Virus record (IMG/VR): IMGVR_UViG_3300030102_006960
Span: 3,950-67,949 of that record
Strand: one strand, 5' to 3'
Length of the DNA: 64,000 nucleotides
Source of the DNA: a virus
The stretch's first letter is position 1; each line of letters begins with the position of its first letter. Made by a program: the position numbers and the translations under genes. The notes beneath the pieces were generated by a model, which was not told the DNA's origin, ran no database searches, and saw nothing but the letters and a program-made list of their open reading frames with translations. Below, piece after piece: positions 1 to 64,000 of the stretch.

Positions 1-1455
1 GGGGGTGAAGAAACATTTTTTGAAATATGTGACGATTATAATTTAGGTGGTACTTGGTTTTACTCTGGTGGTAAGAATTTAGGGTCTTGTGGTTGTGTAC
101 ATAACCCTGAAAAACCACTAGAAGTAGGTGAATTTAAATATAATATGTCTGCTATTGTACAAAATGGAGTAAAAACTAATGATATAAGAAGTGGATGGGA
201 AAAGTTTACTGACTGGGCGGAAGATTGTATTGGTGATTACCACTGTGTTGCAGATATAGCTTCTATTGCGGTTTTATTTATTCCGGTTCCAGGATTAAAT
301 GTGGCATTATCAGCGGCAATAGATTTAGCAAACGCAACATCTTATATGGTAGAAGGTAAAGAAGGTTGGCAAATAGATGCATCTTTAACACTATTAGGTG
401 CGTTATTTACTGGCGTAGAAGCATTAAAATATAGTAAAAACGCTTTAAAAGGTGGTTACACAAGTGCAAAATGGGCAAAGGCATTAGGAAAATCAGTAAA
501 AGAATTAGGTGGGGCTGAATTTAAAGGATTAACTAAAGCAAAAGCTGCAGAAAAATGGAAGAAAGTTATGAGGGAGACACTAGATGATTTGTCTGCCGCT
601 GATTTACAACAACTAGATGATGTTTTAGACGCATTTGTTAAAATGGATAAAGCAATAGTAGATGATTACGCAAAAATAGCGAATGGACTGTCTAAATTAA
701 ATAAAGTAGAAAAAGAAGCATTTGATAAATTATTAAGTAAATTAAAGAAAGATCCTAATAAACTAACTAAATTTGCAAAAGATATTGAAAAATTAGATTA
801 CAACGTTAATAAAGTTTTAAGAAAATACTCAATTAGATATAATACTAAACAAGCATTTATACAAGCAACTATTTTTGGTACACTTCAAGCTAAAAGTAAG
901 GATATTGCAGAATGGTTAGCTGAAGCAGTGGGAGATTTAACTAGATTAACTGGTTTACCGGTAGATAAATGGGTAGGTATAACAATTGATGCGAACCCAA
1001 ACGATGCATCCTCTAAAAAAATTGCAGAACTTTTTGATGATATGGATGAATACCATTATTTTGCTAATGCAATTAATATATCCGCCCCTTATATAAGTAA
1101 ACTATTAATAAAATATGGTATTAATATAGATAAAAATATAAAAGATATTGTTTTTAATGGTGTTAAATCTATTACTGATAATGACATACTAGAAATATTA
1201 TTAATGGAGATAGATGATATTGATAGACAAGAGAAAAATATGGTGAAGAATGGTAACACCAAAGAAGAAATTAAAAAATATATTACCGATAGTTATAATA
1301 ATATTTTAAATATTGCTGAGAAAGAAAGTAAAAATAATGAATTATTAGAACTACTTGAAAAAGAATCAAAAAAGATTGAGAATCAAGTTACGGATGAAGA
1401 AAAAGATAAAATAGACAGTTTTGTTGACTATAACGATATTATGAGTATTTATTAA
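1..1455 (+). CDS. Partial virion-associated protein (5' end outside window)
   Basis: The reading frame is open from base 1 with no stop, so the ATG at 145 is probably internal and the gene begins upstream of the window. The visible upstream part contains a Gly- and Cys-bearing stretch (GSCGC). A hydrophobic region follows soon after the ATG (IASIAVLFIPVPGLNVALS and again around LTLLGALFTGVEAL), and the remainder is Lys/Glu-rich and predicted helical. I recognise no family. The gene lies 21 nt before the next co-directional gene in a late structural block, so a virion or tail role is inferred from context only. The hydrophobic part could be membrane-active on DNA entry, but nothing in the sequence proves this. 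Confidence 0.6.
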   Translation, partial: GGEETFFEICDDYNLGGTWFYSGGKNLGSCGCVHNPEKPLEVGEFKYNMSAIVQNGVKTNDIRSGWEKFTDWAEDCIGDYHCVADIASIAVLFIPVPGLNVALSAAIDLANATSYMVEGKEGWQIDASLTLLGALFTGVEALKYSKNALKGGYTSAKWAKALGKSVKELGGAEFKGLTKAKAAEKWKKVMRETLDDLSAADLQQLDDVLDAFVKMDKAIVDDYAKIANGLSKLNKVEKEAFDKLLSKLKKDPNKLTKFAKDIEKLDYNVNKVLRKYSIRYNTKQAFIQATIFGTLQAKSKDIAEWLAEAVGDLTRLTGLPVDKWVGITIDANPNDASSKKIAELFDDMDEYHYFANAINISAPYISKLLIKYGINIDKNIKDIVFNGVKSITDNDILEILLMEIDDIDRQEKNMVKNGNTKEEIKKYITDSYNNILNIAEKESKNNELLELLEKESKKIENQVTDEEKDKIDSFVDYNDIMSIY

Positions 1456-1476
1456 AAAATAAAGATATTTATTATT

Positions 1477-2343
1477 ATGGAAAATAATTTAAATAAACAA
1501 ATAAAGAGAATAAAGTCTTTATTTAGTGAAGAAAGACTTTATGGTAACATCATAAATGAACAATCAGTTATTAATCCTGATACTAATAGTGATGGACAAA
1601 TAGATGCTACCGAATTTTCTGCATCTGGTGACATAATTGATTTTGATGAAGCACAACTTTTTGTTAACAATAAGTTAACGGATAATCCTAACCTAAATTC
1701 TGCATTATCTTTGTGTATGCAACAACCCGTTATATCTAAAGCATGGTCTGAATTTAGTGATGATATTAAACCTAATACTTCTTGGTCGATAAAAAGTGAT
1801 GGTGGTGTTTGTTTTTTAAAGGCTAGAAACACTAACAATGTCGCCGCAACAACTGTAATAAAAATTAGTAATGTCTCAATTTGGGCAAATAAATATGTAA
1901 CATTTTATACTACTTTAGGTACACCTATAGATTTAAGTGATAAAACAGTATTTGAAGAAACTATGAATACCCATTGGGATAGAACATGTACTGGATGTAT
2001 TGAAAAACATGTTTTAGGAAATAAACTTGCTGGTATTACTCAAAAAATAAAATGGTTTAGGTGGCAAGCCCCAATAACTGATGTAGATAATATGAAATAT
2101 GGTCAAGTATTTTTAGAGTCAATGTATGATGATAGTGGAGAAAAAATTAGGAAAGGTACAAGAGATTTAGTATTAGAATATATAAATAACATGTCTAAAC
2201 GTTATAATCCAATAATTGGTGGTAGTAGGGCATATTCCATAGCTAAAACCGAACAAGGTTTATGTAATGAAGCACTTGGTGGTGGCGGATCAACTTTTTC
2301 AGGTGGAGACATATCTAAAATAATAAGTCAATTAATAAATTAA
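1477..2343 (+). CDS. Virion-region protein with EF-hand loop
   Basis: This 288-aa protein has no recognised overall family. Residues 35-46 form a textbook calcium-binding EF-hand loop, D-x-N-x-D-G-x-I-D-x-x-E, with acidic or amide ligands at loop positions 1, 3, 5, 9 and 12. Residues 1-29 are a basic amphipathic leader ending INEQ, resembling leaders on other proteins here. The C-terminus is Gly-rich (GGGGSTFSGGD). The ATG follows the AT-rich motif GATATTTATTATT. It lies between two other probable structural genes, 7 nt before the next one. Calcium binding is a family-based expectation; the structural role is inferred from position. Confidence 0.6.
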   Translation: MENNLNKQIKRIKSLFSEERLYGNIINEQSVINPDTNSDGQIDATEFSASGDIIDFDEAQLFVNNKLTDNPNLNSALSLCMQQPVISKAWSEFSDDIKPNTSWSIKSDGGVCFLKARNTNNVAATTVIKISNVSIWANKYVTFYTTLGTPIDLSDKTVFEETMNTHWDRTCTGCIEKHVLGNKLAGITQKIKWFRWQAPITDVDNMKYGQVFLESMYDDSGEKIRKGTRDLVLEYINNMSKRYNPIIGGSRAYSIAKTEQGLCNEALGGGGSTFSGGDISKIISQLIN

Positions 2344-2350
2344 TATAAAA

Positions 2351-4864
2351 ATGAAAAGAAAAAGTTTATTTTTAGATGTTAAAAAATTTAACTTAATGTT
2401 AGAAAGAATGGAACATAAAGTTAATTATGATGAATCTGTTGTATTAAAAAAGAAATTATTAATAGAATCTCCAATAGGTAAGGCAATGAAAGAACTTATG
2501 TCTAATCCTAGTGTATATAATAAAGCAAGTAAAGAACTTAAAGCAATTGGTGCAGCAATAAATGGACAGGGTTTTGATGATTTAATAGATGCTTTAAAAG
2601 AAACTAATGTTACAAAGTTTAAAGGAATGGTAAGAAATTCTTTAAAATATTATCCCGGACTGTGGAATAAATCAGTTGAAAAATCATTAGATGACTTTTT
2701 AGATATGATGGTAGTTGTTGGAAAAAATGAAAACCCTAAAACTCTATATCCTGAATTAATTGATTTTTTAACAAAAAATAAAAACTTGGATGTTGATAAC
2801 GCTATAGCAAAAATAGATGATTTATTAGACGATGCACCTGAAGCATTTAAAACTAAATTTGGTGATCAATTGGATTTATTTCCAGGTGGTGAAATGGGTG
2901 CTACAAGACGTAAGATAATTAAAGATAAAGTGTTACAAAATGTTTATGGTATTAGTGATGAAAAACTAAGGATAAAACTATTAAAATCTTATGCTAATGA
3001 TGTAAGACTAAAAAGACGAGGTTTAAAAAAATATGTTAAAAGTTTAACAGGTAATGCAGGAGATTATTATGTATTATCTATGAAGAAACAACCGGGAGAA
3101 TATATGATATTTTCTAAAGACAAACTTGATGGAGAACTTTTAGTAGAGTTAAAGAAAAAAGGGTTTACTGTTGAGGATGGTGCTAAATTTTATCCTAAAA
3201 GAGGATATGTAAAAAGATGGTTATTTGGTGACGAAACGGTTATGGTAAGAAATCCAAATCTGAGAGCACTAACTCGAACACTGTTGGTGTCTCTAACTGC
3301 ACAAGAAATTGCTGATATTATTTATTGTGCTAATGTTTATGCATCAGACGAATTCAAAAGAATTAAAAGTGGTGTGATGGATGATTATAAAGAATTAAGA
3401 AATCAAATGGTGGATGGTACGGTGGATGAAAAAGAGGCGTTAAGAGAATTGAAGACGATGACAGAACCAATTAATTTTGAGGATTGTTATGCACCATATA
3501 TATCCGAATATCTTCTAGGGGGTGGTGTAACTTTAGACCCAGAGGCACAAGCAATTTTTAGTGGATGGAAATCACTTCCTTTAGTTGGTCCTATTGGTGT
3601 CGCATTCACATCTATTTTTGGTGATCCAGATATGAATAGGGTTGTTGAGGATGTTACATCAACTGCTACTCAATTTATAAAAAAACAAGTTAAAGATGAA
3701 TTAGGAAGTATGAGTCTTAAGAGTATCTTAGAATATGAATGTGATTATACAAGTGATGACACTACTTCAATTATGGGTAATATTACAAAGGATTCAACAA
3801 AATTAGATATAATAAGGGTTTTGGAAATTGCGGGTGTTAACACTCAACCTATAATCAATGATGTTGCAGATGTTATTATTAAAGGAAATGAAAAAATAAA
3901 TATCGTACAGAAGGATCTTGATAAAATGCAAAATCAAATTAATATAGAAGTAAGCGGTATACCTGATGAATTTAAAAACAACCTTAATACTGTAAGTATG
4001 ACTTCTCTATTTAATAAAGCTTGTCAAATAGCTAGAGGACAAGTTATAAGTAAAAAAATTAATCAAATAAGTAAGTTTAAATCAACTAATATAGAGAAAG
4101 TAGAAGGTATTTTAGGTTTAGCTTTACCTGCTACTATAGAGAATCCAAAAGATAAATTGGAGGAGTTGGCATTACCTTTTTGTAAAGATGATTATATTGG
4201 TAATACACCATCAGAATTAAAACCAGAAAATATAAATAGTAGTCTTGAAAAAGGAGCAATATTATTTAAATACTTAAATAATATAACTAGATCAGGTGAT
4301 AAGAATAAAAAGAAATATGCAACTGAAGTATCTAATTGGGAAAAGTGGTTTCAAGAACAAATAAACGAGAATTACGATGAACTCAAAATAGAGAAGATGT
4401 TCGAAAGTTATGTAAACTTACTATGTAAAAAACAAAAAGAAGAACAATTAAAAGATGTAATAGAGGATATAAAAACTCAAACTTCTAAAGGAGAACTAAG
4501 AGTTACAGTAGATCCTAGTGTGAGAGACTACATGTGGCAAAATTCATCAAACTTATGTTTAGATGCTCAGAATATAATGTTAATTATGTTATGGGGTCAG
4601 GGAAATGAAGAGTTTAGGAAAATTACAGATGATGAAGAACTAGAAGGTGAACTTTATAAATGGACTGATGATGGGAAGACACCTATATTTAAAATTAGTG
4701 AGGATATTATAGATGCGTTAGGTAAAGAGTATTGGTGTAAGGGAAAGCCGGGAGGTGAAATAATATTTAATAAAGAAAAGAATCAACAAGATTGTAGAAA
4801 GGATTTAGTTAATACTTTTAAAAAATTAGATTGTTGGAATACGTTTTACGGTTTAGGGGAATAA
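2351..4864 (+). CDS. Large unknown structural-region protein
   Basis: This 837-aa protein matches no family I recognise. It starts with a basic helical leader (MKRKSLFLDVKKF, then a stretch ending LLIE near residue 40) comparable to the leaders of the neighbouring 1477 and 5883 genes. A short hydrophobic Gly/Pro-containing segment lies near residues 405-421 (LPLVGPIGVAFTSIFG); the rest is Lys/Glu-rich and largely helical. It starts 7 nt after the EF-hand gene and is followed by a 61-nt gap before the gp26-like gene. A virion protein, possibly packaged with DNA or part of the tail, is an inference from the operon. Confidence 0.55.
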   Translation: MKRKSLFLDVKKFNLMLERMEHKVNYDESVVLKKKLLIESPIGKAMKELMSNPSVYNKASKELKAIGAAINGQGFDDLIDALKETNVTKFKGMVRNSLKYYPGLWNKSVEKSLDDFLDMMVVVGKNENPKTLYPELIDFLTKNKNLDVDNAIAKIDDLLDDAPEAFKTKFGDQLDLFPGGEMGATRRKIIKDKVLQNVYGISDEKLRIKLLKSYANDVRLKRRGLKKYVKSLTGNAGDYYVLSMKKQPGEYMIFSKDKLDGELLVELKKKGFTVEDGAKFYPKRGYVKRWLFGDETVMVRNPNLRALTRTLLVSLTAQEIADIIYCANVYASDEFKRIKSGVMDDYKELRNQMVDGTVDEKEALRELKTMTEPINFEDCYAPYISEYLLGGGVTLDPEAQAIFSGWKSLPLVGPIGVAFTSIFGDPDMNRVVEDVTSTATQFIKKQVKDELGSMSLKSILEYECDYTSDDTTSIMGNITKDSTKLDIIRVLEIAGVNTQPIINDVADVIIKGNEKINIVQKDLDKMQNQINIEVSGIPDEFKNNLNTVSMTSLFNKACQIARGQVISKKINQISKFKSTNIEKVEGILGLALPATIENPKDKLEELALPFCKDDYIGNTPSELKPENINSSLEKGAILFKYLNNITRSGDKNKKKYATEVSNWEKWFQEQINENYDELKIEKMFESYVNLLCKKQKEEQLKDVIEDIKTQTSKGELRVTVDPSVRDYMWQNSSNLCLDAQNIMLIMLWGQGNEEFRKITDDEELEGELYKWTDDGKTPIFKISEDIIDALGKEYWCKGKPGGEIIFNKEKNQQDCRKDLVNTFKKLDCWNTFYGLGE

Positions 4865-4925
4865 AAAAACCAAATTTTAGTATTTATTTAATAGAATAAT
4901 AATTTATATTAAATAAAAAAGTTTT

Positions 4926-5711
4926 ATGGAACAAAATATACAAACGTCATTAGATCCTAATTACGTACCTGAAGATTTAAAAACTCCTTTTGATGTATTA
5001 GATTTACCATCACAAGGGTTATTATATAAAAATAATTTAAAACAAATTAAAGTAGAATATTTAACCGCAATGGATGAAAATATTCTAAGTGCACCAAACC
5101 TAAGTTCTAAACCCGATATAATGTTAGATTTACTTATAAAAAGAAAAGTAAAAGATTTAAATATGGATGTCGGTGATTTATTAGAAGGTGATAGAATGGC
5201 AATACTTATATTTCTAAGATCAACTGCGTTTGGTACTAAATATACACAAATGGTTTATAGTGAAGATTACAACGATTTTGTAGAAGGTGAGATTGATTTA
5301 GGTGATTTAAAACAAAAAAAATTATTAATTAAACCCGATAACAATGGAGAACTAGATTATATTTTACCAACTTCTAAAAAGAATATTAAATTTAAATTTT
5401 TAACTTCAAAAGAAGAGCAAGAAGTAGAAATCGCAGATAATAACCAAATGAAAAGGAGTAAAGATAAAGTATCACAAAAAATTACTTTAAGATTAGAAAA
5501 ATCAGTTACAGAAATAGACGGTGAAAGAGATAAAATAATAATTTCAAATATTTTGAAAAAGATACCTTTGTTAGATTCTAGAAGTTTACGTAAATATATA
5601 GAAGATAACGAACCAGGAATAGATTTTAATACAAAAGCACGGATTCAGGGGGGAGAATCCGTAAGTTGCTTTCTTAGATTCACACCGAATTTTCTATGGC
5701 CTAAACTCTGA
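4926..5711 (+). CDS. gp26: T4 gp26-like baseplate hub subunit/assembly chaperone
   Basis: The 261-aa product shows the pattern of the T4 gp26 hub family: an N-terminal LPSQGLLY motif (residues 28-35), a region on opening residues of the form EYLTAMDEN, and a central block LLEGDRMAILIFLRSTAFGTKY. T4 gp26 acts in assembly of the central baseplate hub. The end reads FLWPKL and stops at TGA 5709-5711. A second open frame (+1) begins at 5665, overlaps this end by 47 nt and continues to 5844 without a usable start codon, so a minority longer product by +1 frameshifting is likely. In T4, gene 51, another hub assembly factor, follows gene 26 directly. Confidence 0.65.
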   Translation: MEQNIQTSLDPNYVPEDLKTPFDVLDLPSQGLLYKNNLKQIKVEYLTAMDENILSAPNLSSKPDIMLDLLIKRKVKDLNMDVGDLLEGDRMAILIFLRSTAFGTKYTQMVYSEDYNDFVEGEIDLGDLKQKKLLIKPDNNGELDYILPTSKKNIKFKFLTSKEEQEVEIADNNQMKRSKDKVSQKITLRLEKSVTEIDGERDKIIISNILKKIPLLDSRSLRKYIEDNEPGIDFNTKARIQGGESVSCFLRFTPNFLWPKL

Positions 5712-5844
5712 CTATTTACTACACTTACATAAAGAGTTTTCTTATTTAGTAAAAAATGGTGGTTTTTCTTATAAGGATATTATGGTTATGCCAACATATA
5801 GTAGAAGACTTTTTATAGATAATATTAATGGTAAAAGTGAATAA
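5665..5844 (+). CDS. Probable +1 frameshift extension of the gp26-like gene
   Basis: After an in-frame TAA at 5662-5664 this frame is open for 59 codons and encodes a protein-like sequence (DYLLHLHKEFSYLVKNGGF, then YKDIMVMPTYSRRLFIDNI). The only ATG codons (5782 and 5788) lie in the middle of the recognisable part, and no GTG or TTG precedes them. Translation most likely enters by a +1 shift from the gp26-like gene between 5665 and 5713. One candidate site is CTC TGA C at 5706-5712, close to the CTT TGA C of the prfB frameshift; TTT C near 5692 is another. The phrase GGFSY..I..MP.Y.RR resembles C-terminal parts of tail or baseplate assembly chaperones. A one-base assembly error is the alternative. 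Confidence 0.55.
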   Translation, partial: VAFLDSHRIFYGLNSDYLLHLHKEFSYLVKNGGFSYKDIMVMPTYSRRLFIDNINGKSE

Positions 5845-5859
5845 TTATTTTTTTCTAAA

Positions 5860-5867
5860 TATTTATA
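5860..5867 (+). promoter_or_regulatory. Candidate late promoter motif TATTTATA
   Basis: The motif lies in the context AAATATTTATATAA, 15 nt before the ATG at 5883. The same 8-mer precedes seven other genes in this window. Confidence 0.4.
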
Positions 5868-5882
5868 TAAAAAAATGGTGTA

Positions 5883-7091
5883 ATGAAAAATTTTAAATAT
5901 TATAATAACATTATAAATGAAGTTGTAGTTTATGTTGATAGTTTAATTGGTGAACAATCTCCAGATGATTTAAGGGATAAATATAGTGAGATTTCTGACA
6001 AAAATATTAGTGATGAAGATAGAGTACAAGCCATACTTGATATGCAGGATGAGACATACAGTAGTAACCCAAAAAATATTGACATTAAAAAGTTATTCGA
6101 TGCAACAAAAAATGGTGAGTGGCCAGAAGGATTTCCTACACCGGATGAATTAGAAAAAGAATTTAAAAATAAAAGTTCTTTAGAAATACAGGACGGTCCA
6201 TTTAAAGGTATGACCTTAACTGCAGGAGTTTATGATGCAATAAGGGTTAGTAGAGGTATTAAGTCAGTAAGAACTAAAACAAACCCACTAAAAAAGAAAA
6301 AGGGACACGCTTCTATTTGTTATTGTATTAACTTTGCTAGAAAATATACAGGTTCACCTTCTGGAAGTCCTGCTGATGATGCAGCAGCTTGCCCTTCTTA
6401 TAGGAAATGTTATAAAAGTTTTAGACAAGGGGTAAAAGCTGAGTTATCTAGATCAAATGAATTTGAGGCTAAATTAATTAATGAATATCGTGATGATTGT
6501 TTAGAAAGAGACGATTATAGGAAAGCAATGTTTGATATTAATGTTAGGAAAGATTATACATACGCTGACCCTAACGTTCCTGGTTCACCTTATTGTGCAC
6601 AATGGGATAAAGAGATTATACCTGCAGGTGAAAGTTTAATAAGTAGTTTAAGTACACTTTTAAGTAAGTTCTTTAGAATTAAGAATAAAAATTCCCTTTT
6701 GAAATCTGCAGAAACAGGAAGTGTTGCAGATAAAATAGTTGTAAATAAAAAAATTGAAATTTCATTTACTAGACCAAATGATTTTGTACATCCTGGTGGT
6801 TCAAGAAATGATACCCCACCAACTTTTCCTGACTGTGTAGATAATTCTTTCGATATTACTGATACCACAATGGAGTTTGATATAGAAAGTGCAAGTCCGT
6901 TTAATGGCGGTAAGACTGTTATGTTATCTAAAAATAGTGGTGGAAGAAAATATTTTTTAATGACATTTAATAGTGCGGAAAGAGGAGTAGATCAAAACGG
7001 TACTATAAAATTTGTTAAAAGTTTAAGTGATAATAAAGAAATGTGTCCAAGTATTGGTTGGAATGGTAAAATAACTAAGTTAACGATTTAA
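5883..7091 (+). CDS. Unknown Cys-containing structural-region protein
   Basis: This 402-aa protein has no family I can name. Residues 1-25 form a leader ending LIGEQ, similar in style to the leader of the EF-hand gene. A central region carries clustered cysteines (ICYCINFARKY, then ACPSYRKCYKSF) and further single Cys follow (SPYCAQW, FPDCVDN, EMCPSIGW). The C-terminal third looks like a beta-rich domain. It sits between the gp26-like gene and the tape measure with only 8 nt to the next start, so tail assembly or virion incorporation is a contextual inference. An ATG at 5875 opens only a two-codon frame, which makes the ATG at 5883 the better start. Confidence 0.55.
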   Translation: MKNFKYYNNIINEVVVYVDSLIGEQSPDDLRDKYSEISDKNISDEDRVQAILDMQDETYSSNPKNIDIKKLFDATKNGEWPEGFPTPDELEKEFKNKSSLEIQDGPFKGMTLTAGVYDAIRVSRGIKSVRTKTNPLKKKKGHASICYCINFARKYTGSPSGSPADDAAACPSYRKCYKSFRQGVKAELSRSNEFEAKLINEYRDDCLERDDYRKAMFDINVRKDYTYADPNVPGSPYCAQWDKEIIPAGESLISSLSTLLSKFFRIKNKNSLLKSAETGSVADKIVVNKKIEISFTRPNDFVHPGGSRNDTPPTFPDCVDNSFDITDTTMEFDIESASPFNGGKTVMLSKNSGGRKYFLMTFNSAERGVDQNGTIKFVKSLSDNKEMCPSIGWNGKITKLTI

Positions 7092-7099
7092 ATTAAAAA

Positions 7100-8980
7100 A
7101 TGGCAGAAGAAGATCCGTTTAAGAAACAGTTAGAAACCCTCAAAAAATTGAGAGCAGAAGCTACTGACTATCGCAAAGAAATGGATGGTATAAGTAGGCA
7201 AGCTAAAAAAGATCAGGTTGAGTCGGTAAATCGTGAAATAGAAAAAATTAAATTATTAGTAGAACAAAAAAAAATTACTGAAGAAAATGGTAAAGAACTA
7301 GTAGCAATTGCTGAAAAACAAAAGAGAGCTTATTTATCTATGTATGAGGTTACGGGTAGAATTACACAGGAAGTAAATACTACTTACCGTTCATTTCAGA
7401 ATTTTTTAACAACCAGTGCCGATCAATATAATTATGCACAAAAAATAGCTAAAGAGTACTTAATGGTATCAAGAAATATTGGTGCTAGTGGTGCACATCA
7501 AGAAAGACTAACAAGAAACTTTAAAGACACTTTACCTGAAATTGAAAATATGGGTGGTAGTATGGAAGATATTACCAGTATGATGGAAACATTCGCTGAT
7601 GAATCAGGAAGAATGAGAATATTAGATCAAGAAGACATAGTTAATATTGAAAAAATTTCTAAAGGTATAAATTTAAGTGCTAGTGAAACTGCAAAAATGG
7701 CGGAAATGTTTGACTTAATGGGGGTATCTACAAATAGTATGACTGAAGGTTTAGAAAATGTATATAAAGAGTCACAAAAACTAGGTTTAAATGCAGCTAA
7801 AGTAGTAAAACAATTATCAAGTAATATGAAGTCAATACAATCTTATTCTTTTAGTAGTGGAGTTAGAGGTATGACAGAGATGGCTAAACAAGCAGTTAGA
7901 ATGAGATTAGACGTTTCAGATGTTTTACAAATGGCAGATAAATTCTATCAACCCGAAGCTGCTATTGAAGCTGCCGCTAATTTACAGATGTTGGGTGGTG
8001 ATATTGCACAGGCTTTTGGTGATCCTTTTGAAACTATGTATATGGCACGTAACAAACCAGAAGAGTTAGCTAAAAAGTTAGGTGACATGACTGAAAATAT
8101 GTTACAATTTAATGAAGAAAGTGGTAGATATGAATTACCTGCAGAAGCCAGAATGCAACTTAAAGCTGCTGGTGATCAGTTAGGTATTAATACCGAAAAA
8201 ATGGTTGAGATGGCTAGACAATCTAGTAAAATCAAAGACTTAAAAATGAAATTTACTTCTATAGGTGACAACGATATTAAAGAGAACTTAGCTTCATTAG
8301 CTAAATTTTCAGAAGAAAAAGGTGAATTCGTAATACAACACAATGGTGAAGAGTTAGGTTTAGATGAAGTTAATGAGTCTATGGTTGACGAAATAATGGA
8401 AGCAAATGCTAACGAGGGTAAATCAGATAGTGACTTATTTAAAAATATCGCAATTAACACTCAAACAATGAGTGAACAGATGCAAAGTGCGTTAGAGTCA
8501 TCTAAAGCAGCAATCGCAGGAACGACAGATCTATATGAAATAGGTGCAGAAAATATGAAACAGTTAACTACACCTATGAAAGCTAGTATGGATGCGGCAG
8601 TTAAATCGTTTCAAGAAAATTTTAAACCAGAATCATTATTTCAAACTGAGGGGTGGAAAAATAGTACCGAAGAATTTGGAAAGCAATTAGGTGAAATGGG
8701 TGATGATATCAATGACTTTATAAAAAATTTACCTAAAATTCCTAAATCGAGTAATAATGATGGCGGTCCTGTTAATAATGATGAGGGTCCTGGTGGTGAT
8801 GGTGGACCATTGGCGATGACTACTAAAAAATTCGATTATACAATTAGTATTACTGGGGATTTAGATCCTTCGTTAATGGCAGCATTCCAAACTAAAATTC
8901 AAAATAATGTAAAAAGTTGGGTAGTAGACTCTGCAGAAATTAAAAATTCAGGTGGTAATTGGGAAATTGATTTTACTTAA
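7100..8980 (+). CDS. Tail tape measure protein (gp29 position)
   Basis: This 626-aa protein is almost wholly helical. It has an N-terminal Lys/Glu coiled coil (about residues 1-95), then a long helical body with tape-measure-like phrases (SMEDITSMMETFADESG, AANLQMLGGDIAQAFG). A flexible Asn/Gly/Pro linker (about 550-575) leads to a small C-terminal beta domain. Tape measure proteins set tail-tube length and span the tube lumen. At about 1.5 Å per helical residue, the length implies a tail near that of T4, whose gp29 has 590 residues. The position after the gp26-like gene and before the tube-cap/baseplate genes matches the T4 order 26-51-27-28-29-48-54. Assignment rests on fold pattern, length and order. 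Confidence 0.65.
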   Translation: MAEEDPFKKQLETLKKLRAEATDYRKEMDGISRQAKKDQVESVNREIEKIKLLVEQKKITEENGKELVAIAEKQKRAYLSMYEVTGRITQEVNTTYRSFQNFLTTSADQYNYAQKIAKEYLMVSRNIGASGAHQERLTRNFKDTLPEIENMGGSMEDITSMMETFADESGRMRILDQEDIVNIEKISKGINLSASETAKMAEMFDLMGVSTNSMTEGLENVYKESQKLGLNAAKVVKQLSSNMKSIQSYSFSSGVRGMTEMAKQAVRMRLDVSDVLQMADKFYQPEAAIEAAANLQMLGGDIAQAFGDPFETMYMARNKPEELAKKLGDMTENMLQFNEESGRYELPAEARMQLKAAGDQLGINTEKMVEMARQSSKIKDLKMKFTSIGDNDIKENLASLAKFSEEKGEFVIQHNGEELGLDEVNESMVDEIMEANANEGKSDSDLFKNIAINTQTMSEQMQSALESSKAAIAGTTDLYEIGAENMKQLTTPMKASMDAAVKSFQENFKPESLFQTEGWKNSTEEFGKQLGEMGDDINDFIKNLPKIPKSSNNDGGPVNNDEGPGGDGGPLAMTTKKFDYTISITGDLDPSLMAAFQTKIQNNVKSWVVDSAEIKNSGGNWEIDFT

Positions 8981-9011
8981 TTTTAATATGTTAAAAAAAA
9001 CCTATTAAAGT

Positions 9012-9043
9012 ATTGACTTTTTGAAAAATATTTTTTATATTTG
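9012..9043 (+). promoter_or_regulatory. Bacteroidota-type promoter, 5' leader of the tube/baseplate operon
   Basis: TTG at 9013-9015 is separated by exactly 20 nt from TATATTTG at 9036-9043. It lies about 150 nt before the gene at 9192, giving an unusually long leader for this genome. Within that leader ACTAG occurs three times (9050, 9083, 9106). No strong hairpin is visible, and nothing else is recognised in this 211-nt gap apart from the TATTTATA motif at 9170. Confidence 0.55.
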
Positions 9044-9169
9044 ACCAGAACTAGACCTTAAAAATTATAAATAATTATTAAAACTAGAATAAATATAATA
9101 AAAAAACTAGTAATAATCTATTAATAATATCTAATATATAATTTTATCTCCTGAAATTTAGCCTTTAAA

Positions 9170-9177
9170 TATTTATA
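9170..9177 (+). promoter_or_regulatory. Candidate late promoter motif TATTTATA
   Basis: The motif sits 14 nt before the ATG at 9192, in the context TTAAATATTTATATATAAAG. A near copy (AATATTTATG) overlaps the start codon itself. Confidence 0.4.
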
Positions 9178-9191
9178 TATAAAGAATATTT

Positions 9192-12100
9192 ATGTCAGGC
9201 ATTTTAAATCAAACATTGTATACAACTAATTTTGGTGTACTAAGTACTGAAGACTTAAGAACTGAATTATTAAGTAGGAATTTACCACCACCAACTAATA
9301 GAACATTAACTGAGGGTGGATTAACATCTAAACTTAATGATATTGGTAATATCATAAAAGTACCAATTAATGGCACTCAAAGTGAAAATACTGTCGTATC
9401 ATATGATGAAGATGGAAATATTATTACTGAAGGTGAAACATTTAGGGATACCCAAAATGTTAATAATAATAGATATATTCCACCATTGGACGGATATGAA
9501 GAGTTTGGTGTTGTTATACCTTCTGAACCTTATCCTGATTCTTCAGTAAAAGATAGAATTCCTTACCCCGCATATTCTAATACTGAAAGTTTTACTTTAT
9601 TAAGTAGAGGAGATTCTCCTTATGTTACTTTTCCATTTGATGTTATAGACAAAATGTCAACACTAAATTATAACAATGAATCATCTTTAGGTATTATAGG
9701 TGCTGGAGAATTAAAAACTAATGTTATTAGTAAAGTTTCTCAAATACAAAATAAAATGTCTAGTGATTTAATTAAATTTGCTATAACATATTTTCAACCA
9801 CCTGAAGATGAAGCTATTGATTTTGAAGATAGAATGAGAGGAGAACCTTCAAACGGAGGAATACTACCCGATGAATCGATAGGTTGGCAAGAATATAATA
9901 GACAATTAAAAAGTAATAAAGGGGGTAAGAGTAATGATAAAAATCAGAGTTCTCCTGTTATATCTACAGAACAAAGAAGTAATTCTTTAATTAGTAATAC
10001 AGGTATCAATCAAACCACGTTTTTATTTAATGCTTTAGGTTTAAATTTATATGTACCAAATTATAAAGACAGAAGATTATCATCAACATCTGATGGTGGT
10101 ACATCTAGTAGATATTATATAGGTAGTGAAAGAACTACTAATAGAGGTAGTAAAATAATGACTACTTTTACTTCTGAAGATTTTAATGGTGCAGATGGTA
10201 TTAATTCAGAACAAGTAGGACAGACTACAGTTGGTAGGAATTATTATTGGGAATTTAAAGATACTAATAATTTTAATAATAAAACTTTATTATCGGAGAC
10301 ACAAAATTTAGTAAATAACTTTTCTGATGATGTGTACATAGATCAAACTAAAAAGTTTTTTAAAGATAGAGTAAAAGGTAGATTAATTAGTAGAGGTAAT
10401 GCTATAAGTAGTGAATCTTTTGAATCTGCAATTAAAAACGGTAAATTTTGTAGGGTATGGACACCAAATAATCCTTATAAATATAGTAATGCAATTAGAA
10501 AAAGTGGTTTATTTAGTTCAGATAGTAAAAGTAAACCAGGTTTTTCTGTTACATCTGATAATGCATCTTTAAGTGTATTACAAAGCAACGGTTTTGTAAA
10601 AACACATTCTACAGAAATAGATAGAACAACATCTTTTAAAAAATATATGTTGTCTATTGAAAATTTAGCGTGGGCAGATAATTTAGCAGATTTAACATTA
10701 GATGAAATTGGACCTGGCGATCCATTAAGTAGAAATAAAGGTAGAATTATGTGGTTTCCTCCATATGATTTAGGATTTGATGAGAATATGAGTGCCAATT
10801 GGACTAAAACAGATTTTATAGGTAGAGGTGAACCTGTATATACATATAATAATTCTACTCGTAGCGGACAGTTAAAATTTAAGGTATTGGTTGATCACCC
10901 TAAAGTAATAAATGCATATAGAGGTAGAAGAACAAATGAAATAGAAAGATTTTTTGCTGGTTGTATATCACCACAAGAGTTTTTAGATTTATTAGATAAT
11001 AGTCAAGGTGTTAGTCAAAATACTAAAAACGAAATAGAAAAAAAATTAAATATACAAAAACAACAATCTACTGCGTCTAACTATAGTGCTAGTGAAAAAT
11101 ACATATTAAAATTTGATAAAAATAGTGACACAGGTGTAAGTATCGATGCGGCATCTATAACAGAATTTTTAAATGTCCAAAAAAATAGTGATAAAACAGT
11201 AAAAATTAATATTAATGGTTTTGCATCTAAAGATGAAACTAATGCAACTACGTTGGCTAGTAAAAGGGCTACTGACATCAAAGCACAAGTAGAATCGGTA
11301 GTAAACTCAATAAGTAATGTAAATTCTACTACTGTTGTAAAATCTAGTGTTATTGACATAAGTGGTGATGAGAATAGTAGGAGAGTAGACATTAAAATAA
11401 GTTATGATGCGGTTAATGATAATACTGCACAACACCAACAAACTGATATGAATAGTAATTTAGTTTCTCTACCTTTAGATTCACAAATAGTAGATAATTT
11501 AAGAATTGATGAAACAAGATATTTTGATTTCATAGGGGAGGAATATCCTGAGTATTTTGAAACTATTTCAGAAAAAATTAAATATTTTCATCCAGGATTT
11601 CACTCAACTACGCCAGAAGGTTTAAACACAAGATTAACATTTTTACAACAATGTTTAAGACAGGGACCTAGTATATATGATAAAGCTAACTCTACTGGTA
11701 TAAAAGCGCAAAACTTAGCTTTTGGTAGACCACCTATATGTATTTTAAGAATAGGTGATTACATTAACACTAAAATCACAATTAATAGTTTAAGTATTAC
11801 TTATGCTACTGGTAATTCACCTCAGTGGGATTTAAATCCAGAAGGTATAGGTGTACAACCAATGATGGCAGATGTTACATTATCTATTGATATTATAGGT
11901 GGGCAATCCTTACAAGGACCTATTAGTAGATTACAAAACGCATTATCATTTAATTACTATGCAAATACAGAAATGTATGAAAGAAGAAGTGATAAATTAG
12001 AAGTTGAATCATTTATAGGTGCTAGAATAATTGATGGTAGAAATAGTCTATTTAGTGAATTATTACCGGGTATTGCAAATATAGGTCAAAAAATAAAATT

Positions 12101-12656
12101 AATAGGAGACTCACCTAATGCTAGTCTTAAACAAGAAGTACCTCTAAATCAGGCATCACAGAATACTGGTGAGTCACAACCTACAATACCATCTAATAGT
12201 ATTGAAATAAATATTAATCCTAATGGACAAAATGTAATAGTGGAAACACTTGTAAATTCAATATTAACACCATTACCAAACCCCATAAATGTAGTTATAA
12301 CTGATAGTGGTAGTGATATAGTACATATAGATGAAGTATTCACTAGTAAAAGTAATACTATAGAACTAAGTAACATACCAATATTTAGTATTGCTTTTAG
12401 TCAATCTCAAGATATTGTAGACTTTAATGGCGATATATTAGATTTACAAGCAGAATATGATTCATTATCAAACACAAGTGCATATAACATAAATAGAAAA
12501 AGTCAAATACAAACAGAGATACAAAATATAGAAAACAGTATAGATCAATTAAAAGAATCTATAATTAGTGTTAGTATAAGTGTATCATATGAAAACGAGG
12601 GAGAAGAACTTCAACGTAATCAAACATTTACTATTTCAGATAATAAATTATTATAA
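9192..12656 (+). CDS. Large tail-tube/baseplate protein with OmpA-like domain
   Basis: This 1154-aa protein combines tail and cell-envelope features. Around residues 515-570 it carries the phrases GRIMWFPPYDLGF and GRGEPVYTYNNSTRSGQLKF, which resemble the tube/cap proteins of contractile injection systems (T4 gp48/gp54 and the CIS tube family). Residues about 637-736 look like an OmpA C-terminal peptidoglycan-binding domain: YILKF at the start, INGFASKDETNATTLASKRA in the centre with the conserved Arg, and NSRRVDIKI at the end. A C-terminal coiled coil (about 1100-1130) follows. OmpA-like domains bind diaminopimelate-containing peptidoglycan, so this part may hold or guide the tail at the cell wall. 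It is followed 5 nt later by the gp53-like gene. Confidence 0.6.
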   Translation: MSGILNQTLYTTNFGVLSTEDLRTELLSRNLPPPTNRTLTEGGLTSKLNDIGNIIKVPINGTQSENTVVSYDEDGNIITEGETFRDTQNVNNNRYIPPLDGYEEFGVVIPSEPYPDSSVKDRIPYPAYSNTESFTLLSRGDSPYVTFPFDVIDKMSTLNYNNESSLGIIGAGELKTNVISKVSQIQNKMSSDLIKFAITYFQPPEDEAIDFEDRMRGEPSNGGILPDESIGWQEYNRQLKSNKGGKSNDKNQSSPVISTEQRSNSLISNTGINQTTFLFNALGLNLYVPNYKDRRLSSTSDGGTSSRYYIGSERTTNRGSKIMTTFTSEDFNGADGINSEQVGQTTVGRNYYWEFKDTNNFNNKTLLSETQNLVNNFSDDVYIDQTKKFFKDRVKGRLISRGNAISSESFESAIKNGKFCRVWTPNNPYKYSNAIRKSGLFSSDSKSKPGFSVTSDNASLSVLQSNGFVKTHSTEIDRTTSFKKYMLSIENLAWADNLADLTLDEIGPGDPLSRNKGRIMWFPPYDLGFDENMSANWTKTDFIGRGEPVYTYNNSTRSGQLKFKVLVDHPKVINAYRGRRTNEIERFFAGCISPQEFLDLLDNSQGVSQNTKNEIEKKLNIQKQQSTASNYSASEKYILKFDKNSDTGVSIDAASITEFLNVQKNSDKTVKININGFASKDETNATTLASKRATDIKAQVESVVNSISNVNSTTVVKSSVIDISGDENSRRVDIKISYDAVNDNTAQHQQTDMNSNLVSLPLDSQIVDNLRIDETRYFDFIGEEYPEYFETISEKIKYFHPGFHSTTPEGLNTRLTFLQQCLRQGPSIYDKANSTGIKAQNLAFGRPPICILRIGDYINTKITINSLSITYATGNSPQWDLNPEGIGVQPMMADVTLSIDIIGGQSLQGPISRLQNALSFNYYANTEMYERRSDKLEVESFIGARIIDGRNSLFSELLPGIANIGQKIKLIGDSPNASLKQEVPLNQASQNTGESQPTIPSNSIEININPNGQNVIVETLVNSILTPLPNPINVVITDSGSDIVHIDEVFTSKSNTIELSNIPIFSIAFSQSQDIVDFNGDILDLQAEYDSLSNTSAYNINRKSQIQTEIQNIENSIDQLKESIISVSISVSYENEGEELQRNQTFTISDNKLL

Positions 12657-12661
12657 GTATT

Positions 12662-12988
12662 ATGAGTACAGAATATTATAACCGATATCAAAAATTCAAC
12701 TTTAATGGTAAATACACACCGTTACCATTTATCAAAATAGAGCCTAAATCTAGTGATAAATCAGTTTTATATAGACAAACTCAAAGTAGAATGGACAAAT
12801 TAAGTCAAGAATATTATGGAAACCCTTATCACGGTTGGTTAATTATGTTAGCTAATCCACAGTATGGGGGGGTAGAAGAGTCAATACCAAATAATGAAAT
12901 AATAAGAATACCTTTTCCGTTTAAAGACAGTTTACAACAATATATTTCTGAAGTACAAAAATATCAGAAATTAAACGGAACGGGTTAA
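12662..12988 (+). CDS. gp53: gp53-like baseplate wedge protein
   Basis: The 108-aa product carries the core seen in T4 gp53 and LysM-like tail proteins: RMDKLSQEYYGNPYHGWLIM followed by IPNNEIIRIPFPF. The phrase YGNP..(W/G)W..M corresponds to YGNPQLYWVLLM in T4 gp53, the wedge subunit that helps join wedges around the hub. It is much shorter than T4 gp53 (196 aa), keeping the LysM-like core only. It is packed between two giant baseplate genes (5 nt upstream, 10 nt downstream), supporting a baseplate role. A generic LysM tail protein (gpX type) is the main alternative. Confidence 0.6.
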   Translation: MSTEYYNRYQKFNFNGKYTPLPFIKIEPKSSDKSVLYRQTQSRMDKLSQEYYGNPYHGWLIMLANPQYGGVEESIPNNEIIRIPFPFKDSLQQYISEVQKYQKLNGTG

Positions 12989-12998
12989 ATTTTAAGTT

Positions 12999-15900
12999 AT
13001 GGGAGAAGAAGAAAAAGATGTTGAGGTTAAACAAGTTGGTGCGGGTTTAATGTTAGTAGATCCTAACCCTTCAGGTAGAAATGTTTTACCTGCAGAAGAC
13101 ATGTTTATTTATATTAGTTTGACTGCGGAAGAACGTAATAGGGGGGTGGCAACTATTGGTGAAAATGAAAATGAGTTTGAAGAGAGTAGATTTGGTATTA
13201 TTGAATTTGTATCAACAGAAGTAAAATACAATCAAGCTGGTGAACCACAAAAAAATATAATGGGAGATGTCAAATCTTATGCAACTACAAGTTATACTAA
13301 TATTGGGGGTATTCAAAACAGTTTAGGTAGTGGATTACTAGAAGGTTTCGGTATAACATCTATTAACATAAAATACAATACTAGTTTAATACCACAAGTA
13401 GACATTGATTTTACAGATGTAAGGGGTAGTGGGCTATTTGATGTTATAGAACAAGATAATAGAAAATCACCATATAGTATATTTTTTAAAATGCCTTATC
13501 CTATTTTTACTTTGACTGTAAAGGGATATTTTGGTAAACCTGTATCATATTGTTTAAATTTGGTTAACTGGACATCAAAATTCGATGCTGGAACTGGTAA
13601 TTTTAATATTTCCGCAAATTTTTTAGGGTTTCAACAAGCATTTCTTGCAGATATTACAATAGGAGATGTAATTGGTACACTTAATACAGAAATAGGAATT
13701 AAAAATTTAAATGAGTTACCACTCACAGTTGGGACAATTAAAAATGGAACAAGTGATGGAACTCAAACAATAGCTACACCTTCATTAGATGATTTTGTAA
13801 AACAATTAAGTAAATTACAGATAGACTTAGAAGAATTAAAAATAGAAAATACTAAATATAAAGAACTACAAATATTAAATACACAGGAGAAAAAAGTAGA
13901 AGAAATATTAAGCTTTATTGGTAGCCCAATACCAAAAGCAAACATCGATACTTATAAGGACAAAACTAGTGCACCACCTTACTTATCACAATTAAATTCA
14001 CCAAATACAACAAATACAAATGGAATTAAATCAGTAAATTTAACTTTAGGTGAAAATTATTTATCTATAAGAGATTTATTATTTGTTAAGTCTACAATGA
14101 TTCCATCATTAAACTTATATATGAATGATTTAAATGATCTTATTACAGACTATGTTAATTTTTATGGTGAAAATAAAAGTAGTCTTAGTAATAATGATAA
14201 TATCGCTAAAGGAATATTAGGCGGATCAGCAACAAAAAACACAGAGTACTGGAGATTTTCCGAAAATATAGATGGTAAAAACGTAAATTACGATGAGTTT
14301 ACATTAAATTTTGGGGGTGTTGCTGGACAAAGTGGTTTATTTTCTCCTACACAATTAAATAACATTAGCAATCAAATTGATTTTTTTATAGATATAGATG
14401 TTACCAAAAAAGGACAAATAACTTTACTTGAATTTATCGATGAATTAAGTCGTGAAGGTAGTATATTAACTAAAAATAATCCAAGCGAATATGATGAAGC
14501 TAATAATAACTTTGATGTATCTCAAATTGTTATAAATGACTATTCTAAAGACACTAATAATAATGAGCCTGGTAATTTAAATAGTGGTTTTGGTAACGCT
14601 ACACCTGGAATAGTATTAGACTTTAGGGCAATCAGAATGATGGTGAATGATATGTTAATTAATATTCGTAAATCAAAAAAGAAAAAAGAGGAAAAATTAG
14701 TAGAAGAATTAAATAATTCTTTATCGGAAAGATTAGGGTATAAACCTACAATAGGTACAGTATTTCAGATACTATGTAATAATGCACAAGCTTTTTTAAT
14801 GACGATATTTGATATTGGTTATTCTGCAGAAAGGAAGAACAAAAAAAGACAAAAAGCATTAGAGTCTGCCGGTGTCACCAGTGATTTACAATTAAAAGAA
14901 GAATTTGATTTTAAAAGTCAAACAATATATGCGTTCCCTTCTTTGTTTGTTAAACAAGATGGAGGTTTTGTAGAAAAATTTATAGGATCAAAAGAAATAT
15001 TTAGACCTGAAGATACGGATGCTAGAACTGCTTTTCCTGAAATTAAATTTATTGAAAATTTAATTGAAGCTTTATTAAAAGAAGAAAAAAGTTTATTAGG
15101 TATTACTAAACAAGTTAATAAAGCTAAGGGTAGTAGTAGTGGTAATGATACAGATAATTGGATACCAATAAATCCAATAGACTGTGAAAAAAATCCGTTT
15201 TATTTGTTAAATGTTGCACAAACAAAAACCGCAGAAGGAAAAGATGTTTTATATGAAAAATTTATAAAAGCTTTAGTAGATAGATTTGTAATATTAAAAT
15301 ATTATTCAACCGCAACAGGAGATTTTGGTACTATGAGTAAATATGCTACTTGGGATGGACTTTGGGCTAAAATATCCTTTATTGATAAAGAAAGTAAAGA
15401 TACTATTTACCAAATTTTAAATCAATTTTTAAAAGACAATCCATTAACGAAAAAAGATTTAAAAGATAATACTAATAAAATAACTAAAATTGTTAACGAA
15501 AGAATAAAAGAATTAAATAGTGTCGAATACCAACAAAGTAATGATGAGGACACCATTTATAAGATAGATAATCCAAAAATGAGTAAACTTATTTTAGGTA
15601 ATAGTATTAAAGGTAAAAAAATAATTAGAAATAAGGTAAATTTAACGGAAGAACAAAATATTGAAAATGTTAAAGAAGTTTTTGATAAGTCAGTAATTGA
15701 TGATAGTGTAAGTAAATATACGGAATGGAGGGATTATATTGCTAATCGTAATTTATCTTATACATGTTGGTTAGAAAAACAAAGTAAATTATTATTAAAA
15801 AAAGCAGGTGAAAAAGGTAGTTTAACTTTTTCACTAAAAAGTGATATTACATTAATTGATGGAGGAATCAACCCTGCAGACAATCCAGCACCAAATACAC

Positions 15901-18710
15901 CTATAGTTACCGATTGGATTAACCTTTATGTTAAAAAATCTGAACCTGTAGAAGGCGAAAGCGATACAGAAAAACCAAAGTATTTAACAGATTCAAATTT
16001 ATATAGTAATAACACTTCAGATTTATCTAAAGCACTTTTATTATTATCTACATTACCATTTAAAACTTGGACTAAAACAGTAGAACAAGAAATACCTGAA
16101 ACTGGTAAGTTAAATTTTATAACCCCACCAATTATTTATACATTACCTAAATATTTTTTATACTATATTGGTGGTACTTTATGGAGAAATAGTTTAGAAA
16201 TTGATCCCATAGTATGGGATAACTCAATATATAGTGGTTCATCTATACCCACACAAACAACATATATTAAACCTTTATGGTATGGCTCAGAGACAAGTTT
16301 AAGTAGTAGTTTGTTAGATTTGCCGGTACAGACAAAAAATAATTTAATAGATTATTTTACTAAATGGGTAAATGATGGAAGTTTTTCTAAATTTAGTAAA
16401 GCGGTAATAGAATATTCTAACGATGATTTATCTATTGATGAAAAGTTTAAAAAAGGTATAAATTTAACAACCTTTTTGAAAGAAACAGAAAAATTAATTG
16501 TTGTAACTAATGAAAATAGATCTTCAGATTTTGATTCAGTCAATTTTGACACTTATTTAAATAATTTTAAACAAAGTTTTAATAAAGAAATTAAAAGTAG
16601 TGATAGTAAAACAAATACAACAGAATCAACTGATAAGACTAATAATATGGAGGATATTAAACAAGCTGCATATAATAGTATAAAAAATGTATACGATAGA
16701 TGGGTGGCAGGTAACACATCCAAAAGGGAATTAGCTTTTAACGCTTGTGCCAAAGACAATAAAGACTTATTTAAGTATTTTAGGTTTGTCGATAGGGGGT
16801 TTAACGATATTGGTGATAAAGCTATAATAAATTTAGAAAGTGTTATTAGTATAAGTCAAAATTTAACTACTAATATGTATTTTTATATGTCTAAATTACT
16901 TAGAGACAGTAATTTTCTTTTTCAAATACTACCTAATTATGTTAACTATAGAGACCCGGAAGAAGTTTCTACTATGTTTAAACCCATAACTAATATTTCG
17001 GATAGAAATAGTAGTAGTGGTCCAACATATCTTTGCATTTACGCAGGAGGTGCGTCACAAGTATTAAATATAGAAGAACAAAATAGATATACATTTAAAA
17101 ACGATGGGTTTAATTTGGATTTTCCACCTTCTGATATTTTAGCACCAAAGAAGTCAGAAAAAAGACAAGCAAGACAACAAAGTAGAAAAGAAAAAAGGAG
17201 ACTTAGAAGAGAAGCTAAAGGTAAATCAGTATCTAATGCTTCTGAAGATAACGTTAATTTAGTTGGTTTTAGAGTATCATTTGGTACAGAAAACCAAACA
17301 GTTTTTAAAAGTGTATCATTGAATCAACAAGAACACAAAGATACTGCGGAATACCATAAAACATTAACTGACTTAATTGATAAAAGAGGTGGTACTAGTA
17401 GAACTTATCAAGGTACAGATTTATATAAGATGTTTAGATCTCGTTCATATACTTGTAGTGTTGAAGCTTTAGGTTGTATGAATATTCAACCTATGATGTA
17501 TTTTCAATTAGACAATGTACCTTTTTTCGATGGTGCATATATGATTTTAAATGTTACACATAATATCACCCCTAACCATATGACTACATCTTTTACTGGT
17601 GTAAGACAAAGTAAATATATAACACCAGTTGTAGATAAAATGACTACTTTTTTAAATATAGGTTTAGACGATACATTAGAAACAGAACCTATTTTACTTC
17701 AAAGTTCTATAAGACAAGAAATTAATTTTAATACTGGTATTCCTGCAGATAAAGGTCCTGATGAAAATTTTAATTTTGATTCTATAACTGAAAGTAATTT
17801 AATAACTATGGGGATAAGTAATGCATCCACAAATTTAGCTACTAATTTAAAAAATACTTTAAAAGGATTTCGTATTAAAAGTAATTCACAAGTTACTATG
17901 TTCTTAGCAAATGCTATGACAAAATCAAATAATTTTAGTATAGATGTTTTAACATGGAATAATTCAGATAGCGATAAAGGGTTTGAATTATATAGTCAAA
18001 TCGATAACCGATTTGGTAATCGAGATTTTGATACTACTAAAGACGCTTATGTTTTTAGACCTAGAGGTTTTATTCCTATCATAGGTAGGGATCAATATAT
18101 GAGGTTTAGTGAAGATACAAAAACACCTATGACTAAATTAACTGGTGATACCATAGATATTAAAACATCATGTGAAATATCTGCATGGAGATGGACTAAT
18201 TATCCTTATAGTGGTAGTTACCAGAACAAAGGCAAAATAGATGAACAACAAAAAGCCAAAGCGATAAAAGAAGCAAGAATGAAAGTAAATCAAGAAAAAA
18301 TCAACCTTTCACTAAAGGAAATTTCTCCCGAAGAAAGAAATAGTAGGGTGACAGAAAATGATAAGTTAGAAAAAGAAATAAACGACATTAACAAAAAAAT
18401 TGAAGAATTATCTACACAAAAAGATACGAGATTAAAAAGTGAAGAAAACTACCCACCTGGTGGTTGGGCAAATGGTGGACAAGCTGAGAATTTTAATCAT
18501 ACTGTAAATAGTTTAAATTTTAAAGATGGAAAAGATATAGAAGATTCGTTTGAAAACTTTGCAATAGTTTTAAACACTTTACCGGTAAAAGGTGGTGGAG
18601 ATAAATTAATAGGTCAAACAGTTGGTGGTACTAAATTTAAAAATAAAGGAGTAAATTTATATAAAAAAAATAAAAATTCTGATTTAACTATTGAACCATC
18701 CACTGTATAG
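12999..18710 (+). CDS. Giant baseplate hub-like protein (1903 aa)
   Basis: The N-terminal 250 residues form beta-rich sequence with phrases such as GLLEGFGITSINIKY and TLTVKGYFGKPVSYCLNLVNW. A C-terminal region around residues 1480-1540 (SCSVEALGCMNIQPMMYFQL style, then GAYMILNVTHNITPNHMTTSF) fits the end of hub proteins of the gp27/gpD type, where a final beta-barrel strand carries an H-x-I-x-x-x-x-x-T pattern. In between are long helical linkers and a very basic stretch near residues 1385-1410 (KRQARQQSRKEKRRLRREAK). The tail end is a Lys/Glu coiled coil. It is far larger than T4 gp27 (391 aa), so several domains are probably fused. Hub assignment is moderate; membership of the baseplate is firmer from context. 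Confidence 0.55.
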   Translation: MGEEEKDVEVKQVGAGLMLVDPNPSGRNVLPAEDMFIYISLTAEERNRGVATIGENENEFEESRFGIIEFVSTEVKYNQAGEPQKNIMGDVKSYATTSYTNIGGIQNSLGSGLLEGFGITSINIKYNTSLIPQVDIDFTDVRGSGLFDVIEQDNRKSPYSIFFKMPYPIFTLTVKGYFGKPVSYCLNLVNWTSKFDAGTGNFNISANFLGFQQAFLADITIGDVIGTLNTEIGIKNLNELPLTVGTIKNGTSDGTQTIATPSLDDFVKQLSKLQIDLEELKIENTKYKELQILNTQEKKVEEILSFIGSPIPKANIDTYKDKTSAPPYLSQLNSPNTTNTNGIKSVNLTLGENYLSIRDLLFVKSTMIPSLNLYMNDLNDLITDYVNFYGENKSSLSNNDNIAKGILGGSATKNTEYWRFSENIDGKNVNYDEFTLNFGGVAGQSGLFSPTQLNNISNQIDFFIDIDVTKKGQITLLEFIDELSREGSILTKNNPSEYDEANNNFDVSQIVINDYSKDTNNNEPGNLNSGFGNATPGIVLDFRAIRMMVNDMLINIRKSKKKKEEKLVEELNNSLSERLGYKPTIGTVFQILCNNAQAFLMTIFDIGYSAERKNKKRQKALESAGVTSDLQLKEEFDFKSQTIYAFPSLFVKQDGGFVEKFIGSKEIFRPEDTDARTAFPEIKFIENLIEALLKEEKSLLGITKQVNKAKGSSSGNDTDNWIPINPIDCEKNPFYLLNVAQTKTAEGKDVLYEKFIKALVDRFVILKYYSTATGDFGTMSKYATWDGLWAKISFIDKESKDTIYQILNQFLKDNPLTKKDLKDNTNKITKIVNERIKELNSVEYQQSNDEDTIYKIDNPKMSKLILGNSIKGKKIIRNKVNLTEEQNIENVKEVFDKSVIDDSVSKYTEWRDYIANRNLSYTCWLEKQSKLLLKKAGEKGSLTFSLKSDITLIDGGINPADNPAPNTPIVTDWINLYVKKSEPVEGESDTEKPKYLTDSNLYSNNTSDLSKALLLLSTLPFKTWTKTVEQEIPETGKLNFITPPIIYTLPKYFLYYIGGTLWRNSLEIDPIVWDNSIYSGSSIPTQTTYIKPLWYGSETSLSSSLLDLPVQTKNNLIDYFTKWVNDGSFSKFSKAVIEYSNDDLSIDEKFKKGINLTTFLKETEKLIVVTNENRSSDFDSVNFDTYLNNFKQSFNKEIKSSDSKTNTTESTDKTNNMEDIKQAAYNSIKNVYDRWVAGNTSKRELAFNACAKDNKDLFKYFRFVDRGFNDIGDKAIINLESVISISQNLTTNMYFYMSKLLRDSNFLFQILPNYVNYRDPEEVSTMFKPITNISDRNSSSGPTYLCIYAGGASQVLNIEEQNRYTFKNDGFNLDFPPSDILAPKKSEKRQARQQSRKEKRRLRREAKGKSVSNASEDNVNLVGFRVSFGTENQTVFKSVSLNQQEHKDTAEYHKTLTDLIDKRGGTSRTYQGTDLYKMFRSRSYTCSVEALGCMNIQPMMYFQLDNVPFFDGAYMILNVTHNITPNHMTTSFTGVRQSKYITPVVDKMTTFLNIGLDDTLETEPILLQSSIRQEINFNTGIPADKGPDENFNFDSITESNLITMGISNASTNLATNLKNTLKGFRIKSNSQVTMFLANAMTKSNNFSIDVLTWNNSDSDKGFELYSQIDNRFGNRDFDTTKDAYVFRPRGFIPIIGRDQYMRFSEDTKTPMTKLTGDTIDIKTSCEISAWRWTNYPYSGSYQNKGKIDEQQKAKAIKEARMKVNQEKINLSLKEISPEERNSRVTENDKLEKEINDINKKIEELSTQKDTRLKSEENYPPGGWANGGQAENFNHTVNSLNFKDGKDIEDSFENFAIVLNTLPVKGGGDKLIGQTVGGTKFKNKGVNLYKKNKNSDLTIEPSTV

Positions 18711-18742
18711 TTTGTTTTTAACATAAAAAAATAGTATATTTG
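18711..18742 (+). promoter_or_regulatory. Bacteroidota-type promoter, leaderless geometry
   Basis: TTTG (18711-18714), a spacer of exactly 20 nt and TATATTTG (18735-18742) match the Bacteroidota primary sigma consensus. The ATG at 18747 is only 4 nt downstream, placing the expected transcription start at the start codon. Confidence 0.65.
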
Positions 18743-18746
18743 TAAT

Positions 18747-19370
18747 ATGTATATTGGAAATATAGTAACTAAAGATAAATTTTCAGATAAAAAATATAAT
18801 GTTTGTGAAAATATTTCACAAATAAACGATAATTTTATAACATTAATTATTGGTTGGGATACAACTAAAGAAATTTATGGTGAAGAAAATGTTTCAATAC
18901 TAAATAAGAAAATTGACGATAAAACTTTTTGGACTTTTAATAATAATGAAAGAAAAGTAGATTTAGAAATAGACTTAAAAAAATTTCAACACAGATGTTT
19001 GGATTTTATAGATAATAAAAATAGTTATGTTTTTGTTGATTTAATACATGATAATCCTAAAAAAATAAGAAAAATAATAAGAAAAATATATTCATTAAAT
19101 AATATTATTACAATTATTAATGATGATATGGTATATTTATACGATAAAAATTTAGTTTTTGGATTAGACTTAAAAATATTATTATTTTTAGGTTTAGATA
19201 TAGATAAAATTAAACATAAAATAAATCAACTTTCTAAGGTAACTTTATCTGAAAATGAAATATTTAATAAATGTATAGGGTGTGTAGATTATAACAATAA
19301 AAAAATCATACCATACATTTATAGATATGGAACAACAGACAAAAATAATCACACTAGCATCATTTGTTGA
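18747..19370 (+). CDS. Unknown protein, first gene of a small-gene cluster
   Basis: This 207-aa protein has no recognised family. It is rich in Ile, Asn, Asp and Lys, with no membrane segment or signal peptide. An alpha/beta look (ITLIIGWDTTKEIYG, YVFVDLIHDNPKKIRKII, IITIINDDMVYLYD) suggests a small globular enzyme or regulator. It has its own promoter 4 nt upstream of ATG and overlaps the next gene by 44 nt in another frame, which suggests coupled translation. It is the first gene after the structural block and leads towards the replication genes. Confidence 0.6.
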   Translation: MYIGNIVTKDKFSDKKYNVCENISQINDNFITLIIGWDTTKEIYGEENVSILNKKIDDKTFWTFNNNERKVDLEIDLKKFQHRCLDFIDNKNSYVFVDLIHDNPKKIRKIIRKIYSLNNIITIINDDMVYLYDKNLVFGLDLKILLFLGLDIDKIKHKINQLSKVTLSENEIFNKCIGCVDYNNKKIIPYIYRYGTTDKNNHTSIIC

Positions 19371-19740
19371 TGAGGATAGAATAGATGGTTTCAGTGATTA
19401 TATAGAAAAAAGGTTTAAAATACCTAAAGAAAAATTATTTATTTATACTTCCCCGCAAGAAATAGGTAAAAAAATTTTAACATTTAGATTATATTTAAGG
19501 GATGGAAAAAAAATAAATACTAAATCATTTTTCCCTACCACTATCATAACACACAAAAAGGGAGAGTGTTTTTATACTATTAATGCACTTAATAAATTGA
19601 TTGAAAGTGAAAGTAATGGAGAAACAGGTAATTTAAATCATAAAGAACATAAGATAGAATGGGATAAATACCAAAATAAAATGTTGATAACTAAAAAAAA
19701 TGAATTAACTATTATAGATATTAAACGTAATTTTTCTTAA
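19327..19740 (+). CDS. Unknown 137-aa protein
   Basis: The start overlaps the preceding gene by 44 nt in a different frame. The sequence (KIITLASFVDEDRIDGFSDY, FIYTSPQEIGKKILTFRLYL, CFYTINALNKLIESE) looks like a small alpha/beta protein with no cysteine motif, signal or membrane segment. I do not recognise the family. The overlap, unusual in this genome where genes mostly abut, makes co-expression with the 18747 gene likely. A later ATG that removes the overlap would delete the conserved-looking start IITLASF, so the upstream ATG is preferred. Confidence 0.55.
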   Translation: MEQQTKIITLASFVDEDRIDGFSDYIEKRFKIPKEKLFIYTSPQEIGKKILTFRLYLRDGKKINTKSFFPTTIITHKKGECFYTINALNKLIESESNGETGNLNHKEHKIEWDKYQNKMLITKKNELTIIDIKRNFS

Positions 19741-19748
19741 AATTCTTA

Positions 19749-19756
19749 TATTTATA
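19749..19756 (+). promoter_or_regulatory. Candidate late promoter motif TATTTATA
   Basis: The motif lies 15 nt before the ATG at 19772, in the context CTTATATTTATAATAAAAG, between the small unknown gene and the scaffold-like pair. Confidence 0.35.
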
Positions 19757-19771
19757 ATAAAAGACCTTAAT

Positions 19772-19954
19772 ATGGATAATAAAAAAGACATACAAAGAAC
19801 TAAAGATTTAGAAGACTCACTTAATGAATTTCTTAAAGTTAATGAAGAAAAAGAGTGTGAAGGGGAAGAATGTTTAATTAATGATGGTAAAGAAATTGTG
19901 GAAAGAGTTAATAAAGTTTATAAAACTACTGACGGAAGACAATTATTAATATAA
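19772..19954 (+). CDS. Small acidic protein, 60 aa
   Basis: This is a short charged helical protein with a Cys pair (ECEGEEC) and the C-terminal phrase YKTTDGRQLLI. No family is recognised with confidence. It starts 15 nt after a candidate late promoter motif and ends 5 nt before the acidic scaffold-like gene, so the two are probably co-transcribed late. A role in head assembly would fit its charge and neighbour, but this is inference. Confidence 0.55.
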   Translation: MDNKKDIQRTKDLEDSLNEFLKVNEEKECEGEECLINDGKEIVERVNKVYKTTDGRQLLI

Positions 19955-19959
19955 AAAAA

Positions 19960-20691
19960 ATGGATAAGAAAAAATTAATATCGGAAGAGTTAAAAAGACA
20001 TATGGAACTATTGGAATATACGTTTTATATGGAAGATAAAGTTGGCGGTGATGATACTGACGAACTTTTATTAGGTGCTAAACAACTTTATGAACAAGAT
20101 CCTGTACCCGCTGAAGATACAGTAGAAGTAGACACTGAAGAAGAGACTACTGAAGACCCATTTGCAGAAGAAGGTGGTGAAGAAGAAACTGTAGATTTAG
20201 ATACTGAAGAAGGATCAGGTGAAACAGATCCATTTGCAGGTGAAGAAGGTATGGAAGTGGAAGATGAATTCGCAACTGAGGAAGGTGGTGAAGAAACTGT
20301 CGAAGTAGATGTTACAGATATAGTAGATAAAGCAGAACAAACAAGAACAGAAATAGAGGGGATGACTGCAAAAATGGATGAATTATTAGGTAAATTAGGT
20401 GATTTAGAAGGTAAGGTAGGTGATATGGATCAAGTTATTAATAAAATAGATGGATTAGAAAAAGAAATCGCAGATAGAAACCCAACACCGGTAGAAAGAT
20501 TAGAAATGAGATCGATGGATTCTTTTCCATATAGTGTTTCTTTAACTGATTATTGGTCAGATAAAGAAGGATATGATGTTGGGGGTAAAGAAGAGGAAGA
20601 ATACACCATAACTCAAAAAGACGTAGATGATTATAGTGCAACAGAAATAAAAAATTCTTTTGACTATGATAAGGATGACGAAGATTATTAA
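19960..20691 (+). CDS. Acidic coiled-coil protein, scaffold/core-like
   Basis: The 243-aa product opens with a basic helical leader (residues 1-20, LISEELKRHMELLEY) and then becomes extremely acidic. Residues about 50-120 are mostly Glu, Asp, Thr and Gly with repeated phrases (DPFAEEGGEE, DPFAGEEG, FATEEGGEE). A heptad-rich coiled coil follows (about 125-170). The C-terminus is again acidic and Tyr/Asp-rich. Composition resembles phage prohead core or scaffold proteins, which are acidic helical proteins with N-terminal targeting leaders, but no family motif confirms this. A strong terminator hairpin starts 28 nt after the stop codon. Confidence 0.5.
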   Translation: MDKKKLISEELKRHMELLEYTFYMEDKVGGDDTDELLLGAKQLYEQDPVPAEDTVEVDTEEETTEDPFAEEGGEEETVDLDTEEGSGETDPFAGEEGMEVEDEFATEEGGEETVEVDVTDIVDKAEQTRTEIEGMTAKMDELLGKLGDLEGKVGDMDQVINKIDGLEKEIADRNPTPVERLEMRSMDSFPYSVSLTDYWSDKEGYDVGGKEEEEYTITQKDVDDYSATEIKNSFDYDKDDEDY

Positions 20692-20707
20692 ATAATTAAA
20701 AAAATTA

Positions 20708-20739
20708 TTTGACATATTAACCAATAATGACTATATTTG
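20708..20739 (+). promoter_or_regulatory. Bacteroidota-type promoter P1 of the gp32-type gene, inside a terminator
   Basis: TTTG (20708-20711), a spacer of exactly 20 nt and TATATTTG (20732-20739) give a perfect match. The -7 box occupies the loop of the terminator hairpin at 20719-20756, so promoter and terminator share DNA. Confidence 0.55.
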
Positions 20740-20756
20740 TTCATTATTGGTTTTTT
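20719..20756 (+). terminator. Rho-independent terminator of the upstream operon
   Basis: AACCAATAATGA (20719-20730) is perfectly complementary to TCATTATTGGTT (20741-20752), a 12-bp stem with a 10-nt loop and a run of six T ending at 20756. It follows the stop of the acidic gene by 28 nt and insulates the gp32-type gene. Confidence 0.75.
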
Positions 20757-20762
20757 CATGTA

Positions 20763-20793
20763 TTGACTTTTAAGAAAAAACTTATTATATTTA
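20763..20793 (+). promoter_or_regulatory. Bacteroidota-type promoter P2 of the gp32-type gene
   Basis: TTG (20763-20765), a spacer of exactly 20 nt and TATATTTA (20786-20793) form a second promoter directly after the terminator. The ATG at 20826 is 33 nt away, so this transcript has a short A-rich leader. Confidence 0.6.
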
Positions 20794-20825
20794 GAAATAA
20801 TTATTAACATTTAAAAAAAATAGAA

Positions 20826-21722
20826 ATGAGTAACAGTTTAGACGCAATTTTGTCTCAGTATGAAAGTAATACTGAAAACAGTTCAAAAAAACCTAAGTTA
20901 TCTAATGAAGATAGACTTAAGAAGTATTTCACTGAAAAACTTCAACAAGGTGTAAAAAATGCAACTCGAAGATTTAGAATTTTACCTGCAAAAGATGGTA
21001 AGTCTCCATTCGAAGAAGTATATTTTTACGAAAGACAAGTGAATGGTAAATATGAAAAAATTTACTGTAATAAATTAAATGATGGCGAACATTGCCCAAT
21101 GTATGAAGCAAAAGAAGCTTTATTAATGGAGGGTAGTAAAAAAGCTAAAGAAATGGCTAGAGAGTATACTCCTCGTAAATTTTATGTGGTAAAAGGTATT
21201 GATAGAGATAACGAAGATCACGGTGTTAAATTTTGGAGATTTAAACACAATTACACAGGTAATGGTGTTATGGATAAGTTAATGCCACTTTTTAAATTAA
21301 AAGGTGATATTACAGATGCTAGAGAAGGTAGAGATATTATTATAACTACTAACCGTAATGAAAAAGGGTGGAGTGTAGTAACATCTATTATGTGTGATGA
21401 TGTAAGTATGTTAACTGAAGATACTACTAAGGCTAACGATTGGTTTAACAACGAAGAAACATTTAGAGATGTTTACGCTAAAAAATCTACAGAATATTTA
21501 GAGATTGTAGCAAAAAATATGACTCCAGTTTGGGATTCAGAACAAAGTAAATATGTTGCAGAAGAAGAAAGAGAAGAATCAGAAACTGCTTCATTAGAAG
21601 AAGAAATAACTTACTTAAGAGAGGAAACTAAGACTCAGAACTCTGAATCTTCATTTGAAGATGATGATGAAGTTACAGTGACTAATTTAGAAACCGGTGG
21701 TAGTGATGATTTACCATTTTAA
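20826..21722 (+). CDS. gp32: gp32-type single-stranded DNA-binding protein
   Basis: The 298-aa protein coats ssDNA during replication and recombination. A short N-terminal arm precedes a core with the gp32-like phrases RFRILPAKDGKSPFEEVYFY, VKGIDRDNEDHGVKFWRFKH and EGRDIIITTNR. A reduced metal-site region (YCNKL then EHCPMY, about residues 79-90) has two Cys and one His rather than the full zinc set of T4 gp32. The C-terminus is acidic and ends DDLPF, like the tip of bacterial SSB (DDDIPF) and unlike T4 gp32. It heads the UvsX-exonuclease-helicase cluster, has tandem promoters and is followed by a terminator, so it is probably strongly expressed. Confidence 0.85.
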   Translation: MSNSLDAILSQYESNTENSSKKPKLSNEDRLKKYFTEKLQQGVKNATRRFRILPAKDGKSPFEEVYFYERQVNGKYEKIYCNKLNDGEHCPMYEAKEALLMEGSKKAKEMAREYTPRKFYVVKGIDRDNEDHGVKFWRFKHNYTGNGVMDKLMPLFKLKGDITDAREGRDIIITTNRNEKGWSVVTSIMCDDVSMLTEDTTKANDWFNNEETFRDVYAKKSTEYLEIVAKNMTPVWDSEQSKYVAEEEREESETASLEEEITYLREETKTQNSESSFEDDDEVTVTNLETGGSDDLPF

Positions 21723-21743
21723 TTTAATATAAATGTTAAAAGT

Positions 21744-21774
21744 GGGTCATCTTTTTAGGTGACCTATTTTTTTA
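21744..21774 (+). terminator. Terminator after the gp32-type gene
   Basis: GGTCA (21745-21749) pairs with TGACC (21760-21764), extended by a G-T pair, and is followed by a T-rich run (TATTTTTTT). It lies between the gp32-type stop and the uvsX start, so it probably attenuates read-through. Confidence 0.55.
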
Positions 21775-21785
21775 AAAAAAAATAT

Positions 21786-22835
21786 ATGGCTAAGAAACCA
21801 ATTAAGAAAAAAACAAGCGATTTTTCTAGTATACGTAAAAAGTTTTCTTCTAGTGATAAGTATAAAGAACAGAAATACTTTGATTTAGGAGAATCATTTC
21901 AAAAAGCGACAGGAATTCCTGGTCCTGCTATGGGTCAAATTAATATGTTATTAGGACATTCAGATACTGGAAAAACAACTGCACTAATACAAACTGCAGT
22001 AGATGCGCAGAAAAAAGGTATATTACCAATATTCATTATAACTGAACAAAAATTTAGTTTTGAACACGCAAAACAAATGGGTTTAGAGACTGAATATATT
22101 GAAGAAGTAGATGAAAGTACTGGTGAAATAGAAGCTTATTGGGATGGATTCTTATTATATAAGTTAGGATTTGAATACATTGAACAAGCTTTCGAATATG
22201 TGACTGAAATTTTAGATGCACAATCAAAAGGAGATATACCACATGATATTGTATTTTTGTGGGACTCTATAGGAACAATACCTTGTAAAATGAGTTTTGA
22301 AGGTAAAGGTGGTAACCAACATACTGCTAGAGTAATATCAGAAAAATGGGGTATGGGAATGGCTCAAAGGATAACCTCTTCTCGTAAAGAGAGTTCTCCT
22401 TATACTAATACAATGGTATTTGTTAACCAACCTTGGGTAGAGTTACCCGATAATCCATTCAGTCAACCCAGAATTCAACCTAAAGGAGGGCAATCAATTT
22501 ATTTATCTTGTGCGTTAGTATTCCTTTTTGGGAATCAAAAAAGTGCAGGAGTATCTAAATTAAATGCAACAAATAAAGGACGTAAAGTAAACTTCGCAGT
22601 TAGAACTAAAGTGGGTATACACAAAAACCATATGAATGGTTTAGGTTATGCTGATTGTAGAATACTGGCGACAACACACGGATTTATTGAAGACGATAAG
22701 AAAGCTATTGATTCTTATAAATCTGACTACAAAGAATATTGGTCTACAGTATTTGATAGTGTCGGTGAAGAAGTAGATTTTACAATAGAAGAAGGAGAAC
22801 ATATTGATGCACCCGTAGAATATGCGGATCAATAA
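21786..22835 (+). CDS. uvsX: UvsX/RecA-type recombinase
   Basis: The 349-aa ATPase forms filaments on ssDNA and performs strand exchange for recombination-dependent replication. Walker A is GHSDTGKTT (residues about 57-65) and Walker B is DIVFLWDSIG. RecA/UvsX-like phrases follow (MVFVNQPWVELP, PKGGQSIYLSCALVFLF). The ATG at 21786 is chosen over one at 21759, because the earlier codon lies inside the terminator hairpin and would add only MTYFFKKKY; the later ATG has the A-rich upstream typical of this genome. It lies directly after the ssDNA-binding protein with which UvsX-type recombinases cooperate. Confidence 0.88.
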   Translation: MAKKPIKKKTSDFSSIRKKFSSSDKYKEQKYFDLGESFQKATGIPGPAMGQINMLLGHSDTGKTTALIQTAVDAQKKGILPIFIITEQKFSFEHAKQMGLETEYIEEVDESTGEIEAYWDGFLLYKLGFEYIEQAFEYVTEILDAQSKGDIPHDIVFLWDSIGTIPCKMSFEGKGGNQHTARVISEKWGMGMAQRITSSRKESSPYTNTMVFVNQPWVELPDNPFSQPRIQPKGGQSIYLSCALVFLFGNQKSAGVSKLNATNKGRKVNFAVRTKVGIHKNHMNGLGYADCRILATTHGFIEDDKKAIDSYKSDYKEYWSTVFDSVGEEVDFTIEEGEHIDAPVEYADQ

Positions 22836-22866
22836 TTTTTTATTAATTTTGTAATCAATATGTTAA

Positions 22867-23910
22867 GTGTCGAGACCAACTAAAAAACCTAAATATACCC
22901 ACACTTTATTAGTAGATGGTGATTCATTGTTAAAAACCGCCTATCATGGTGCAAAAAATCTTTATTATAAAGAAAACCATATAGGTGGGATTTTTCAATT
23001 CTTAACTATGTTAAGAAAAAATATTAATGAGTACAGATACGATAGAGTTTATGTATTTTGGGATGGTGTTTTTAGTGGTAGGTTAAGATATGATATCTAT
23101 AAAGATTATAAAGGTAATAGGGATAAAGATTTTTATTGTGAACAACCACCATCAGAACCTGAATTATATATTCAAAAAGAGAGAGTAATTGATTACTGTG
23201 AAGAACTTTTTATTCGTCAATTTATAGATGAGGTTGTAGAAGCAGATGATGGAATAGGTTATTATTGTAATCAGATTAAAGATAATGAGAAAGTTGTTAT
23301 AATGACTAATGATAGAGATATGTTACAACTACTTAATGATAGAGTTGGAGTATATGTTCTTAATCTTAGAAACATAATTACAATATCAAATTATAACGAA
23401 TATTTTACACATCATTATAGTAATGTTAAGTTATTAAAAATGATTTCTGGTGATGCTAGTGACAATATAAAAGGTATAAAAGGTGTTAGTGAAAAAACAT
23501 TAATAAAATATTTTCCTGAATTTTCTTCCAAAACTTTGACATTGAAAGAAATTTTTAGTAAAATTGAAGAAATTCAAAGTCAAAGAAAAAGTAGATTGAA
23601 AACATTAGATAACATAATTAATAAAGTTACTGTGGGAGTACAAGGTGAAAGTATTTTTGAGGTAAATGAAAAAATTATTAATCTAAAAAAACCTTTGTTA
23701 ACTGAACAATCTAAAACCACTTTAAATAATTTATTTAGTTCTCCTATTGATCCCGAAAATAGGACAACTAAAAATGTAATTAAGATGATGTTAGAAGACG
23801 GATTAACAATGGCAATACCTGGGGGTAGAGACGGTTATATTAACTTTTTACAACCGTTTTTACGAATAATAAAAAAAGAAAAAAGTTATTTTAATAAAAT
23901 TAAAAATTAA
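22867..23910 (+). CDS. rnh: RNase H / 5'-3' exonuclease (T4 Rnh, FEN-like)
   Basis: The 347-aa product removes RNA primers and 5' flaps from lagging-strand fragments. It shows the acidic motifs of the family: LLVDGDSLL near the start, FWDG, EVVEADDGIGYY, MTNDRDMLQLL, and the helix-hairpin-helix phrase SGDASDNIKGIKGVSEKT. The start must be the GTG at 22867, because a TAA in frame immediately precedes it and the next ATG lies beyond the first catalytic Asp. A TAATTTTG box upstream (22844-22851) lacks a matching -33 element. The length agrees with T4 RNase H (305 aa) plus a C-terminal extension. Confidence 0.85.
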   Translation: MSRPTKKPKYTHTLLVDGDSLLKTAYHGAKNLYYKENHIGGIFQFLTMLRKNINEYRYDRVYVFWDGVFSGRLRYDIYKDYKGNRDKDFYCEQPPSEPELYIQKERVIDYCEELFIRQFIDEVVEADDGIGYYCNQIKDNEKVVIMTNDRDMLQLLNDRVGVYVLNLRNIITISNYNEYFTHHYSNVKLLKMISGDASDNIKGIKGVSEKTLIKYFPEFSSKTLTLKEIFSKIEEIQSQRKSRLKTLDNIINKVTVGVQGESIFEVNEKIINLKKPLLTEQSKTTLNNLFSSPIDPENRTTKNVIKMMLEDGLTMAIPGGRDGYINFLQPFLRIIKKEKSYFNKIKN

Positions 23911-23915
23911 AAATT

Positions 23916-24377
23916 ATGAAAAAAAGATATGATAATCTTCCTTATGAATTTTTATTATTGATTAACGGTAAACCTATAGTCGGTAGAAACTTTCAAATAA
24001 ATGGATATAATGAAAAAAGTTTAAGATCCACAGAAATTAAAAATGTTATTGATGATGCAACTGAAGTCATAAAGAACCAATTTAAATTAAAAAGTAATTT
24101 TTATTTGTGGAAGTATTATAATCCTTATGCTATTCAAACTACAGAAGAATTAGAGGAATTAAGACATGATGTATATGAAAATGAAGATTTATTCACTTTA
24201 CAAATTAAAGTTAAAGGAAGGGTTGTAGCACAAAAGATTTTTAGTGGTAATGACTACCCCCCAAAGGTAAGATATGATGTTGATATCAGATCAATTATTC
24301 CTGAAATCATCTCTATTATACAGAATGGGATGAGTTTAAAAAAATATAGTCAAGAATATTGTGGTTACACGCTTTAG
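23916..24377 (+). CDS. Unknown 153-aa protein in the replication cluster
   Basis: No family is recognised. The sequence (EFLLLINGKPIVGRNFQING, LFTLQIKVKGRVVAQKIFSG, YDVDIRSIIPEIISIIQNG) suggests a small alpha/beta protein without signal, membrane segment or metal motif. It follows the exonuclease stop by 5 nt and precedes the helicase, so co-expression with replication genes is likely. An accessory role in replication, such as the helicase-loader position in T4-like clusters, is only a positional possibility. Confidence 0.55.
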   Translation: MKKRYDNLPYEFLLLINGKPIVGRNFQINGYNEKSLRSTEIKNVIDDATEVIKNQFKLKSNFYLWKYYNPYAIQTTEELEELRHDVYENEDLFTLQIKVKGRVVAQKIFSGNDYPPKVRYDVDIRSIIPEIISIIQNGMSLKKYSQEYCGYTL

Positions 24378-24412
24378 TGTATATTTATTAATAAATCAAA
24401 AAGGATTAAATA

Positions 24413-25801
24413 ATGACTAAAGAAAAAGATAAAAATTTAGGTTATTTAGGGTGGAGTTTTCAAATTAAGTTAGTCAAACAATTAATTGAAGATAATAAAT
24501 TTTGTGAGGAGATTATTGATATAATCGATCCAAAATATTTTGATAACGAATATCTTAGAATAATTGTTGCTAGTATTAAAAATTATTATGAAAGTTATGA
24601 AACAATTCCTACTTATGACACTATTTTTCAACTTATAAGAGTAGAAATAAAAAGAGATATCGCTAGAGATTCTGCGATTGAAATGGTTAAAGAGGTAAAA
24701 AATTCAGATAATAAAGATTGTTTACACACACAAGAAGTTGCAACTAAGTTTTGTAAACAACAAGAACTTAAAAAAGCAACAAATAAGATACAAGGAATAT
24801 TAGATTCGGGAGATTTTGATAGGTATGATGAATGCGAAGACATATTAAAAGAAGCTTTATCTGTTGGAGGAGAAAAAGATAATGGTATAGATGTCTTTCA
24901 CGCAATAGATGAGGTATTAAGTGACGATTTTAGAAGTCCTGTACCCACAGGATTAGTTGGTATAGACAATTTAATGGATGGTGGATTATCTAAAGGAGAA
25001 TTAGGTGTGATTTTAGCACCTTTTGGTGTTGGTAAAACTACTTTAATAACTCGTATGGCAAATACTGCTTATAATTTGGGTTACAATGTAGTGCAAATCT
25101 TCTTTGAAGATAACCCAAAAGTCATTCAAAGAAAACATATGACATGTTGGAGTGAAATACCACTAAATGAATTAACTGATAGAAAAGAAGAAGTTAAAGC
25201 ATTATTACCTCAGTTTAAAGAAAAAGAAGGAAATTTAATATTAAAAAAGATGCCGAGTGATGGCACAACAATTAATCATATAAAACAATATTTAAGAAAA
25301 CTAACATCTAATGGTACAAAACCTGATGTTGTTTTTATAGATTATATGGATTGTGTTGTACCCACTAAACAGTTTAAAGATGAATATGCTGGTGAAGGAA
25401 ACGTTATGAGACAGTTTGAAACTATGATATCTGAATTAGACGTTGTTGGGTGGACTGCAGTACAAGGTAATAGAAGTTCTATAGGTGCGGATGTAGTGAA
25501 AGCAGATATGATTGGTGGTTCGATTAAAAAAGGACAAATTGGACACTTTATTATATCAGTAGCTAAGACTTTAGAACAAAAAGAAGAAGGTACTGCTACT
25601 ATGGCAATACTTAAGTCTAGATTTGGTAAAGATGGTATTATATTCGAAGATATATTATTTGATAACGGATCATTAAAAATAGACACTAGTATTTCTAGTG
25701 ACGTTTCATTCTTAGAACACCAAAATGGTGAGGAGAAGAGAAAGTCTCAATTGGTTATAGATGCCATGAAAAAGAAAAGAGAGACATTAGGGGAAAATTA
25801 A
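24413..25801 (+). CDS. gp41: gp41-type replicative DNA helicase (DnaB family)
   Basis: The 462-aa product unwinds DNA at the fork as a ring-shaped hexamer. An N-terminal helical domain (about 1-160, GWSFQIKLVKQLIEDNKFCE) is followed by the RecA-like motor with Walker A APFGVGKTT (about residue 202), Walker B VVFIDYMD, and a later motif VVGWTAVQGNRSSI. The length is close to T4 gp41 (475 aa). Its partner primase lies far away at 56083, as is usual for scattered T4-like modules. It is followed after 29 nt by the ribonucleotide reductase. No strong promoter is seen directly upstream; a TATTTATT motif lies near 24382. Confidence 0.88.
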   Translation: MTKEKDKNLGYLGWSFQIKLVKQLIEDNKFCEEIIDIIDPKYFDNEYLRIIVASIKNYYESYETIPTYDTIFQLIRVEIKRDIARDSAIEMVKEVKNSDNKDCLHTQEVATKFCKQQELKKATNKIQGILDSGDFDRYDECEDILKEALSVGGEKDNGIDVFHAIDEVLSDDFRSPVPTGLVGIDNLMDGGLSKGELGVILAPFGVGKTTLITRMANTAYNLGYNVVQIFFEDNPKVIQRKHMTCWSEIPLNELTDRKEEVKALLPQFKEKEGNLILKKMPSDGTTINHIKQYLRKLTSNGTKPDVVFIDYMDCVVPTKQFKDEYAGEGNVMRQFETMISELDVVGWTAVQGNRSSIGADVVKADMIGGSIKKGQIGHFIISVAKTLEQKEEGTATMAILKSRFGKDGIIFEDILFDNGSLKIDTSISSDVSFLEHQNGEEKRKSQLVIDAMKKKRETLGEN

Positions 25802-25830
25802 TAATAATAAATAAAATAAGTAGTTAAAAA

Positions 25831-27690
25831 ATGGAGTTATCAAGCAAAATTTTATCGGATATTACTGTATATATGAAGTATGCAAAATATCTACCAGAAT
25901 TAAACAGAAGAGAAACATGGGATGAATTAGTTACCCGTAATAAAGAAATGCATCAAAAAAGATACCCTAACATTGCGGATAAAATAGACGAAGCGTACCA
26001 ATTTGTGTACGACAAAAAAGTATTACCCTCAATGAGAAGTATGCAATTTGGTGGAAAACCAATTGAAATATCACCTAATAGAATTTATAATTGTGCATAT
26101 ATGCCTATCGATCATATAGACTCTTTTAGTGAGTGTATGTTTTTATTGTTAGGTGGAACTGGTGTAGGTTACTCAGTACAAAAACATCATGTTGAGAAAT
26201 TACCGCCCGTAAATAAACCTTATGAGAAAAGAACAAAAAGATTTTTAATTAGTGACTCAATAGAAGGTTGGGCAGATGCAATTAAATTATTAATGAAATC
26301 CTATCTTAATGGTAAGAGTTCTAGAATAGTATTTGATTATTCTGATATTAGACCTAAAGGGGCTAGATTAGTTACTTCAGGAGGTAAGGCACCAGGACCT
26401 CAACCATTAAAAGAATGTATCGTTAAAATAACTGGTATATTAAGTGAAAAAGAAGATGGTGAACAACTAACTACTTTAGAGGTACATGATATTGTATGTC
26501 ATATTGCAGATGCGGTATTAGCGGGAGGTATTCGTAGAGCTGCATTAATTAGTTTATTTTCTGCAGACGATCAAGAAATGATTGGTTGTAAATCAGGTAA
26601 TTGGTGGGAAACAAATCCACAAAGAGGTAGATCTAATAACTCAGCGTGTTTAATGAGACATAAGATAACTAAGGAATTCTTTTTAGATTTATGGAAAAGA
26701 GTTGAATTAAGTGGATCTGGTGAGCCAGGTATTTATTTTAATAATGATAAAGACTGGGGTACAAATCCTTGTTGTGAAATAGCTTTGAGACCTTATCAGT
26801 TTTGTAATTTATGTGAAGTCAACGTATCAAACATTGAGTCACAAGAAGATTTAAATGAAAGAGTTAAAGCCGCAGCTTTTATAGGTACACTACAAGCCGG
26901 ATATACACATTTTCATTATTTAAGAGATATATGGCAGGAAACTACTGAAAAAGAAGCATTAATAGGTGTTAGTATGACAGGTATTGGTTCAGGTAGAGTT
27001 TTAGGTTACGATATGGAAGAAGCTGCTAAAGTTGTTAAAAGAGAAAATAGTAGGGTTGCTAAATTAATTGGTATTAATAAATCAGCTAGAACTACTACAG
27101 TTAAACCTGCTGGAACTACTTCACTTACATTAGGTACTTCATCTGGAATACATGCTTGGCATAACGATTATTATATTAGAAGAGTTAGAGTAGGTAAAAA
27201 TGAATCAATGTATGGATACCTTCAAAACAATCACCCAGAATTAATAGAAGACGATTATTTTAGGGGACATGATACCGCAGTTATATCTATACCACAAAAA
27301 GCACCCAAAGGTTCAATATTAAGAACTGAGTCACCATTTGATTTATTAGAAAGAGTTAAAACAGTTGCAACTAAATGGGTTAAAAGTGGGCATAATAGTG
27401 GTTCTAATTCACATAATGTCTCCGCAACAATATCTTTAAAAGAAGAAGATTGGGAGTTAGCTGGTGAATGGATGTGGAATAATAGGGAACATTATAATGG
27501 ATTATCCGTTTTACCATATAATGGTGGTACTTATGTACAAGCACCATTTGAGGATTGTACTAAAGATGAGTATGAAAAAATGATGAAAACACTATCAGAA
27601 ATAGACTTATCTAAAGTAGTAGAAGAAAATGATGAAACAAATTTAAGTGGTGAATTAGCTTGTGCTGGAGGAGCTTGTGAAATTACTTAA
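25831..27690 (+). CDS. nrdJ: Adenosylcobalamin-dependent (class II) ribonucleotide reductase
   Basis: The 619-aa enzyme makes deoxyribonucleotides using a cobalamin-derived thiyl radical. Residues line up with monomeric class II reductases: Cys88 (NCAYM), the NPCCEI motif with Cys314 as radical Cys and Glu316, and Cys325 eleven residues later, matching C119, C408, E410 and C419 of the Lactobacillus enzyme. The C-terminus ends CAGGACEIT with the swinging pair Cys611/Cys616, like CEGGAC in that enzyme. It is shorter than the Lactobacillus protein (739 aa). A single gene suffices, with no small subunit and no oxygen needed, but the host must supply adenosylcobalamin. A terminator follows. Confidence 0.9.
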   Translation: MELSSKILSDITVYMKYAKYLPELNRRETWDELVTRNKEMHQKRYPNIADKIDEAYQFVYDKKVLPSMRSMQFGGKPIEISPNRIYNCAYMPIDHIDSFSECMFLLLGGTGVGYSVQKHHVEKLPPVNKPYEKRTKRFLISDSIEGWADAIKLLMKSYLNGKSSRIVFDYSDIRPKGARLVTSGGKAPGPQPLKECIVKITGILSEKEDGEQLTTLEVHDIVCHIADAVLAGGIRRAALISLFSADDQEMIGCKSGNWWETNPQRGRSNNSACLMRHKITKEFFLDLWKRVELSGSGEPGIYFNNDKDWGTNPCCEIALRPYQFCNLCEVNVSNIESQEDLNERVKAAAFIGTLQAGYTHFHYLRDIWQETTEKEALIGVSMTGIGSGRVLGYDMEEAAKVVKRENSRVAKLIGINKSARTTTVKPAGTTSLTLGTSSGIHAWHNDYYIRRVRVGKNESMYGYLQNNHPELIEDDYFRGHDTAVISIPQKAPKGSILRTESPFDLLERVKTVATKWVKSGHNSGSNSHNVSATISLKEEDWELAGEWMWNNREHYNGLSVLPYNGGTYVQAPFEDCTKDEYEKMMKTLSEIDLSKVVEENDETNLSGELACAGGACEIT

Positions 27691-27710
27691 AATAATGATT
27701 ATTATTAAAT

Positions 27711-27744
27711 AAAAAAAAGGTATCAAACGATACCTTTTTTTTTT
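27711..27744 (+). terminator. Rho-independent terminator after nrdJ
   Basis: GGTATC (27719-27724) pairs with GATACC (27729-27734) around an AAAC loop. A flanking A-tract pairs with the T-run, extending the stem and making it effective in either direction. It separates the replication cluster from the baseplate operon. Confidence 0.85.
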
Positions 27745-27779
27745 ATATAACCTTTTCTTTTAAAAAATTTATTGTAGAA

Positions 27780-27787
27780 TATTTATA
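27780..27787 (+). promoter_or_regulatory. Candidate late promoter motif TATTTATA
   Basis: The motif lies 5 nt before the gp25 ATG, in the context AGAATATTTATATACAT. It is the first promoter-like element after the nrdJ terminator and so probably drives the long baseplate operon. Confidence 0.5.
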
Positions 27788-27792
27788 TACAT

Positions 27793-28176
27793 ATGGCAGA
27801 AGAAAGATTTATAAATATTGATTTTCCTTTTAAGAACAGTGAGAGTGGTTTTTACTTTAAATTAAATCAAACTGATAAAGATGCAATTAAGGCTGATTTA
27901 CTTCATCTTTTATTGACTACTAAAGGAGAAAGATTGTATATGCCAGATTTTGGTAGTGATTTAAAAAAGTTTATTTTTGAACCTAATGATAACATAACAC
28001 ATAGTGAAATTAAAGACAATTTAAATGAGACAATAAAAAAATATATACCAAATTTAGTTGTCGATAGTATAGATTTTAAAAAAAATGACATTGAAGAATT
28101 AATAATAGTTGAATTAAAATATACAGTAGTAGATGGTACTTTCGCATCTTCTGATATTTTAGAAATAACACTTTAA
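27793..28176 (+). CDS. gp25: gp25-like baseplate wedge protein
   Basis: The 127-aa product has the typical length (T4 gp25 is 132 aa) and pattern of the gpW/gp25 family. It shows an initial beta strand with DFPF, then IKADLLHLLLTTKGERLYMPDFG followed by LKKFIFEP, and a C-terminal strand pair IVELKYTV. In contractile tails gp25 connects the sheath to the inner wedge core, and the GERLYMPDFG segment is the most conserved part. It is followed 2 nt later by the gp6-like gene, a conserved pairing in contractile systems. Confidence 0.88.
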   Translation: MAEERFINIDFPFKNSESGFYFKLNQTDKDAIKADLLHLLLTTKGERLYMPDFGSDLKKFIFEPNDNITHSEIKDNLNETIKKYIPNLVVDSIDFKKNDIEELIIVELKYTVVDGTFASSDILEITL

Positions 28177-28178
28177 AT

Positions 28179-30002
28179 ATGAAAAAGAAAGTAAATTATA
28201 ATAGTAGAAATTTTGCCGAAGTAAGAGCAGAATTAATTGGTTTTGTACAACAATATTATCCTGAAGTATTATCAGATTTCAATGACGCTTCTGTAGGTAT
28301 GATGTTATTAGAGTTAAATGCTGCAGTAGGTGATATGTTATCATTTCATACAGACAGAATGTTTAATGAAACACAAATAAATTATGCACAAGAGAGATCA
28401 TCACTATTAGAATTGGCTAGAACTTTTGGTTTAAAAGTTCCAGGTAAAAGACCTAGTATTACAATTGTGGAATTATCTGTTACTGTTCCAGTAGATGAAA
28501 ATGATGGTACTAAGGCAGATGAAAGTTATGCACCAATATTATTAAAGGGTACACAAGTTACAGGTGCGGGCAAAGTGTTTGAGTTAGTAGATGATTTAGA
28601 TTTTTCCTCCCCTTTTAGTAGTAGTGGTATACCTAATAGAAAAGTTTTACCTAATAAAAATTCCTCTGGTGGTATAGACAATTATAATTTAATTAAACAA
28701 GCTTTAGTAGTCAATGGTATTACTAAAGAATATAAAAGAGTTATAAGTAGAGAAGATTATAAACCTTTTTTAGAAGTTATTTTACCTGAAGATAATGTAA
28801 TTTCTATTGACAATATAATTACATTGGAAGGAACAAATTTAACCACACCCCCTACTTTAGTTGATTATTCCACCTTTGAAAATAATTTTTATGAAGTTAG
28901 TGCATTAGCTGAGGCAGAAAAGTTTATTGAAGATCCTAATGTACCTACGACAACACAAGGTATTTTAGCCGGTAAATGGAAAAACATACCTCAAAGATTT
29001 ATAAGTGAATATACGGACAATGGTTTTTGTAAAATTACATTTGGTGGTGGTGAAATAGATGTTTCAGAATTAAACGATTTTATTGGGTGTAGAGGACAAA
29101 TAACACAAATTGGTAATTTTGTTAATAATGATTCATTAGGAACTATACCTACACCTGGAAGAACTATGTTTATTAAATATAGAGTTGGTGGAGGCGGTGA
29201 CAGTAATATTGGACCTAATGTGTTAAAAGGTTTAGGCGAAGTATTTATGGTTACTACAGGTGAAGACGCAACAATAAATTTAAATGTAAAAAATAGTTTA
29301 ACCGCAAATAACCCAATACCTGCTATTGGGGGTAAAGATCAACCGTCCCTTAACGAAATTAGACAATTAGTTAAATATAATTTTTCTGCACAAGACAGAT
29401 GTGTAACTATAAAAGATTATATGTCTAGAATAAGTTTAATGCCTGGAAAGTTTGGTATTCCTTTTAGAAGTGGGGTTTGGGAAGAAAGAAATAAAGTTAA
29501 CGTAACAATTTTGGCTTTAGATGAAAATGAAAATTTAACAAATACTTCTACTGATACATTAAAAGAAAATATAGCAGAGTACCTATCTAATTATAGAATG
29601 TTAAACGATTATGTAACGATAAAAGATGGTAGAATTATTAACCTTTCATTTGAAGTTTCCGTATTTACAGATAAAACTACATCTAAAGGTGAAATTATGT
29701 CTTCAGTTATTGAAACAGTAGAAGAGTATTTTGATATAGATAGTTGGGGTATGGGAGAAAATGTTTATTTAGCTCAGTTAGTTGAAAATATAAATAATGT
29801 AGGTGGAGTATTAAATGTTACTGATTTGAAGATATTTAATAAAGTTGGTGGAAAATATTCATTAAATGAAATATCTCAACCATATATAGATGATGATAGT
29901 AAAGAAATAGATATTTCTGATGATTATACTTTATTTGGTGAACCAGATGCAATGTTTGAAGTTAAATTCCCAAATAAAGATATAAAAGTTAGGTTTAAAT
30001 AG
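28179..30002 (+). CDS. gp6: gp6-like baseplate wedge protein (gpJ family)
   Basis: The 607-aa product follows gp25, as in most contractile-tailed phages. The N-terminus has the family pattern FAEVRAELIGFVQQYYPEVLSDFNDASVGMMLLELNAAVGDMLSFHTDR, here read as separate phrases along residues 12-60. A central block (LNEIRQLVKYNFSAQDRCVTIKDY) and a C-terminal segment (GEIMSSVIETVEEYF) also match baseplate J/gp6 proteins. gp6 dimers form the ring that holds the wedges together and moves on sheath contraction. T4 gp6 has 660 residues, so the length is normal. Confidence 0.83.
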   Translation: MKKKVNYNSRNFAEVRAELIGFVQQYYPEVLSDFNDASVGMMLLELNAAVGDMLSFHTDRMFNETQINYAQERSSLLELARTFGLKVPGKRPSITIVELSVTVPVDENDGTKADESYAPILLKGTQVTGAGKVFELVDDLDFSSPFSSSGIPNRKVLPNKNSSGGIDNYNLIKQALVVNGITKEYKRVISREDYKPFLEVILPEDNVISIDNIITLEGTNLTTPPTLVDYSTFENNFYEVSALAEAEKFIEDPNVPTTTQGILAGKWKNIPQRFISEYTDNGFCKITFGGGEIDVSELNDFIGCRGQITQIGNFVNNDSLGTIPTPGRTMFIKYRVGGGGDSNIGPNVLKGLGEVFMVTTGEDATINLNVKNSLTANNPIPAIGGKDQPSLNEIRQLVKYNFSAQDRCVTIKDYMSRISLMPGKFGIPFRSGVWEERNKVNVTILALDENENLTNTSTDTLKENIAEYLSNYRMLNDYVTIKDGRIINLSFEVSVFTDKTTSKGEIMSSVIETVEEYFDIDSWGMGENVYLAQLVENINNVGGVLNVTDLKIFNKVGGKYSLNEISQPYIDDDSKEIDISDDYTLFGEPDAMFEVKFPNKDIKVRFK

Positions 30003-30047
30003 TTACTTTTCGTAGTTTATGAATTAGTTTTAAAAAAAATAGAAATT

Positions 30048-30467
30048 ATGGGATGTAATACATGTAACGGAAAAAAACAAGGTGAAATGTCATATGATGA
30101 TATTCCTGGAAAAGAAATTAATTTAATCCCATCTGCAATTGCAGATGGTAATTTTAACGAAATGAATATAATATTAAAATTAGTGACGACAGTAGTAATT
30201 TTAATGGCAATACCATTAGTATTAGTGGCAATTACCATTCAATTTATTTTACATATGTTTACCCCTAAGTGGTTACAAAAAATACAAGTAAAATGGTCAC
30301 TATATTGGAAAAATAAAATTAGAGAAAGAACAGAAAAAAATAAAGTAAGAAAAAACACTGCAACTAGAGAAAAAAGAGAAAAACAGTTTTCTGACACACC
30401 AACATATAGTGCAGAAACTTTTAGTAATTTAGAAATAGTAGAAGATAACGAAGAAAATGAAGAATAG
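30048..30467 (+). CDS. Small membrane protein in the baseplate operon
   Basis: This 139-aa protein has one strong hydrophobic segment (about residues 40-70, MNIILKLVTTVVILMAIPLV onwards), a short N-terminal region with CNTC and a basic, then acidic, C-terminal cytoplasm-like tail. One transmembrane helix, or a hairpin of two, is likely. It lies 45 nt after the gp6-like gene and 5 nt before the giant Cys-rich protein. A holin is possible from size and topology, but the second helix is unclear and no lysin is nearby. A virion membrane-contact role fits the context equally. A perfect 20-bp palindrome lies at 30129-30148 in the coding sequence. Confidence 0.6.
   Translation: MGCNTCNGKKQGEMSYDDIPGKEINLIPSAIADGNFNEMNIILKLVTTVVILMAIPLVLVAITIQFILHMFTPKWLQKIQVKWSLYWKNKIRERTEKNKVRKNTATREKREKQFSDTPTYSAETFSNLEIVEDNEENEE
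30129..30148. repeat. Perfect 20-bp palindrome
   Basis: CCATCTGCAA is followed directly by its own reverse complement, TTGCAGATGG, inside the coding region of the membrane protein. The codons read PSAIADG. A palindrome this long and GC-richer than its surroundings is unusual in this AT-rich sequence. Confidence 0.8.
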
Positions 30468-30472
30468 TAGAT

Positions 30473-33400
30473 ATGTCAAAATCAGTTCGAATAAGAACAA
30501 CACCAAACGGAAAAGATAAGTATGTTAAGGTCGAACTTAAACAAGATTTTGACTTACTAGAAATTTTAAGTTTAAAAATTAAACAGGAAGATGTTTATGG
30601 AAATTTTTGTTCCGATCATGGTGTAGTAGCAGGTAGAGTTATAATAAATAACGGTTTTGGTGTACCAAATGTAAAAGTATCTATATTTATACCAAAAAAT
30701 TCTAATAATCCTATAGTTGAACAATTATACCCTTTTGACAGTCCTTCACCTGAGAAGAAAAATGTTAACGGTATACGATATAATTTATTACCCGATAGTC
30801 AACAAACTTTAGATCACACACCGGTTGGTACATTTCCTGATAAAATAGGTATTTTAGATGATAAAATAAACTTAGAAATATACGAAAGATATTATAAATA
30901 TACTACAACAACCAACGAATCAGGAGATTTTATTTTATTTGGTGTTCCTACAGGTAATCAAACACTACATTATGATATGGATGTTAGTGACATAGGTTTT
31001 ATATCTGCTAGACCTTATGAATTAATAGAACAAGGTTATGCAGAAGAGTTATTTGCGTCACCATTTAAATTTAAAAGTAGTAGAAACTTGGATAGTTTAA
31101 CTCAAATAGTTAGTCAAAACATAAATGTTTTAGTCCAACCATTTTGGTGTGACAGTTTAAGTACGGGTAGAGTTATTGGAATTACCAGAGAAGATATTAG
31201 TATAGATTCTATAGAATTAACACCTACGGCAATGTTTTTTGGTAGTGTATTATCAGATGATGAAAAAGACTCTGTTAATAAAAATTGTAGACCTAGAAAG
31301 AAAATGGGTCGTATGGAGGAAATGATTACCGGTAAAGGACAAGTTGAGGCTATATATCGTACTATAGATGGAGATATAGAAAAATACGATATTGATGAAG
31401 ATGCAATAGATGAAAATGGTACATTTGCATTACAATTACCAATGAATTTAAGAAAAGTAGTGACAGATGAATTTGGTAACTTAGTTCCTAGTCCAGATGG
31501 TATTAAAGGTATCGCTACTGAGGCTGATTTTAGATTTAGAATCAGTATGGATGCCACAGGTAATGATAAAAGACTTAGGAGAAGGGCAAGTTTTTTAGTA
31601 CCTAATTTAACAGGAAATTATAAATTCGATAACTATGATTTAAAAGAGTTACAAGAAGAAAAACCATATAAAATAAATAGACAGTTATCTACGTTTACTG
31701 AAAATACACCATATTCTGGACAAACTAATAATCAATATAACTATTTAGAGGATTTTTACACTTTAAGATGGAAAAAAGTTTATACTGTTAAACAATTCAT
31801 TTCGAGATACCAATCAAATAAAAAAGACAGAAATAGAAATTTTATTGGAATAAAGAGAATTGAAGATGGTGCAGGAACAAATAAATTCCCAATAAATAGG
31901 TTATTTACAAAAATAAATGCAATATATTCTATATTTTGTTTTGTATTAACTGCAGTCGGAATTGTTATTGCTTTCATAAATGGAATATTAAATTATATTA
32001 ATAGTTTAATAACATCCATATGCCAAATACCTATTATATGTGGGTTAAAAGTAGTTAGTGATATACGCATAAGATATGGTAATCACGGTTGTAGTAATGT
32101 TTCATGTAGCAGTTCCATTAATATATTTAATTTTCAGACTTACATAGGATTAACAAAAAAGATTGGGTTCACTGTTTGTTTAAAGTTAAAATTATGTTTT
32201 AGGAAAAAATGTGTCTTTGGTGGGTGGTTATGTAAACGTTGTAATGACACATGTTTTCCAGATACCAATCCTGGACATAGTTGTTGTAGAGATATAAGTG
32301 GGCCAGGAGGTCAAACTGCTAATGATAACGAAAATTGTACTAGTGGTGGTAATGATAGAAAATATGGTTGCCCAACAAATGATTGTGCATTGTGTATTGA
32401 TGGTACACCATCAGATAATAAGGATAGAGGTTGTTGTCGTTCTTGTTGTACAAAAATTAATTTAATTGCGTTAAATTGTCCTGAAGATAATGCATTTCCC
32501 ACAATTAGACCTTCTCTAATATTTACACCATTGGCGAGAAATGTATGTAATGAAACATTTGTTAAAATAAATAGTTGTAAAGAGTGTTCTGGAAGTAGCA
32601 CACCTCAAATCAAAGAGTGGGTTAAGTGTAAATTAGAGGGTGTCGCTAATTGGTTAAATATGATAAGGTTTGAATTTTATAATGATTGGGTTAGTGGTAC
32701 GTTATACTTTCCATTAATAAAAAGAAAATATAAACTTAAAAAGAGAAAAAAGAAAAGAGGACAATTAAAGAAAGATAAATTCTGTGATTTTGATTGTGCA
32801 CCTGACTACCAGACACCAAATACGTATAACAAATATAGGGTTATAGTTGAAAATACTACTGCAAATCAAGAAGAAATTATTGATGTAAATGGATGTAGAG
32901 TGAGAATTAGAGGATCAAAAAGGTATGTTACCCCATGGTTTGGTAAATACGTACCTAATGGTAATGCGCAAGTATTAGAAGATATTGCAATACTAAATGC
33001 TAAAGAATCTTTAAAATTTACAGGTGTGGATACGGCATCCAACCCTTGTACTTTACGATTCGACGATCCACTTGTGTTTCAAGCTTTTGATGATAATGCA
33101 AATATAGAGATTAGAATAAATGATTCTAAAACTATTAAAACGTTTCCTGGTCCACATGGTAGACCTAATTATGTTGAGGTTGAAGATCCCGTAACTGGAT
33201 TGAGTGTGTGGGAAAATAGAGGTGGACACTCACATCATAAAAATAAATGTAATACTGTTTATCGAGTAGAGAAAGAAGAATATTTTAGATCCTCTGTTGG
33301 TTGCCAAACAGATTTAGGTAACAATAATGCAGGTTCAATAGATGCAGATTTTATTACATCCCCACCCGATCCTGAGACACAACCAGGTGAAGACATACCT

Positions 33401-35116
33401 AACAACCTTCAACCACAAAGTTGTCCCCCTACTGGATGTATAGATCCTTGCCAAAGTGCGGTTCAAGGGTGTACTAATAGATGTCCTTGTACACAACATA
33501 ATAGTTATAACGATAAAAATATAAAACACGGTATTATTGCGTGGGAAGACGGTAAAATATATTACGCATCAGTTATGAAAAAACCTGATGCGGCATATAA
33601 TACTTTACCTAGAAATTATAAAGCAAATTTATTATATCCTACAGATTTAGTCGAAATGGGTAGTTCAGTATACTGCGATATAGATGATGTACCATTTGTA
33701 ATTAATGATTTAGAACCCACAACTTCTAGATTAAGTGAGGAAGGTTTAAAATATGATTTTGAAAATCAAAATGCTAATCCTATAGTAGTTAATTCTGTGG
33801 AAGAGAAAGATGGAATAGTAAATCTTAGAGCTTATGTTTCTTTTGGTTGTACAAGGGTAAATTGTTTAAATACTACTGCAGGTGTGGTACAATCACAAGT
33901 AGGTATAGATTTAATTGATAGTAACGATTTAGGTATGGAAGTTGGACAGTGTTTTACATATTATGAACATGACTCAGAAACTAGAGATTATTTCTGTAGG
34001 AGGTTTAGTACTTTTAAGAATGACGATTTAGAAGTAAACTATATGAGACCAGGATCGAACGAATTTGATAATCTTTATGATGTTTATCCTTCTGCACAGT
34101 TTACATCAGGAATACCATCAGTAAATTACTCTATAGATGGTGTTTTAATACCTAATAGTATTAATGATGGTGATGAATTTGTGACAGGAGATAGATGTGG
34201 TTTAAAAAGTAATGGTAAATTTTTCTATGGTACAGGTTGGAAAGGAGGGAATAACCCATTTCCTAGTGAATTTTTAGATTTTCCTAATATGTCTAATATT
34301 AATGATAAAACAAACCCACAAAATTTTGGGGTAAAATATTCAACCTCACAGACACCATATTATCATTATTTTGGTTTAGTGCCAGGTAAAAGTGCATTAC
34401 ATAGATTAGTTTCTAAATATTTTGCAGATAAGATTGATGAAGTTACGTTACAAGGATTAGGTAACAATGAAAAAGCCGGTTCTAATACTTATAACCAACC
34501 AGGATTTAGAGATATTGGACAAAATAAATTTACTGCACTTAGAAGTTGTTTAGGTGAGGCAGTTATTACAAGTGCTTCAGAAAGTGCTGCAATATCAGAT
34601 TTAAGTAATAGTGGTGTAATATCATTACCAAATGGAAATGCAGCAGTTGGTAAAAATAGTGGAGGTGCGTCCTCAATACCAAACAATCTTAAATATCAAA
34701 TAACGGGAGTTAATGAGGTAGGTAATACTAATACGTTTTCCACTGATAAAACAAATAATTTTGGTCAGGCTAGTCCTACTAAGATAATTGTTACTTCACC
34801 TAATGCAGAATTAAAAATAGAGATTAGTAGTGGATCAGTAGGATCAGGCTTATTTGGTATGCCACTCCTAACAACGGGTACAGGAAAATTTATAATTTAT
34901 AATGATAATACTACAACTCCTGTAAATACAAACGTAATATCAACTTATGGTTCACAACCAAATACAGAAACTCTTATTAGTAGACCTTTATTTGCGTTTA
35001 CTAGTACAGTTACAGAAGTAATTAACTTTACAATAAAACAAACTGGTACATATAATGTTTATTTAGAATATGTTGCGGGTAGTAATAATACTAACGGTTA
35101 TATAAAAATAACTTAG
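30473..35116 (+). CDS. Giant tail/baseplate protein with hydrophobic and Cys-rich insert (1547 aa)
   Basis: N-terminal residues (about 20-170) include a carboxypeptidase-regulatory or Ig-like beta phrase (VVAGRVIINNGFGVPNVKVS, then DFILFGVPTGNQTL). Residues about 480-523 are strongly hydrophobic (AIYSIFCFVLTAVGIVIAFI and onward). They lead into a region to about 790 with some 27 cysteines, many paired (CC, CxxC), followed by a basic tract (KRKYKLKKRKKKRG). A second Cys cluster lies near residue 985. The remainder is beta-rich with a Ser/Gly/Asn-rich end. It sits after gp25 and gp6, so baseplate or tail-tip location is likely. Metal binding or disulfides, and membrane contact, are inferences from composition. 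Confidence 0.55.
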   Translation: MSKSVRIRTTPNGKDKYVKVELKQDFDLLEILSLKIKQEDVYGNFCSDHGVVAGRVIINNGFGVPNVKVSIFIPKNSNNPIVEQLYPFDSPSPEKKNVNGIRYNLLPDSQQTLDHTPVGTFPDKIGILDDKINLEIYERYYKYTTTTNESGDFILFGVPTGNQTLHYDMDVSDIGFISARPYELIEQGYAEELFASPFKFKSSRNLDSLTQIVSQNINVLVQPFWCDSLSTGRVIGITREDISIDSIELTPTAMFFGSVLSDDEKDSVNKNCRPRKKMGRMEEMITGKGQVEAIYRTIDGDIEKYDIDEDAIDENGTFALQLPMNLRKVVTDEFGNLVPSPDGIKGIATEADFRFRISMDATGNDKRLRRRASFLVPNLTGNYKFDNYDLKELQEEKPYKINRQLSTFTENTPYSGQTNNQYNYLEDFYTLRWKKVYTVKQFISRYQSNKKDRNRNFIGIKRIEDGAGTNKFPINRLFTKINAIYSIFCFVLTAVGIVIAFINGILNYINSLITSICQIPIICGLKVVSDIRIRYGNHGCSNVSCSSSINIFNFQTYIGLTKKIGFTVCLKLKLCFRKKCVFGGWLCKRCNDTCFPDTNPGHSCCRDISGPGGQTANDNENCTSGGNDRKYGCPTNDCALCIDGTPSDNKDRGCCRSCCTKINLIALNCPEDNAFPTIRPSLIFTPLARNVCNETFVKINSCKECSGSSTPQIKEWVKCKLEGVANWLNMIRFEFYNDWVSGTLYFPLIKRKYKLKKRKKKRGQLKKDKFCDFDCAPDYQTPNTYNKYRVIVENTTANQEEIIDVNGCRVRIRGSKRYVTPWFGKYVPNGNAQVLEDIAILNAKESLKFTGVDTASNPCTLRFDDPLVFQAFDDNANIEIRINDSKTIKTFPGPHGRPNYVEVEDPVTGLSVWENRGGHSHHKNKCNTVYRVEKEEYFRSSVGCQTDLGNNNAGSIDADFITSPPDPETQPGEDIPNNLQPQSCPPTGCIDPCQSAVQGCTNRCPCTQHNSYNDKNIKHGIIAWEDGKIYYASVMKKPDAAYNTLPRNYKANLLYPTDLVEMGSSVYCDIDDVPFVINDLEPTTSRLSEEGLKYDFENQNANPIVVNSVEEKDGIVNLRAYVSFGCTRVNCLNTTAGVVQSQVGIDLIDSNDLGMEVGQCFTYYEHDSETRDYFCRRFSTFKNDDLEVNYMRPGSNEFDNLYDVYPSAQFTSGIPSVNYSIDGVLIPNSINDGDEFVTGDRCGLKSNGKFFYGTGWKGGNNPFPSEFLDFPNMSNINDKTNPQNFGVKYSTSQTPYYHYFGLVPGKSALHRLVSKYFADKIDEVTLQGLGNNEKAGSNTYNQPGFRDIGQNKFTALRSCLGEAVITSASESAAISDLSNSGVISLPNGNAAVGKNSGGASSIPNNLKYQITGVNEVGNTNTFSTDKTNNFGQASPTKIIVTSPNAELKIEISSGSVGSGLFGMPLLTTGTGKFIIYNDNTTTPVNTNVISTYGSQPNTETLISRPLFAFTSTVTEVINFTIKQTGTYNVYLEYVAGSNNTNGYIKIT

Positions 35117-35120
35117 AAAA

Positions 35121-35128
35121 TATTTATA
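35121..35128 (+). promoter_or_regulatory. Candidate late promoter motif TATTTATA
   Basis: The motif lies 4 nt before the GTG start at 35133, directly after the stop of the 1547-aa gene. Confidence 0.45.
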
Positions 35129-35132
35129 TATA

Positions 35133-37118
35133 GTGAAAGATAAATTTAAAATATTATTAAATAAAGAAAAATCAGTTAGATCAGTTAATAGGACTGAACA
35201 CATACCTTTAAATTTAGAAAATAGTAATAAACTATTACCATTAAGTGATGAACAGGCGGTTGTTAATAGTTATGAACAATTTGAGAAAGAAAGAAAAGAA
35301 TCACACATATATAGATTTTATGGTGTATTAAATAGTGTTGTTAGTAATTGTTTATATAATGAAAATATAAGGATTTTTGAGGATAATGGTGTTGTAACTA
35401 GTGAACTTATTAGATCTAATAGTATTTTTGTTACTGATGGTTGGTATGGTTATTTTGAACCGCCCGATACTGATGTTGCTCAAATACAAAATGATAATGA
35501 GTCATCTAGATGTCAATTTAAAACTTTTGACCCTGGTTTTGATAGATTGTCTATGATTGATTATGATGGTAAAGAGAACTATCTTTTGAAAATTACTTAC
35601 CCATTTGAAAGTAGAGATATTAATTTAGTAGAAAATAACGGAAACATAAGTTTAAAAGACGGTTTACAAATAATAGATAAGGGATCAGTTACCATAAATA
35701 ATAGAGAGTATGTTTATTTCAAAACACCTATAAATCATGCATTAGAAGAAGACGATGAAATTAGACTTTATAATTTTATAGATAATACTAATAATGGTTT
35801 ATATCTTAATGAAAGAACTTTTAATATTGTTAAGTTAGGTGACGAAGAAAATAATAATCTAAATAGAATATTTGTTATAGATATAAATCCACAAGACATA
35901 GATTTCAGTAAAGGAATATCTACAATAAAAAGGTCAATAGATAACGTAGTTTCTGAATATTACGTAAGAAGATTAAAATGTTTAACTACAGAAGAAAAAG
36001 ACTATGACATTTATCCTTCTGCATATGGTGTAAATTATTTTGATGATATGGAAGCGGGATTTTATTTTAAAAAAGATGTTGATGTAGAAGGATTAAGAGA
36101 TAACTTAGGTAGACCACTAAGTACATTATTTTTTACTATTGTAAAAAATGATAATGATACAGATTATAGTGACATTAAAAATGTTTTTTTTAGAGACAAA
36201 CAAAAAAATCTACCAGATAAAATAAAAAATAGATTTTGGATGCCAATTATTGGTGGTTATGAAACAGAACAAGATGTTAAAGTAAATTATAATATAAGGG
36301 CAGTTGGTTCTAATTATCCTGGAGGAAAACCAAATTACCCACAAAATTATTTTGAAAATATAGATGAGAGCAATCTTGAGTTTGATAATGATATTGTAGA
36401 ATATAATGAAAAAAACTTAAGTGAAATTGTATTAGAAGAAGTTTTTCATAGAATTAATACTGTTTATAGAGATAATTTAAGTATTATTGATTCAGAAAAA
36501 GTAGATAAAAGAGAAGGATATATTTATAATCCTCATACTCCAATTACTATAAGAGAATATTCTGAATATGTTGAGGAAGGTGATTCACAAAACACACTAA
36601 ATATACCTGATTATGCACATCTAAAATACTCTGCTAACACAGAAAGTTTACCAACAGGACCACTAAAAACAAAACCATTAACCACAGATTCTATAATTTA
36701 TAGATGGAGAGATTTATTAGAAATTGGATTTATTGATGGTAATGGTAGAGGGGTTGAATATCCGTTTGAAAGTGGTGCACATTATATATATTTTGATAAG
36801 AATTTTTATCTTTATAGACAAGATCCACCATGTGTTGTGGACTTCACAACTCAACAAGTAACATTACCATCTGAGAAAGATAAATTCACTGCTTTGTGCT
36901 CAGAACCTACTTTTTTTGAATTTACACCGGATGATTTAATAAATTTATTAGGTAGTAATATACCAGTAGATTTATTAGATCCTCAGTTGCAACCTACCGA
37001 TGTTGATATCAAATTTATTACTTATTCTGGCAATTATGAATTAGGTGAGAGGGATACTCCTGGTGGTTGTGCAGATTATTCGTCATTAAATCAAAAAACA
37101 ATTACTGATGTCTGTTAA
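35133..37118 (+). CDS. Unknown structural protein, GTG start
   Basis: This 661-aa protein lacks a recognised family. It is soluble-looking, Asp/Asn/Tyr-rich and mostly beta, with no signal or membrane segment. The start is GTG, four bases after the TATTTATA motif, and the N-terminus is basic (MKDKFKILLNKEKSVRSVNR). A phrase GWYGYFEPPDTD is reminiscent of tail-fibre or baseplate domains. It overlaps the next gene by 11 nt, and the three following genes are tightly packed, so it belongs to one late operon with the baseplate proteins. A virion role is inferred from context. Confidence 0.6.
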   Translation: MKDKFKILLNKEKSVRSVNRTEHIPLNLENSNKLLPLSDEQAVVNSYEQFEKERKESHIYRFYGVLNSVVSNCLYNENIRIFEDNGVVTSELIRSNSIFVTDGWYGYFEPPDTDVAQIQNDNESSRCQFKTFDPGFDRLSMIDYDGKENYLLKITYPFESRDINLVENNGNISLKDGLQIIDKGSVTINNREYVYFKTPINHALEEDDEIRLYNFIDNTNNGLYLNERTFNIVKLGDEENNNLNRIFVIDINPQDIDFSKGISTIKRSIDNVVSEYYVRRLKCLTTEEKDYDIYPSAYGVNYFDDMEAGFYFKKDVDVEGLRDNLGRPLSTLFFTIVKNDNDTDYSDIKNVFFRDKQKNLPDKIKNRFWMPIIGGYETEQDVKVNYNIRAVGSNYPGGKPNYPQNYFENIDESNLEFDNDIVEYNEKNLSEIVLEEVFHRINTVYRDNLSIIDSEKVDKREGYIYNPHTPITIREYSEYVEEGDSQNTLNIPDYAHLKYSANTESLPTGPLKTKPLTTDSIIYRWRDLLEIGFIDGNGRGVEYPFESGAHYIYFDKNFYLYRQDPPCVVDFTTQQVTLPSEKDKFTALCSEPTFFEFTPDDLINLLGSNIPVDLLDPQLQPTDVDIKFITYSGNYELGERDTPGGCADYSSLNQKTITDVC

Positions 37119-38007
37119 TAAATTTAAAATACCTATTAGAGATATAAATATATCAGGAACTACAATTAATTTAAATGTTAATTTAGATTTTTCACCTGTG
37201 GATAATGCAGAATTAATAAAGACTAAATTAATTGATGACGAAATAGAAAAGGCAATAAATCCAATAGACGATTATAAAAAAGTTAGATTTTTCCCTTGTG
37301 ATAATAATTGGAATATTATAAGAAAGTTCAAAATCAATATAAATTTCTTTAGAAAAACAAATAACGGTTATTTTTATAGTAACAGTCCAAGTTATAATGG
37401 TTCTTCTTATTATGGTGAAATAGGTTTTAGATTTGATGATTTGTTTTGTAGAACCGATAGTGTTATGAATAGTTTTATTAGATTTAGTTATTATGACACA
37501 AATGTATTACCTAATAATTTAATTGCATCTACTAATATATTTACACAAATACTAAATGATCAGAAAAATGAGTATGGATTTGTTTTAACTAAAGATGAAT
37601 GTCCGGTAAGTTTTGTTTTGGGTGATTCAACTTTAGAACCAGAAACAGTTCATGAAGGATACTATATATATTGGTTTCAAGATTTAGTAGATAACGCCCC
37701 AAATAAAGAGTATGTCATATATCTAGAAGTAACATATCAAAACGCTAAAACAGGAGAATCTACCTTACATTATTCTAGAAAAACTACAGATTTTAATAAT
37801 CTAAATTTCAATCAGATAAACGATAATAGATTTTTAAAAGTAGTTTTAAAAAATGATAATGGTATATATAAATACAGATTTGAACCTAATAATGAGCAAA
37901 ATGCATTTAATGGTGGTCCGGGAGGAATAAATTTAAATCCACAAAGTGGATTATCTGACTTACCATATTTAACATTTTGGCAAGTAGAACCAAACATTAA
38001 AAACTAA
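37108..38007 (+). CDS. Unknown structural-operon protein, 299 aa
   Basis: The start overlaps the end of the preceding gene by 11 nt, and the stop shares a base with the next ATG (TAATG), so translation is probably coupled. The sequence is beta-rich (INISGTTINLNVNLDFSP, YYGEIGFRFDDLF, EYVIYLEVTYQN) with a Gly/Asn-rich C-terminus. No motif identifies a family. Its position within the baseplate and tail-tip block suggests a baseplate-associated beta-sandwich protein, which is inference only. Confidence 0.55.
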   Translation: MSVNKFKIPIRDINISGTTINLNVNLDFSPVDNAELIKTKLIDDEIEKAINPIDDYKKVRFFPCDNNWNIIRKFKININFFRKTNNGYFYSNSPSYNGSSYYGEIGFRFDDLFCRTDSVMNSFIRFSYYDTNVLPNNLIASTNIFTQILNDQKNEYGFVLTKDECPVSFVLGDSTLEPETVHEGYYIYWFQDLVDNAPNKEYVIYLEVTYQNAKTGESTLHYSRKTTDFNNLNFNQINDNRFLKVVLKNDNGIYKYRFEPNNEQNAFNGGPGGINLNPQSGLSDLPYLTFWQVEPNIKN

Positions 38008-38777
38008 TGGAAATAATAAAAATAAAAAGATGTATTAGTAATTATGTTAGTAAAGAGTCTAATGATAATTATGGTAAATTATTAAATGATAATATATGTG
38101 TAAATGTATACTTAACTCAAAAAATGGAAGATCAAGGAATTTTTACTGATTTTTCTTTTAACCCACTTTTACCATATTTAACTGAAAGACCTACTAATTT
38201 AGGTGAATTTAATTCGTTTACTTATGGTAGATTTCCTGCGGCACCTCTTAGTTTTTATATTAATGAATCTATAAGAATAAATGGTACAACTGATGACGGT
38301 AAAATAGCAAATGTTTCCTCATATAGAGTAGATGTAAACACAGGAAAACCAATTTATGTCAATGATTTAGATATGACAGGTAATTCTGATTTGATTTTTA
38401 CGGGGGTAATTAATCAAGATAGTGAAAAAATACACTATGTTATAAATGCAGAATCTAACAATATTAATAGTAGTGGGATACATTATATTACTTTTTTTAA
38501 TGAGTATGTTGATAAAATAAATTCGGAAGGTAATAGAGAGAGATATAGGAAAACAGATTTTTATACAGATTTAAATAGTATAAATGACAATATAGTAACA
38601 TTATCTGCAATAACTAAACAAGAAGAATATTTAGGGTTGGTTTTCAAACCAGAAGTTGATAGTGAAGTATTTATTAATAGAGGTGTGGCAGATATTTTTG
38701 AGAGACACGCTTTGTTAGGTGAAATAAAAACAACTAATGATATTGATACTAATAGGGGAGGATTTATAAGAACGTAA
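38007..38777 (+). CDS. Unknown structural-operon protein, 256 aa
   Basis: It begins at the TAATG junction with the preceding gene. The N-terminus is basic (MEIIKIKRCISNYVSKESN) and the body is Asn/Asp/Ile-rich with alternating beta-like patterns (PLSFYINESIRINGTTDDGK, YVINAESNNINSSGIHYITF). There is no recognised domain, signal or membrane segment. It is 12 nt upstream of the next gene. A baseplate or fibre-attachment component is plausible from context. Confidence 0.55.
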   Translation: MEIIKIKRCISNYVSKESNDNYGKLLNDNICVNVYLTQKMEDQGIFTDFSFNPLLPYLTERPTNLGEFNSFTYGRFPAAPLSFYINESIRINGTTDDGKIANVSSYRVDVNTGKPIYVNDLDMTGNSDLIFTGVINQDSEKIHYVINAESNNINSSGIHYITFFNEYVDKINSEGNRERYRKTDFYTDLNSINDNIVTLSAITKQEEYLGLVFKPEVDSEVFINRGVADIFERHALLGEIKTTNDIDTNRGGFIRT

Positions 38778-38789
38778 AAAAAATAAATT

Positions 38790-39704
38790 ATGGCAACAGG
38801 AAATTATGGAACAATAAGACCGGCAGATGTATCGGTAGAGGACGTAGAAATTTTATATTCTTACAGTCCCAATAGAGGTGAAAATAGCAGTGAAAGTATA
38901 CTGATTAATTTAGATCCAACACAAGTATTAATACCTGCGAATAACCCTAATGATAGTGGAGAGATTTTAGGTGGTATGTATACTCTAAAATTACCTACAA
39001 ATGAATTTGCAGCTAAAGGTATTTACAATATAATAATAAGACCAAAACAAATAAGAACTACAATACAAGCATGTGGTGTTTTATCAAGTAGTCCTGATAT
39101 TATAGGAATTGTTTTACAACTAAACGATCCAAATATTAGCGGAGAAGATAAGGTTAAATTCGAAAATGGAAATTTAGTAGGATATAGAGTGGAATACCTA
39201 TCAACTAATACTAATAGTGAACAGAAAAAAATGCAAAATTTGTATAGAGTAGTCACATCAAATAATAGAGTATTAAGTGTTGCTGAAAATGTGAGTAATG
39301 CATCGGCACAAGTAGCGTCATACTCTTTTGATGATAGTTCTGATTTAGTATTTTGCACTTTAACTCCTTCTTCCGCACCATCCATTAAACCAAATATATT
39401 ACCATATATTGGTGAGCCAGGTCAACCAATAATAATAACTAATACTTTTTTTAACCCAATTATGGTGGAAGTAGAAATGGTAGAACATGATGATGAAACT
39501 TTATCATATGCCTTATATGGTAACCAAACAAAATCTATAGACGATGGTATTTATACAATATATAACTATGATAACGAAATTTACAAACAGTATGTATTAT
39601 TTGAAATAAAAGATCAGTTCACAGGTAAACCATTGTATGAAGTTAGGGAAGAATTGGAAAAACCAGATTTCACTAAGGAATTTGATGAAATAACAGATGT
39701 GTAG
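38790..39704 (+). CDS. Unknown structural-operon protein, 304 aa
   Basis: This beta-rich protein has the phrases IRPADVSVEDVEILYSYSP, MYTLKLPTNEFAAKGIYNII and GIVLQLNDPNISG. They suggest Ig-like or fibronectin-like sandwiches in the N-terminal half. A second half ends with IKDQFTGKPLYEVREELEK. No family name can be given. The ATG is preceded by the A-rich tract AAAAAAATAAATT, the usual start context here. It directly precedes the 2765-aa protein and is probably part of the same structure. Confidence 0.55.
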   Translation: MATGNYGTIRPADVSVEDVEILYSYSPNRGENSSESILINLDPTQVLIPANNPNDSGEILGGMYTLKLPTNEFAAKGIYNIIIRPKQIRTTIQACGVLSSSPDIIGIVLQLNDPNISGEDKVKFENGNLVGYRVEYLSTNTNSEQKKMQNLYRVVTSNNRVLSVAENVSNASAQVASYSFDDSSDLVFCTLTPSSAPSIKPNILPYIGEPGQPIIITNTFFNPIMVEVEMVEHDDETLSYALYGNQTKSIDDGIYTIYNYDNEIYKQYVLFEIKDQFTGKPLYEVREELEKPDFTKEFDEITDV

Positions 39705-39715
39705 TAATAAAATGA

Positions 39716-42700
39716 ATGCCAACAACCAACCAAAATAATAATCAAAACAATAACTTTAATAGAACTATTAAGGTTCCTGGTTACGCTAAAAGAAAATTTT
39801 TTATAGACAATATAGAATATAGAAATTTTGCGGATGATTTAGTGGGTAATCAAATTGTTAATGATGGTGGAACACCCCTATTTACGTTGGGTAATTTTAA
39901 AGTTACAACTAATTTAAGTCCTAAGTTAAATAAGACTTACAATCAAGGTAGTTATTCTGATTTTTTTAGTTTAGATGATTTAGACGATGGACAAAGTGAT
40001 AGTTTATTAATACAAAAAAATCAAAAAGCGGGTTTAAATTTAGATGATAGTAATCCTTTAACCTATGTTTTATATGGTTCTGTAGAAGAAAAAATACGTG
40101 TTTCTTTAGAACATATAAAAGAATATTTTCCTGCGGCAATATATGTTGAAGACGTTATAGGTTCGGTTAGTGGAAACAATATAACGGAATACGTTTATGA
40201 TAGTTTAGCGGACGAATCTACATTTACAGTTAATACAAATTATTTTAATAATCCTTTTGGTTTAGTATATACTTCGGATAGTAAAAGAGTTAGTGATGAT
40301 GATACATCAAATCCATTAAGAAATATTACAATTAATTATAAAGATTATGTTATAGAACACAATGGTATTAGTAAAAATATAATAAATTTCACTCCTGCTA
40401 CAACCGTTACTAATAGCTTAGTTAAATTTGTGGTGGAAGGTAATCCATTTCCTGAAATAACTGGTTTAAACTTCTCTCAGTTTAGTTTTTTAAATAGTAT
40501 TGGAGAAGGTTCTATACCATTTTTTATAAAACCTAATGAAATAAAAAGCGAAAATTTTTTTACTCAATTAAACGACTTAGAAAAAAATTTACTTAATAGA
40601 AATGTATATCCCATTTATACTGCCACATTTAAGACACCTAAAGAAACAGAACAAGGGGTAATAGTATTTAGCGAAGAAAAAGTTACATTTCCAGTACTAA
40701 ATGATGGATATAATCTAAATTTATTTGACGGTTTATATATAACTTATCTTAATACAATAATAGATATTGGTGAGAATTTAGACAAGTTTAAAACTGATAT
40801 AATAAAAAGAAAATATACTGCTGAAGTAATAACTGGTTTTGATACTTTACCTTCTGGTGATGGTAGTGAAGATTTAGAATTAGATGGGGCTAAAGCAAAT
40901 AAATTATTAAGGATATATGGTGTTGAGTTTGATGAGGTAAAGAAATATATCGATGGGATAAAATTTTCACATGTTATTACCTATAATAAAAATAATAATA
41001 CACCTGATAGTTTAGTTAAAGATTTAGCTAATATGTTAGGTTTTGGTGATTTTAATTTTTTAACCGATGTAAATATTTTAAAAAATATTTTACCTAGTAA
41101 TGGTAAAGGTTTAATGAGTGGTACTTCTACTAATATGAGTTTAGAAGAAATAGATATTGAATTATATAGAAGATTAATTTTGAATGTGGCTTGGTTATGG
41201 AAAAGTAAAGGTGCTAGAAAAGCTATAGAATTTTTATTTAGATTTATAGGGGCACCAGAGTCATTAGTTAATTTTAATGAATATATTGTAGTGGCAGATA
41301 AACCTGTTAATATTCCACAACTTCAAAGTATGTTATACATTTATACGGGAAGTTCAGACATAAAAGATTTACCTTTTGATAGTGATGGTTATCCACTTCC
41401 AATACCAAATGGGGAAGATGTTATAATAGGTTTTGATAGTGAAAATAATCCTATATTTGATACAACTTGGTTTCAAAAAGCAGGTGGATGGTATAGAGAA
41501 ACAGGTGGATTAAACCCACCTATAGATATTCGTGAAGGTAATAACCCACATCAAGGTAAATATGATGGAGGTTCATTTTATATGAATCAATTTATCACAT
41601 CTATTTATCCTAATCAAATAAAAAGTGATTTTATAACTTTAACTGGAAATACTATATATCAAAATCAATTTTTAAATTATAACGATGGTTTTATAAATGG
41701 AACATCTGATGGGGACATTTTATATATTACACCAATTAACCCACTAAACAATCAAATTATTACTGAAGGATTAAACATAGAATTTTCAGTAGTCACTTCC
41801 CCACCTGTTTCGGGTGGTACAACATTATTTCAAGATTTATGTAACAATGCAAAACTAGAATATGATAAATGGGTTGAGGATATAAAAGAAAAATGTGAAT
41901 TAATATATTCACCTGAATGGTTTAGAGTACAACAAAATTATATTATTGCTAAAAATAATTTAAATAGAGAGATAAATAGTAGGAATGGTAATAATAATGA
42001 GGCGTTAGAAATTTGTATAAATACGGATTGTGATGGTATTAAAGTAATTGAAAATCCTTGTGATCTTTACACTATGGTAGAAGATAATGGTATTATTTAT
42101 TTTACTGATGAAAAAGGTACACAAGTTAATTTCGATGAGTTTCCTCAGTGTTGTGTAGCAGCAGGAGGACAATATTTTACATACACTAATCAACAAAATG
42201 AAGAATCATTCTTTTGTGCAACAGAACCTCCTTGTCCCGGTATACCAATAGAAAATACGGGAGAAGCAATTTTATGGCAATTAGAAGGATTAAATGTTGT
42301 TCCTGATAATATAATACGAATTAAACCTGATAACACATCACTTCCACAATATGAAGAAAAGTGTTTGAATGAAGCCAAAAACAAAACTTTTAGAAGTGAA
42401 GAAGAAAGAATTAAATTTTTAACCGATTGTACTACTAAAGTTAGGAAAGAAATTTTAACACAAATTAGTACTAATACTGGTTGTAATGAATTTGAAATAT
42501 CGGGTTGTTTTCAGTTAACTGAAGAGGGAGAAAAGTTTTTTGGTTTTATTGAAGACGAGTCCGAATTAGACGGATTTTCGACTAAGATAGGAGATAAGAT
42601 TGCAGAATTTGTTATTTATGATAAAGACACTAATCCTGTGGGATATATTTCAAATGTTGCAGGCATTACTTTATCATTTAAGGGTTTAAGTGCAATTAAT

Positions 42701-45700
42701 TACATAAAAAAACTTAATGGTACTGTTTTCCCTAATTATGAAAAACTTTATAGTAGTGAGGTAGTAAATAATCCTCAATTATCATTAGAAAAATATGTGG
42801 AAGCCGTAAGAAACGCACAACCAGTTACTAACTTTGAAAAATATTTTACTCCTGTGGATTGTGATGGTACTAATACTACTTATGATTCTACGGTAGAATG
42901 TTGTGCATATTATGGTTTTGATCATTATTATGTAAATAAAAGAAATGAAGATGGCACTATTACAACCGTAGTTTATTGTAGAGATAAAAATGGTGATTTT
43001 ATAGATCAAGATGATTATGATATGCCAGATCCACAACCAACAGAACCAATATATGACACTGATGGTAGAAGACCTAATACTTCACCAACAATTACTAAAC
43101 CCTCAAAGGGAGGTAAAAGTGAATTAAATAACCCTCAAAAAAGTATTGAAAAAGAAATAAAAAAGGTTGAAAAACAACAAAGAGAAGTTACTAAAAAGAT
43201 TGATAATAGTAGGACTATAACTGGTAAAGAAAAATCTAAATTACGTTTAGAAAGAATAAATTTAGAACAAAGAAAGATTGAATTAAATACTCAAAAACAA
43301 AAAAATGAGTTAAAGAATACTAGAACAATTAAACCAGCCACTAGTAAAGGTTATACTAAGTATGAAGAAGGAACTAATTTAAATGCAGTAAAAAGTAAAG
43401 GAGACACTATTACTGTAATGTCTAATACTAAAGGAGTTTATAGTAAAGGTAACATAGGAGGTAAAGATGGTGAAGTAAATACTGACTTTGGTTCTCCTTT
43501 TGGTAATCCAGACTTTCAAGATATTACTAAATGGAAACTTGATAATATTGATCAATATGGTAGAGTAACATTTGTATCTGTTGAAAATAGTAAGACTACA
43601 TTGGATTGGAACGCCACTAAAGATAGTGGGGCAGATTTATATAAAGAATGTTGTTTAGGTAAAGGTTATGGTTTTGGGCAATTTCAGATAAATCCTGAAA
43701 CTAATCAGTTAGTACCTTATAACGGTGAACCAAACAACTTCACAAATGGTTCTATTATAGATTCTTGTGTAGACAAATCTCATATATCTTGTGAAGACAC
43801 ACAAGATGTTAAACTAATTTTAGGTAGTAATGGTAGTGATGGGTTCTTTTTACCCACCAATAATGAAAGCAATGAAGTAACCATTAAATTTGATTATATG
43901 ATTAAATATAATGCGGAATCCTTAATTGCGTGTGCGGGTATAGATTCATGTCCGATACCATTAGATTTATATACTAACAGTATATATAATTTAGATTGTA
44001 AAAACTTTATAGTGTTTACTGAAGGTGAACAAATTAAAAACACATTAAAAGATAATATTCTTCATATCGATACCGATATTGTACCGTTGGAAGGTGAAAC
44101 ATTAGATTTAACTAAGCCAGATAAAGATGGAATACCTAATTTAATACCGTATTGGGACAGTAATAATATACAAGTATGGCAAACACCAGGACTTCAAAAA
44201 ACTGTTACTGAATCAGATGAATGTTGTAGTGCGTATGGTGGTACATTAGTTCCTATTTCTAATTGGGATGAAGTGAATAAAGTAAATGTGGCAAGAATTA
44301 AAGAAGAATTTGCAAGTAATGTTAATGCAATTAATGTAAATGGTAATGTTTCAAGTTGGGTAGACGATGATTTTAAAAATATTATTAAAAACCTTCTAGA
44401 TGACAATCAATTAGTAAGTAATATTATGGATGAATCTTGTGTTAATTATGTAACATTTAGAGGTGAAAATTATTGTGATGATTTCGAACAAATTATAACT
44501 ACCCCTAATGTATGTGCGTTACTAACCCCTCAATTAATAGGTTCATATAGTGAAGTATTAAAACAATATTGGAAATTAATCAACCAATTAAAATTGATGG
44601 AGGCGGAATTAACAATATGTAACGATGCTAACCTAAGAATGAGTAATCTTATTGTAGAAATAGATAAAGAACAAATATCTGAAGAAGTAGAAAAAAATAA
44701 AAAAGAAAAAGAGTTTAAGAAAAGTATTGTAGATTTAGAAACTAAACATTCACTAAAAAAGAGAGAAGTAAGAGACCTTGATAAACAAATAAATGATATT
44801 GTAGAAGTAACTACGGCAATAGATTCAGTAAAAGAAGAAAATTTACCGAAGATAGATTGTAATCTTTATCAAGACCAAATTAAAATTATAGAAAATTTTA
44901 ATATAGAAGAATTTTGTAGAAATCAAACCAACAACGTATCTGACAATCCAGATGTTGTATTTACTGCATACAACACTTGTTTATCTAATAAAAAAATGGA
45001 ATTAGGTAAAGAGTTGAAAAAATATCAAGAATTATTCCAAAACTGTGTTAAAAGTAATGTAATTAGTGATGAATTAAGTAAGGCTGAAGCTAATAACGAT
45101 ATAGTAACAAAAAATAGACTTAATAGTGAATATGATATAACCTTAGATAAATTAAATGAATTACAAAGTACTATTTTCTGTGAAGATATAAATGAAGAAA
45201 ATGATATTTTAAGATCAACTAAAGAACAAGAAAACGATATTAAGAAAAATGTTGATATAGTTTCAAAAATATTAAATGTTGATAGTACAACGATAAGAAA
45301 GGGTAATACTACTGATTTAACTGCACCACAAAAAGTAGAAGTTAATAGAGTATTAAGTACACAAAAAGCCGTCTCAAACAAATTAAAAATTAAAAAACAA
45401 GAACTTGAAGAAGAATTAGGTACAATACAAAAAAACAGGTTAAAGATAAATGAAGAGTACAAAAAAGAACAAAAAGAAAAAGAAGAGATTATAAAAGATA
45501 TTAAAACTGTAAAAAATAATTTAGAAAATCAATTACGTAATACCACTCAAAACAAATGTTGTAAAGAAACTTTAGAAGAGGTTCAAGAACTACTTAGAAG
45601 TTTAACTAAAACTAGAAATGACATATATTATGATACGGAGGTATTATATCAAGATTGGTATACAACAAGATACAATCAATATTTAGAATTTGTTAAAGAT

Positions 45701-48013
45701 AAAATGGCAACTTCGTTTGAGTATATGGATGAACTTACATTAAGTTTTAATTTAGAAGTAGATAATAATACTATAGGTTCTATACCAGAAAACGAGGTAG
45801 TAAGTAATTTGACAACATTACCAATTATGTCAAATACTAATCCAATATGGAGGTTTAATCCACAAAATTATAGTGGTGTTGTAATAGGTGGTTCAGATTA
45901 TAATAGTAATTTATTGGAAGATTCAATAACTGTGGCATTGTCAGAACAAGGTTATAGTGGGTTAAATGCCATATTTGAGCCTAAATGGCAAAACTTTGAA
46001 TTAAAAATACCACAAGACGTATTAAATAATTTAAATGGTGCATATCCAGATAAACAATTCTTTTTATCGTTAATGTTAGAAAACTACGAGTGTGATGTAT
46101 GTTTATTAATTGATAATATACAAATAAATTATAAAACTTACGATATATTTCCATTTTATAATACACAGGGTGATGGTTTACCTAAATTAAATTGTACTAT
46201 AGATAATAGAAAGTCTTGGGTATATGTTGGGGATAGTATAAAACCAGTTAAAAATTTACCTGACGGTAAGTGTGTAGAAAATGAAGTTACATGTGCAACA
46301 CCATTAGAAATAACAACACAAAATAGGTTATGGCAAAATTTAGAATATAGATATACGGAATACGATTTCAATCACTCTGACTTAATTATAAATTCTAAGT
46401 CTGCAGCATTTCAGATAGATCCATCTAAATCTATTGAATGTGATGTTTACAATTTTTGGAAAAATATTAATTGTGATGAGTGTCCATCGTCTTGTAGTAG
46501 TGGTGAGAGTGTTACCTATGAGGGTGTATTTACATACACTGGTGAATCAACACAAAATTATGAATTAACATTATCTGCTACTTCAGTAGGTAGTATGTTA
46601 AGTGATTGTGAGATTTATAATGGGTTATTAGAAAATATTGTAGAAGACATAAAAGAAAATTATTATATATTAACTGCAGATTATCCTTCATCACTAAGTG
46701 CAGGATATTGGGATTTAATTGAAAAGGGTGGTAGTATCGAAGAACTTTATATAGTGGATAATGATTGTAACACACAAACATTAGTTATTGGGGATAGAAA
46801 AACTTTAAATAGTGATCAGAGATTAATTGTAGAAGAAGGGGATGGAACTATTTCGTTATTTGGTTTGTATGTATATAGCGGTACAACACCTTATAGTGGT
46901 GGAGAAATAACAGAAATTATTAATGGTGTGTCTGCACAAACATTCAACCAAACTTCTGGTATGACTTCTGAGTGTTGTACAAATCTAAACACTATACTAA
47001 CAAGTAGTGGTAAAAACGGACTTAACTTAGATAAAAATTATATATGGAATAATTCAATCAGCGGATGTACTTGGATAGATTTAAATGATGAAGGAGATTG
47101 TACACATTGTGGTAATACTACTCATTCTTCATTTAGTGCAAATAGTAGTGGGGTAACCTGTGAAGTAGTAGACAAAACAATATGTGTTAACCCATTGGAT
47201 TTCTTAGAACAACCCCCATCTAAAATTAAAGTAAAAGAGGTGTTTGACGAAATGGTACAAAGTAATTTGATTAACGCACAAAACAGACAAACAATTAGTG
47301 GTTACCCTACATTGAAATTATTTTACGAACTTTATTTACGAGCTAATGGTTGTGGTGAACAACACAGTGGAAAACTAACATATAATAATCTTTTCCAATT
47401 TATGGATCTAATAGGTGATTACTGGTTAGAATTAATAGAACAAGTGATACCATCAACAACAATTATGGAAGGTTGTGATAATTCTGGTAAAGTTTATAGA
47501 AATACGATTTTTGATAACAATAAATTTGTATATAAAAAATATGTCTTAAATTATATGGATGTTAATGATAATTGTAAAGTAAGTGGTGTAACACAAGATT
47601 CTATAGGACAACAAAGTGTAGAAATATCTGTAGAGGATATTTGTTTAGGTGGTGGGTGTTTACCAGAATCTAGTAAATTATGTGAAGAAGAAAAAATATT
47701 AATTCAGAATCAAATAACAAACTTAGAGGAACAATTAAATATATTAAAACAACAAAAAAATTCTACAGAATTAGCAATAAGTACAGTAAAAAATGATTTA
47801 AATAACCAAAAAGCAAAAAATATTCCTACAAAACAAAAGAAAGAACAGAAAGAAAATAAAAGAAAAGAAGAACAAATAAATAAAAAAGAAAAACAAACTG
47901 AAAGTATAAAAAATAAACTTAATCAGGAACAAAAACAAAAAGCAACACAAGCAAGACAAAAAAGAAATAAACAAAGTAGTAATAAAAAAAATAGTAGAAG
48001 TAGTAGAAGTTAA
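39716..48013 (+). CDS. Giant modular tail protein with Cys-pair modules (2765 aa)
   Basis: The largest gene here starts with an Asn/Gln-rich segment, then a region to about residue 520 ending in helical baseplate-like sequence (LYRRLILNVAWLWKSKGARK). Five CC pairs followed by a small or aromatic residue and Gly (residues about 812, 1062, 1312, 1503, 2420) suggest repeated Cys-stabilised modules. A coiled-coil block (about 1620-1960) and a highly basic, Gln/Lys/Asn-rich C-terminus (last 70 residues, ending SRSSRS) complete it. No enzyme motif is seen. It precedes the repeat-containing fibre-like protein and the propeller protein, so a baseplate-to-fibre connector or long tail appendage is the best guess. 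Confidence 0.55.
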   Translation: MPTTNQNNNQNNNFNRTIKVPGYAKRKFFIDNIEYRNFADDLVGNQIVNDGGTPLFTLGNFKVTTNLSPKLNKTYNQGSYSDFFSLDDLDDGQSDSLLIQKNQKAGLNLDDSNPLTYVLYGSVEEKIRVSLEHIKEYFPAAIYVEDVIGSVSGNNITEYVYDSLADESTFTVNTNYFNNPFGLVYTSDSKRVSDDDTSNPLRNITINYKDYVIEHNGISKNIINFTPATTVTNSLVKFVVEGNPFPEITGLNFSQFSFLNSIGEGSIPFFIKPNEIKSENFFTQLNDLEKNLLNRNVYPIYTATFKTPKETEQGVIVFSEEKVTFPVLNDGYNLNLFDGLYITYLNTIIDIGENLDKFKTDIIKRKYTAEVITGFDTLPSGDGSEDLELDGAKANKLLRIYGVEFDEVKKYIDGIKFSHVITYNKNNNTPDSLVKDLANMLGFGDFNFLTDVNILKNILPSNGKGLMSGTSTNMSLEEIDIELYRRLILNVAWLWKSKGARKAIEFLFRFIGAPESLVNFNEYIVVADKPVNIPQLQSMLYIYTGSSDIKDLPFDSDGYPLPIPNGEDVIIGFDSENNPIFDTTWFQKAGGWYRETGGLNPPIDIREGNNPHQGKYDGGSFYMNQFITSIYPNQIKSDFITLTGNTIYQNQFLNYNDGFINGTSDGDILYITPINPLNNQIITEGLNIEFSVVTSPPVSGGTTLFQDLCNNAKLEYDKWVEDIKEKCELIYSPEWFRVQQNYIIAKNNLNREINSRNGNNNEALEICINTDCDGIKVIENPCDLYTMVEDNGIIYFTDEKGTQVNFDEFPQCCVAAGGQYFTYTNQQNEESFFCATEPPCPGIPIENTGEAILWQLEGLNVVPDNIIRIKPDNTSLPQYEEKCLNEAKNKTFRSEEERIKFLTDCTTKVRKEILTQISTNTGCNEFEISGCFQLTEEGEKFFGFIEDESELDGFSTKIGDKIAEFVIYDKDTNPVGYISNVAGITLSFKGLSAINYIKKLNGTVFPNYEKLYSSEVVNNPQLSLEKYVEAVRNAQPVTNFEKYFTPVDCDGTNTTYDSTVECCAYYGFDHYYVNKRNEDGTITTVVYCRDKNGDFIDQDDYDMPDPQPTEPIYDTDGRRPNTSPTITKPSKGGKSELNNPQKSIEKEIKKVEKQQREVTKKIDNSRTITGKEKSKLRLERINLEQRKIELNTQKQKNELKNTRTIKPATSKGYTKYEEGTNLNAVKSKGDTITVMSNTKGVYSKGNIGGKDGEVNTDFGSPFGNPDFQDITKWKLDNIDQYGRVTFVSVENSKTTLDWNATKDSGADLYKECCLGKGYGFGQFQINPETNQLVPYNGEPNNFTNGSIIDSCVDKSHISCEDTQDVKLILGSNGSDGFFLPTNNESNEVTIKFDYMIKYNAESLIACAGIDSCPIPLDLYTNSIYNLDCKNFIVFTEGEQIKNTLKDNILHIDTDIVPLEGETLDLTKPDKDGIPNLIPYWDSNNIQVWQTPGLQKTVTESDECCSAYGGTLVPISNWDEVNKVNVARIKEEFASNVNAINVNGNVSSWVDDDFKNIIKNLLDDNQLVSNIMDESCVNYVTFRGENYCDDFEQIITTPNVCALLTPQLIGSYSEVLKQYWKLINQLKLMEAELTICNDANLRMSNLIVEIDKEQISEEVEKNKKEKEFKKSIVDLETKHSLKKREVRDLDKQINDIVEVTTAIDSVKEENLPKIDCNLYQDQIKIIENFNIEEFCRNQTNNVSDNPDVVFTAYNTCLSNKKMELGKELKKYQELFQNCVKSNVISDELSKAEANNDIVTKNRLNSEYDITLDKLNELQSTIFCEDINEENDILRSTKEQENDIKKNVDIVSKILNVDSTTIRKGNTTDLTAPQKVEVNRVLSTQKAVSNKLKIKKQELEEELGTIQKNRLKINEEYKKEQKEKEEIIKDIKTVKNNLENQLRNTTQNKCCKETLEEVQELLRSLTKTRNDIYYDTEVLYQDWYTTRYNQYLEFVKDKMATSFEYMDELTLSFNLEVDNNTIGSIPENEVVSNLTTLPIMSNTNPIWRFNPQNYSGVVIGGSDYNSNLLEDSITVALSEQGYSGLNAIFEPKWQNFELKIPQDVLNNLNGAYPDKQFFLSLMLENYECDVCLLIDNIQINYKTYDIFPFYNTQGDGLPKLNCTIDNRKSWVYVGDSIKPVKNLPDGKCVENEVTCATPLEITTQNRLWQNLEYRYTEYDFNHSDLIINSKSAAFQIDPSKSIECDVYNFWKNINCDECPSSCSSGESVTYEGVFTYTGESTQNYELTLSATSVGSMLSDCEIYNGLLENIVEDIKENYYILTADYPSSLSAGYWDLIEKGGSIEELYIVDNDCNTQTLVIGDRKTLNSDQRLIVEEGDGTISLFGLYVYSGTTPYSGGEITEIINGVSAQTFNQTSGMTSECCTNLNTILTSSGKNGLNLDKNYIWNNSISGCTWIDLNDEGDCTHCGNTTHSSFSANSSGVTCEVVDKTICVNPLDFLEQPPSKIKVKEVFDEMVQSNLINAQNRQTISGYPTLKLFYELYLRANGCGEQHSGKLTYNNLFQFMDLIGDYWLELIEQVIPSTTIMEGCDNSGKVYRNTIFDNNKFVYKKYVLNYMDVNDNCKVSGVTQDSIGQQSVEISVEDICLGGGCLPESSKLCEEEKILIQNQITNLEEQLNILKQQKNSTELAISTVKNDLNNQKAKNIPTKQKKEQKENKRKEEQINKKEKQTESIKNKLNQEQKQKATQARQKRNKQSSNKKNSRSSRS

Positions 48014-48024
48014 AAAAAATAAAA

Positions 48025-48855
48025 ATGGGAAAATCATCTAAAATAAAAGTAATTAGTAGTAAAAGTAATAGTAACAAAAGTGTTAGTCCACCTTTGTCTA
48101 CTAACCCTTTTAATCCTTCTACTAGTAAGAATCCCCCCACTAGTAAGAATCCTAATACTAGTAAGAATCCTAATACTAGTAAGAATCCTAATACTAGTAA
48201 GAATCCTAATACTAGTAAGAATCCTAATATAGGTAAAAATCCTATGACACCCGAAGGTAAAACACCAAACGATGAATATAGATTACCTTCGTCAGGTGAC
48301 GGAAAGACACCAAATGTAGGTGACAATGTTAACGACAATCCTAATACAGGAAATAGTACAATTATAAATAATTTAACAAACCAGTTAAATAATTTACAAA
48401 CACAACTAAGTGTAATAAATAAAAGTGAAAAAGATTTAAATAATCAAATTAATAAATTAAAAGAAGAATTAGTAGTAAAAAATAGTGAGTGTATTGAGTT
48501 AGCAGAAAAAGAAAAATTATCACAACAGAATTTTATAGATTCTAAAAATGATTGTTATTCTTTAAGTGTTGAAATAGAAATGATACAACAACAGTTAATT
48601 AATTTAGAAAATAATAGTGTTAGTAGTGGTTGTACGTCAAACTCTGAATATAATAGTTTATTACAATATTTAGATGTTTTAAAAGAAAAGTATAAAAAAT
48701 GTAGAGAAAATGCAACTGCAACAAATATAACAACTTATAATACTGCGTTTATAACACAAATATATGAAACTAATGAATATGAAGGTAATGTTACGGTAGT
48801 GGGAGATAATGAATGGGATCAAGATGATCAACTAATAATTGATTGTTTAGAATAA
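48025..48855 (+). CDS. Fibre-like protein with TSKNPN repeats and coiled coil
   Basis: The 276-aa product starts with a Ser/Lys-rich segment followed by six-residue repeats TSKNPN (residues about 33-70), encoded by an 18-bp tandem repeat. A Gly/Asn/Pro linker leads to a coiled coil with regular Leu/Ile/Asn spacing (about 118-215). The C-terminal 50 residues look globular and end acidic (DDQLIIDCLE). A flexible repeat plus trimeric-type coiled coil suits a tail-fibre shaft or connector. It sits between the giant protein and the propeller protein. No family match is known to me. Confidence 0.6.
   Translation: MGKSSKIKVISSKSNSNKSVSPPLSTNPFNPSTSKNPPTSKNPNTSKNPNTSKNPNTSKNPNTSKNPNIGKNPMTPEGKTPNDEYRLPSSGDGKTPNVGDNVNDNPNTGNSTIINNLTNQLNNLQTQLSVINKSEKDLNNQINKLKEELVVKNSECIELAEKEKLSQQNFIDSKNDCYSLSVEIEMIQQQLINLENNSVSSGCTSNSEYNSLLQYLDVLKEKYKKCRENATATNITTYNTAFITQIYETNEYEGNVTVVGDNEWDQDDQLIIDCLE
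48121..48246 (+). repeat. 18-bp tandem repeat (TSKNPN units)
   Basis: ACTAGTAAGAATCCTAAT is repeated perfectly five times from 48139 to 48228. A variant first unit with a C-run precedes it (48121-48138) and a degenerate unit follows. The unit is a multiple of three, so copy-number change keeps the reading frame and alters only linker length. Confidence 0.9.
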
Positions 48856-48879
48856 AATAAAAAACTATAAAATAAAATA

Positions 48880-48887
48880 TATTTATA
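48880..48887 (+). promoter_or_regulatory. Candidate late promoter motif TATTTATA
   Basis: The motif lies 4 nt before the ATG at 48892, within TATATTTATAAATAATG. This copy overlaps the inverted form TATAAATA, so the site reads as the T4-type late core on both strands. Confidence 0.45.
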
Positions 48888-48891
48888 AATA

Positions 48892-51816
48892 ATGGCGAAT
48901 ATAAAGGGAAATATAATAAACCCAATTAGTGTTAATGGTAAAGTAGTAACCGAAAACGAGATTAGAACTGAAGTAGATATTAATTTAAATATTAACTATC
49001 TAGCTAGTTCTTTATCCCCTTCATTATTTACAGTTAATAGGGCATATTTTATGGATGATCTTTCACAGGTTAAAAATTTAATATTTAAACCCGTACCACA
49101 AAGTATGGGTAATACCGCCTTAACTGATGCACCTATTAACAAACTATGTTTATTTAATTATGAATTAGATGAAAATGAAAATTTAATTGATAAAGAAATT
49201 TTTGCAAATATCCCTATGCAATATATAGATGGTGGTAAAACTTATGAACACTATGGTGCGATAAGTGAAAAAAAGATTTATTTAGGTTGGGAGCCTGTAA
49301 GTAATGAAGATAAGTATTCACATGAAGAAAGATCAGATGTTTATGGTTTTGATTATCCACAATTTACACCTAGAGGAACACGAAAAATACCTATTTCCGG
49401 TAGTAATGACACACTATGTGGTCCAGTAACTTTTGACAATAATGAATATACTTATGATAGATTAAATTATAATTGGTTGTTTGGGCAGAGAGCTGGTATA
49501 AGTTTCGATCCCATAAAAAGTGGGGCAACTCCTGTTGTGATAAGTGGTGCAGTAGTATCACAAGAAGGATGTAGTAGTATATCTAATCAAGAAGGTAATT
49601 TATTATTTTATACTGATGGTGAAACAGTTTTTACTAGTGCTAATACTATTATGCAACAAGGGGCTAATTTGAGAAGTTCAGGTACTTCTACTCAATCTAG
49701 TATAATCGTACCTCGACCAAATAGTAATGAGTATTATATATTTACTACTGACTTTGAAGGTAACCCTAATGGTTTTGAATATAGTTTAGTGGATATGAAT
49801 AGGGCAGGTGGAGATGGTAAAATTATTTTTAAAAATATGCCTTTAATTAGTACCCCTATTTGTGAAAAAGTTACCGCTTGTTCTCATTTTAATGAAACTG
49901 ATTATTGGGTTATAACACACACTAGTGGAGATTCTAAATTTTATTCGTTTAGGGTAAAGAGTGGTGGTATAGCATCTGCAGTAATAAGTGATACAGGTAC
50001 TACATATAATACTAATAGGGGGTACATGAAAACGTCACCAGATAGTAGTAAATTAGTTTCACTATTTTATGATGAGAACCTAATCCAAATATTAGATTTT
50101 AATAATACAGGTGGTACATTGTCTAATGAGTTATTAATAAGTGGTGACACATTTTTTATAAACGGACCTTATGGTTTAGAATTTTCATCCGATTCTTCTA
50201 AATTCTATGTAAGTGATGGTGCATCCAATAAAATAATACAATATGATTTAACTTACACTTCTTCTACTGAAATGGTAGATAATAGTATTATTGTGGCTGA
50301 CTTACCTATTACTGCTAGTTTAGGTGCGTTACAAATGGGTCCTGATGAAAAAATATATGTTGCTGATTATCTAAAAGATTTTTTACACATTATACATAGA
50401 CCTAACGGATTAGGGGTACAATGTAATTTTGAAGAAGAAGGGTTTTCATTAACAGGTATCAGTACAGGTATTACGTCCACATGGGGATTACCAAATGTTA
50501 TAACTAGTAAGACATTATCTTGTGATAGATATGTTTATATAAGTGATCGTGATAGAACTCCTTTTGAGTTTGACTTAATATTAAATGACGTTTCAAATGT
50601 CATACAACCAAATAAATTGAATTTCACTGCAGAAATTTATTCTTTTGATTGTGAGAGAGGTGTATTTAATGATAATCCCGTTTTAGTAGAGGATTTTGAT
50701 TATACTTTATTTAGTGGAGAAAGTGGTACTACATTAACAATACCTTTAAATGAAATAGATGAGGGGGAATTTATAATAAAAGGATATTTTGATTATCCTA
50801 TTAAAACATTAATACAAAAAGAATTAGGTAGAAGAAGAAATAGTGTTAATAACTATAAAAGAGGTACGGAATATAATTTATATAATCCCGAAACAGATTG
50901 GTACTTTTTAAATCTTTTTGAAGCGGACGAACCAACCTTCATTAATGAGCCAGGAGAACCTAATACCATCAGTAATTTAAGAGTAACTTCATTTAAAACT
51001 GAATCTGGGGACACTAGATTTTTTTATAACTCTTTATCAGATCCCTTAGTGTCTTATAATGGGGTAATTCAATCAAAAGGGGTTGAATATAGTGCTAATA
51101 CAGACACACCTAATGCATTTTATATAGACTTTTTTACACCAACATTAGCAGATAGAATGGTTACGTTAGCATTTGTGGAGGACGGTAATCCAAATGAATT
51201 ATCAATTGATAATTATACTGTAACTGAACCTATTTCTTCAGGACCTACAGGACAACAAGGGAAAGAAGATAAATTATACTATAATACTACTCAACAAACA
51301 TATGAGTATTATTTACCGGTTGATGCAATAGGTGATGTAGGGTTAACTTTAAATGGTAACCAACTTTCATATAATATAGAGTATATGAGATCAGATACAG
51401 ACCCTAGAAGACTAATAATTTTAGTAGAAATTAAAAAAGGTGATTTAATTCAAGTGTTTTTTAATCCTATTAGTGGTGTATTTGGAAGTGTGGAAACAAA
51501 TAAACCTGAGTTATCTTGGGTAATACCTAATGCACCTACAATATGTCAAGAAGGATTATTTACTATAGAAGTTACAGATGTAAGTGACGAAGATTTTAAG
51601 GACGTAAAATATATTGCATCTACACCTTATGTATTAGGACAAAATAATTATTCTTTGATTATTGATTTAAGTGAAGCGGTTGCTGGTGATAAATTAATTT
51701 ATAGAGTTAAAAACCAAAAATTATATACACCTATTGTTGGGGAAATAATAACAAGTGTTACCTATAGTACGACAATTCCTATAGAAATTGTTACAAATAG
51801 AGGAAATATTTATTAA
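48892..51816 (+). CDS. Tail/receptor-binding protein with flavobacterial-type beta-propeller
   Basis: The 974-aa product has an N-terminal phage-type region (1-190), a beta-propeller (about 192-535) and a C-terminal beta-rich part. The propeller carries the series seen in flavobacterial secreted or gliding-associated surface proteins: NYNWLFGQRAGISFD, EGCSSISNQEGNLLFYTDG, STQSSIIVPRPNS, YYIFTTD, the pattern YWVITH, GYMKTSPDSSKL, YGLEFSSDSSKFYVSD and WGLPNVI. In host proteins this fold sits in large secreted adhesin-like proteins. Fusion to a tail protein suggests receptor or surface-glycan binding. It lies before the two collar-like proteins. The domain is recognised with good confidence; the receptor-binding role is inferred. 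Confidence 0.7.
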   Translation: MANIKGNIINPISVNGKVVTENEIRTEVDINLNINYLASSLSPSLFTVNRAYFMDDLSQVKNLIFKPVPQSMGNTALTDAPINKLCLFNYELDENENLIDKEIFANIPMQYIDGGKTYEHYGAISEKKIYLGWEPVSNEDKYSHEERSDVYGFDYPQFTPRGTRKIPISGSNDTLCGPVTFDNNEYTYDRLNYNWLFGQRAGISFDPIKSGATPVVISGAVVSQEGCSSISNQEGNLLFYTDGETVFTSANTIMQQGANLRSSGTSTQSSIIVPRPNSNEYYIFTTDFEGNPNGFEYSLVDMNRAGGDGKIIFKNMPLISTPICEKVTACSHFNETDYWVITHTSGDSKFYSFRVKSGGIASAVISDTGTTYNTNRGYMKTSPDSSKLVSLFYDENLIQILDFNNTGGTLSNELLISGDTFFINGPYGLEFSSDSSKFYVSDGASNKIIQYDLTYTSSTEMVDNSIIVADLPITASLGALQMGPDEKIYVADYLKDFLHIIHRPNGLGVQCNFEEEGFSLTGISTGITSTWGLPNVITSKTLSCDRYVYISDRDRTPFEFDLILNDVSNVIQPNKLNFTAEIYSFDCERGVFNDNPVLVEDFDYTLFSGESGTTLTIPLNEIDEGEFIIKGYFDYPIKTLIQKELGRRRNSVNNYKRGTEYNLYNPETDWYFLNLFEADEPTFINEPGEPNTISNLRVTSFKTESGDTRFFYNSLSDPLVSYNGVIQSKGVEYSANTDTPNAFYIDFFTPTLADRMVTLAFVEDGNPNELSIDNYTVTEPISSGPTGQQGKEDKLYYNTTQQTYEYYLPVDAIGDVGLTLNGNQLSYNIEYMRSDTDPRRLIILVEIKKGDLIQVFFNPISGVFGSVETNKPELSWVIPNAPTICQEGLFTIEVTDVSDEDFKDVKYIASTPYVLGQNNYSLIIDLSEAVAGDKLIYRVKNQKLYTPIVGEIITSVTYSTTIPIEIVTNRGNIY

Positions 51817-51834
51817 TAATATTTACATTGAGCA

Positions 51835-51842
51835 TATTTATA
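51835..51842 (+). promoter_or_regulatory. Candidate late promoter motif TATTTATA
   Basis: The motif lies 18 nt before the ATG at 51861, in the context GCATATTTATATTAAAATAAG. Confidence 0.35.
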
Positions 51843-51860
51843 TTAAAATAAGAATTAGTA

Positions 51861-54065
51861 ATGAGTTATATAAATAAACAAAATACTGCATTAGTAAGAG
51901 TTAAGTTAACCGACATTGGTAGAGAACAACTAGCACAAGGAAAATTAACTTATAATTCTTGGATTGCGGGTGATTCAGAAGTAGATTATAACTACGTAAA
52001 AGGGTGGAAAGAGTTTGTCCCCAAAAGTAACGCCTCCACAGGAGAATTTTATTTTTATGGTGGTGATGGTTCTGTAACTAAAAATATTTATTCTAAAGTA
52101 TTACGACCTAAAGATAAACAACCATTTTTAACATCTTTTTTATTAGATAATAATAACAATTTTATACAACCCATTGATAGTAGTAGTAGTCTACAATTAA
52201 TTAAAGGTGTGGTAAGTAATGAAGCTGCGGATAGAGGATTCTTTTCTGGATCAACTGTTAGTGAGGGTTTAACTGCACAAACTTCAGAAATATTTATCAA
52301 AGAGAGTGGTACTATTGATTTAAGTAATTTTACGGGTGAAATTGATACTACACCATTTATACAAGGAGTTTTAAGTGGTATTACGTTAACTGCCACAAGT
52401 GAAGACGATTTTATAATGTTCAGATTTAGTAATCCTACATTAGGTAATATTACTACACCAACAATGACTGCAGCTACAGTAAATCAAGTTTATAATATAA
52501 CTAGTATAAGTGGATCCACAATTAAAGTGGATAGAGAACTACCAACTTTTAGTGGATTTGCGGGAACAGTTATTACATATTATACTTTACCTGGTGGAGA
52601 TGACCCCGAAGATACATATTATGGATTACCATCATTATCATCATATTGGAATACAGGAACACTTTCTTTTGATAGTAGTTGTGATATTTGTGTAGAAAAT
52701 ATACCTGTGTGGAATATGAATAATGTGTGGACTGAAAATATGGCAGGACAATTTAGAGATGATAGTGAAAATTATCATAGTCATGATTTATTCGGCTCGG
52801 AACAATACGCAGGAACAAAACAATATTTACTCTATAACGAAACACCACAAATAAATTTGAGTAGTGATATGTTATCCGTAAGTTATATGGATCCTTTTAT
52901 AAAAGGTATTTCAGTTATTCATTATACTAATAGTTGTATTTCTAACTTTTATGGAGAAATGTTTAATATAGATGGAAATAGTGGTAAATTGTTAAATTTA
53001 GATATTCCTATCCTTTGGCATAGAAGAAACGAAGTAACAGGAAGTGGTACAACATTAGGTATGACATTTGTTACTGATACAATAGAAAAAGAATTAAATC
53101 AAACAGATATACAATATTATGATTTAATCGAAGATCCTACTATGAGTGTTACACCTGATGCACCATTAGCGGTAGGTAAGGTATTTCCACAATTAAAAAT
53201 AGTTGTAATAGATAATGAAGAATTATTGGCAGCAATGTCTTATAAGTCTAATAGAAATTATACGTTACCCGATCTATCTGCCAGCCTTATACCATCAGTC
53301 GATGGGGACTGTAGCGGTTGTTTAGAAGCGGGTGAAACTATGTTTTTAACATACGGTTTACAATTTAGTGGAAACAGTGGGTTTACTTCAGTATTACCTT
53401 GTCAAAGGTACACTATTTTAGATAATAATACATCTACGGATAAAGATTTACAATTTAGAATTAATAATATTAATCAGTTACCTTATATGAGAAAATTAGA
53501 ATCTCCATCTTATGACGGTTATGGTTTTTACGCTAATAAATTCGTTCTTTTAAGTCAAAAAATAAATAAGTCGACACAAACAAGACCTAATCCATCAGAA
53601 TGGAGAGAAATTAATTATACTAGTAATAATATTACCGGTAATTCAGGAGAAACAATTAATCCAGTTTTATTAGAAAACCAAAATAGTGCTAACACTGGAT
53701 TCATCCTTAAAGGTAGTCAATATAATAATGCTAGTGGGAATACATTTAATTTAGGTGTTGAATTAGATTTACCAAAAGGGGAAAATTATGGTAAATTAAA
53801 TTTTGGGGATGAGAGATTATTTTATGGTAACTTAAGAACTTTTATAGGTGCGACTATCTATAAAACTTTATTTACAATTAATGTAGATGGGGCACAATTA
53901 CCAACTAGTTGTAACACTTCATATACTTTAGGTGAGGATAGATTTATTTCTGAAGTAGGTATTTTAGATAGTGATGGTAATTTAGTAATGGTAGGTAAAT
54001 TATCTAGACCAATAAGAATAGCGGATAGTAGTACTGCCTCTATTGAACTAACAATTGATTTTTAA
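51861..54065 (+). CDS. Tail-collar/fibre-like protein, longer paralogue
   Basis: The 734-aa product starts with LVRVKLTDIGREQLAQGKL and a short GDS-x-x-D-Y phrase. It ends FISEVGILDSDGNLVMVGKL followed by a beta strand. This two-ended pattern resembles phage tail-collar fibre domains (T-x-x-G-x-x-x-L at the start, E-x-G-I-x-D-x-x-G near the end). The next gene shows both ends too, so they are tandem paralogues. The middle contains Cys pairs (DICVEN, GDCSGCLEAG) and a variable-looking beta region. A host-contact or collar role is inferred. Confidence 0.6.
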   Translation: MSYINKQNTALVRVKLTDIGREQLAQGKLTYNSWIAGDSEVDYNYVKGWKEFVPKSNASTGEFYFYGGDGSVTKNIYSKVLRPKDKQPFLTSFLLDNNNNFIQPIDSSSSLQLIKGVVSNEAADRGFFSGSTVSEGLTAQTSEIFIKESGTIDLSNFTGEIDTTPFIQGVLSGITLTATSEDDFIMFRFSNPTLGNITTPTMTAATVNQVYNITSISGSTIKVDRELPTFSGFAGTVITYYTLPGGDDPEDTYYGLPSLSSYWNTGTLSFDSSCDICVENIPVWNMNNVWTENMAGQFRDDSENYHSHDLFGSEQYAGTKQYLLYNETPQINLSSDMLSVSYMDPFIKGISVIHYTNSCISNFYGEMFNIDGNSGKLLNLDIPILWHRRNEVTGSGTTLGMTFVTDTIEKELNQTDIQYYDLIEDPTMSVTPDAPLAVGKVFPQLKIVVIDNEELLAAMSYKSNRNYTLPDLSASLIPSVDGDCSGCLEAGETMFLTYGLQFSGNSGFTSVLPCQRYTILDNNTSTDKDLQFRINNINQLPYMRKLESPSYDGYGFYANKFVLLSQKINKSTQTRPNPSEWREINYTSNNITGNSGETINPVLLENQNSANTGFILKGSQYNNASGNTFNLGVELDLPKGENYGKLNFGDERLFYGNLRTFIGATIYKTLFTINVDGAQLPTSCNTSYTLGEDRFISEVGILDSDGNLVMVGKLSRPIRIADSSTASIELTIDF

Positions 54066-54076
54066 ATTATAAAGAA

Positions 54077-55375
54077 ATGGGATTAATCAGTTCAGCGAAT
54101 ACGGTATCAATAACGGCAAAACTAACATTAGCTGGTAGAGAAAGATTATTAACTCAAAGTAATCAGATACTAACACACTTTGTTTTAGGAGATTCTGATG
54201 CAAATTATAGGACTAGTGGGTTATTAACATCTGGGTTAGTACCTTCAAATAGTGGTGATTTAGGTGAAAATGGTGGAACAAATGATAATATAGATGTAGG
54301 TGTAGGAATTAAAAATAAACTTTATTTAAACAATACACAGATAAATATTAAATCGGTTGAGTCAGGGTCCAATGTTATTGTTAATACTACAGTACCATTG
54401 GGGGAAACAGTAGTAAGTGGAAGTAATTTAACTTATATTTTAATTGATAAGACAGATAATACTTCTCCTTTTACCAATTATTTTGAAAGTTTAAGGTTAC
54501 CGATTTTAGAATCTAAAAAGAAAATATTTACAGGAACTACATCAACCAACGGTGGTTGGTCAGACACTGCATTTAGTGGATTAGCTACAGATAAAGTTTT
54601 AATGGCGATAATAGATAACGATAGTTATGGTGAATTGATTGATGGTAAAACTATAAAAACAACTTTACCAATAGTTACCGGTTATACATCTGGTGGTGAA
54701 GCAACAGGTATCACAACCTATGATTGTTATTCAACTTTTGTTAATAGTGCACAATTTAGTTTAGTACAGTTAGATGGTAGATATAAAGATGGTTCAGTAT
54801 TTACTGAAGGTATTTTTGGGAAAGATTTTCCTGTAAGTTATATGGTTTCTGATAATGTACAAAGACCTAATGACGATTTAACTAAGAGTTGGTCTACAGG
54901 ATACGATCAAGTAAAACCTTTTAGTGTAAATAATAAACAACTTATAAATACTAAAACCGTTGGACCTACAGGAATTAATAAAGATAACGTTATTGGTGTG
55001 GCATATTTAGATAAAGGAATTTTAGCATTCACCGATCCAACAATTGTAAATAATATTGCAACTGATTTTAGTGGTGATACAGAAACTGGTATAATAACTA
55101 ATGATTTAGGTTTATATTATTATTCAGGTGGTACTTTTAATACTACTGTAGATAGTGTTGTTAATAACTTAGTACAGAATGTTATTTGTATTGCAGGAAG
55201 AGGAGAATTTTTTAGATCTAATAATGGTACAATTGATTTAAATGATGATGTTAGAATAACAGAAATTGGTATAACTGATGTAACGGGAGAAGTATTGGCT
55301 ATCGGAAAAGTAGATAGACAAATTATTAAAAAGAAAAACGATTTTGTAATATTTGATGTACAAGTTGTTTTATAA
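54077..55375 (+). CDS. Tail-collar/fibre-like protein, shorter paralogue
   Basis: The 432-aa product shares both termini with its upstream neighbour: ITAKLTLAGRERLLTQS and VLGDSDANY at the start, and VRITEIGITDVTGEVLAIGK at the end. The central region differs and is Gly/Ser/Thr-rich, as in beta-structured fibres. It begins 11 nt after the longer paralogue and closes the structural block; the next gene is a resolvase. The shared ends suggest both attach to the same site, with different exposed middles. No chaperone gene is visible beside it. Confidence 0.6.
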   Translation: MGLISSANTVSITAKLTLAGRERLLTQSNQILTHFVLGDSDANYRTSGLLTSGLVPSNSGDLGENGGTNDNIDVGVGIKNKLYLNNTQINIKSVESGSNVIVNTTVPLGETVVSGSNLTYILIDKTDNTSPFTNYFESLRLPILESKKKIFTGTTSTNGGWSDTAFSGLATDKVLMAIIDNDSYGELIDGKTIKTTLPIVTGYTSGGEATGITTYDCYSTFVNSAQFSLVQLDGRYKDGSVFTEGIFGKDFPVSYMVSDNVQRPNDDLTKSWSTGYDQVKPFSVNNKQLINTKTVGPTGINKDNVIGVAYLDKGILAFTDPTIVNNIATDFSGDTETGIITNDLGLYYYSGGTFNTTVDSVVNNLVQNVICIAGRGEFFRSNNGTIDLNDDVRITEIGITDVTGEVLAIGKVDRQIIKKKNDFVIFDVQVVL

Positions 55376-55413
55376 ATAAAGTGTAAAAACTTTAATTAAA
55401 AAAATGTTTTATA

Positions 55414-56046
55414 ATGAGTAGAATTCTAGGGCTAGATGTGTCCACAAAAACTATAGGTATAGCACTTTTTGAAGATAAAGGTGATAATGGTAAATTACAA
55501 TTGTTAACACATATAACACCTAAAGTTAAACCTAAACCTAAAAATAATATAGAAACTTTAATAAAAAAGGTTCAAATATTTGAAGAGGATTTCTTAGAAA
55601 AATATAGTGATATTGAAATTGATAGGGTTTTTATTGAAGAACCTTTATTAAGATCTAATAATGTAAATACTGTCGCAACGTTATTACGATTTAATGGTAT
55701 GATATGTAGGTCAGTGTATGAGGTTTTAAACATAGTACCTGAATTTGTTTCATCTTACGATGCTAGAAAATTTGCTTTCCCAGATTTAATGCAAGTTAGG
55801 TTATTTAAAAAATCAGGTGAAAGATATACAGACAAAGAAATAGAAAAGAAAAATCCAGTTTTATTTGGGGGTTTACCATATGATATTGATAAAAAAGTGA
55901 TAATACATCAAAAAGTAAGTGAGATAGAACCACAAGTAGTATGGATATACGATAAACACAACAAATTAACTAAAGAAAATTATGATATGACTGATGCATA
56001 TGCGTGTGTATTAGGTGGTATGAGAAAATGTGGAGACTGGAATTAA
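55414..56046 (+). CDS. RuvC-like Holliday junction resolvase
   Basis: The 210-aa product has the RNase H-fold resolvase pattern: LGLDVSTKTIGIALF with Asp8, RVFIEEPL with Glu75/76, and a C-terminal pair in DMTDAYAC with Asp191 and Asp194. These acidic residues are placed as in RuvC and related phage resolvases. It would cleave branched recombination intermediates before packaging, the job that T4 assigns to the unrelated gp49. It lies directly upstream of the primase. No signal or zinc motif is seen. Confidence 0.8.
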   Translation: MSRILGLDVSTKTIGIALFEDKGDNGKLQLLTHITPKVKPKPKNNIETLIKKVQIFEEDFLEKYSDIEIDRVFIEEPLLRSNNVNTVATLLRFNGMICRSVYEVLNIVPEFVSSYDARKFAFPDLMQVRLFKKSGERYTDKEIEKKNPVLFGGLPYDIDKKVIIHQKVSEIEPQVVWIYDKHNKLTKENYDMTDAYACVLGGMRKCGDWN

Positions 56047-56078
56047 TTTGGATTTTTAAAATAAAATTCATATATTTG
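56047..56078 (+). promoter_or_regulatory. Bacteroidota-type promoter of the primase gene, leaderless geometry
   Basis: TTTG (56047-56050), a spacer of exactly 20 nt and TATATTTG (56071-56078) lie 4 nt before ATG 56083. The -33 element begins 1 nt after the resolvase stop codon. Confidence 0.65.
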
Positions 56079-56082
56079 TGAA

Positions 56083-57030
56083 ATGTCACAATTAGTTGTA
56101 GAAATCTTAGAAGATGTATTAGGTAATTCTAAAAAACATTATGAAAACAAAAGTCAGATATCTTTTGACTGTCCTGTATGTTCATCAATTAAAGGACTAG
56201 ACTGTGGAGATGGTAAAGGTAATTTAGAAGTTAATTACTATCATCATGTTTATAAATGTTGGGCTTGTTCAGAAACCTATGGTACACATGGGACACTTAA
56301 TAAACTTATTAGGAAGTATGGTAATAAAAACCATATGAAACAATATCAGTTAGTAATACCTGATAATAAAAGGGTTGTAGTAGACAAAGAAAAGGTGGTT
56401 ATAACGGGATTACCTAAAAATTTTACACCACTAACTATAGAAAGGAATGATAGTGGATATCAACAAGCACTACAATATCTTAGTAAAAGAAATATAGGGA
56501 TAGACTTAATTAAAAAATATAATTTAGGTTACGCTAACGTAGGAGATTACAGAAATAGAATTATATTTCCATCATATGACAGTGAAGGTAAGATAAATTA
56601 TTTTTTAGGTAGGAGTTTTGAAAAATACACTAAACTAAAGTATAAAAATCCTGAAGTATCTAAAATGGATATTATATTTAATGAAGGAAAAATTAATTGG
56701 GATTCTAACATTTATTTAGTAGAAGGTGTATTCGATCATATCACCCTACCAAATAGTATTCCTATGTTGGGTAAAGTACTAAATGATTTGTTATTTAAAA
56801 AATTAATAGATAATGCTTCCGCCAAAGTCATAATAGTTTTAGACAACGATGCAGAAAAAGACGCAATTAACCTATATAAAAAATTAGATAGTACTAAATT
56901 GAATGGAAGGGTACTAATGGTATATATGCCTAAACGATTTGATTTATCAGACGTACACCAAAAATTAGGTAGTAAGGGTGTAATTAAATTAATTACTACC
57001 GCAAAACGTATAAAAGAAAGTTTATTATAA
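56083..57030 (+). CDS. gp61: DNA primase (gp61/DnaG type)
   Basis: The 315-aa protein synthesises RNA primers at the fork with the gp41-type helicase. An N-terminal zinc-binding domain has CPVC (Cys30, Cys33) and CWAC (Cys59, Cys62). A Toprim catalytic domain follows: LVEGVFDH with Glu214 and VLDNDAEKDA with Asp254 and Asp256. The phrase GRSFEKYTKLKY matches the basic RNA-polymerase part of DnaG-like primases. The length is close to T4 gp61 (342 aa). It has its own promoter and is transcribed away from the structural block. Confidence 0.87.
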   Translation: MSQLVVEILEDVLGNSKKHYENKSQISFDCPVCSSIKGLDCGDGKGNLEVNYYHHVYKCWACSETYGTHGTLNKLIRKYGNKNHMKQYQLVIPDNKRVVVDKEKVVITGLPKNFTPLTIERNDSGYQQALQYLSKRNIGIDLIKKYNLGYANVGDYRNRIIFPSYDSEGKINYFLGRSFEKYTKLKYKNPEVSKMDIIFNEGKINWDSNIYLVEGVFDHITLPNSIPMLGKVLNDLLFKKLIDNASAKVIIVLDNDAEKDAINLYKKLDSTKLNGRVLMVYMPKRFDLSDVHQKLGSKGVIKLITTAKRIKESLL

Positions 57031-57055
57031 TATGTTTTTTTTTGGTTTGACAAAA

Positions 57056-57063
57056 TATTTATA
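57056..57063 (+). promoter_or_regulatory. Candidate late-type motif TATTTATA before the endonuclease gene
   Basis: The motif lies 3 nt before the ATG at 57067, in the context ACAAAATATTTATAATT. This places a putative homing endonuclease under the late-type element rather than the sigma-type promoter used by its neighbours. Confidence 0.4.
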
Positions 57064-57066
57064 ATT

Positions 57067-58011
57067 ATGAAGATTATTATAACTGAAAACCAATTTAAAA
57101 AAATTAAAGAAAGAGAGTCTTATGATAGGAGATTAAGTTCAAGATTTCACAAAATTGGAAGAAAGGTTAAGTACACCAATGACGAATTAATTAAGATAGC
57201 AAAAAAATATCGAACTATAAAAGAATGGTTAAATAGTGTAGATAAAAATAGTTATTATGTAGCAAAGAATAGGGTAAAGGTTATGAACACAGATAATGAG
57301 GGTGAGGGAAATAAATTTTGGCGAGAATTAACTTCTGATATGGAACCTGCTGGTTGGTTTGGTGAAAAAGATATATATGTTTATGAATTTACTGATGCGG
57401 ATGGTGATAAACCAATAGCAGCATATATAGGGTTGTCTTGTGATATTGATAGAAGACATTTGGAACACACAACAGATAGTTGTTCTTATAGCAAAAAACA
57501 AGAAAAAACCGCAGTAGGTAAGTTTTTAGAAAGTAACCCACAACTACGTCTTAAACTTAAAAAACTTACACCAGAAAAAGTTGGGTTTAAAGAGGCTAAA
57601 GAATTAGAGTCTTTTTATGAGACTGAGTATATGAATAATGGTTGGCAAATTTTAAATATTGCTAAAACAGGTGCTTTAGGTATGAAGTATTTAAACTCAG
57701 ACGACACTCTAAGAAAAATTGCTTTAAAATATAAAACTAAGACAGAGTGGAAAAATGATGATAGACTTACTTACTGGCAGGCATTTAAAAGAGGTAAAGA
57801 ATTTTGGGAAGATGTAACTTCTCATATGAAACATCATAAAAACTATTTGGATACTGAGGAAGATCTAATAAATATATCTAAAAAATATAATACAATTGAC
57901 GATTGGAAAAATTCTGAGGATGAAGAAGATAAAAAAGCTTATTGGAGGGCATACCGTAGGACCAAACCAGCGGGTCTTTTTTTAAATAAAATATTTTCAC
58001 CTATGTCCTAA
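57067..58011 (+). CDS. GIY-YIG-like endonuclease with repeated DNA-binding motifs
   Basis: The 314-aa protein has a degenerate GIY-YIG domain: YVYEF (104-108), AYIGL (119-123), DRRHLEH (128-134) with the catalytic-type Arg, and a Glu in ELESFYETEY (about 179-188). About three helical repeats flank it, of the form D-x-L-x-x-IA-x-KY-x-T-x-x-x-W followed by Y-x-x-A, at residues about 39-93, 213-258 and 266-302. Similar repeats occur in phage homing-type nucleases. The N-terminus MKIIITENQFKKI matches the recurrent leader discussed in the findings. It sits between primase and a cREC gene with its own motif and terminator, consistent with a mobile endonuclease. Activity is inferred. Confidence 0.65.
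   Translation: MKIIITENQFKKIKERESYDRRLSSRFHKIGRKVKYTNDELIKIAKKYRTIKEWLNSVDKNSYYVAKNRVKVMNTDNEGEGNKFWRELTSDMEPAGWFGEKDIYVYEFTDADGDKPIAAYIGLSCDIDRRHLEHTTDSCSYSKKQEKTAVGKFLESNPQLRLKLKKLTPEKVGFKEAKELESFYETEYMNNGWQILNIAKTGALGMKYLNSDDTLRKIALKYKTKTEWKNDDRLTYWQAFKRGKEFWEDVTSHMKHHKNYLDTEEDLINISKKYNTIDDWKNSEDEEDKKAYWRAYRRTKPAGLFLNKIFSPMS
57958..57983 (+). terminator. Terminator hairpin inside the 3' end of the endonuclease gene
   Basis: AGGACC (57958-57963) pairs with GGTCTT (57973-57978) around a 9-nt loop, followed by a T-run to 57983. It ends about 28 nt before the stop codon, so it would act only if the transcript is not protected by ribosomes. Confidence 0.35.
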
Positions 58012-58038
58012 AATTAACCTTATTATTTCTTATTTTTT

Positions 58039-58070
58039 TTTGTTATAGTTAAAATTTTTTCGTACATTTA
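58039..58070 (+). promoter_or_regulatory. Bacteroidota-type promoter, leaderless geometry
   Basis: TTTG (58039-58042), a spacer of exactly 20 nt and TACATTTA (58063-58070) lie 4 nt before ATG 58075. Confidence 0.55.
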
Positions 58071-58074
58071 TGAT

Positions 58075-58470
58075 ATGAAAAATTATAAACTATTTCTCGA
58101 TGATATCAGGACCCCTTATTGTGTATTTAAATTAACAGTTAATCCATTATATGAAAGTGATAACGATTGGGTTATAGTTAGAGACTACTATCAATTTATT
58201 TCTGCGATTAATAAATTTGGTTTACCAACTCACATATCTTTCGATCATGATCTCTCGTATGATGCATATTTACCAGAAAATCAAAAGGGTGATATTAATT
58301 ATGGTAGTCTGAAAGAAAAAACGGGATATGATGCTTGTAGATGGTTGTGTGAATATTGTTTAGATGAAGGTAAAGATATACCATTTTATTTGGTACATTC
58401 TGCAAATCCTGTGGGTGCAGAAAATATAAAAAAATATTTAGAAAATTTTAAAAAACATTTGGTAAATTAA
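58075..58470 (+). CDS. Cyclic-phosphate processing receiver (cREC)-like protein
   Basis: The 131-aa product has the pattern of stand-alone receiver-like domains linked with cyclic-phosphate or RNA-end processing: LFLDDIRTP near the start, VIVRDYYQF, GLPTHISFDHDLSYD, GYDACRWLCEYC, and a C-terminal VHSANPVGAENIKKYL. The acidic DD pair and FDHD are the likely active or metal residues. The family occurs widely in phages and beside RNA-repair genes. It lies 0.7 kb upstream of two tRNA genes, which fits a tRNA or RNA end-processing role, but no ligase is seen here. Family assignment is fairly firm; substrate is inferred. Confidence 0.7.
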   Translation: MKNYKLFLDDIRTPYCVFKLTVNPLYESDNDWVIVRDYYQFISAINKFGLPTHISFDHDLSYDAYLPENQKGDINYGSLKEKTGYDACRWLCEYCLDEGKDIPFYLVHSANPVGAENIKKYLENFKKHLVN

Positions 58471-58489
58471 AATATTTTTTTTATTTTTA
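58458..58489 (+). promoter_or_regulatory. Bacteroidota-type promoter, leaderless geometry
   Basis: TTTG (58458-58461), a spacer of exactly 20 nt and TATTTTTA (58482-58489) lie 4 nt before ATG 58494. The -33 box lies within the last codons of the cREC gene. Confidence 0.5.
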
Positions 58490-58493
58490 CAAT

Positions 58494-58646
58494 ATGGAAT
58501 TACAAAACATAATAGAGGAATATCACACAACTAATAAGTTTAGATTAATAAAAAGGTATAGACTAATGAAGAAAATTAGATTGTTAATAGATCCCGTTCA
58601 TTTAAAAGGGATACATTCAATATTATATACTATAATTTTTAAATAA
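58494..58646 (+). CDS. Microprotein, 50 aa
   Basis: A short open frame starts 4 nt after a sigma-type -7 box and ends 6 nt before the next gene. The product is basic and helical (MELQNIIEEYHTTNKFRLIK, then YRLMKKIRLLIDP). No family is recognised. The promoter placement is the main reason to accept it as a gene. Small basic early proteins of phages often act on host proteins, which is only a general possibility here. Confidence 0.5.
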   Translation: MELQNIIEEYHTTNKFRLIKRYRLMKKIRLLIDPVHLKGIHSILYTIIFK

Positions 58647-58652
58647 TAAAAT

Positions 58653-58841
58653 ATGTTAAATTTAAGAGAACAGTTTAATTATGTTAATAAAGTTGTTAGT
58701 AGTTGTAAAACTGAAAAACAAAAAGAACACGCATATGAGTGGGCACAAAATTGGGCTAAACGTATGAAACGTAATTACCCTAATAAAGTAGATTCTTATA
58801 CGGATTTATTTTTAGATGTAATATCAAAAACTTACAATTAA
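58653..58841 (+). CDS. Small basic protein, 62 aa
   Basis: The product is helical and basic (FNYVNKVVSSCKTEKQKEHA, WAQNWAKRMKRNYPNK). No family is recognised, and there is no signal or membrane segment. It follows the 50-aa gene by 6 nt with the A-rich start context of this phage and is probably in the same early transcript. The next promoter box begins 1 nt after its stop codon. Confidence 0.5.
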   Translation: MLNLREQFNYVNKVVSSCKTEKQKEHAYEWAQNWAKRMKRNYPNKVDSYTDLFLDVISKTYN

Positions 58842-58873
58842 TTTGTTTTAGTAAAAAATTATTACTATATTTG
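58842..58873 (+). promoter_or_regulatory. Bacteroidota-type promoter, leaderless geometry
   Basis: TTTG (58842-58845), a spacer of exactly 20 nt and TATATTTG (58866-58873) lie 4 nt (AGGT) before ATG 58878. It probably also reads into the second microprotein and the tRNA genes. Confidence 0.65.
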
Positions 58874-58877
58874 AGGT

Positions 58878-59048
58878 ATGGTTAAAATAAAAAATATAAA
58901 AACACTCACTTCACTATACAATAAGGCAGTAAAAGAAGGTAAAAGCGCATTTCACTATGAAGGAAGAAGTATTATACTTTCAGTAGCCAAAGATGATATT
59001 GAACATTTGAATAAAGAGTTAAAAATGATTGAGTGGTTTAAAATATAA
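58878..59048 (+). CDS. Microprotein, 56 aa, paralogue of the next gene
   Basis: A short frame follows a perfect promoter by 4 nt. The product includes LYNKAVKEGKSAFHYEGRSI and ends IEHLNKELKMIEWFKI. It shares the pattern Y-x-x-AV-x-x-GK-x-x-F-x-x-EGR, then AK-x-x-IE-x-x-N, with the gene starting at 59051. No function is known to me. Presence of two copies in tandem and a dedicated promoter supports a real gene. Confidence 0.6.
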   Translation: MVKIKNIKTLTSLYNKAVKEGKSAFHYEGRSIILSVAKDDIEHLNKELKMIEWFKI

Positions 59049-59050
59049 TT

Positions 59051-59215
59051 ATGATTAGTTTAGAAAATATAGATAAGTTTAAATTACAGTATAAAGATGC
59101 AGTAATTAAAGGTAAAGAAATGTTTGTATTTGAAGGTAGAGATGTTCTAACTTCATATGCTAAATATGTTATTGAATATTTTAATAACATACTCGATGCT
59201 CGAGTGGTGGAATAG
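59051..59215 (+). CDS. Microprotein, 54 aa, ends inside tRNA-Leu
   Basis: This frame begins 2 nt after its paralogue. The product (FKLQYKDAVIKGKEMFVFEG, then SYAKYVIEYFNNIL) shares the paralogue's pattern. Its stop TAG at 59213-59215 lies within the D-arm region of the tRNA-Leu gene, so the last 18 nt serve both a protein and a tRNA. No family function is known. Processing of the tRNA would cut the message near its end. Confidence 0.6.
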   Translation: MISLENIDKFKLQYKDAVIKGKEMFVFEGRDVLTSYAKYVIEYFNNILDARVVE

Positions 59216-59281
59216 GTAGACACGCAAGACTTAAAATCTTGTTCCCATTTGGGAGTGCGGGTTCGATTCCCGCTTCGAGTA
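59198..59281 (+). tRNA. tRNA-Leu (anticodon UAA)
   Basis: An acceptor stem GCTCGAG pairs with TTCGAGT (two G-U pairs). The anticodon stem CAAGA/TCTTG encloses loop CTTAAAA with anticodon TAA, and a class II variable arm and T-arm (GCGGG/CCCGC around TTCGATT) follow. CCA is not encoded. TTA is the dominant Leu codon in these AT-rich genes, so the tRNA suits phage codon use. Confidence 0.93.
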
Positions 59282-59287
59282 CATATT

Positions 59288-59361
59288 GGACCGGTAGCTC
59301 AGCTGGATAGAGCATCTGCCTTCTAAGCAGACGGTCGGAGGTTCGAATCCTCCCCGGTTCA
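59288..59361 (+). tRNA. tRNA-Arg (anticodon UCU)
   Basis: The acceptor GGACCGG pairs with CCGGTTC. The D-arm is GCTCAGCTGGATAGAGC, the anticodon stem TCTGC/GCAGA encloses loop CTTCTAA with anticodon TCT, and the T-arm is GGAGG/CCTCC. CCA is not encoded. AGA is the commonest Arg codon in the window. The 3' end overlaps the stop codon of the minus-strand gene by 3 nt and is followed by a T-run that may end transcription. Confidence 0.93.
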
Positions 59362-61167
59362 CTTTTTTTCTTTAAAGTCTGGATTTGGTGCAACAAATGC
59401 TCTGAGTTTAACTTTATCCCAATCTTTTAACTCAGTAGGTGTTTCTTCATCCCACAATTCATCATTATAATCATCTTCATCATAATAATCTTCAGTAGGT
59501 TTATCACCCATTTTTAATATAGACATTGTTCTATGCCACCCTTCTACTAGTTGATAAGTACCATCAGGATTTTGTAGAATAATAACTGGTTCGTTCATTC
59601 CATCATCTCTTCTCATACTCATTTGAGTGTCCATTCGTTCTTCATCTTTTGGTACGTTATATGCATTTATATTACCAAAATCCCTTTGTTCAAACGCCCT
59701 AACTGTACGTTTATCAAAGTCCATTGGGTTTACATTTAAAACTTGTAACTTCCACGGACCTTTTAAATAGTTATACCACCACCCATTTCCATCACCCTTA
59801 ATATAAGGTATTGGATCACCATTATAAGTGTTTAAAATATCTTTCATTGCTGGACGATGACCTGGTGCTCTCATTAGTATGATATTTCTGTAATAATCTT
59901 GTAAAACATATTCTGGTGTATCAGGAAATTCTCTTCTCATTTTTTCATACACTCTTTTGTGGGGATTATTATCTTTATATATTGGAATACTAGTTACCTC
60001 TTCTTCTAACTCCATACCCATTTCATATTTGTTTTTGTTTGGGTTTGCATCGCTTACACTCCAGTATTTTAAATCCTCTTCTATTTTAGATAATTGGCTT
60101 TCACTAATTTTTATTTTTCTTTTTTTAGATTCATCTAAGGAAACAGAAGGCATATATGTCCTTTTAATATCATTACCTACAGTAGTTAAGGCACTCCAGT
60201 GATTACTTTCACTATCTATTTTACCTGCGACATTTTTACCTGTACAATTTGATGTTCCACCATAGACATTATCATTGCTCCCTATCGTAGTTATTGCGGA
60301 GTTAACTTTTTTTAGAGTGTTTGAACCACAAGTATAAGGCTCAACAATATAAATTTTATTTAAGTCTTTTTCACTATTGTTGATTTCGTTTGCCACCCTA
60401 TCTGAGTGTCTACCACCAGCACTAAACATAACTACATAAGGATTATTATGTTTTTTTATTTCTGATAAAGGTGAGGGTACATGTGATAGGGTTATTACAT
60501 TAAAATTATCACCTAAAGCAGACTGTAACATTTCACCTTGTTGTTGGTGTGAATACTTATATTTTTTACCACATTCACCTGCAGAAGAACAACCTGCAAT
60601 AAAAATTACCGGTTCTTTTTCAGTATTTAGTTCCTCTTTTAATATTTTTTTAATACTTTCATTTAAAGTTCGTAATACATCTGCATCTGTATCAAAAACC
60701 TCATCATAATCTCCTTGATGTATTTCATCATCTATGTGAGTTGTTAATTCTGGATTCACCACATCACCATAATCATATTCCCAATCCATTGCGTCTAGGG
60801 CAGTATCACTATCATCTGACACGACAGTATTTTTGATTTCTCTCCAAGAATTTACGTTTTGATAAAATTTAATTTGATACTCTTTCATTTGTGGTACAAC
60901 TACTTCTTCTATAGAAGCAAAATCACCATCTTTATTTAAAACATTGAATAAATTATTTTTATATAAAGCATAAAAATACATAAGTATATCCTTATCTAAT
61001 GCTAAGTTACCTATTATATTAGAATCCATTAAAAGGTTAATATCAGTTTTTTTATTACTTTTTACTCTACCATCCAAAGTTCTATATATTTCTCTTAATA
61101 CTGCAATCTCAAAATTATTGAACGGTTGGGTATCAGTAGTATTTCTTATAATGTCTTTTAATTCCAT
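59359..61167 (-). CDS. Multidomain protein with alpha/beta domain and ParB-like C-terminus
   Basis: This is the only minus-strand gene. The start at 61167 gives 602 aa (MELKDIIRN); an earlier in-frame ATG at 61215 would run across the divergent promoter. Residues about 180-330 form an alpha/beta domain with FIAGCSSAGECGKKYKYSHQ, YVVMFSAGGRHSDRVA and IYIVEPYTCG, like alpha/beta-hydrolase-related phage proteins. Around 347 the phrase KKRKIKISESQLSKI repeats the N-terminal leader of other genes, suggesting a fusion or processing site. The last 90 residues include EPVIILQNPDGTYQLVEGWH and RTMSIL, a ParB/Srx-like pattern. No function is established. Confidence 0.6.
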   Translation of the reverse strand: MELKDIIRNTTDTQPFNNFEIAVLREIYRTLDGRVKSNKKTDINLLMDSNIIGNLALDKDILMYFYALYKNNLFNVLNKDGDFASIEEVVVPQMKEYQIKFYQNVNSWREIKNTVVSDDSDTALDAMDWEYDYGDVVNPELTTHIDDEIHQGDYDEVFDTDADVLRTLNESIKKILKEELNTEKEPVIFIAGCSSAGECGKKYKYSHQQQGEMLQSALGDNFNVITLSHVPSPLSEIKKHNNPYVVMFSAGGRHSDRVANEINNSEKDLNKIYIVEPYTCGSNTLKKVNSAITTIGSNDNVYGGTSNCTGKNVAGKIDSESNHWSALTTVGNDIKRTYMPSVSLDESKKRKIKISESQLSKIEEDLKYWSVSDANPNKNKYEMGMELEEEVTSIPIYKDNNPHKRVYEKMRREFPDTPEYVLQDYYRNIILMRAPGHRPAMKDILNTYNGDPIPYIKGDGNGWWYNYLKGPWKLQVLNVNPMDFDKRTVRAFEQRDFGNINAYNVPKDEERMDTQMSMRRDDGMNEPVIILQNPDGTYQLVEGWHRTMSILKMGDKPTEDYYDEDDYNDELWDEETPTELKDWDKVKLRAFVAPNPDFKEKK

Positions 61168-61198
61168 TTGTTTTTTTAAAAATAAATGCTTATCTTTG
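61167..61198 (+). promoter_or_regulatory. Bacteroidota-type promoter of the PD-(D/E)XK nuclease gene
   Basis: TTTG (61167-61170), a spacer of exactly 20 nt and TATCTTTG (61191-61198) lie 11 nt before ATG 61210. The first T of the -33 box is also the first base of the minus-strand start codon, so the region is divergent. Confidence 0.6.
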
Positions 61199-61209
61199 TA
61201 ATAATAAAT

Positions 61210-62115
61210 ATGCAAAAAATGGAGATTATTAAAGAATTATCCGTATTCAACAATATAAAATATTATGACGAACCTCATACGTATTATATTGATGGAGAGA
61301 AAACAATATCCTGTACTGGTTTCATTCATAAGTTTGAAGAAGACTTTGAATCTAATGTAGATAAACCAGATAAATGGGCAGAAAAACAAGGACATATATA
61401 TAAGGCTAAAAGTATGGCAGATAAGTTTGCACATAAACAAAACTTTTATCCTATGGAAGGTGATCCGTATGATAGACCTGATTACTCTAAACCAAAACCA
61501 TCAGAGGAATGTACTAGTGAAGAAGACATCAAAAAGTTATGGAAGTATAAAAATAATCATGCTACTTTTGAGGGTACAACACTTCACGATTATATTGAGA
61601 ATTATCTAAATAATAAAATAATGCCTTACCCTACTAAAAGTCCTGAAGGATTGGATTTTAGTGAGATAGAAGAAACATATAAGATTATGGAAGGATATTT
61701 CCATAACTTTTACAATGATACAGTAGCTAAAGGTAAGTTAGTACCAATTAAATCAGAGTTAGTGGTTGGTGATAAAGACTATATGTTATGTGGTATGGTG
61801 GATCAGTTATTTTGGAATGAAAGATATGGTACTTTAGAGATATGGGATTGGAAGACTAATACTCGTCTAAATATGAAGGATGATTATGGTAACAAAATGA
61901 AGGAGTGTTTATGGATGTTAGATAAATGTGAATTTAATACATATTCTTTACAACTTAATATCTATAAAAAAATAATTGAGAAAAATACTAACTTAAAGGT
62001 AGGTAGATGTAATTTAGTTTGGTTCAACGAAGACAACCCAAATTATAAAGTTATCAAATGTGCAGACTATAGTGAACATGTAGATAATATGTTAACTACT
62101 TTAATTCCTGCCTAA
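61210..62115 (+). CDS. PD-(D/E)XK nuclease (RecB/Cas4-like)
   Basis: The product has the PD-(D/E)XK core: SELVVGDKDYMLCGMVDQLF with Asp198, LEIWDWKTNT with Asp213 and Lys215, then the Gln-containing helix YSLQLNIYKKI. This matches the RecB/Cas4 style of nuclease. An upstream in-frame ATG (61186) lies inside the promoter and is rejected; ATG 61210 or 61219 (MEIIKELS) is likely the start. It is followed by gp47, so a role in DNA end processing or host DNA degradation is likely, though the substrate is not shown by the sequence. Confidence 0.75.
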   Translation: MQKMEIIKELSVFNNIKYYDEPHTYYIDGEKTISCTGFIHKFEEDFESNVDKPDKWAEKQGHIYKAKSMADKFAHKQNFYPMEGDPYDRPDYSKPKPSEECTSEEDIKKLWKYKNNHATFEGTTLHDYIENYLNNKIMPYPTKSPEGLDFSEIEETYKIMEGYFHNFYNDTVAKGKLVPIKSELVVGDKDYMLCGMVDQLFWNERYGTLEIWDWKTNTRLNMKDDYGNKMKECLWMLDKCEFNTYSLQLNIYKKIIEKNTNLKVGRCNLVWFNEDNPNYKVIKCADYSEHVDNMLTTLIPA

Positions 62116-62120
62116 TCGCG

Positions 62121-62151
62121 TTGTCTTTTTAATAAAAAATCATTATATTTA
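62121..62151 (+). promoter_or_regulatory. Bacteroidota-type promoter of gp47, leaderless geometry
   Basis: TTG (62121-62123), a spacer of exactly 20 nt and TATATTTA (62144-62151) lie 4 nt (AGGT) before ATG 62156. Confidence 0.6.
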
Positions 62152-62155
62152 AGGT

Positions 62156-62974
62156 ATGATAAAAAAATTATTTCACATTGCAGATTTACATTTTAGAACC
62201 TATAATAGACATAATGAATGTAAAGAAGTCTGTAATAAATTCCTCAATGAAGTTAAATTTTATATAGAAGATAACAACTTATCTTTTGAAGAATGTAGAA
62301 TAGTAATTGCGGGAGATATAGTACACCAAAAGATTACTATATCAAATGAGTTAACAATGTTAGTTTCTTGGTTTCTTAATAAATGTAGTGAGTTATGTCC
62401 TGTGGTTTTAATTGCAGGTAATCACGATCTGTTAGAAAATAATAAAGATAGATTAGATTCACTAACACCAATAATAGAAATAATGAATAACCCATATGTT
62501 AACTATATGACTGAAAGTAAGTGTTATTTAGATGAAAATATAGTTTGGTGTTGTTATTCTATATTTGAAGAAAACGCTAGACCCGATATTGATGCTTGTA
62601 GAAAAGAATATGGTAATGACAAGAAGTACATCGGTTTATTTCATGCACCAGTTAATGGTGCAATAACTTCAGTAGGTTTCGAATTTGATGAATCTGCAGA
62701 GTTAAAGCAGTTCGAGGGGTGTGATGCAGTTATTATGGGTGATATACACCATAGACAAAATTTTGTACATAAAGGTATAAATATAACATATTGCGGTAGC
62801 TTTATCCAACAAGATTTTGGTGAGAGGGTATCTGAACACGGTTACTTAATATGGGATGTAGAACATTTAGATTACACGGAACACGATATAGATACAGAAT
62901 ATGGATATTATGTTTTTAAAATAAACTCTTTAGAAGATTTAGAAGTAGGTAAAGAATATCTAACTAACGCTTAA
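62156..62974 (+). CDS. gp47: gp47-like recombination nuclease subunit (SbcD/Mre11 family)
   Basis: The 272-aa metallophosphoesterase has the family motifs HIADLHF (Asp10, His12), IAGDIVHQK (Asp54, His57), IAGNHD (Asn89, His90), LFHAP and GDIHHRQ. In T4, gp46/gp47 resect DNA ends to load UvsX. It is shorter than T4 gp47 (339 aa), lacking part of the C-terminal capping region. The stop shares a base with the ATG of the next gene (TAATG), so they are translationally coupled. Its own leaderless-type promoter lies just upstream. Confidence 0.87.
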   Translation: MIKKLFHIADLHFRTYNRHNECKEVCNKFLNEVKFYIEDNNLSFEECRIVIAGDIVHQKITISNELTMLVSWFLNKCSELCPVVLIAGNHDLLENNKDRLDSLTPIIEIMNNPYVNYMTESKCYLDENIVWCCYSIFEENARPDIDACRKEYGNDKKYIGLFHAPVNGAITSVGFEFDESAELKQFEGCDAVIMGDIHHRQNFVHKGINITYCGSFIQQDFGERVSEHGYLIWDVEHLDYTEHDIDTEYGYYVFKINSLEDLEVGKEYLTNA

Positions 62975-63633
62975 TGAGAATACCTAAAAAGATAAGGGAC
63001 GAAATAAAAGAATTTTGTAAACTCAATGGTATTGAAGATATAGACGATTTTATTTTAAAAAATATAAAGACTGGATTTAATATAGAAAAATATGGTAATG
63101 CACCTTTTACTAAAGAAGTAGTAGTTGAAAAAGAAGTTCCAGTTGAAATTATTAAGGAAGTTGTTGTAGAGAAAGAAGTTCCAGTCGAAATTATTAAAGA
63201 GGTGTTAGTAGAAGTACCGGTTGAAAAAGAAATTATTAAAGAAATAACTATTGAGAAAGATGTTTATATTAGTGATGATAAACAAATTAATGAATTAGGT
63301 ATTAAAATAGGTAAATTAGAAAATATTATTAATGAAAAAGAAAAAAATATTATTAATATTAAAAATAATATAAACAAAATAGAAAAAGATAATATAATAA
63401 AAACAACAGAATCTTTAAATAAAGATAAAGAAATAAAAAAGAATAAAAGTATTATAAATAAAAAAGAAAAAGAGATTAAAAAACTTAAAAATACTATTTT
63501 AGATTTAGAAAAAGATATAACAAATTTAAAAAATGAAAGTACTATCTCTAAAGGTAGACCTATTAGAGATATATACGATGAAGATGAGGGAACTGGGGGA
63601 CATTGGGGTTCTAATCTTATAGATAAAAAATAA
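62974..63633 (+). CDS. Coiled-coil protein between gp47 and the gp46-position gene
   Basis: The 219-aa product begins with a short helical domain (RIPKKIRDEIKEFCKLNGIE). A repeat of a 14-residue unit EVVVEKEVPVEIIK follows (two near-perfect copies plus degenerate ones, about residues 47-95), then a long Lys/Glu/Asn/Ile coiled coil (about 105-190). The tail is conserved-looking (GRPIRDIYDEDEG, then HWGSNL). It overlaps gp47 by one base and precedes the gp46-position start by 4 nt. It may modulate or extend the gp46/gp47 coiled-coil complex. No family name is known to me. Confidence 0.6.
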   Translation: MRIPKKIRDEIKEFCKLNGIEDIDDFILKNIKTGFNIEKYGNAPFTKEVVVEKEVPVEIIKEVVVEKEVPVEIIKEVLVEVPVEKEIIKEITIEKDVYISDDKQINELGIKIGKLENIINEKEKNIINIKNNINKIEKDNIIKTTESLNKDKEIKKNKSIINKKEKEIKKLKNTILDLEKDITNLKNESTISKGRPIRDIYDEDEGTGGHWGSNLIDKK

Positions 63634-63637
63634 TAAT

Positions 63638-64000
63638 ATGGAAAATAATATTGAAGTGGTAAGAACAAAGAAAATAGTAGACGTTCCAAAAAACGCACAG
63701 TTAAGGGTTGATTGGCAAGACTATCCTGAAAATAGAACATTAGAAACAATTAGTAGAGTTAAAACATATTTCTCTGATAAATATGGTTTACATAAATCAT
63801 CCATTAAGATAAATTTTATACCTATTTTAAAAAATAGTGTTGGTAAAGTAGTAGATATTACGGATGGTTTAATCGATAACATAATGGACACCGCATACCA
63901 ACGTAAATTATTTACTCAATGGATAGAAATCAATGGTATAGATATAAATTTTGATAGGTTATGTAGATTAGATGATAAAGTCAATGATGTATTAGTAAAT
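63638..64000 (+). CDS. Partial gene at the gp46 position (3' end outside window)
   Basis: The frame is open from ATG 63638 to the window edge (121 codons). The visible part reads MENNIEVVRTKKIVDVPKNA and later FTQWIEINGIDINFDRLCRL, without a Walker A motif. The position directly after gp47 and the coiled-coil gene, 4 nt downstream, fits an SbcC/gp46-type ATPase with an N-terminal extension. The decisive ATP-binding motif would lie beyond the window, so this is a positional call only. Confidence 0.5.
   Translation, partial: MENNIEVVRTKKIVDVPKNAQLRVDWQDYPENRTLETISRVKTYFSDKYGLHKSSIKINFIPILKNSVGKVVDITDGLIDNIMDTAYQRKLFTQWIEINGIDINFDRLCRLDDKVNDVLVN

What the first reader, a model, noticed from the sequence alone, without database searches (positions are those of the whole stretch)
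18711..62158. Host-type promoters placed so that mRNAs begin at the start codon
Ten sites match (T)TG - exactly 20 nt - TAnnTTTR: 9012, 18711, 20708, 20763, 56047, 58039, 58458, 58842, 61167 and 62121. In six (ATG at 18747, 56083, 58075, 58494, 58878, 62156) the -7 box ends exactly 4 nt before ATG. With the Bacteroidota promoter geometry this puts the start of transcription at or within a base or two of the AUG, so these mRNAs would be leaderless. The fixed spacing across unrelated genes is hard to explain otherwise. It suggests a phage-wide early expression mode that bypasses Shine-Dalgarno recognition.
Basis: partly seen in the sequence, partly recalled or inferred. Interest (0 to 1): 0.8.

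Follow-up and report, generated by a model that had tools for sequence, protein, structure and literature searches.

The report
Phage promoters abutting start codons
A group of phages that probably infect Bacteroidota bacteria places promoters so close to many genes that the messenger RNAs should begin at the start codon itself, a layout not seen in the bacterial chromosome stretches compared, which would make these phages a natural test of how such bacteria translate messages without a leader.

Summary
All ten sites exist; six have exactly 4 nt between the -7 box and ATG. The window is part of a 145.8-kb phage record. Over 369 homology-declustered genes of 8 related records, TTG-N19..21-TANNTTTR lies 4-6 nt before the start in 14 genes (shuffle mean 0.15), in none at 0-3, in 2 at 7-11 and in 15 at 12-25. 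Flavobacterial chromosome loci have 0 of 32 sites at 3-6; Flavobacterium phage immuto 0 of 27. Most orthologues of the better-sampled window genes keep the gap; two use GTG, still at gap 4. Published Flavobacterium geometry (4-5 nt from box to RNA start; PMC6847099, passages) puts the RNA start at the AUG. A second box, TATTTATA/T without -33, shows the same pattern: 27 genes at gap 3-5. So leaderless placement is not confined to host-type promoters; 'early' is untested, and 'bypassing Shine-Dalgarno' is moot in hosts that hardly use it. The phages encode a sigmaA-like factor, so the reading polymerase is open. No RNA ends were mapped. New variant of a known kind.

The parts
18711..18749 (+). 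class 1 promoter (TTTG 18711-18714, box 18735-18742), gap 4, ATG 18747 of a 207-aa gene of unknown function
   Evidence: 5 of 5 distinct orthologue upstreams at 39-48% protein identity have the box at gap 4-5
56047..56085 (+). class 1 promoter (box 56071-56078), gap 4, ATG 56083 of the DNA primase gene
   Evidence: 7 of 10 distinct orthologue upstreams at gap 4-5, three at 7-8
58039..58077 (+). class 1 promoter (box 58063-58070), gap 4, ATG 58075 of a 131-aa gene (phrog_1479, unknown function)
   Evidence: 1 of 1 orthologue at gap 4
58458..58496 (+). class 1 promoter (box 58482-58489), gap 4, ATG 58494 of a 50-aa ORF (58494-58646)
   Evidence: 3 of 3 near-identical relatives keep it
58842..58880 (+). 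class 1 promoter (box 58866-58873), gap 4, ATG 58878 of a 56-aa gene
   Evidence: 1 of 3 similar places keeps it, the other two are 42% hits without a box
62121..62158 (+). class 1 promoter (TTG 62121-62123, box 62144-62151), gap 4, ATG 62156 of the SbcD-like nuclease subunit gene
   Evidence: 7 of 8 distinct orthologue upstreams at gap 4
1466..1479 (+). class 2 box TATTTATT at gap 3 before ATG 1477
27780..27795 (+). class 2 box TATTTATA at gap 5 before ATG 27793 (baseplate wedge gene); terminator-like hairpin upstream
35121..35135 (+). class 2 box TATTTATA at gap 4 before GTG 35133 (661-aa gene)
48880..48894 (+). class 2 box TATTTATA at gap 4 before ATG 48892 (974-aa gene); close variants in relatives
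57056..57069 (+). class 2 box TATTTATA at gap 3 before ATG 57067 (314-aa gene, phrog_20046)
61167..61212 (+). class 1 promoter at gap 11 (leadered) before ATG 61210 of an exonuclease-like gene
20708..20828 (+). two leadered class 1 promoters (boxes ending 20739 and 20793) before the ssb (gp32-like) ATG 20826
9012..9043 (+). class 1 promoter 148 nt before ATG 9192 (leadered)

Best explanation
These are promoters placed so that transcription starts at the start codon or within one or two bases of it, giving leaderless or near-leaderless mRNAs. Shown: the gap from box to start codon is sharply set, has a hard lower edge, is kept in most orthologues of the better-sampled genes, and is found with two different boxes: class 1, the Bacteroidota sigmaA type (TTG-N20-TANNTTTR), and class 2, TATTTATA/T without a -33 element. 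Inferred: RNA polymerase, carrying host sigmaA or the phage's own sigmaA-like factor for class 1 and an unknown factor for class 2, starts 4-5 nt after the box, on or next to the A of AUG; a ribosome then takes the 5'-terminal AUG directly. By these boxes 27 of 161 genes of the record would be made this way. Other genes have boxes far enough upstream for a normal leader, and leaders of about 2-7 nt are avoided, presumably because they suit neither route.
For: Gap distribution, 369 declustered genes: class 1 has 0 at 0-3, 9, 4 and 1 at 4, 5 and 6, 2 at 7-11, 15 at 12-25; class 2 has 0 at 0-2, 7, 12 and 8 at 3, 4 and 5, 4 at 6-11, 59 at 12-25; shuffle means are below 0.5 for each single gap. 14 of 34 class 1 and 27 of 110 class 2 sites with gap 0-40 fall in the 3-nt peak (binomial 4e-8 and 2e-8). 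In-gene sense ATGs almost never have them: 7 and 5 of 19,520, against 29 and 56 of 836 called starts. In F. johnsoniae 4-5 nt separate the box from the RNA start, so gap 4-5 means a start on the A of ATG or one base before. Orthologues keep gap 4-5: 5 of 5, 7 of 10 and 7 of 8 for three window genes, two of the primases with GTG at gap 4. Terminator-like hairpins lie within 100 nt upstream of 10 of 27 class 2 and 2 of 14 class 1 leaderless genes, against 5 of 234 genes without a box. Specificity: 0 of 32 class 1 sites at gap 3-6 in flavobacterial loci, 0 of 27 in immuto, 0 of 10 in crAss001.
Against: No RNA 5' ends. The RNA start distance is borrowed from cultured flavobacteria; the phage sigma could shift it, and for class 2 it is unknown. 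Three primase orthologues have gap 7-8, and several leaderless genes outside the window keep the layout in few relatives (82285, 95151, 124826 of G000). Two of the 10 class 2 hairpins overlap the box itself, and leadered genes also have hairpins (15 of 94). 11 and 13 of 2,128 uncalled intergenic ATGs also have class 1 and class 2 boxes at these gaps. Start codons rest on my own simple caller. The declustered set is dominated by G000 and G005 (151 and 140 of 369).
Confidence: 0.78

Rival explanations
1. Genome compaction alone: the promoter is squeezed into the shortest possible intergenic cassette (36 bp from stop codon to ATG in several cases), so the missing leader is a by-product without regulatory meaning. 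This changes the reason, not the leaderless mRNA.
For: Intergenic lengths before class 1 leaderless genes include 36, 36, 36 and 40 nt.
Against: The pattern also occurs behind long intergenic stretches (63, 80, 159 nt before class 1 genes; up to 691 nt before class 2 genes). Immuto, also compact, has no class 1 box at gap 3-6. Compaction does not predict a trough at 7-11.
Confidence: 0.35
2. Class 2 (and the box part of class 1) is a translation-initiation element in the RNA rather than a promoter.
For: SD-less Bacteroidota rely on AT-rich initiation regions; A-runs at gaps 4-10 are among the strongest positional signals in my own 6-mer scan.
Against: Each box has two preferred positions with a trough between, which fits RNA start geometry and not a single ribosome contact; class 1 carries a TTG at a fixed 20 nt; hairpin terminators just upstream require re-initiation of transcription.
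Confidence: 0.07
3. The called start codons are wrong and translation starts at a later in-frame codon behind a normal leader.
For: Starts were chosen by a codon-model caller without RNA or protein data.
Against: For the primase, SbcD and 18747 genes orthologous protein similarity begins at residue 1, and where ATG is lost a GTG stands in its place (alignments starting after residue 4 were dropped there).
Confidence: 0.05
4. Chance matches in AT-rich DNA.
For: Single boxes are common: 244 TANNTTTG in the record, both strands.
Against: Shuffles, the backward pattern, in-gene ATGs and orthologues all speak against it.
Confidence: 0.01

Closest known systems
Thermus phage phiYS40 leaderless middle/late transcripts (review PMC3594737, passage; original paper not held)
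   Same: A phage with many genes on leaderless mRNAs.
   Different: phiYS40 is experimentally shown and lives in a phylum rich in leaderless genes; here it is sequence evidence only, with Bacteroidota-type promoters, two promoter classes and many leadered genes beside the leaderless ones.
Promoter -10 region adjacent to ORFs in Deinococcus-Thermus (PMC12340547, passages; PMC3160421, passages)
   Same: A -10-type box at fixed short distance from the start codon giving leaderless mRNA.
   Different: The box is TAnnnT there; here it is TANNTTTR with TTG at -33, or TATTTATA/T, in a phage. Bacteroidetes/Chlorobi had such a signal in only 1 of 37 genomes in that survey.
Bacteroidota sigmaA promoters and rare host leaderless mRNAs (PMC6847099, PMC9723704, PMC7366714; passages)
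   Same: Same -33/-7 consensus and near 20-nt spacing.
   Different: Hosts: 5.5% leaderless in F. psychrophilum, 3.7% of 5' UTRs under 10 nt in B. thetaiotaomicron, 13% of leaders 10 nt or less in F. johnsoniae. Here 12 of 29 class 1 sites in G000 with gap under 100 are at gap 4-6.
T4-type late promoter (TATAAAT in PMC9004378, passage)
   Same: Class 2 is an AT-rich box without a -33 partner in a T4-like phage, before a baseplate gene among others.
   Different: The sequence is TATTTATA/T; TATAAATA itself has no peak at gap 3-5; factor and timing unknown.

Membership tests
Bacteroidota sigmaA (sigmaABfr) promoter | -7 box TAnnTTTG | tested here: met
   TANNTTTR; the last base is G in 15 and A in 14 of 29 distinct leaderless sites, and G in 29 of 33 host sites
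Bacteroidota sigmaA (sigmaABfr) promoter | TTTG/TTG about 20 nt upstream (-33) | tested here: met
   Required in my class 1; TTTG in 23 of 29 and spacing 20 in 25 of 29 leaderless sites
Bacteroidota sigmaA (sigmaABfr) promoter | RNA start 4-5 nt after the box, made by host sigmaA | not testable with these tools
   No RNA data; the phage also encodes a sigmaA-like factor
Leaderless mRNA genes | Promoter box at RNA-start distance from the start codon | tested here: met
   Gap 4-6 in 14 of 369 declustered genes for class 1, gap 3-5 in 27 of 369 for class 2
Leaderless mRNA genes | Mapped 5' end at the start codon | not testable with these tools
   No transcript data for this phage
phiYS40-like leaderless phage programme | Many genes leaderless in one phage | tested here: met
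   27 of 161 genes in G000 by box position
phiYS40-like leaderless phage programme | Shift of host IF2/IF3 levels during infection | not testable with these tools
   No IF3_C match in the record; host levels cannot be seen
T4-type late promoter (class 2) | TATAAATA consensus at promoter distance | tested here: not met
   Over 8 records TATAAATA has 1 site at gap 3 and none at 4-5, with 6 at gap 11; TATTTATA/T has 57 at gap 3-5

The most novel reading that the evidence does not exclude
A clade of Bacteroidota phages runs a deliberate two-track translation programme: its own sigmaA-like factor and a second, phage-specific promoter class put a sixth or more of its genes on leaderless mRNAs, exploiting an initiation route that Bacteroidota cells rarely use and giving viral messages a separate entry during infection.
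Probability: 0.25. Interest if true: 0.85.

Novelty: new variant of a known kind. Interest (0 to 1): 0.62.

Why it matters
How Bacteroidota ribosomes find start codons without Shine-Dalgarno pairing is still being worked out. A phage clade in which the same promoter stands either at the AUG or well upstream of it, with little in between, gives a sequence-readable test of leaderless initiation in this phylum. It also gives a practical rule for finding true start codons and very short genes in such phages. If RNA ends confirm it, a leaderless phage programme would be shown in a phylum where such mRNAs are rare, and not only in Thermus where they are common.

Tried and rejected
Rejected: chance in AT-rich DNA (shuffles, backward pattern, in-gene ATG controls). 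Not supported: different -33 elements for leaderless and leadered class 1 sites (TTGA in 8 of 29 against 28 of 63, p = 0.17), so I could not assign the two groups to two sigmas. Corrected on the way: I first counted box-only TANNTTTR at gaps 5-6 as class 1; relatives showed that most of those without TTG are the TATTTATA/T type, so class 1 was restricted to sites with TTG. bS21 as the cause: present in G000 and G005, not found in G003, G004, G006 or immuto (some records are fragments), so it does not track the layout. No IF3 C-terminal domain in the record. The operator-like palindrome at the ssb promoter is single-copy among 187 loci. The TTTGTT signal at gap 30 in the unbiased scan (6 against 0.39 expected, p = 3.5e-6) does not survive correction for about 168,000 tests; the TATTTA/ATTTAT signals do.

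Paper searches on leaderless expression in Bacteroidota or their phages: no listed title or abstract start reports it for Bacteroidota phages. I saw listings, plus passages of the papers cited; no paper was read whole. Most subscription papers are outside that library.

Rows left out: G001 and G002 (close to the window's record) and G008 (not fetched after one search failed) are in the strict-pattern count only; 9 of 852 genes with incomplete upstream were dropped before clustering; phi38:1 was pattern-counted only; host comparison uses 32 of the 80 loci, chosen by me by title, mostly Flavobacteriia; hits starting after residue 4 and identical upstreams were dropped; identical sites were counted once.
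Full report
What the window is. The window is bases 3950-67949 of a 145,802-base virus record, G000, 28.7% G+C. It carries a T4-like gene set: gp32-like SSB, UvsX-like recombinase, DnaB-like helicase, primase, SbcD- and SbcC-like nuclease subunits, ribonucleotide reductase and baseplate genes. I fetched the rest of the record in stretches and called 161 genes with a simple codon-model caller of my own. Relatives were found in viral contigs through the primase and SbcD proteins. The host is not identified. A Bacteroidota host is inferred from the promoter type, from a sigma factor 39-43% identical by blastp (42-46% in the genome search) to flavobacterial sigmas, and from short DNA similarity of the recombinase gene to Flavobacterium phage immuto. 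The other phages in the tables have varied hosts, and the SSB had no match at all.

The observation. All ten sites are there, and six have exactly 4 nt between box and ATG. Over the whole record, TTG-N19..21-TANNTTTR (class 1) upstream of called genes peaks at gap 4 (8 genes, plus the uncalled 50-aa ORF at window 58494) and gap 5 (3 genes), with 1 at gap 6, none at 0-3 and a broad group from 11 upwards.

Statistics. I pooled the genes of 8 records of the clade (G000, G003-G007, G009, G010) and kept one gene per homology cluster, 369 in all, 151 from G000 and 140 from G005. Class 1 gaps 0-3, 4, 5, 6, 7-11, 12-25 and 26-59 hold 0, 9, 4, 1, 2, 15 and 9 sites; sixty dinucleotide shuffles give means of 0.16, 0.05, 0.05, 0.05, 0.3, 1.1 and 2.3. 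Fourteen of 34 sites with gap 0-40 lie at 4-6 (binomial against a flat distribution 4e-8). Class 1 at gap 4-6 precedes 29 of 836 called starts but 7 of 19,520 in-gene sense ATGs, 1 of 8,700 antisense ATGs and 11 of 2,128 uncalled intergenic ATGs, which include real starts my caller missed, such as two SbcD orthologues. The strict 38-base pattern occurs 33 times in 10 relatives and once in the backward control; without the two records close to the window it is 14 against 1.

A second class. Some box-only gap 5-6 cases proved to be a different element, TATTTAT[AT], with no -33 partner. It stands at gap 3, 4 and 5 before 7, 12 and 8 of the 369 starts, is absent at 0-2, scarce at 6-11 (4) and abundant at 12-25 (59); shuffle means are 0.35, 0.4, 0.23, 0.88, 1.9 and 4.7. 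It stands at gap 3-5 before 56 of 836 called starts, against 5 of 19,520 in-gene sense ATGs, 12 of 8,700 antisense and 13 of 2,128 uncalled intergenic ones. An unbiased 6-mer scan ranks A-runs near the start and this element, at gaps 4-6 and 13-17, highest; TTTGTT at gap 30, the class 1 -33 element in register with the start codon, appears too but does not survive correction for the number of tests. Class 2 is not enriched before host genes (0 of 486 at gaps 3-6 and 12-25, 1 at 7-11, 3 at 0-2), but is present in immuto at leadered distances (16 at 12-25, 2 at 3-5). So it looks phage-specific. One class 2 leaderless gene of the window is a baseplate wedge gene (27793); of the 10 class 2 leaderless genes scanned it is the only one with a named function, so calling the class 'late' is an inference. 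Class 1 leaderless genes with a named function are primase, SbcD-like, NUDIX hydrolase, DNA methyltransferase and a DNA-binding protein (phrog_624).

Why promoters, and why leaderless. First, in F. johnsoniae the -7 G is at -5 with 4 or 5 nt to the RNA start (PMC6847099, passages), and the F. psychrophilum box lies at -12 to -5 (PMC9723704, passages); gap 4 or 5 therefore puts the start on the A of ATG or one base before. Second, the lower edge of the distribution falls where a shorter gap would cut into the AUG. Third, the trough would be leaders of about 2-7 nt. Fourth, terminator-like hairpins lie within 100 nt upstream of 10 of 27 class 2 and 2 of 14 class 1 leaderless genes, 15 of 94 leadered genes and 5 of 234 genes without a box; two of the ten class 2 hairpins overlap the box and may be spurious. 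Leaving those two out, 10 of 41 leaderless genes against 5 of 234 gives Fisher 3e-6. In G005 at 92933 a class 1 promoter directly follows the T-run of a hairpin.

Conservation. For gene 18747, 5 of 5 distinct orthologue upstreams at 39-48% protein identity have the box at gap 4-5. For the primase 7 of 10 do, two with GTG at gap 4, and three have gap 7-8. For SbcD 7 of 8 have gap 4 and one has lost the box. For 58075 it is 1 of 1, for 58494 3 of 3 (98-100% identical), for 58878 1 of 3. Outside the window the record is patchier: the layout is kept in few relatives for the genes at 82285, 95151 and 124826 of G000, and no orthologue of 125266 was found.

Specificity. In 486 genes of 32 flavobacterial loci, 0 of 32 class 1 sites with gap under 60 lie at 3-6; in immuto 0 of 27, in crAss001 0 of 10, in Cellulophaga phage phi14:2 2 of 5, and in FCL-2, P12002S and lotta 0 of 1 each. 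Box-only counts at gap 4-5 are 5 in P12002S and 3 in phi14:2, so the layout may recur elsewhere at low level. In 8 flavobacterial genomes (26.3 Mb) the strict pattern occurs 40 times against 28 for its control; in 7 named Bacteroidota phages 4 against 2. Published leaderless or short-leader fractions in the phylum are 3.7% to 13%, by differing definitions.

Polymerase and ribosome. The record encodes a 271-aa sigma70 with regions 1.2, 2 and 4 above Pfam cut-offs and a region 3 below it. It was found in 7 of 8 clade records (not in the 60-kb fragment G010) and in none of 6 named phages. Leaderless and leadered class 1 elements do not differ significantly at -33, so the sites cannot be assigned to host or phage sigma. 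The record also encodes a bS21 with a tyrosine that appears to match Y54 of F. johnsoniae (translation; matched by eye). bS21 was found in 1 of 4 relatives searched, so it does not track the layout. Phage bS21 as a modifier of Bacteroidota translation has been proposed in print (PMC9723584, passages; PMC9976891, passages).

What is known and what is new. Leaderless phage programmes exist (phiYS40, passage in PMC3594737); leaderless genes with a promoter box next to the ORF are described in Deinococcus-Thermus (PMC12340547, passages); a survey found leaderless signals in 1 of 37 Bacteroidetes/Chlorobi genomes (PMC3160421, passages). The searches named in Tried and rejected listed no report for Bacteroidota phages. 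I call it a new variant of a known kind: the mechanism is known, while the host group, the use of two promoter classes and the conserved register across a clade appear new.

Limits. No RNA data; host not isolated; some relatives are fragments; start codons rest on my caller and on conservation; early timing and any advantage in infection are untested.

Noticed in passing
window 20721-20750: Perfect inverted repeat CCAATAATGA-N10-TCATTATTGG enclosing the -7 box of the upstream ssb promoter, like an operator; single copy among 187 loci searched exactly.
   Followed up: partly
L003:2801-3613 (G000:C1:70550-71362): Phage sigmaA-like factor with a shortened region 3, found in 7 of 8 clade records and in none of 6 named Bacteroidota phages.
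   Followed up: partly
L005:2815-3006, minus strand (G000:C1:110164-110355): Phage-encoded ribosomal protein bS21 with a tyrosine that appears to match Y54 of F. johnsoniae.
   Followed up: partly
L004:7551-7598 (G000:C1:95100): A 15-codon ORF with its own class 1 box at gap 6 ends just before the ATG of a DNA methyltransferase gene that has a second class 1 promoter inside this ORF.
   Followed up: no
L004:191-1639 (G000:C1:87740): Long, well-matched PHROG 850 'RNA-binding protein' (E 1e-151) behind a leadered class 1 promoter at gap 40.
   Followed up: no
P12002S (L173-L175) and phi14:2 (L072, L167-L169): A few -7 boxes at gap 4-5 (5 and 3 genes, box only), so leaderless placement may recur in other Bacteroidota phages.
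   Followed up: no
window 59198-59362: tRNA-Leu (TAA) and tRNA-Arg (TCT) genes ending where a 618-aa minus-strand ORF (59359-61215) ends.
   Followed up: no
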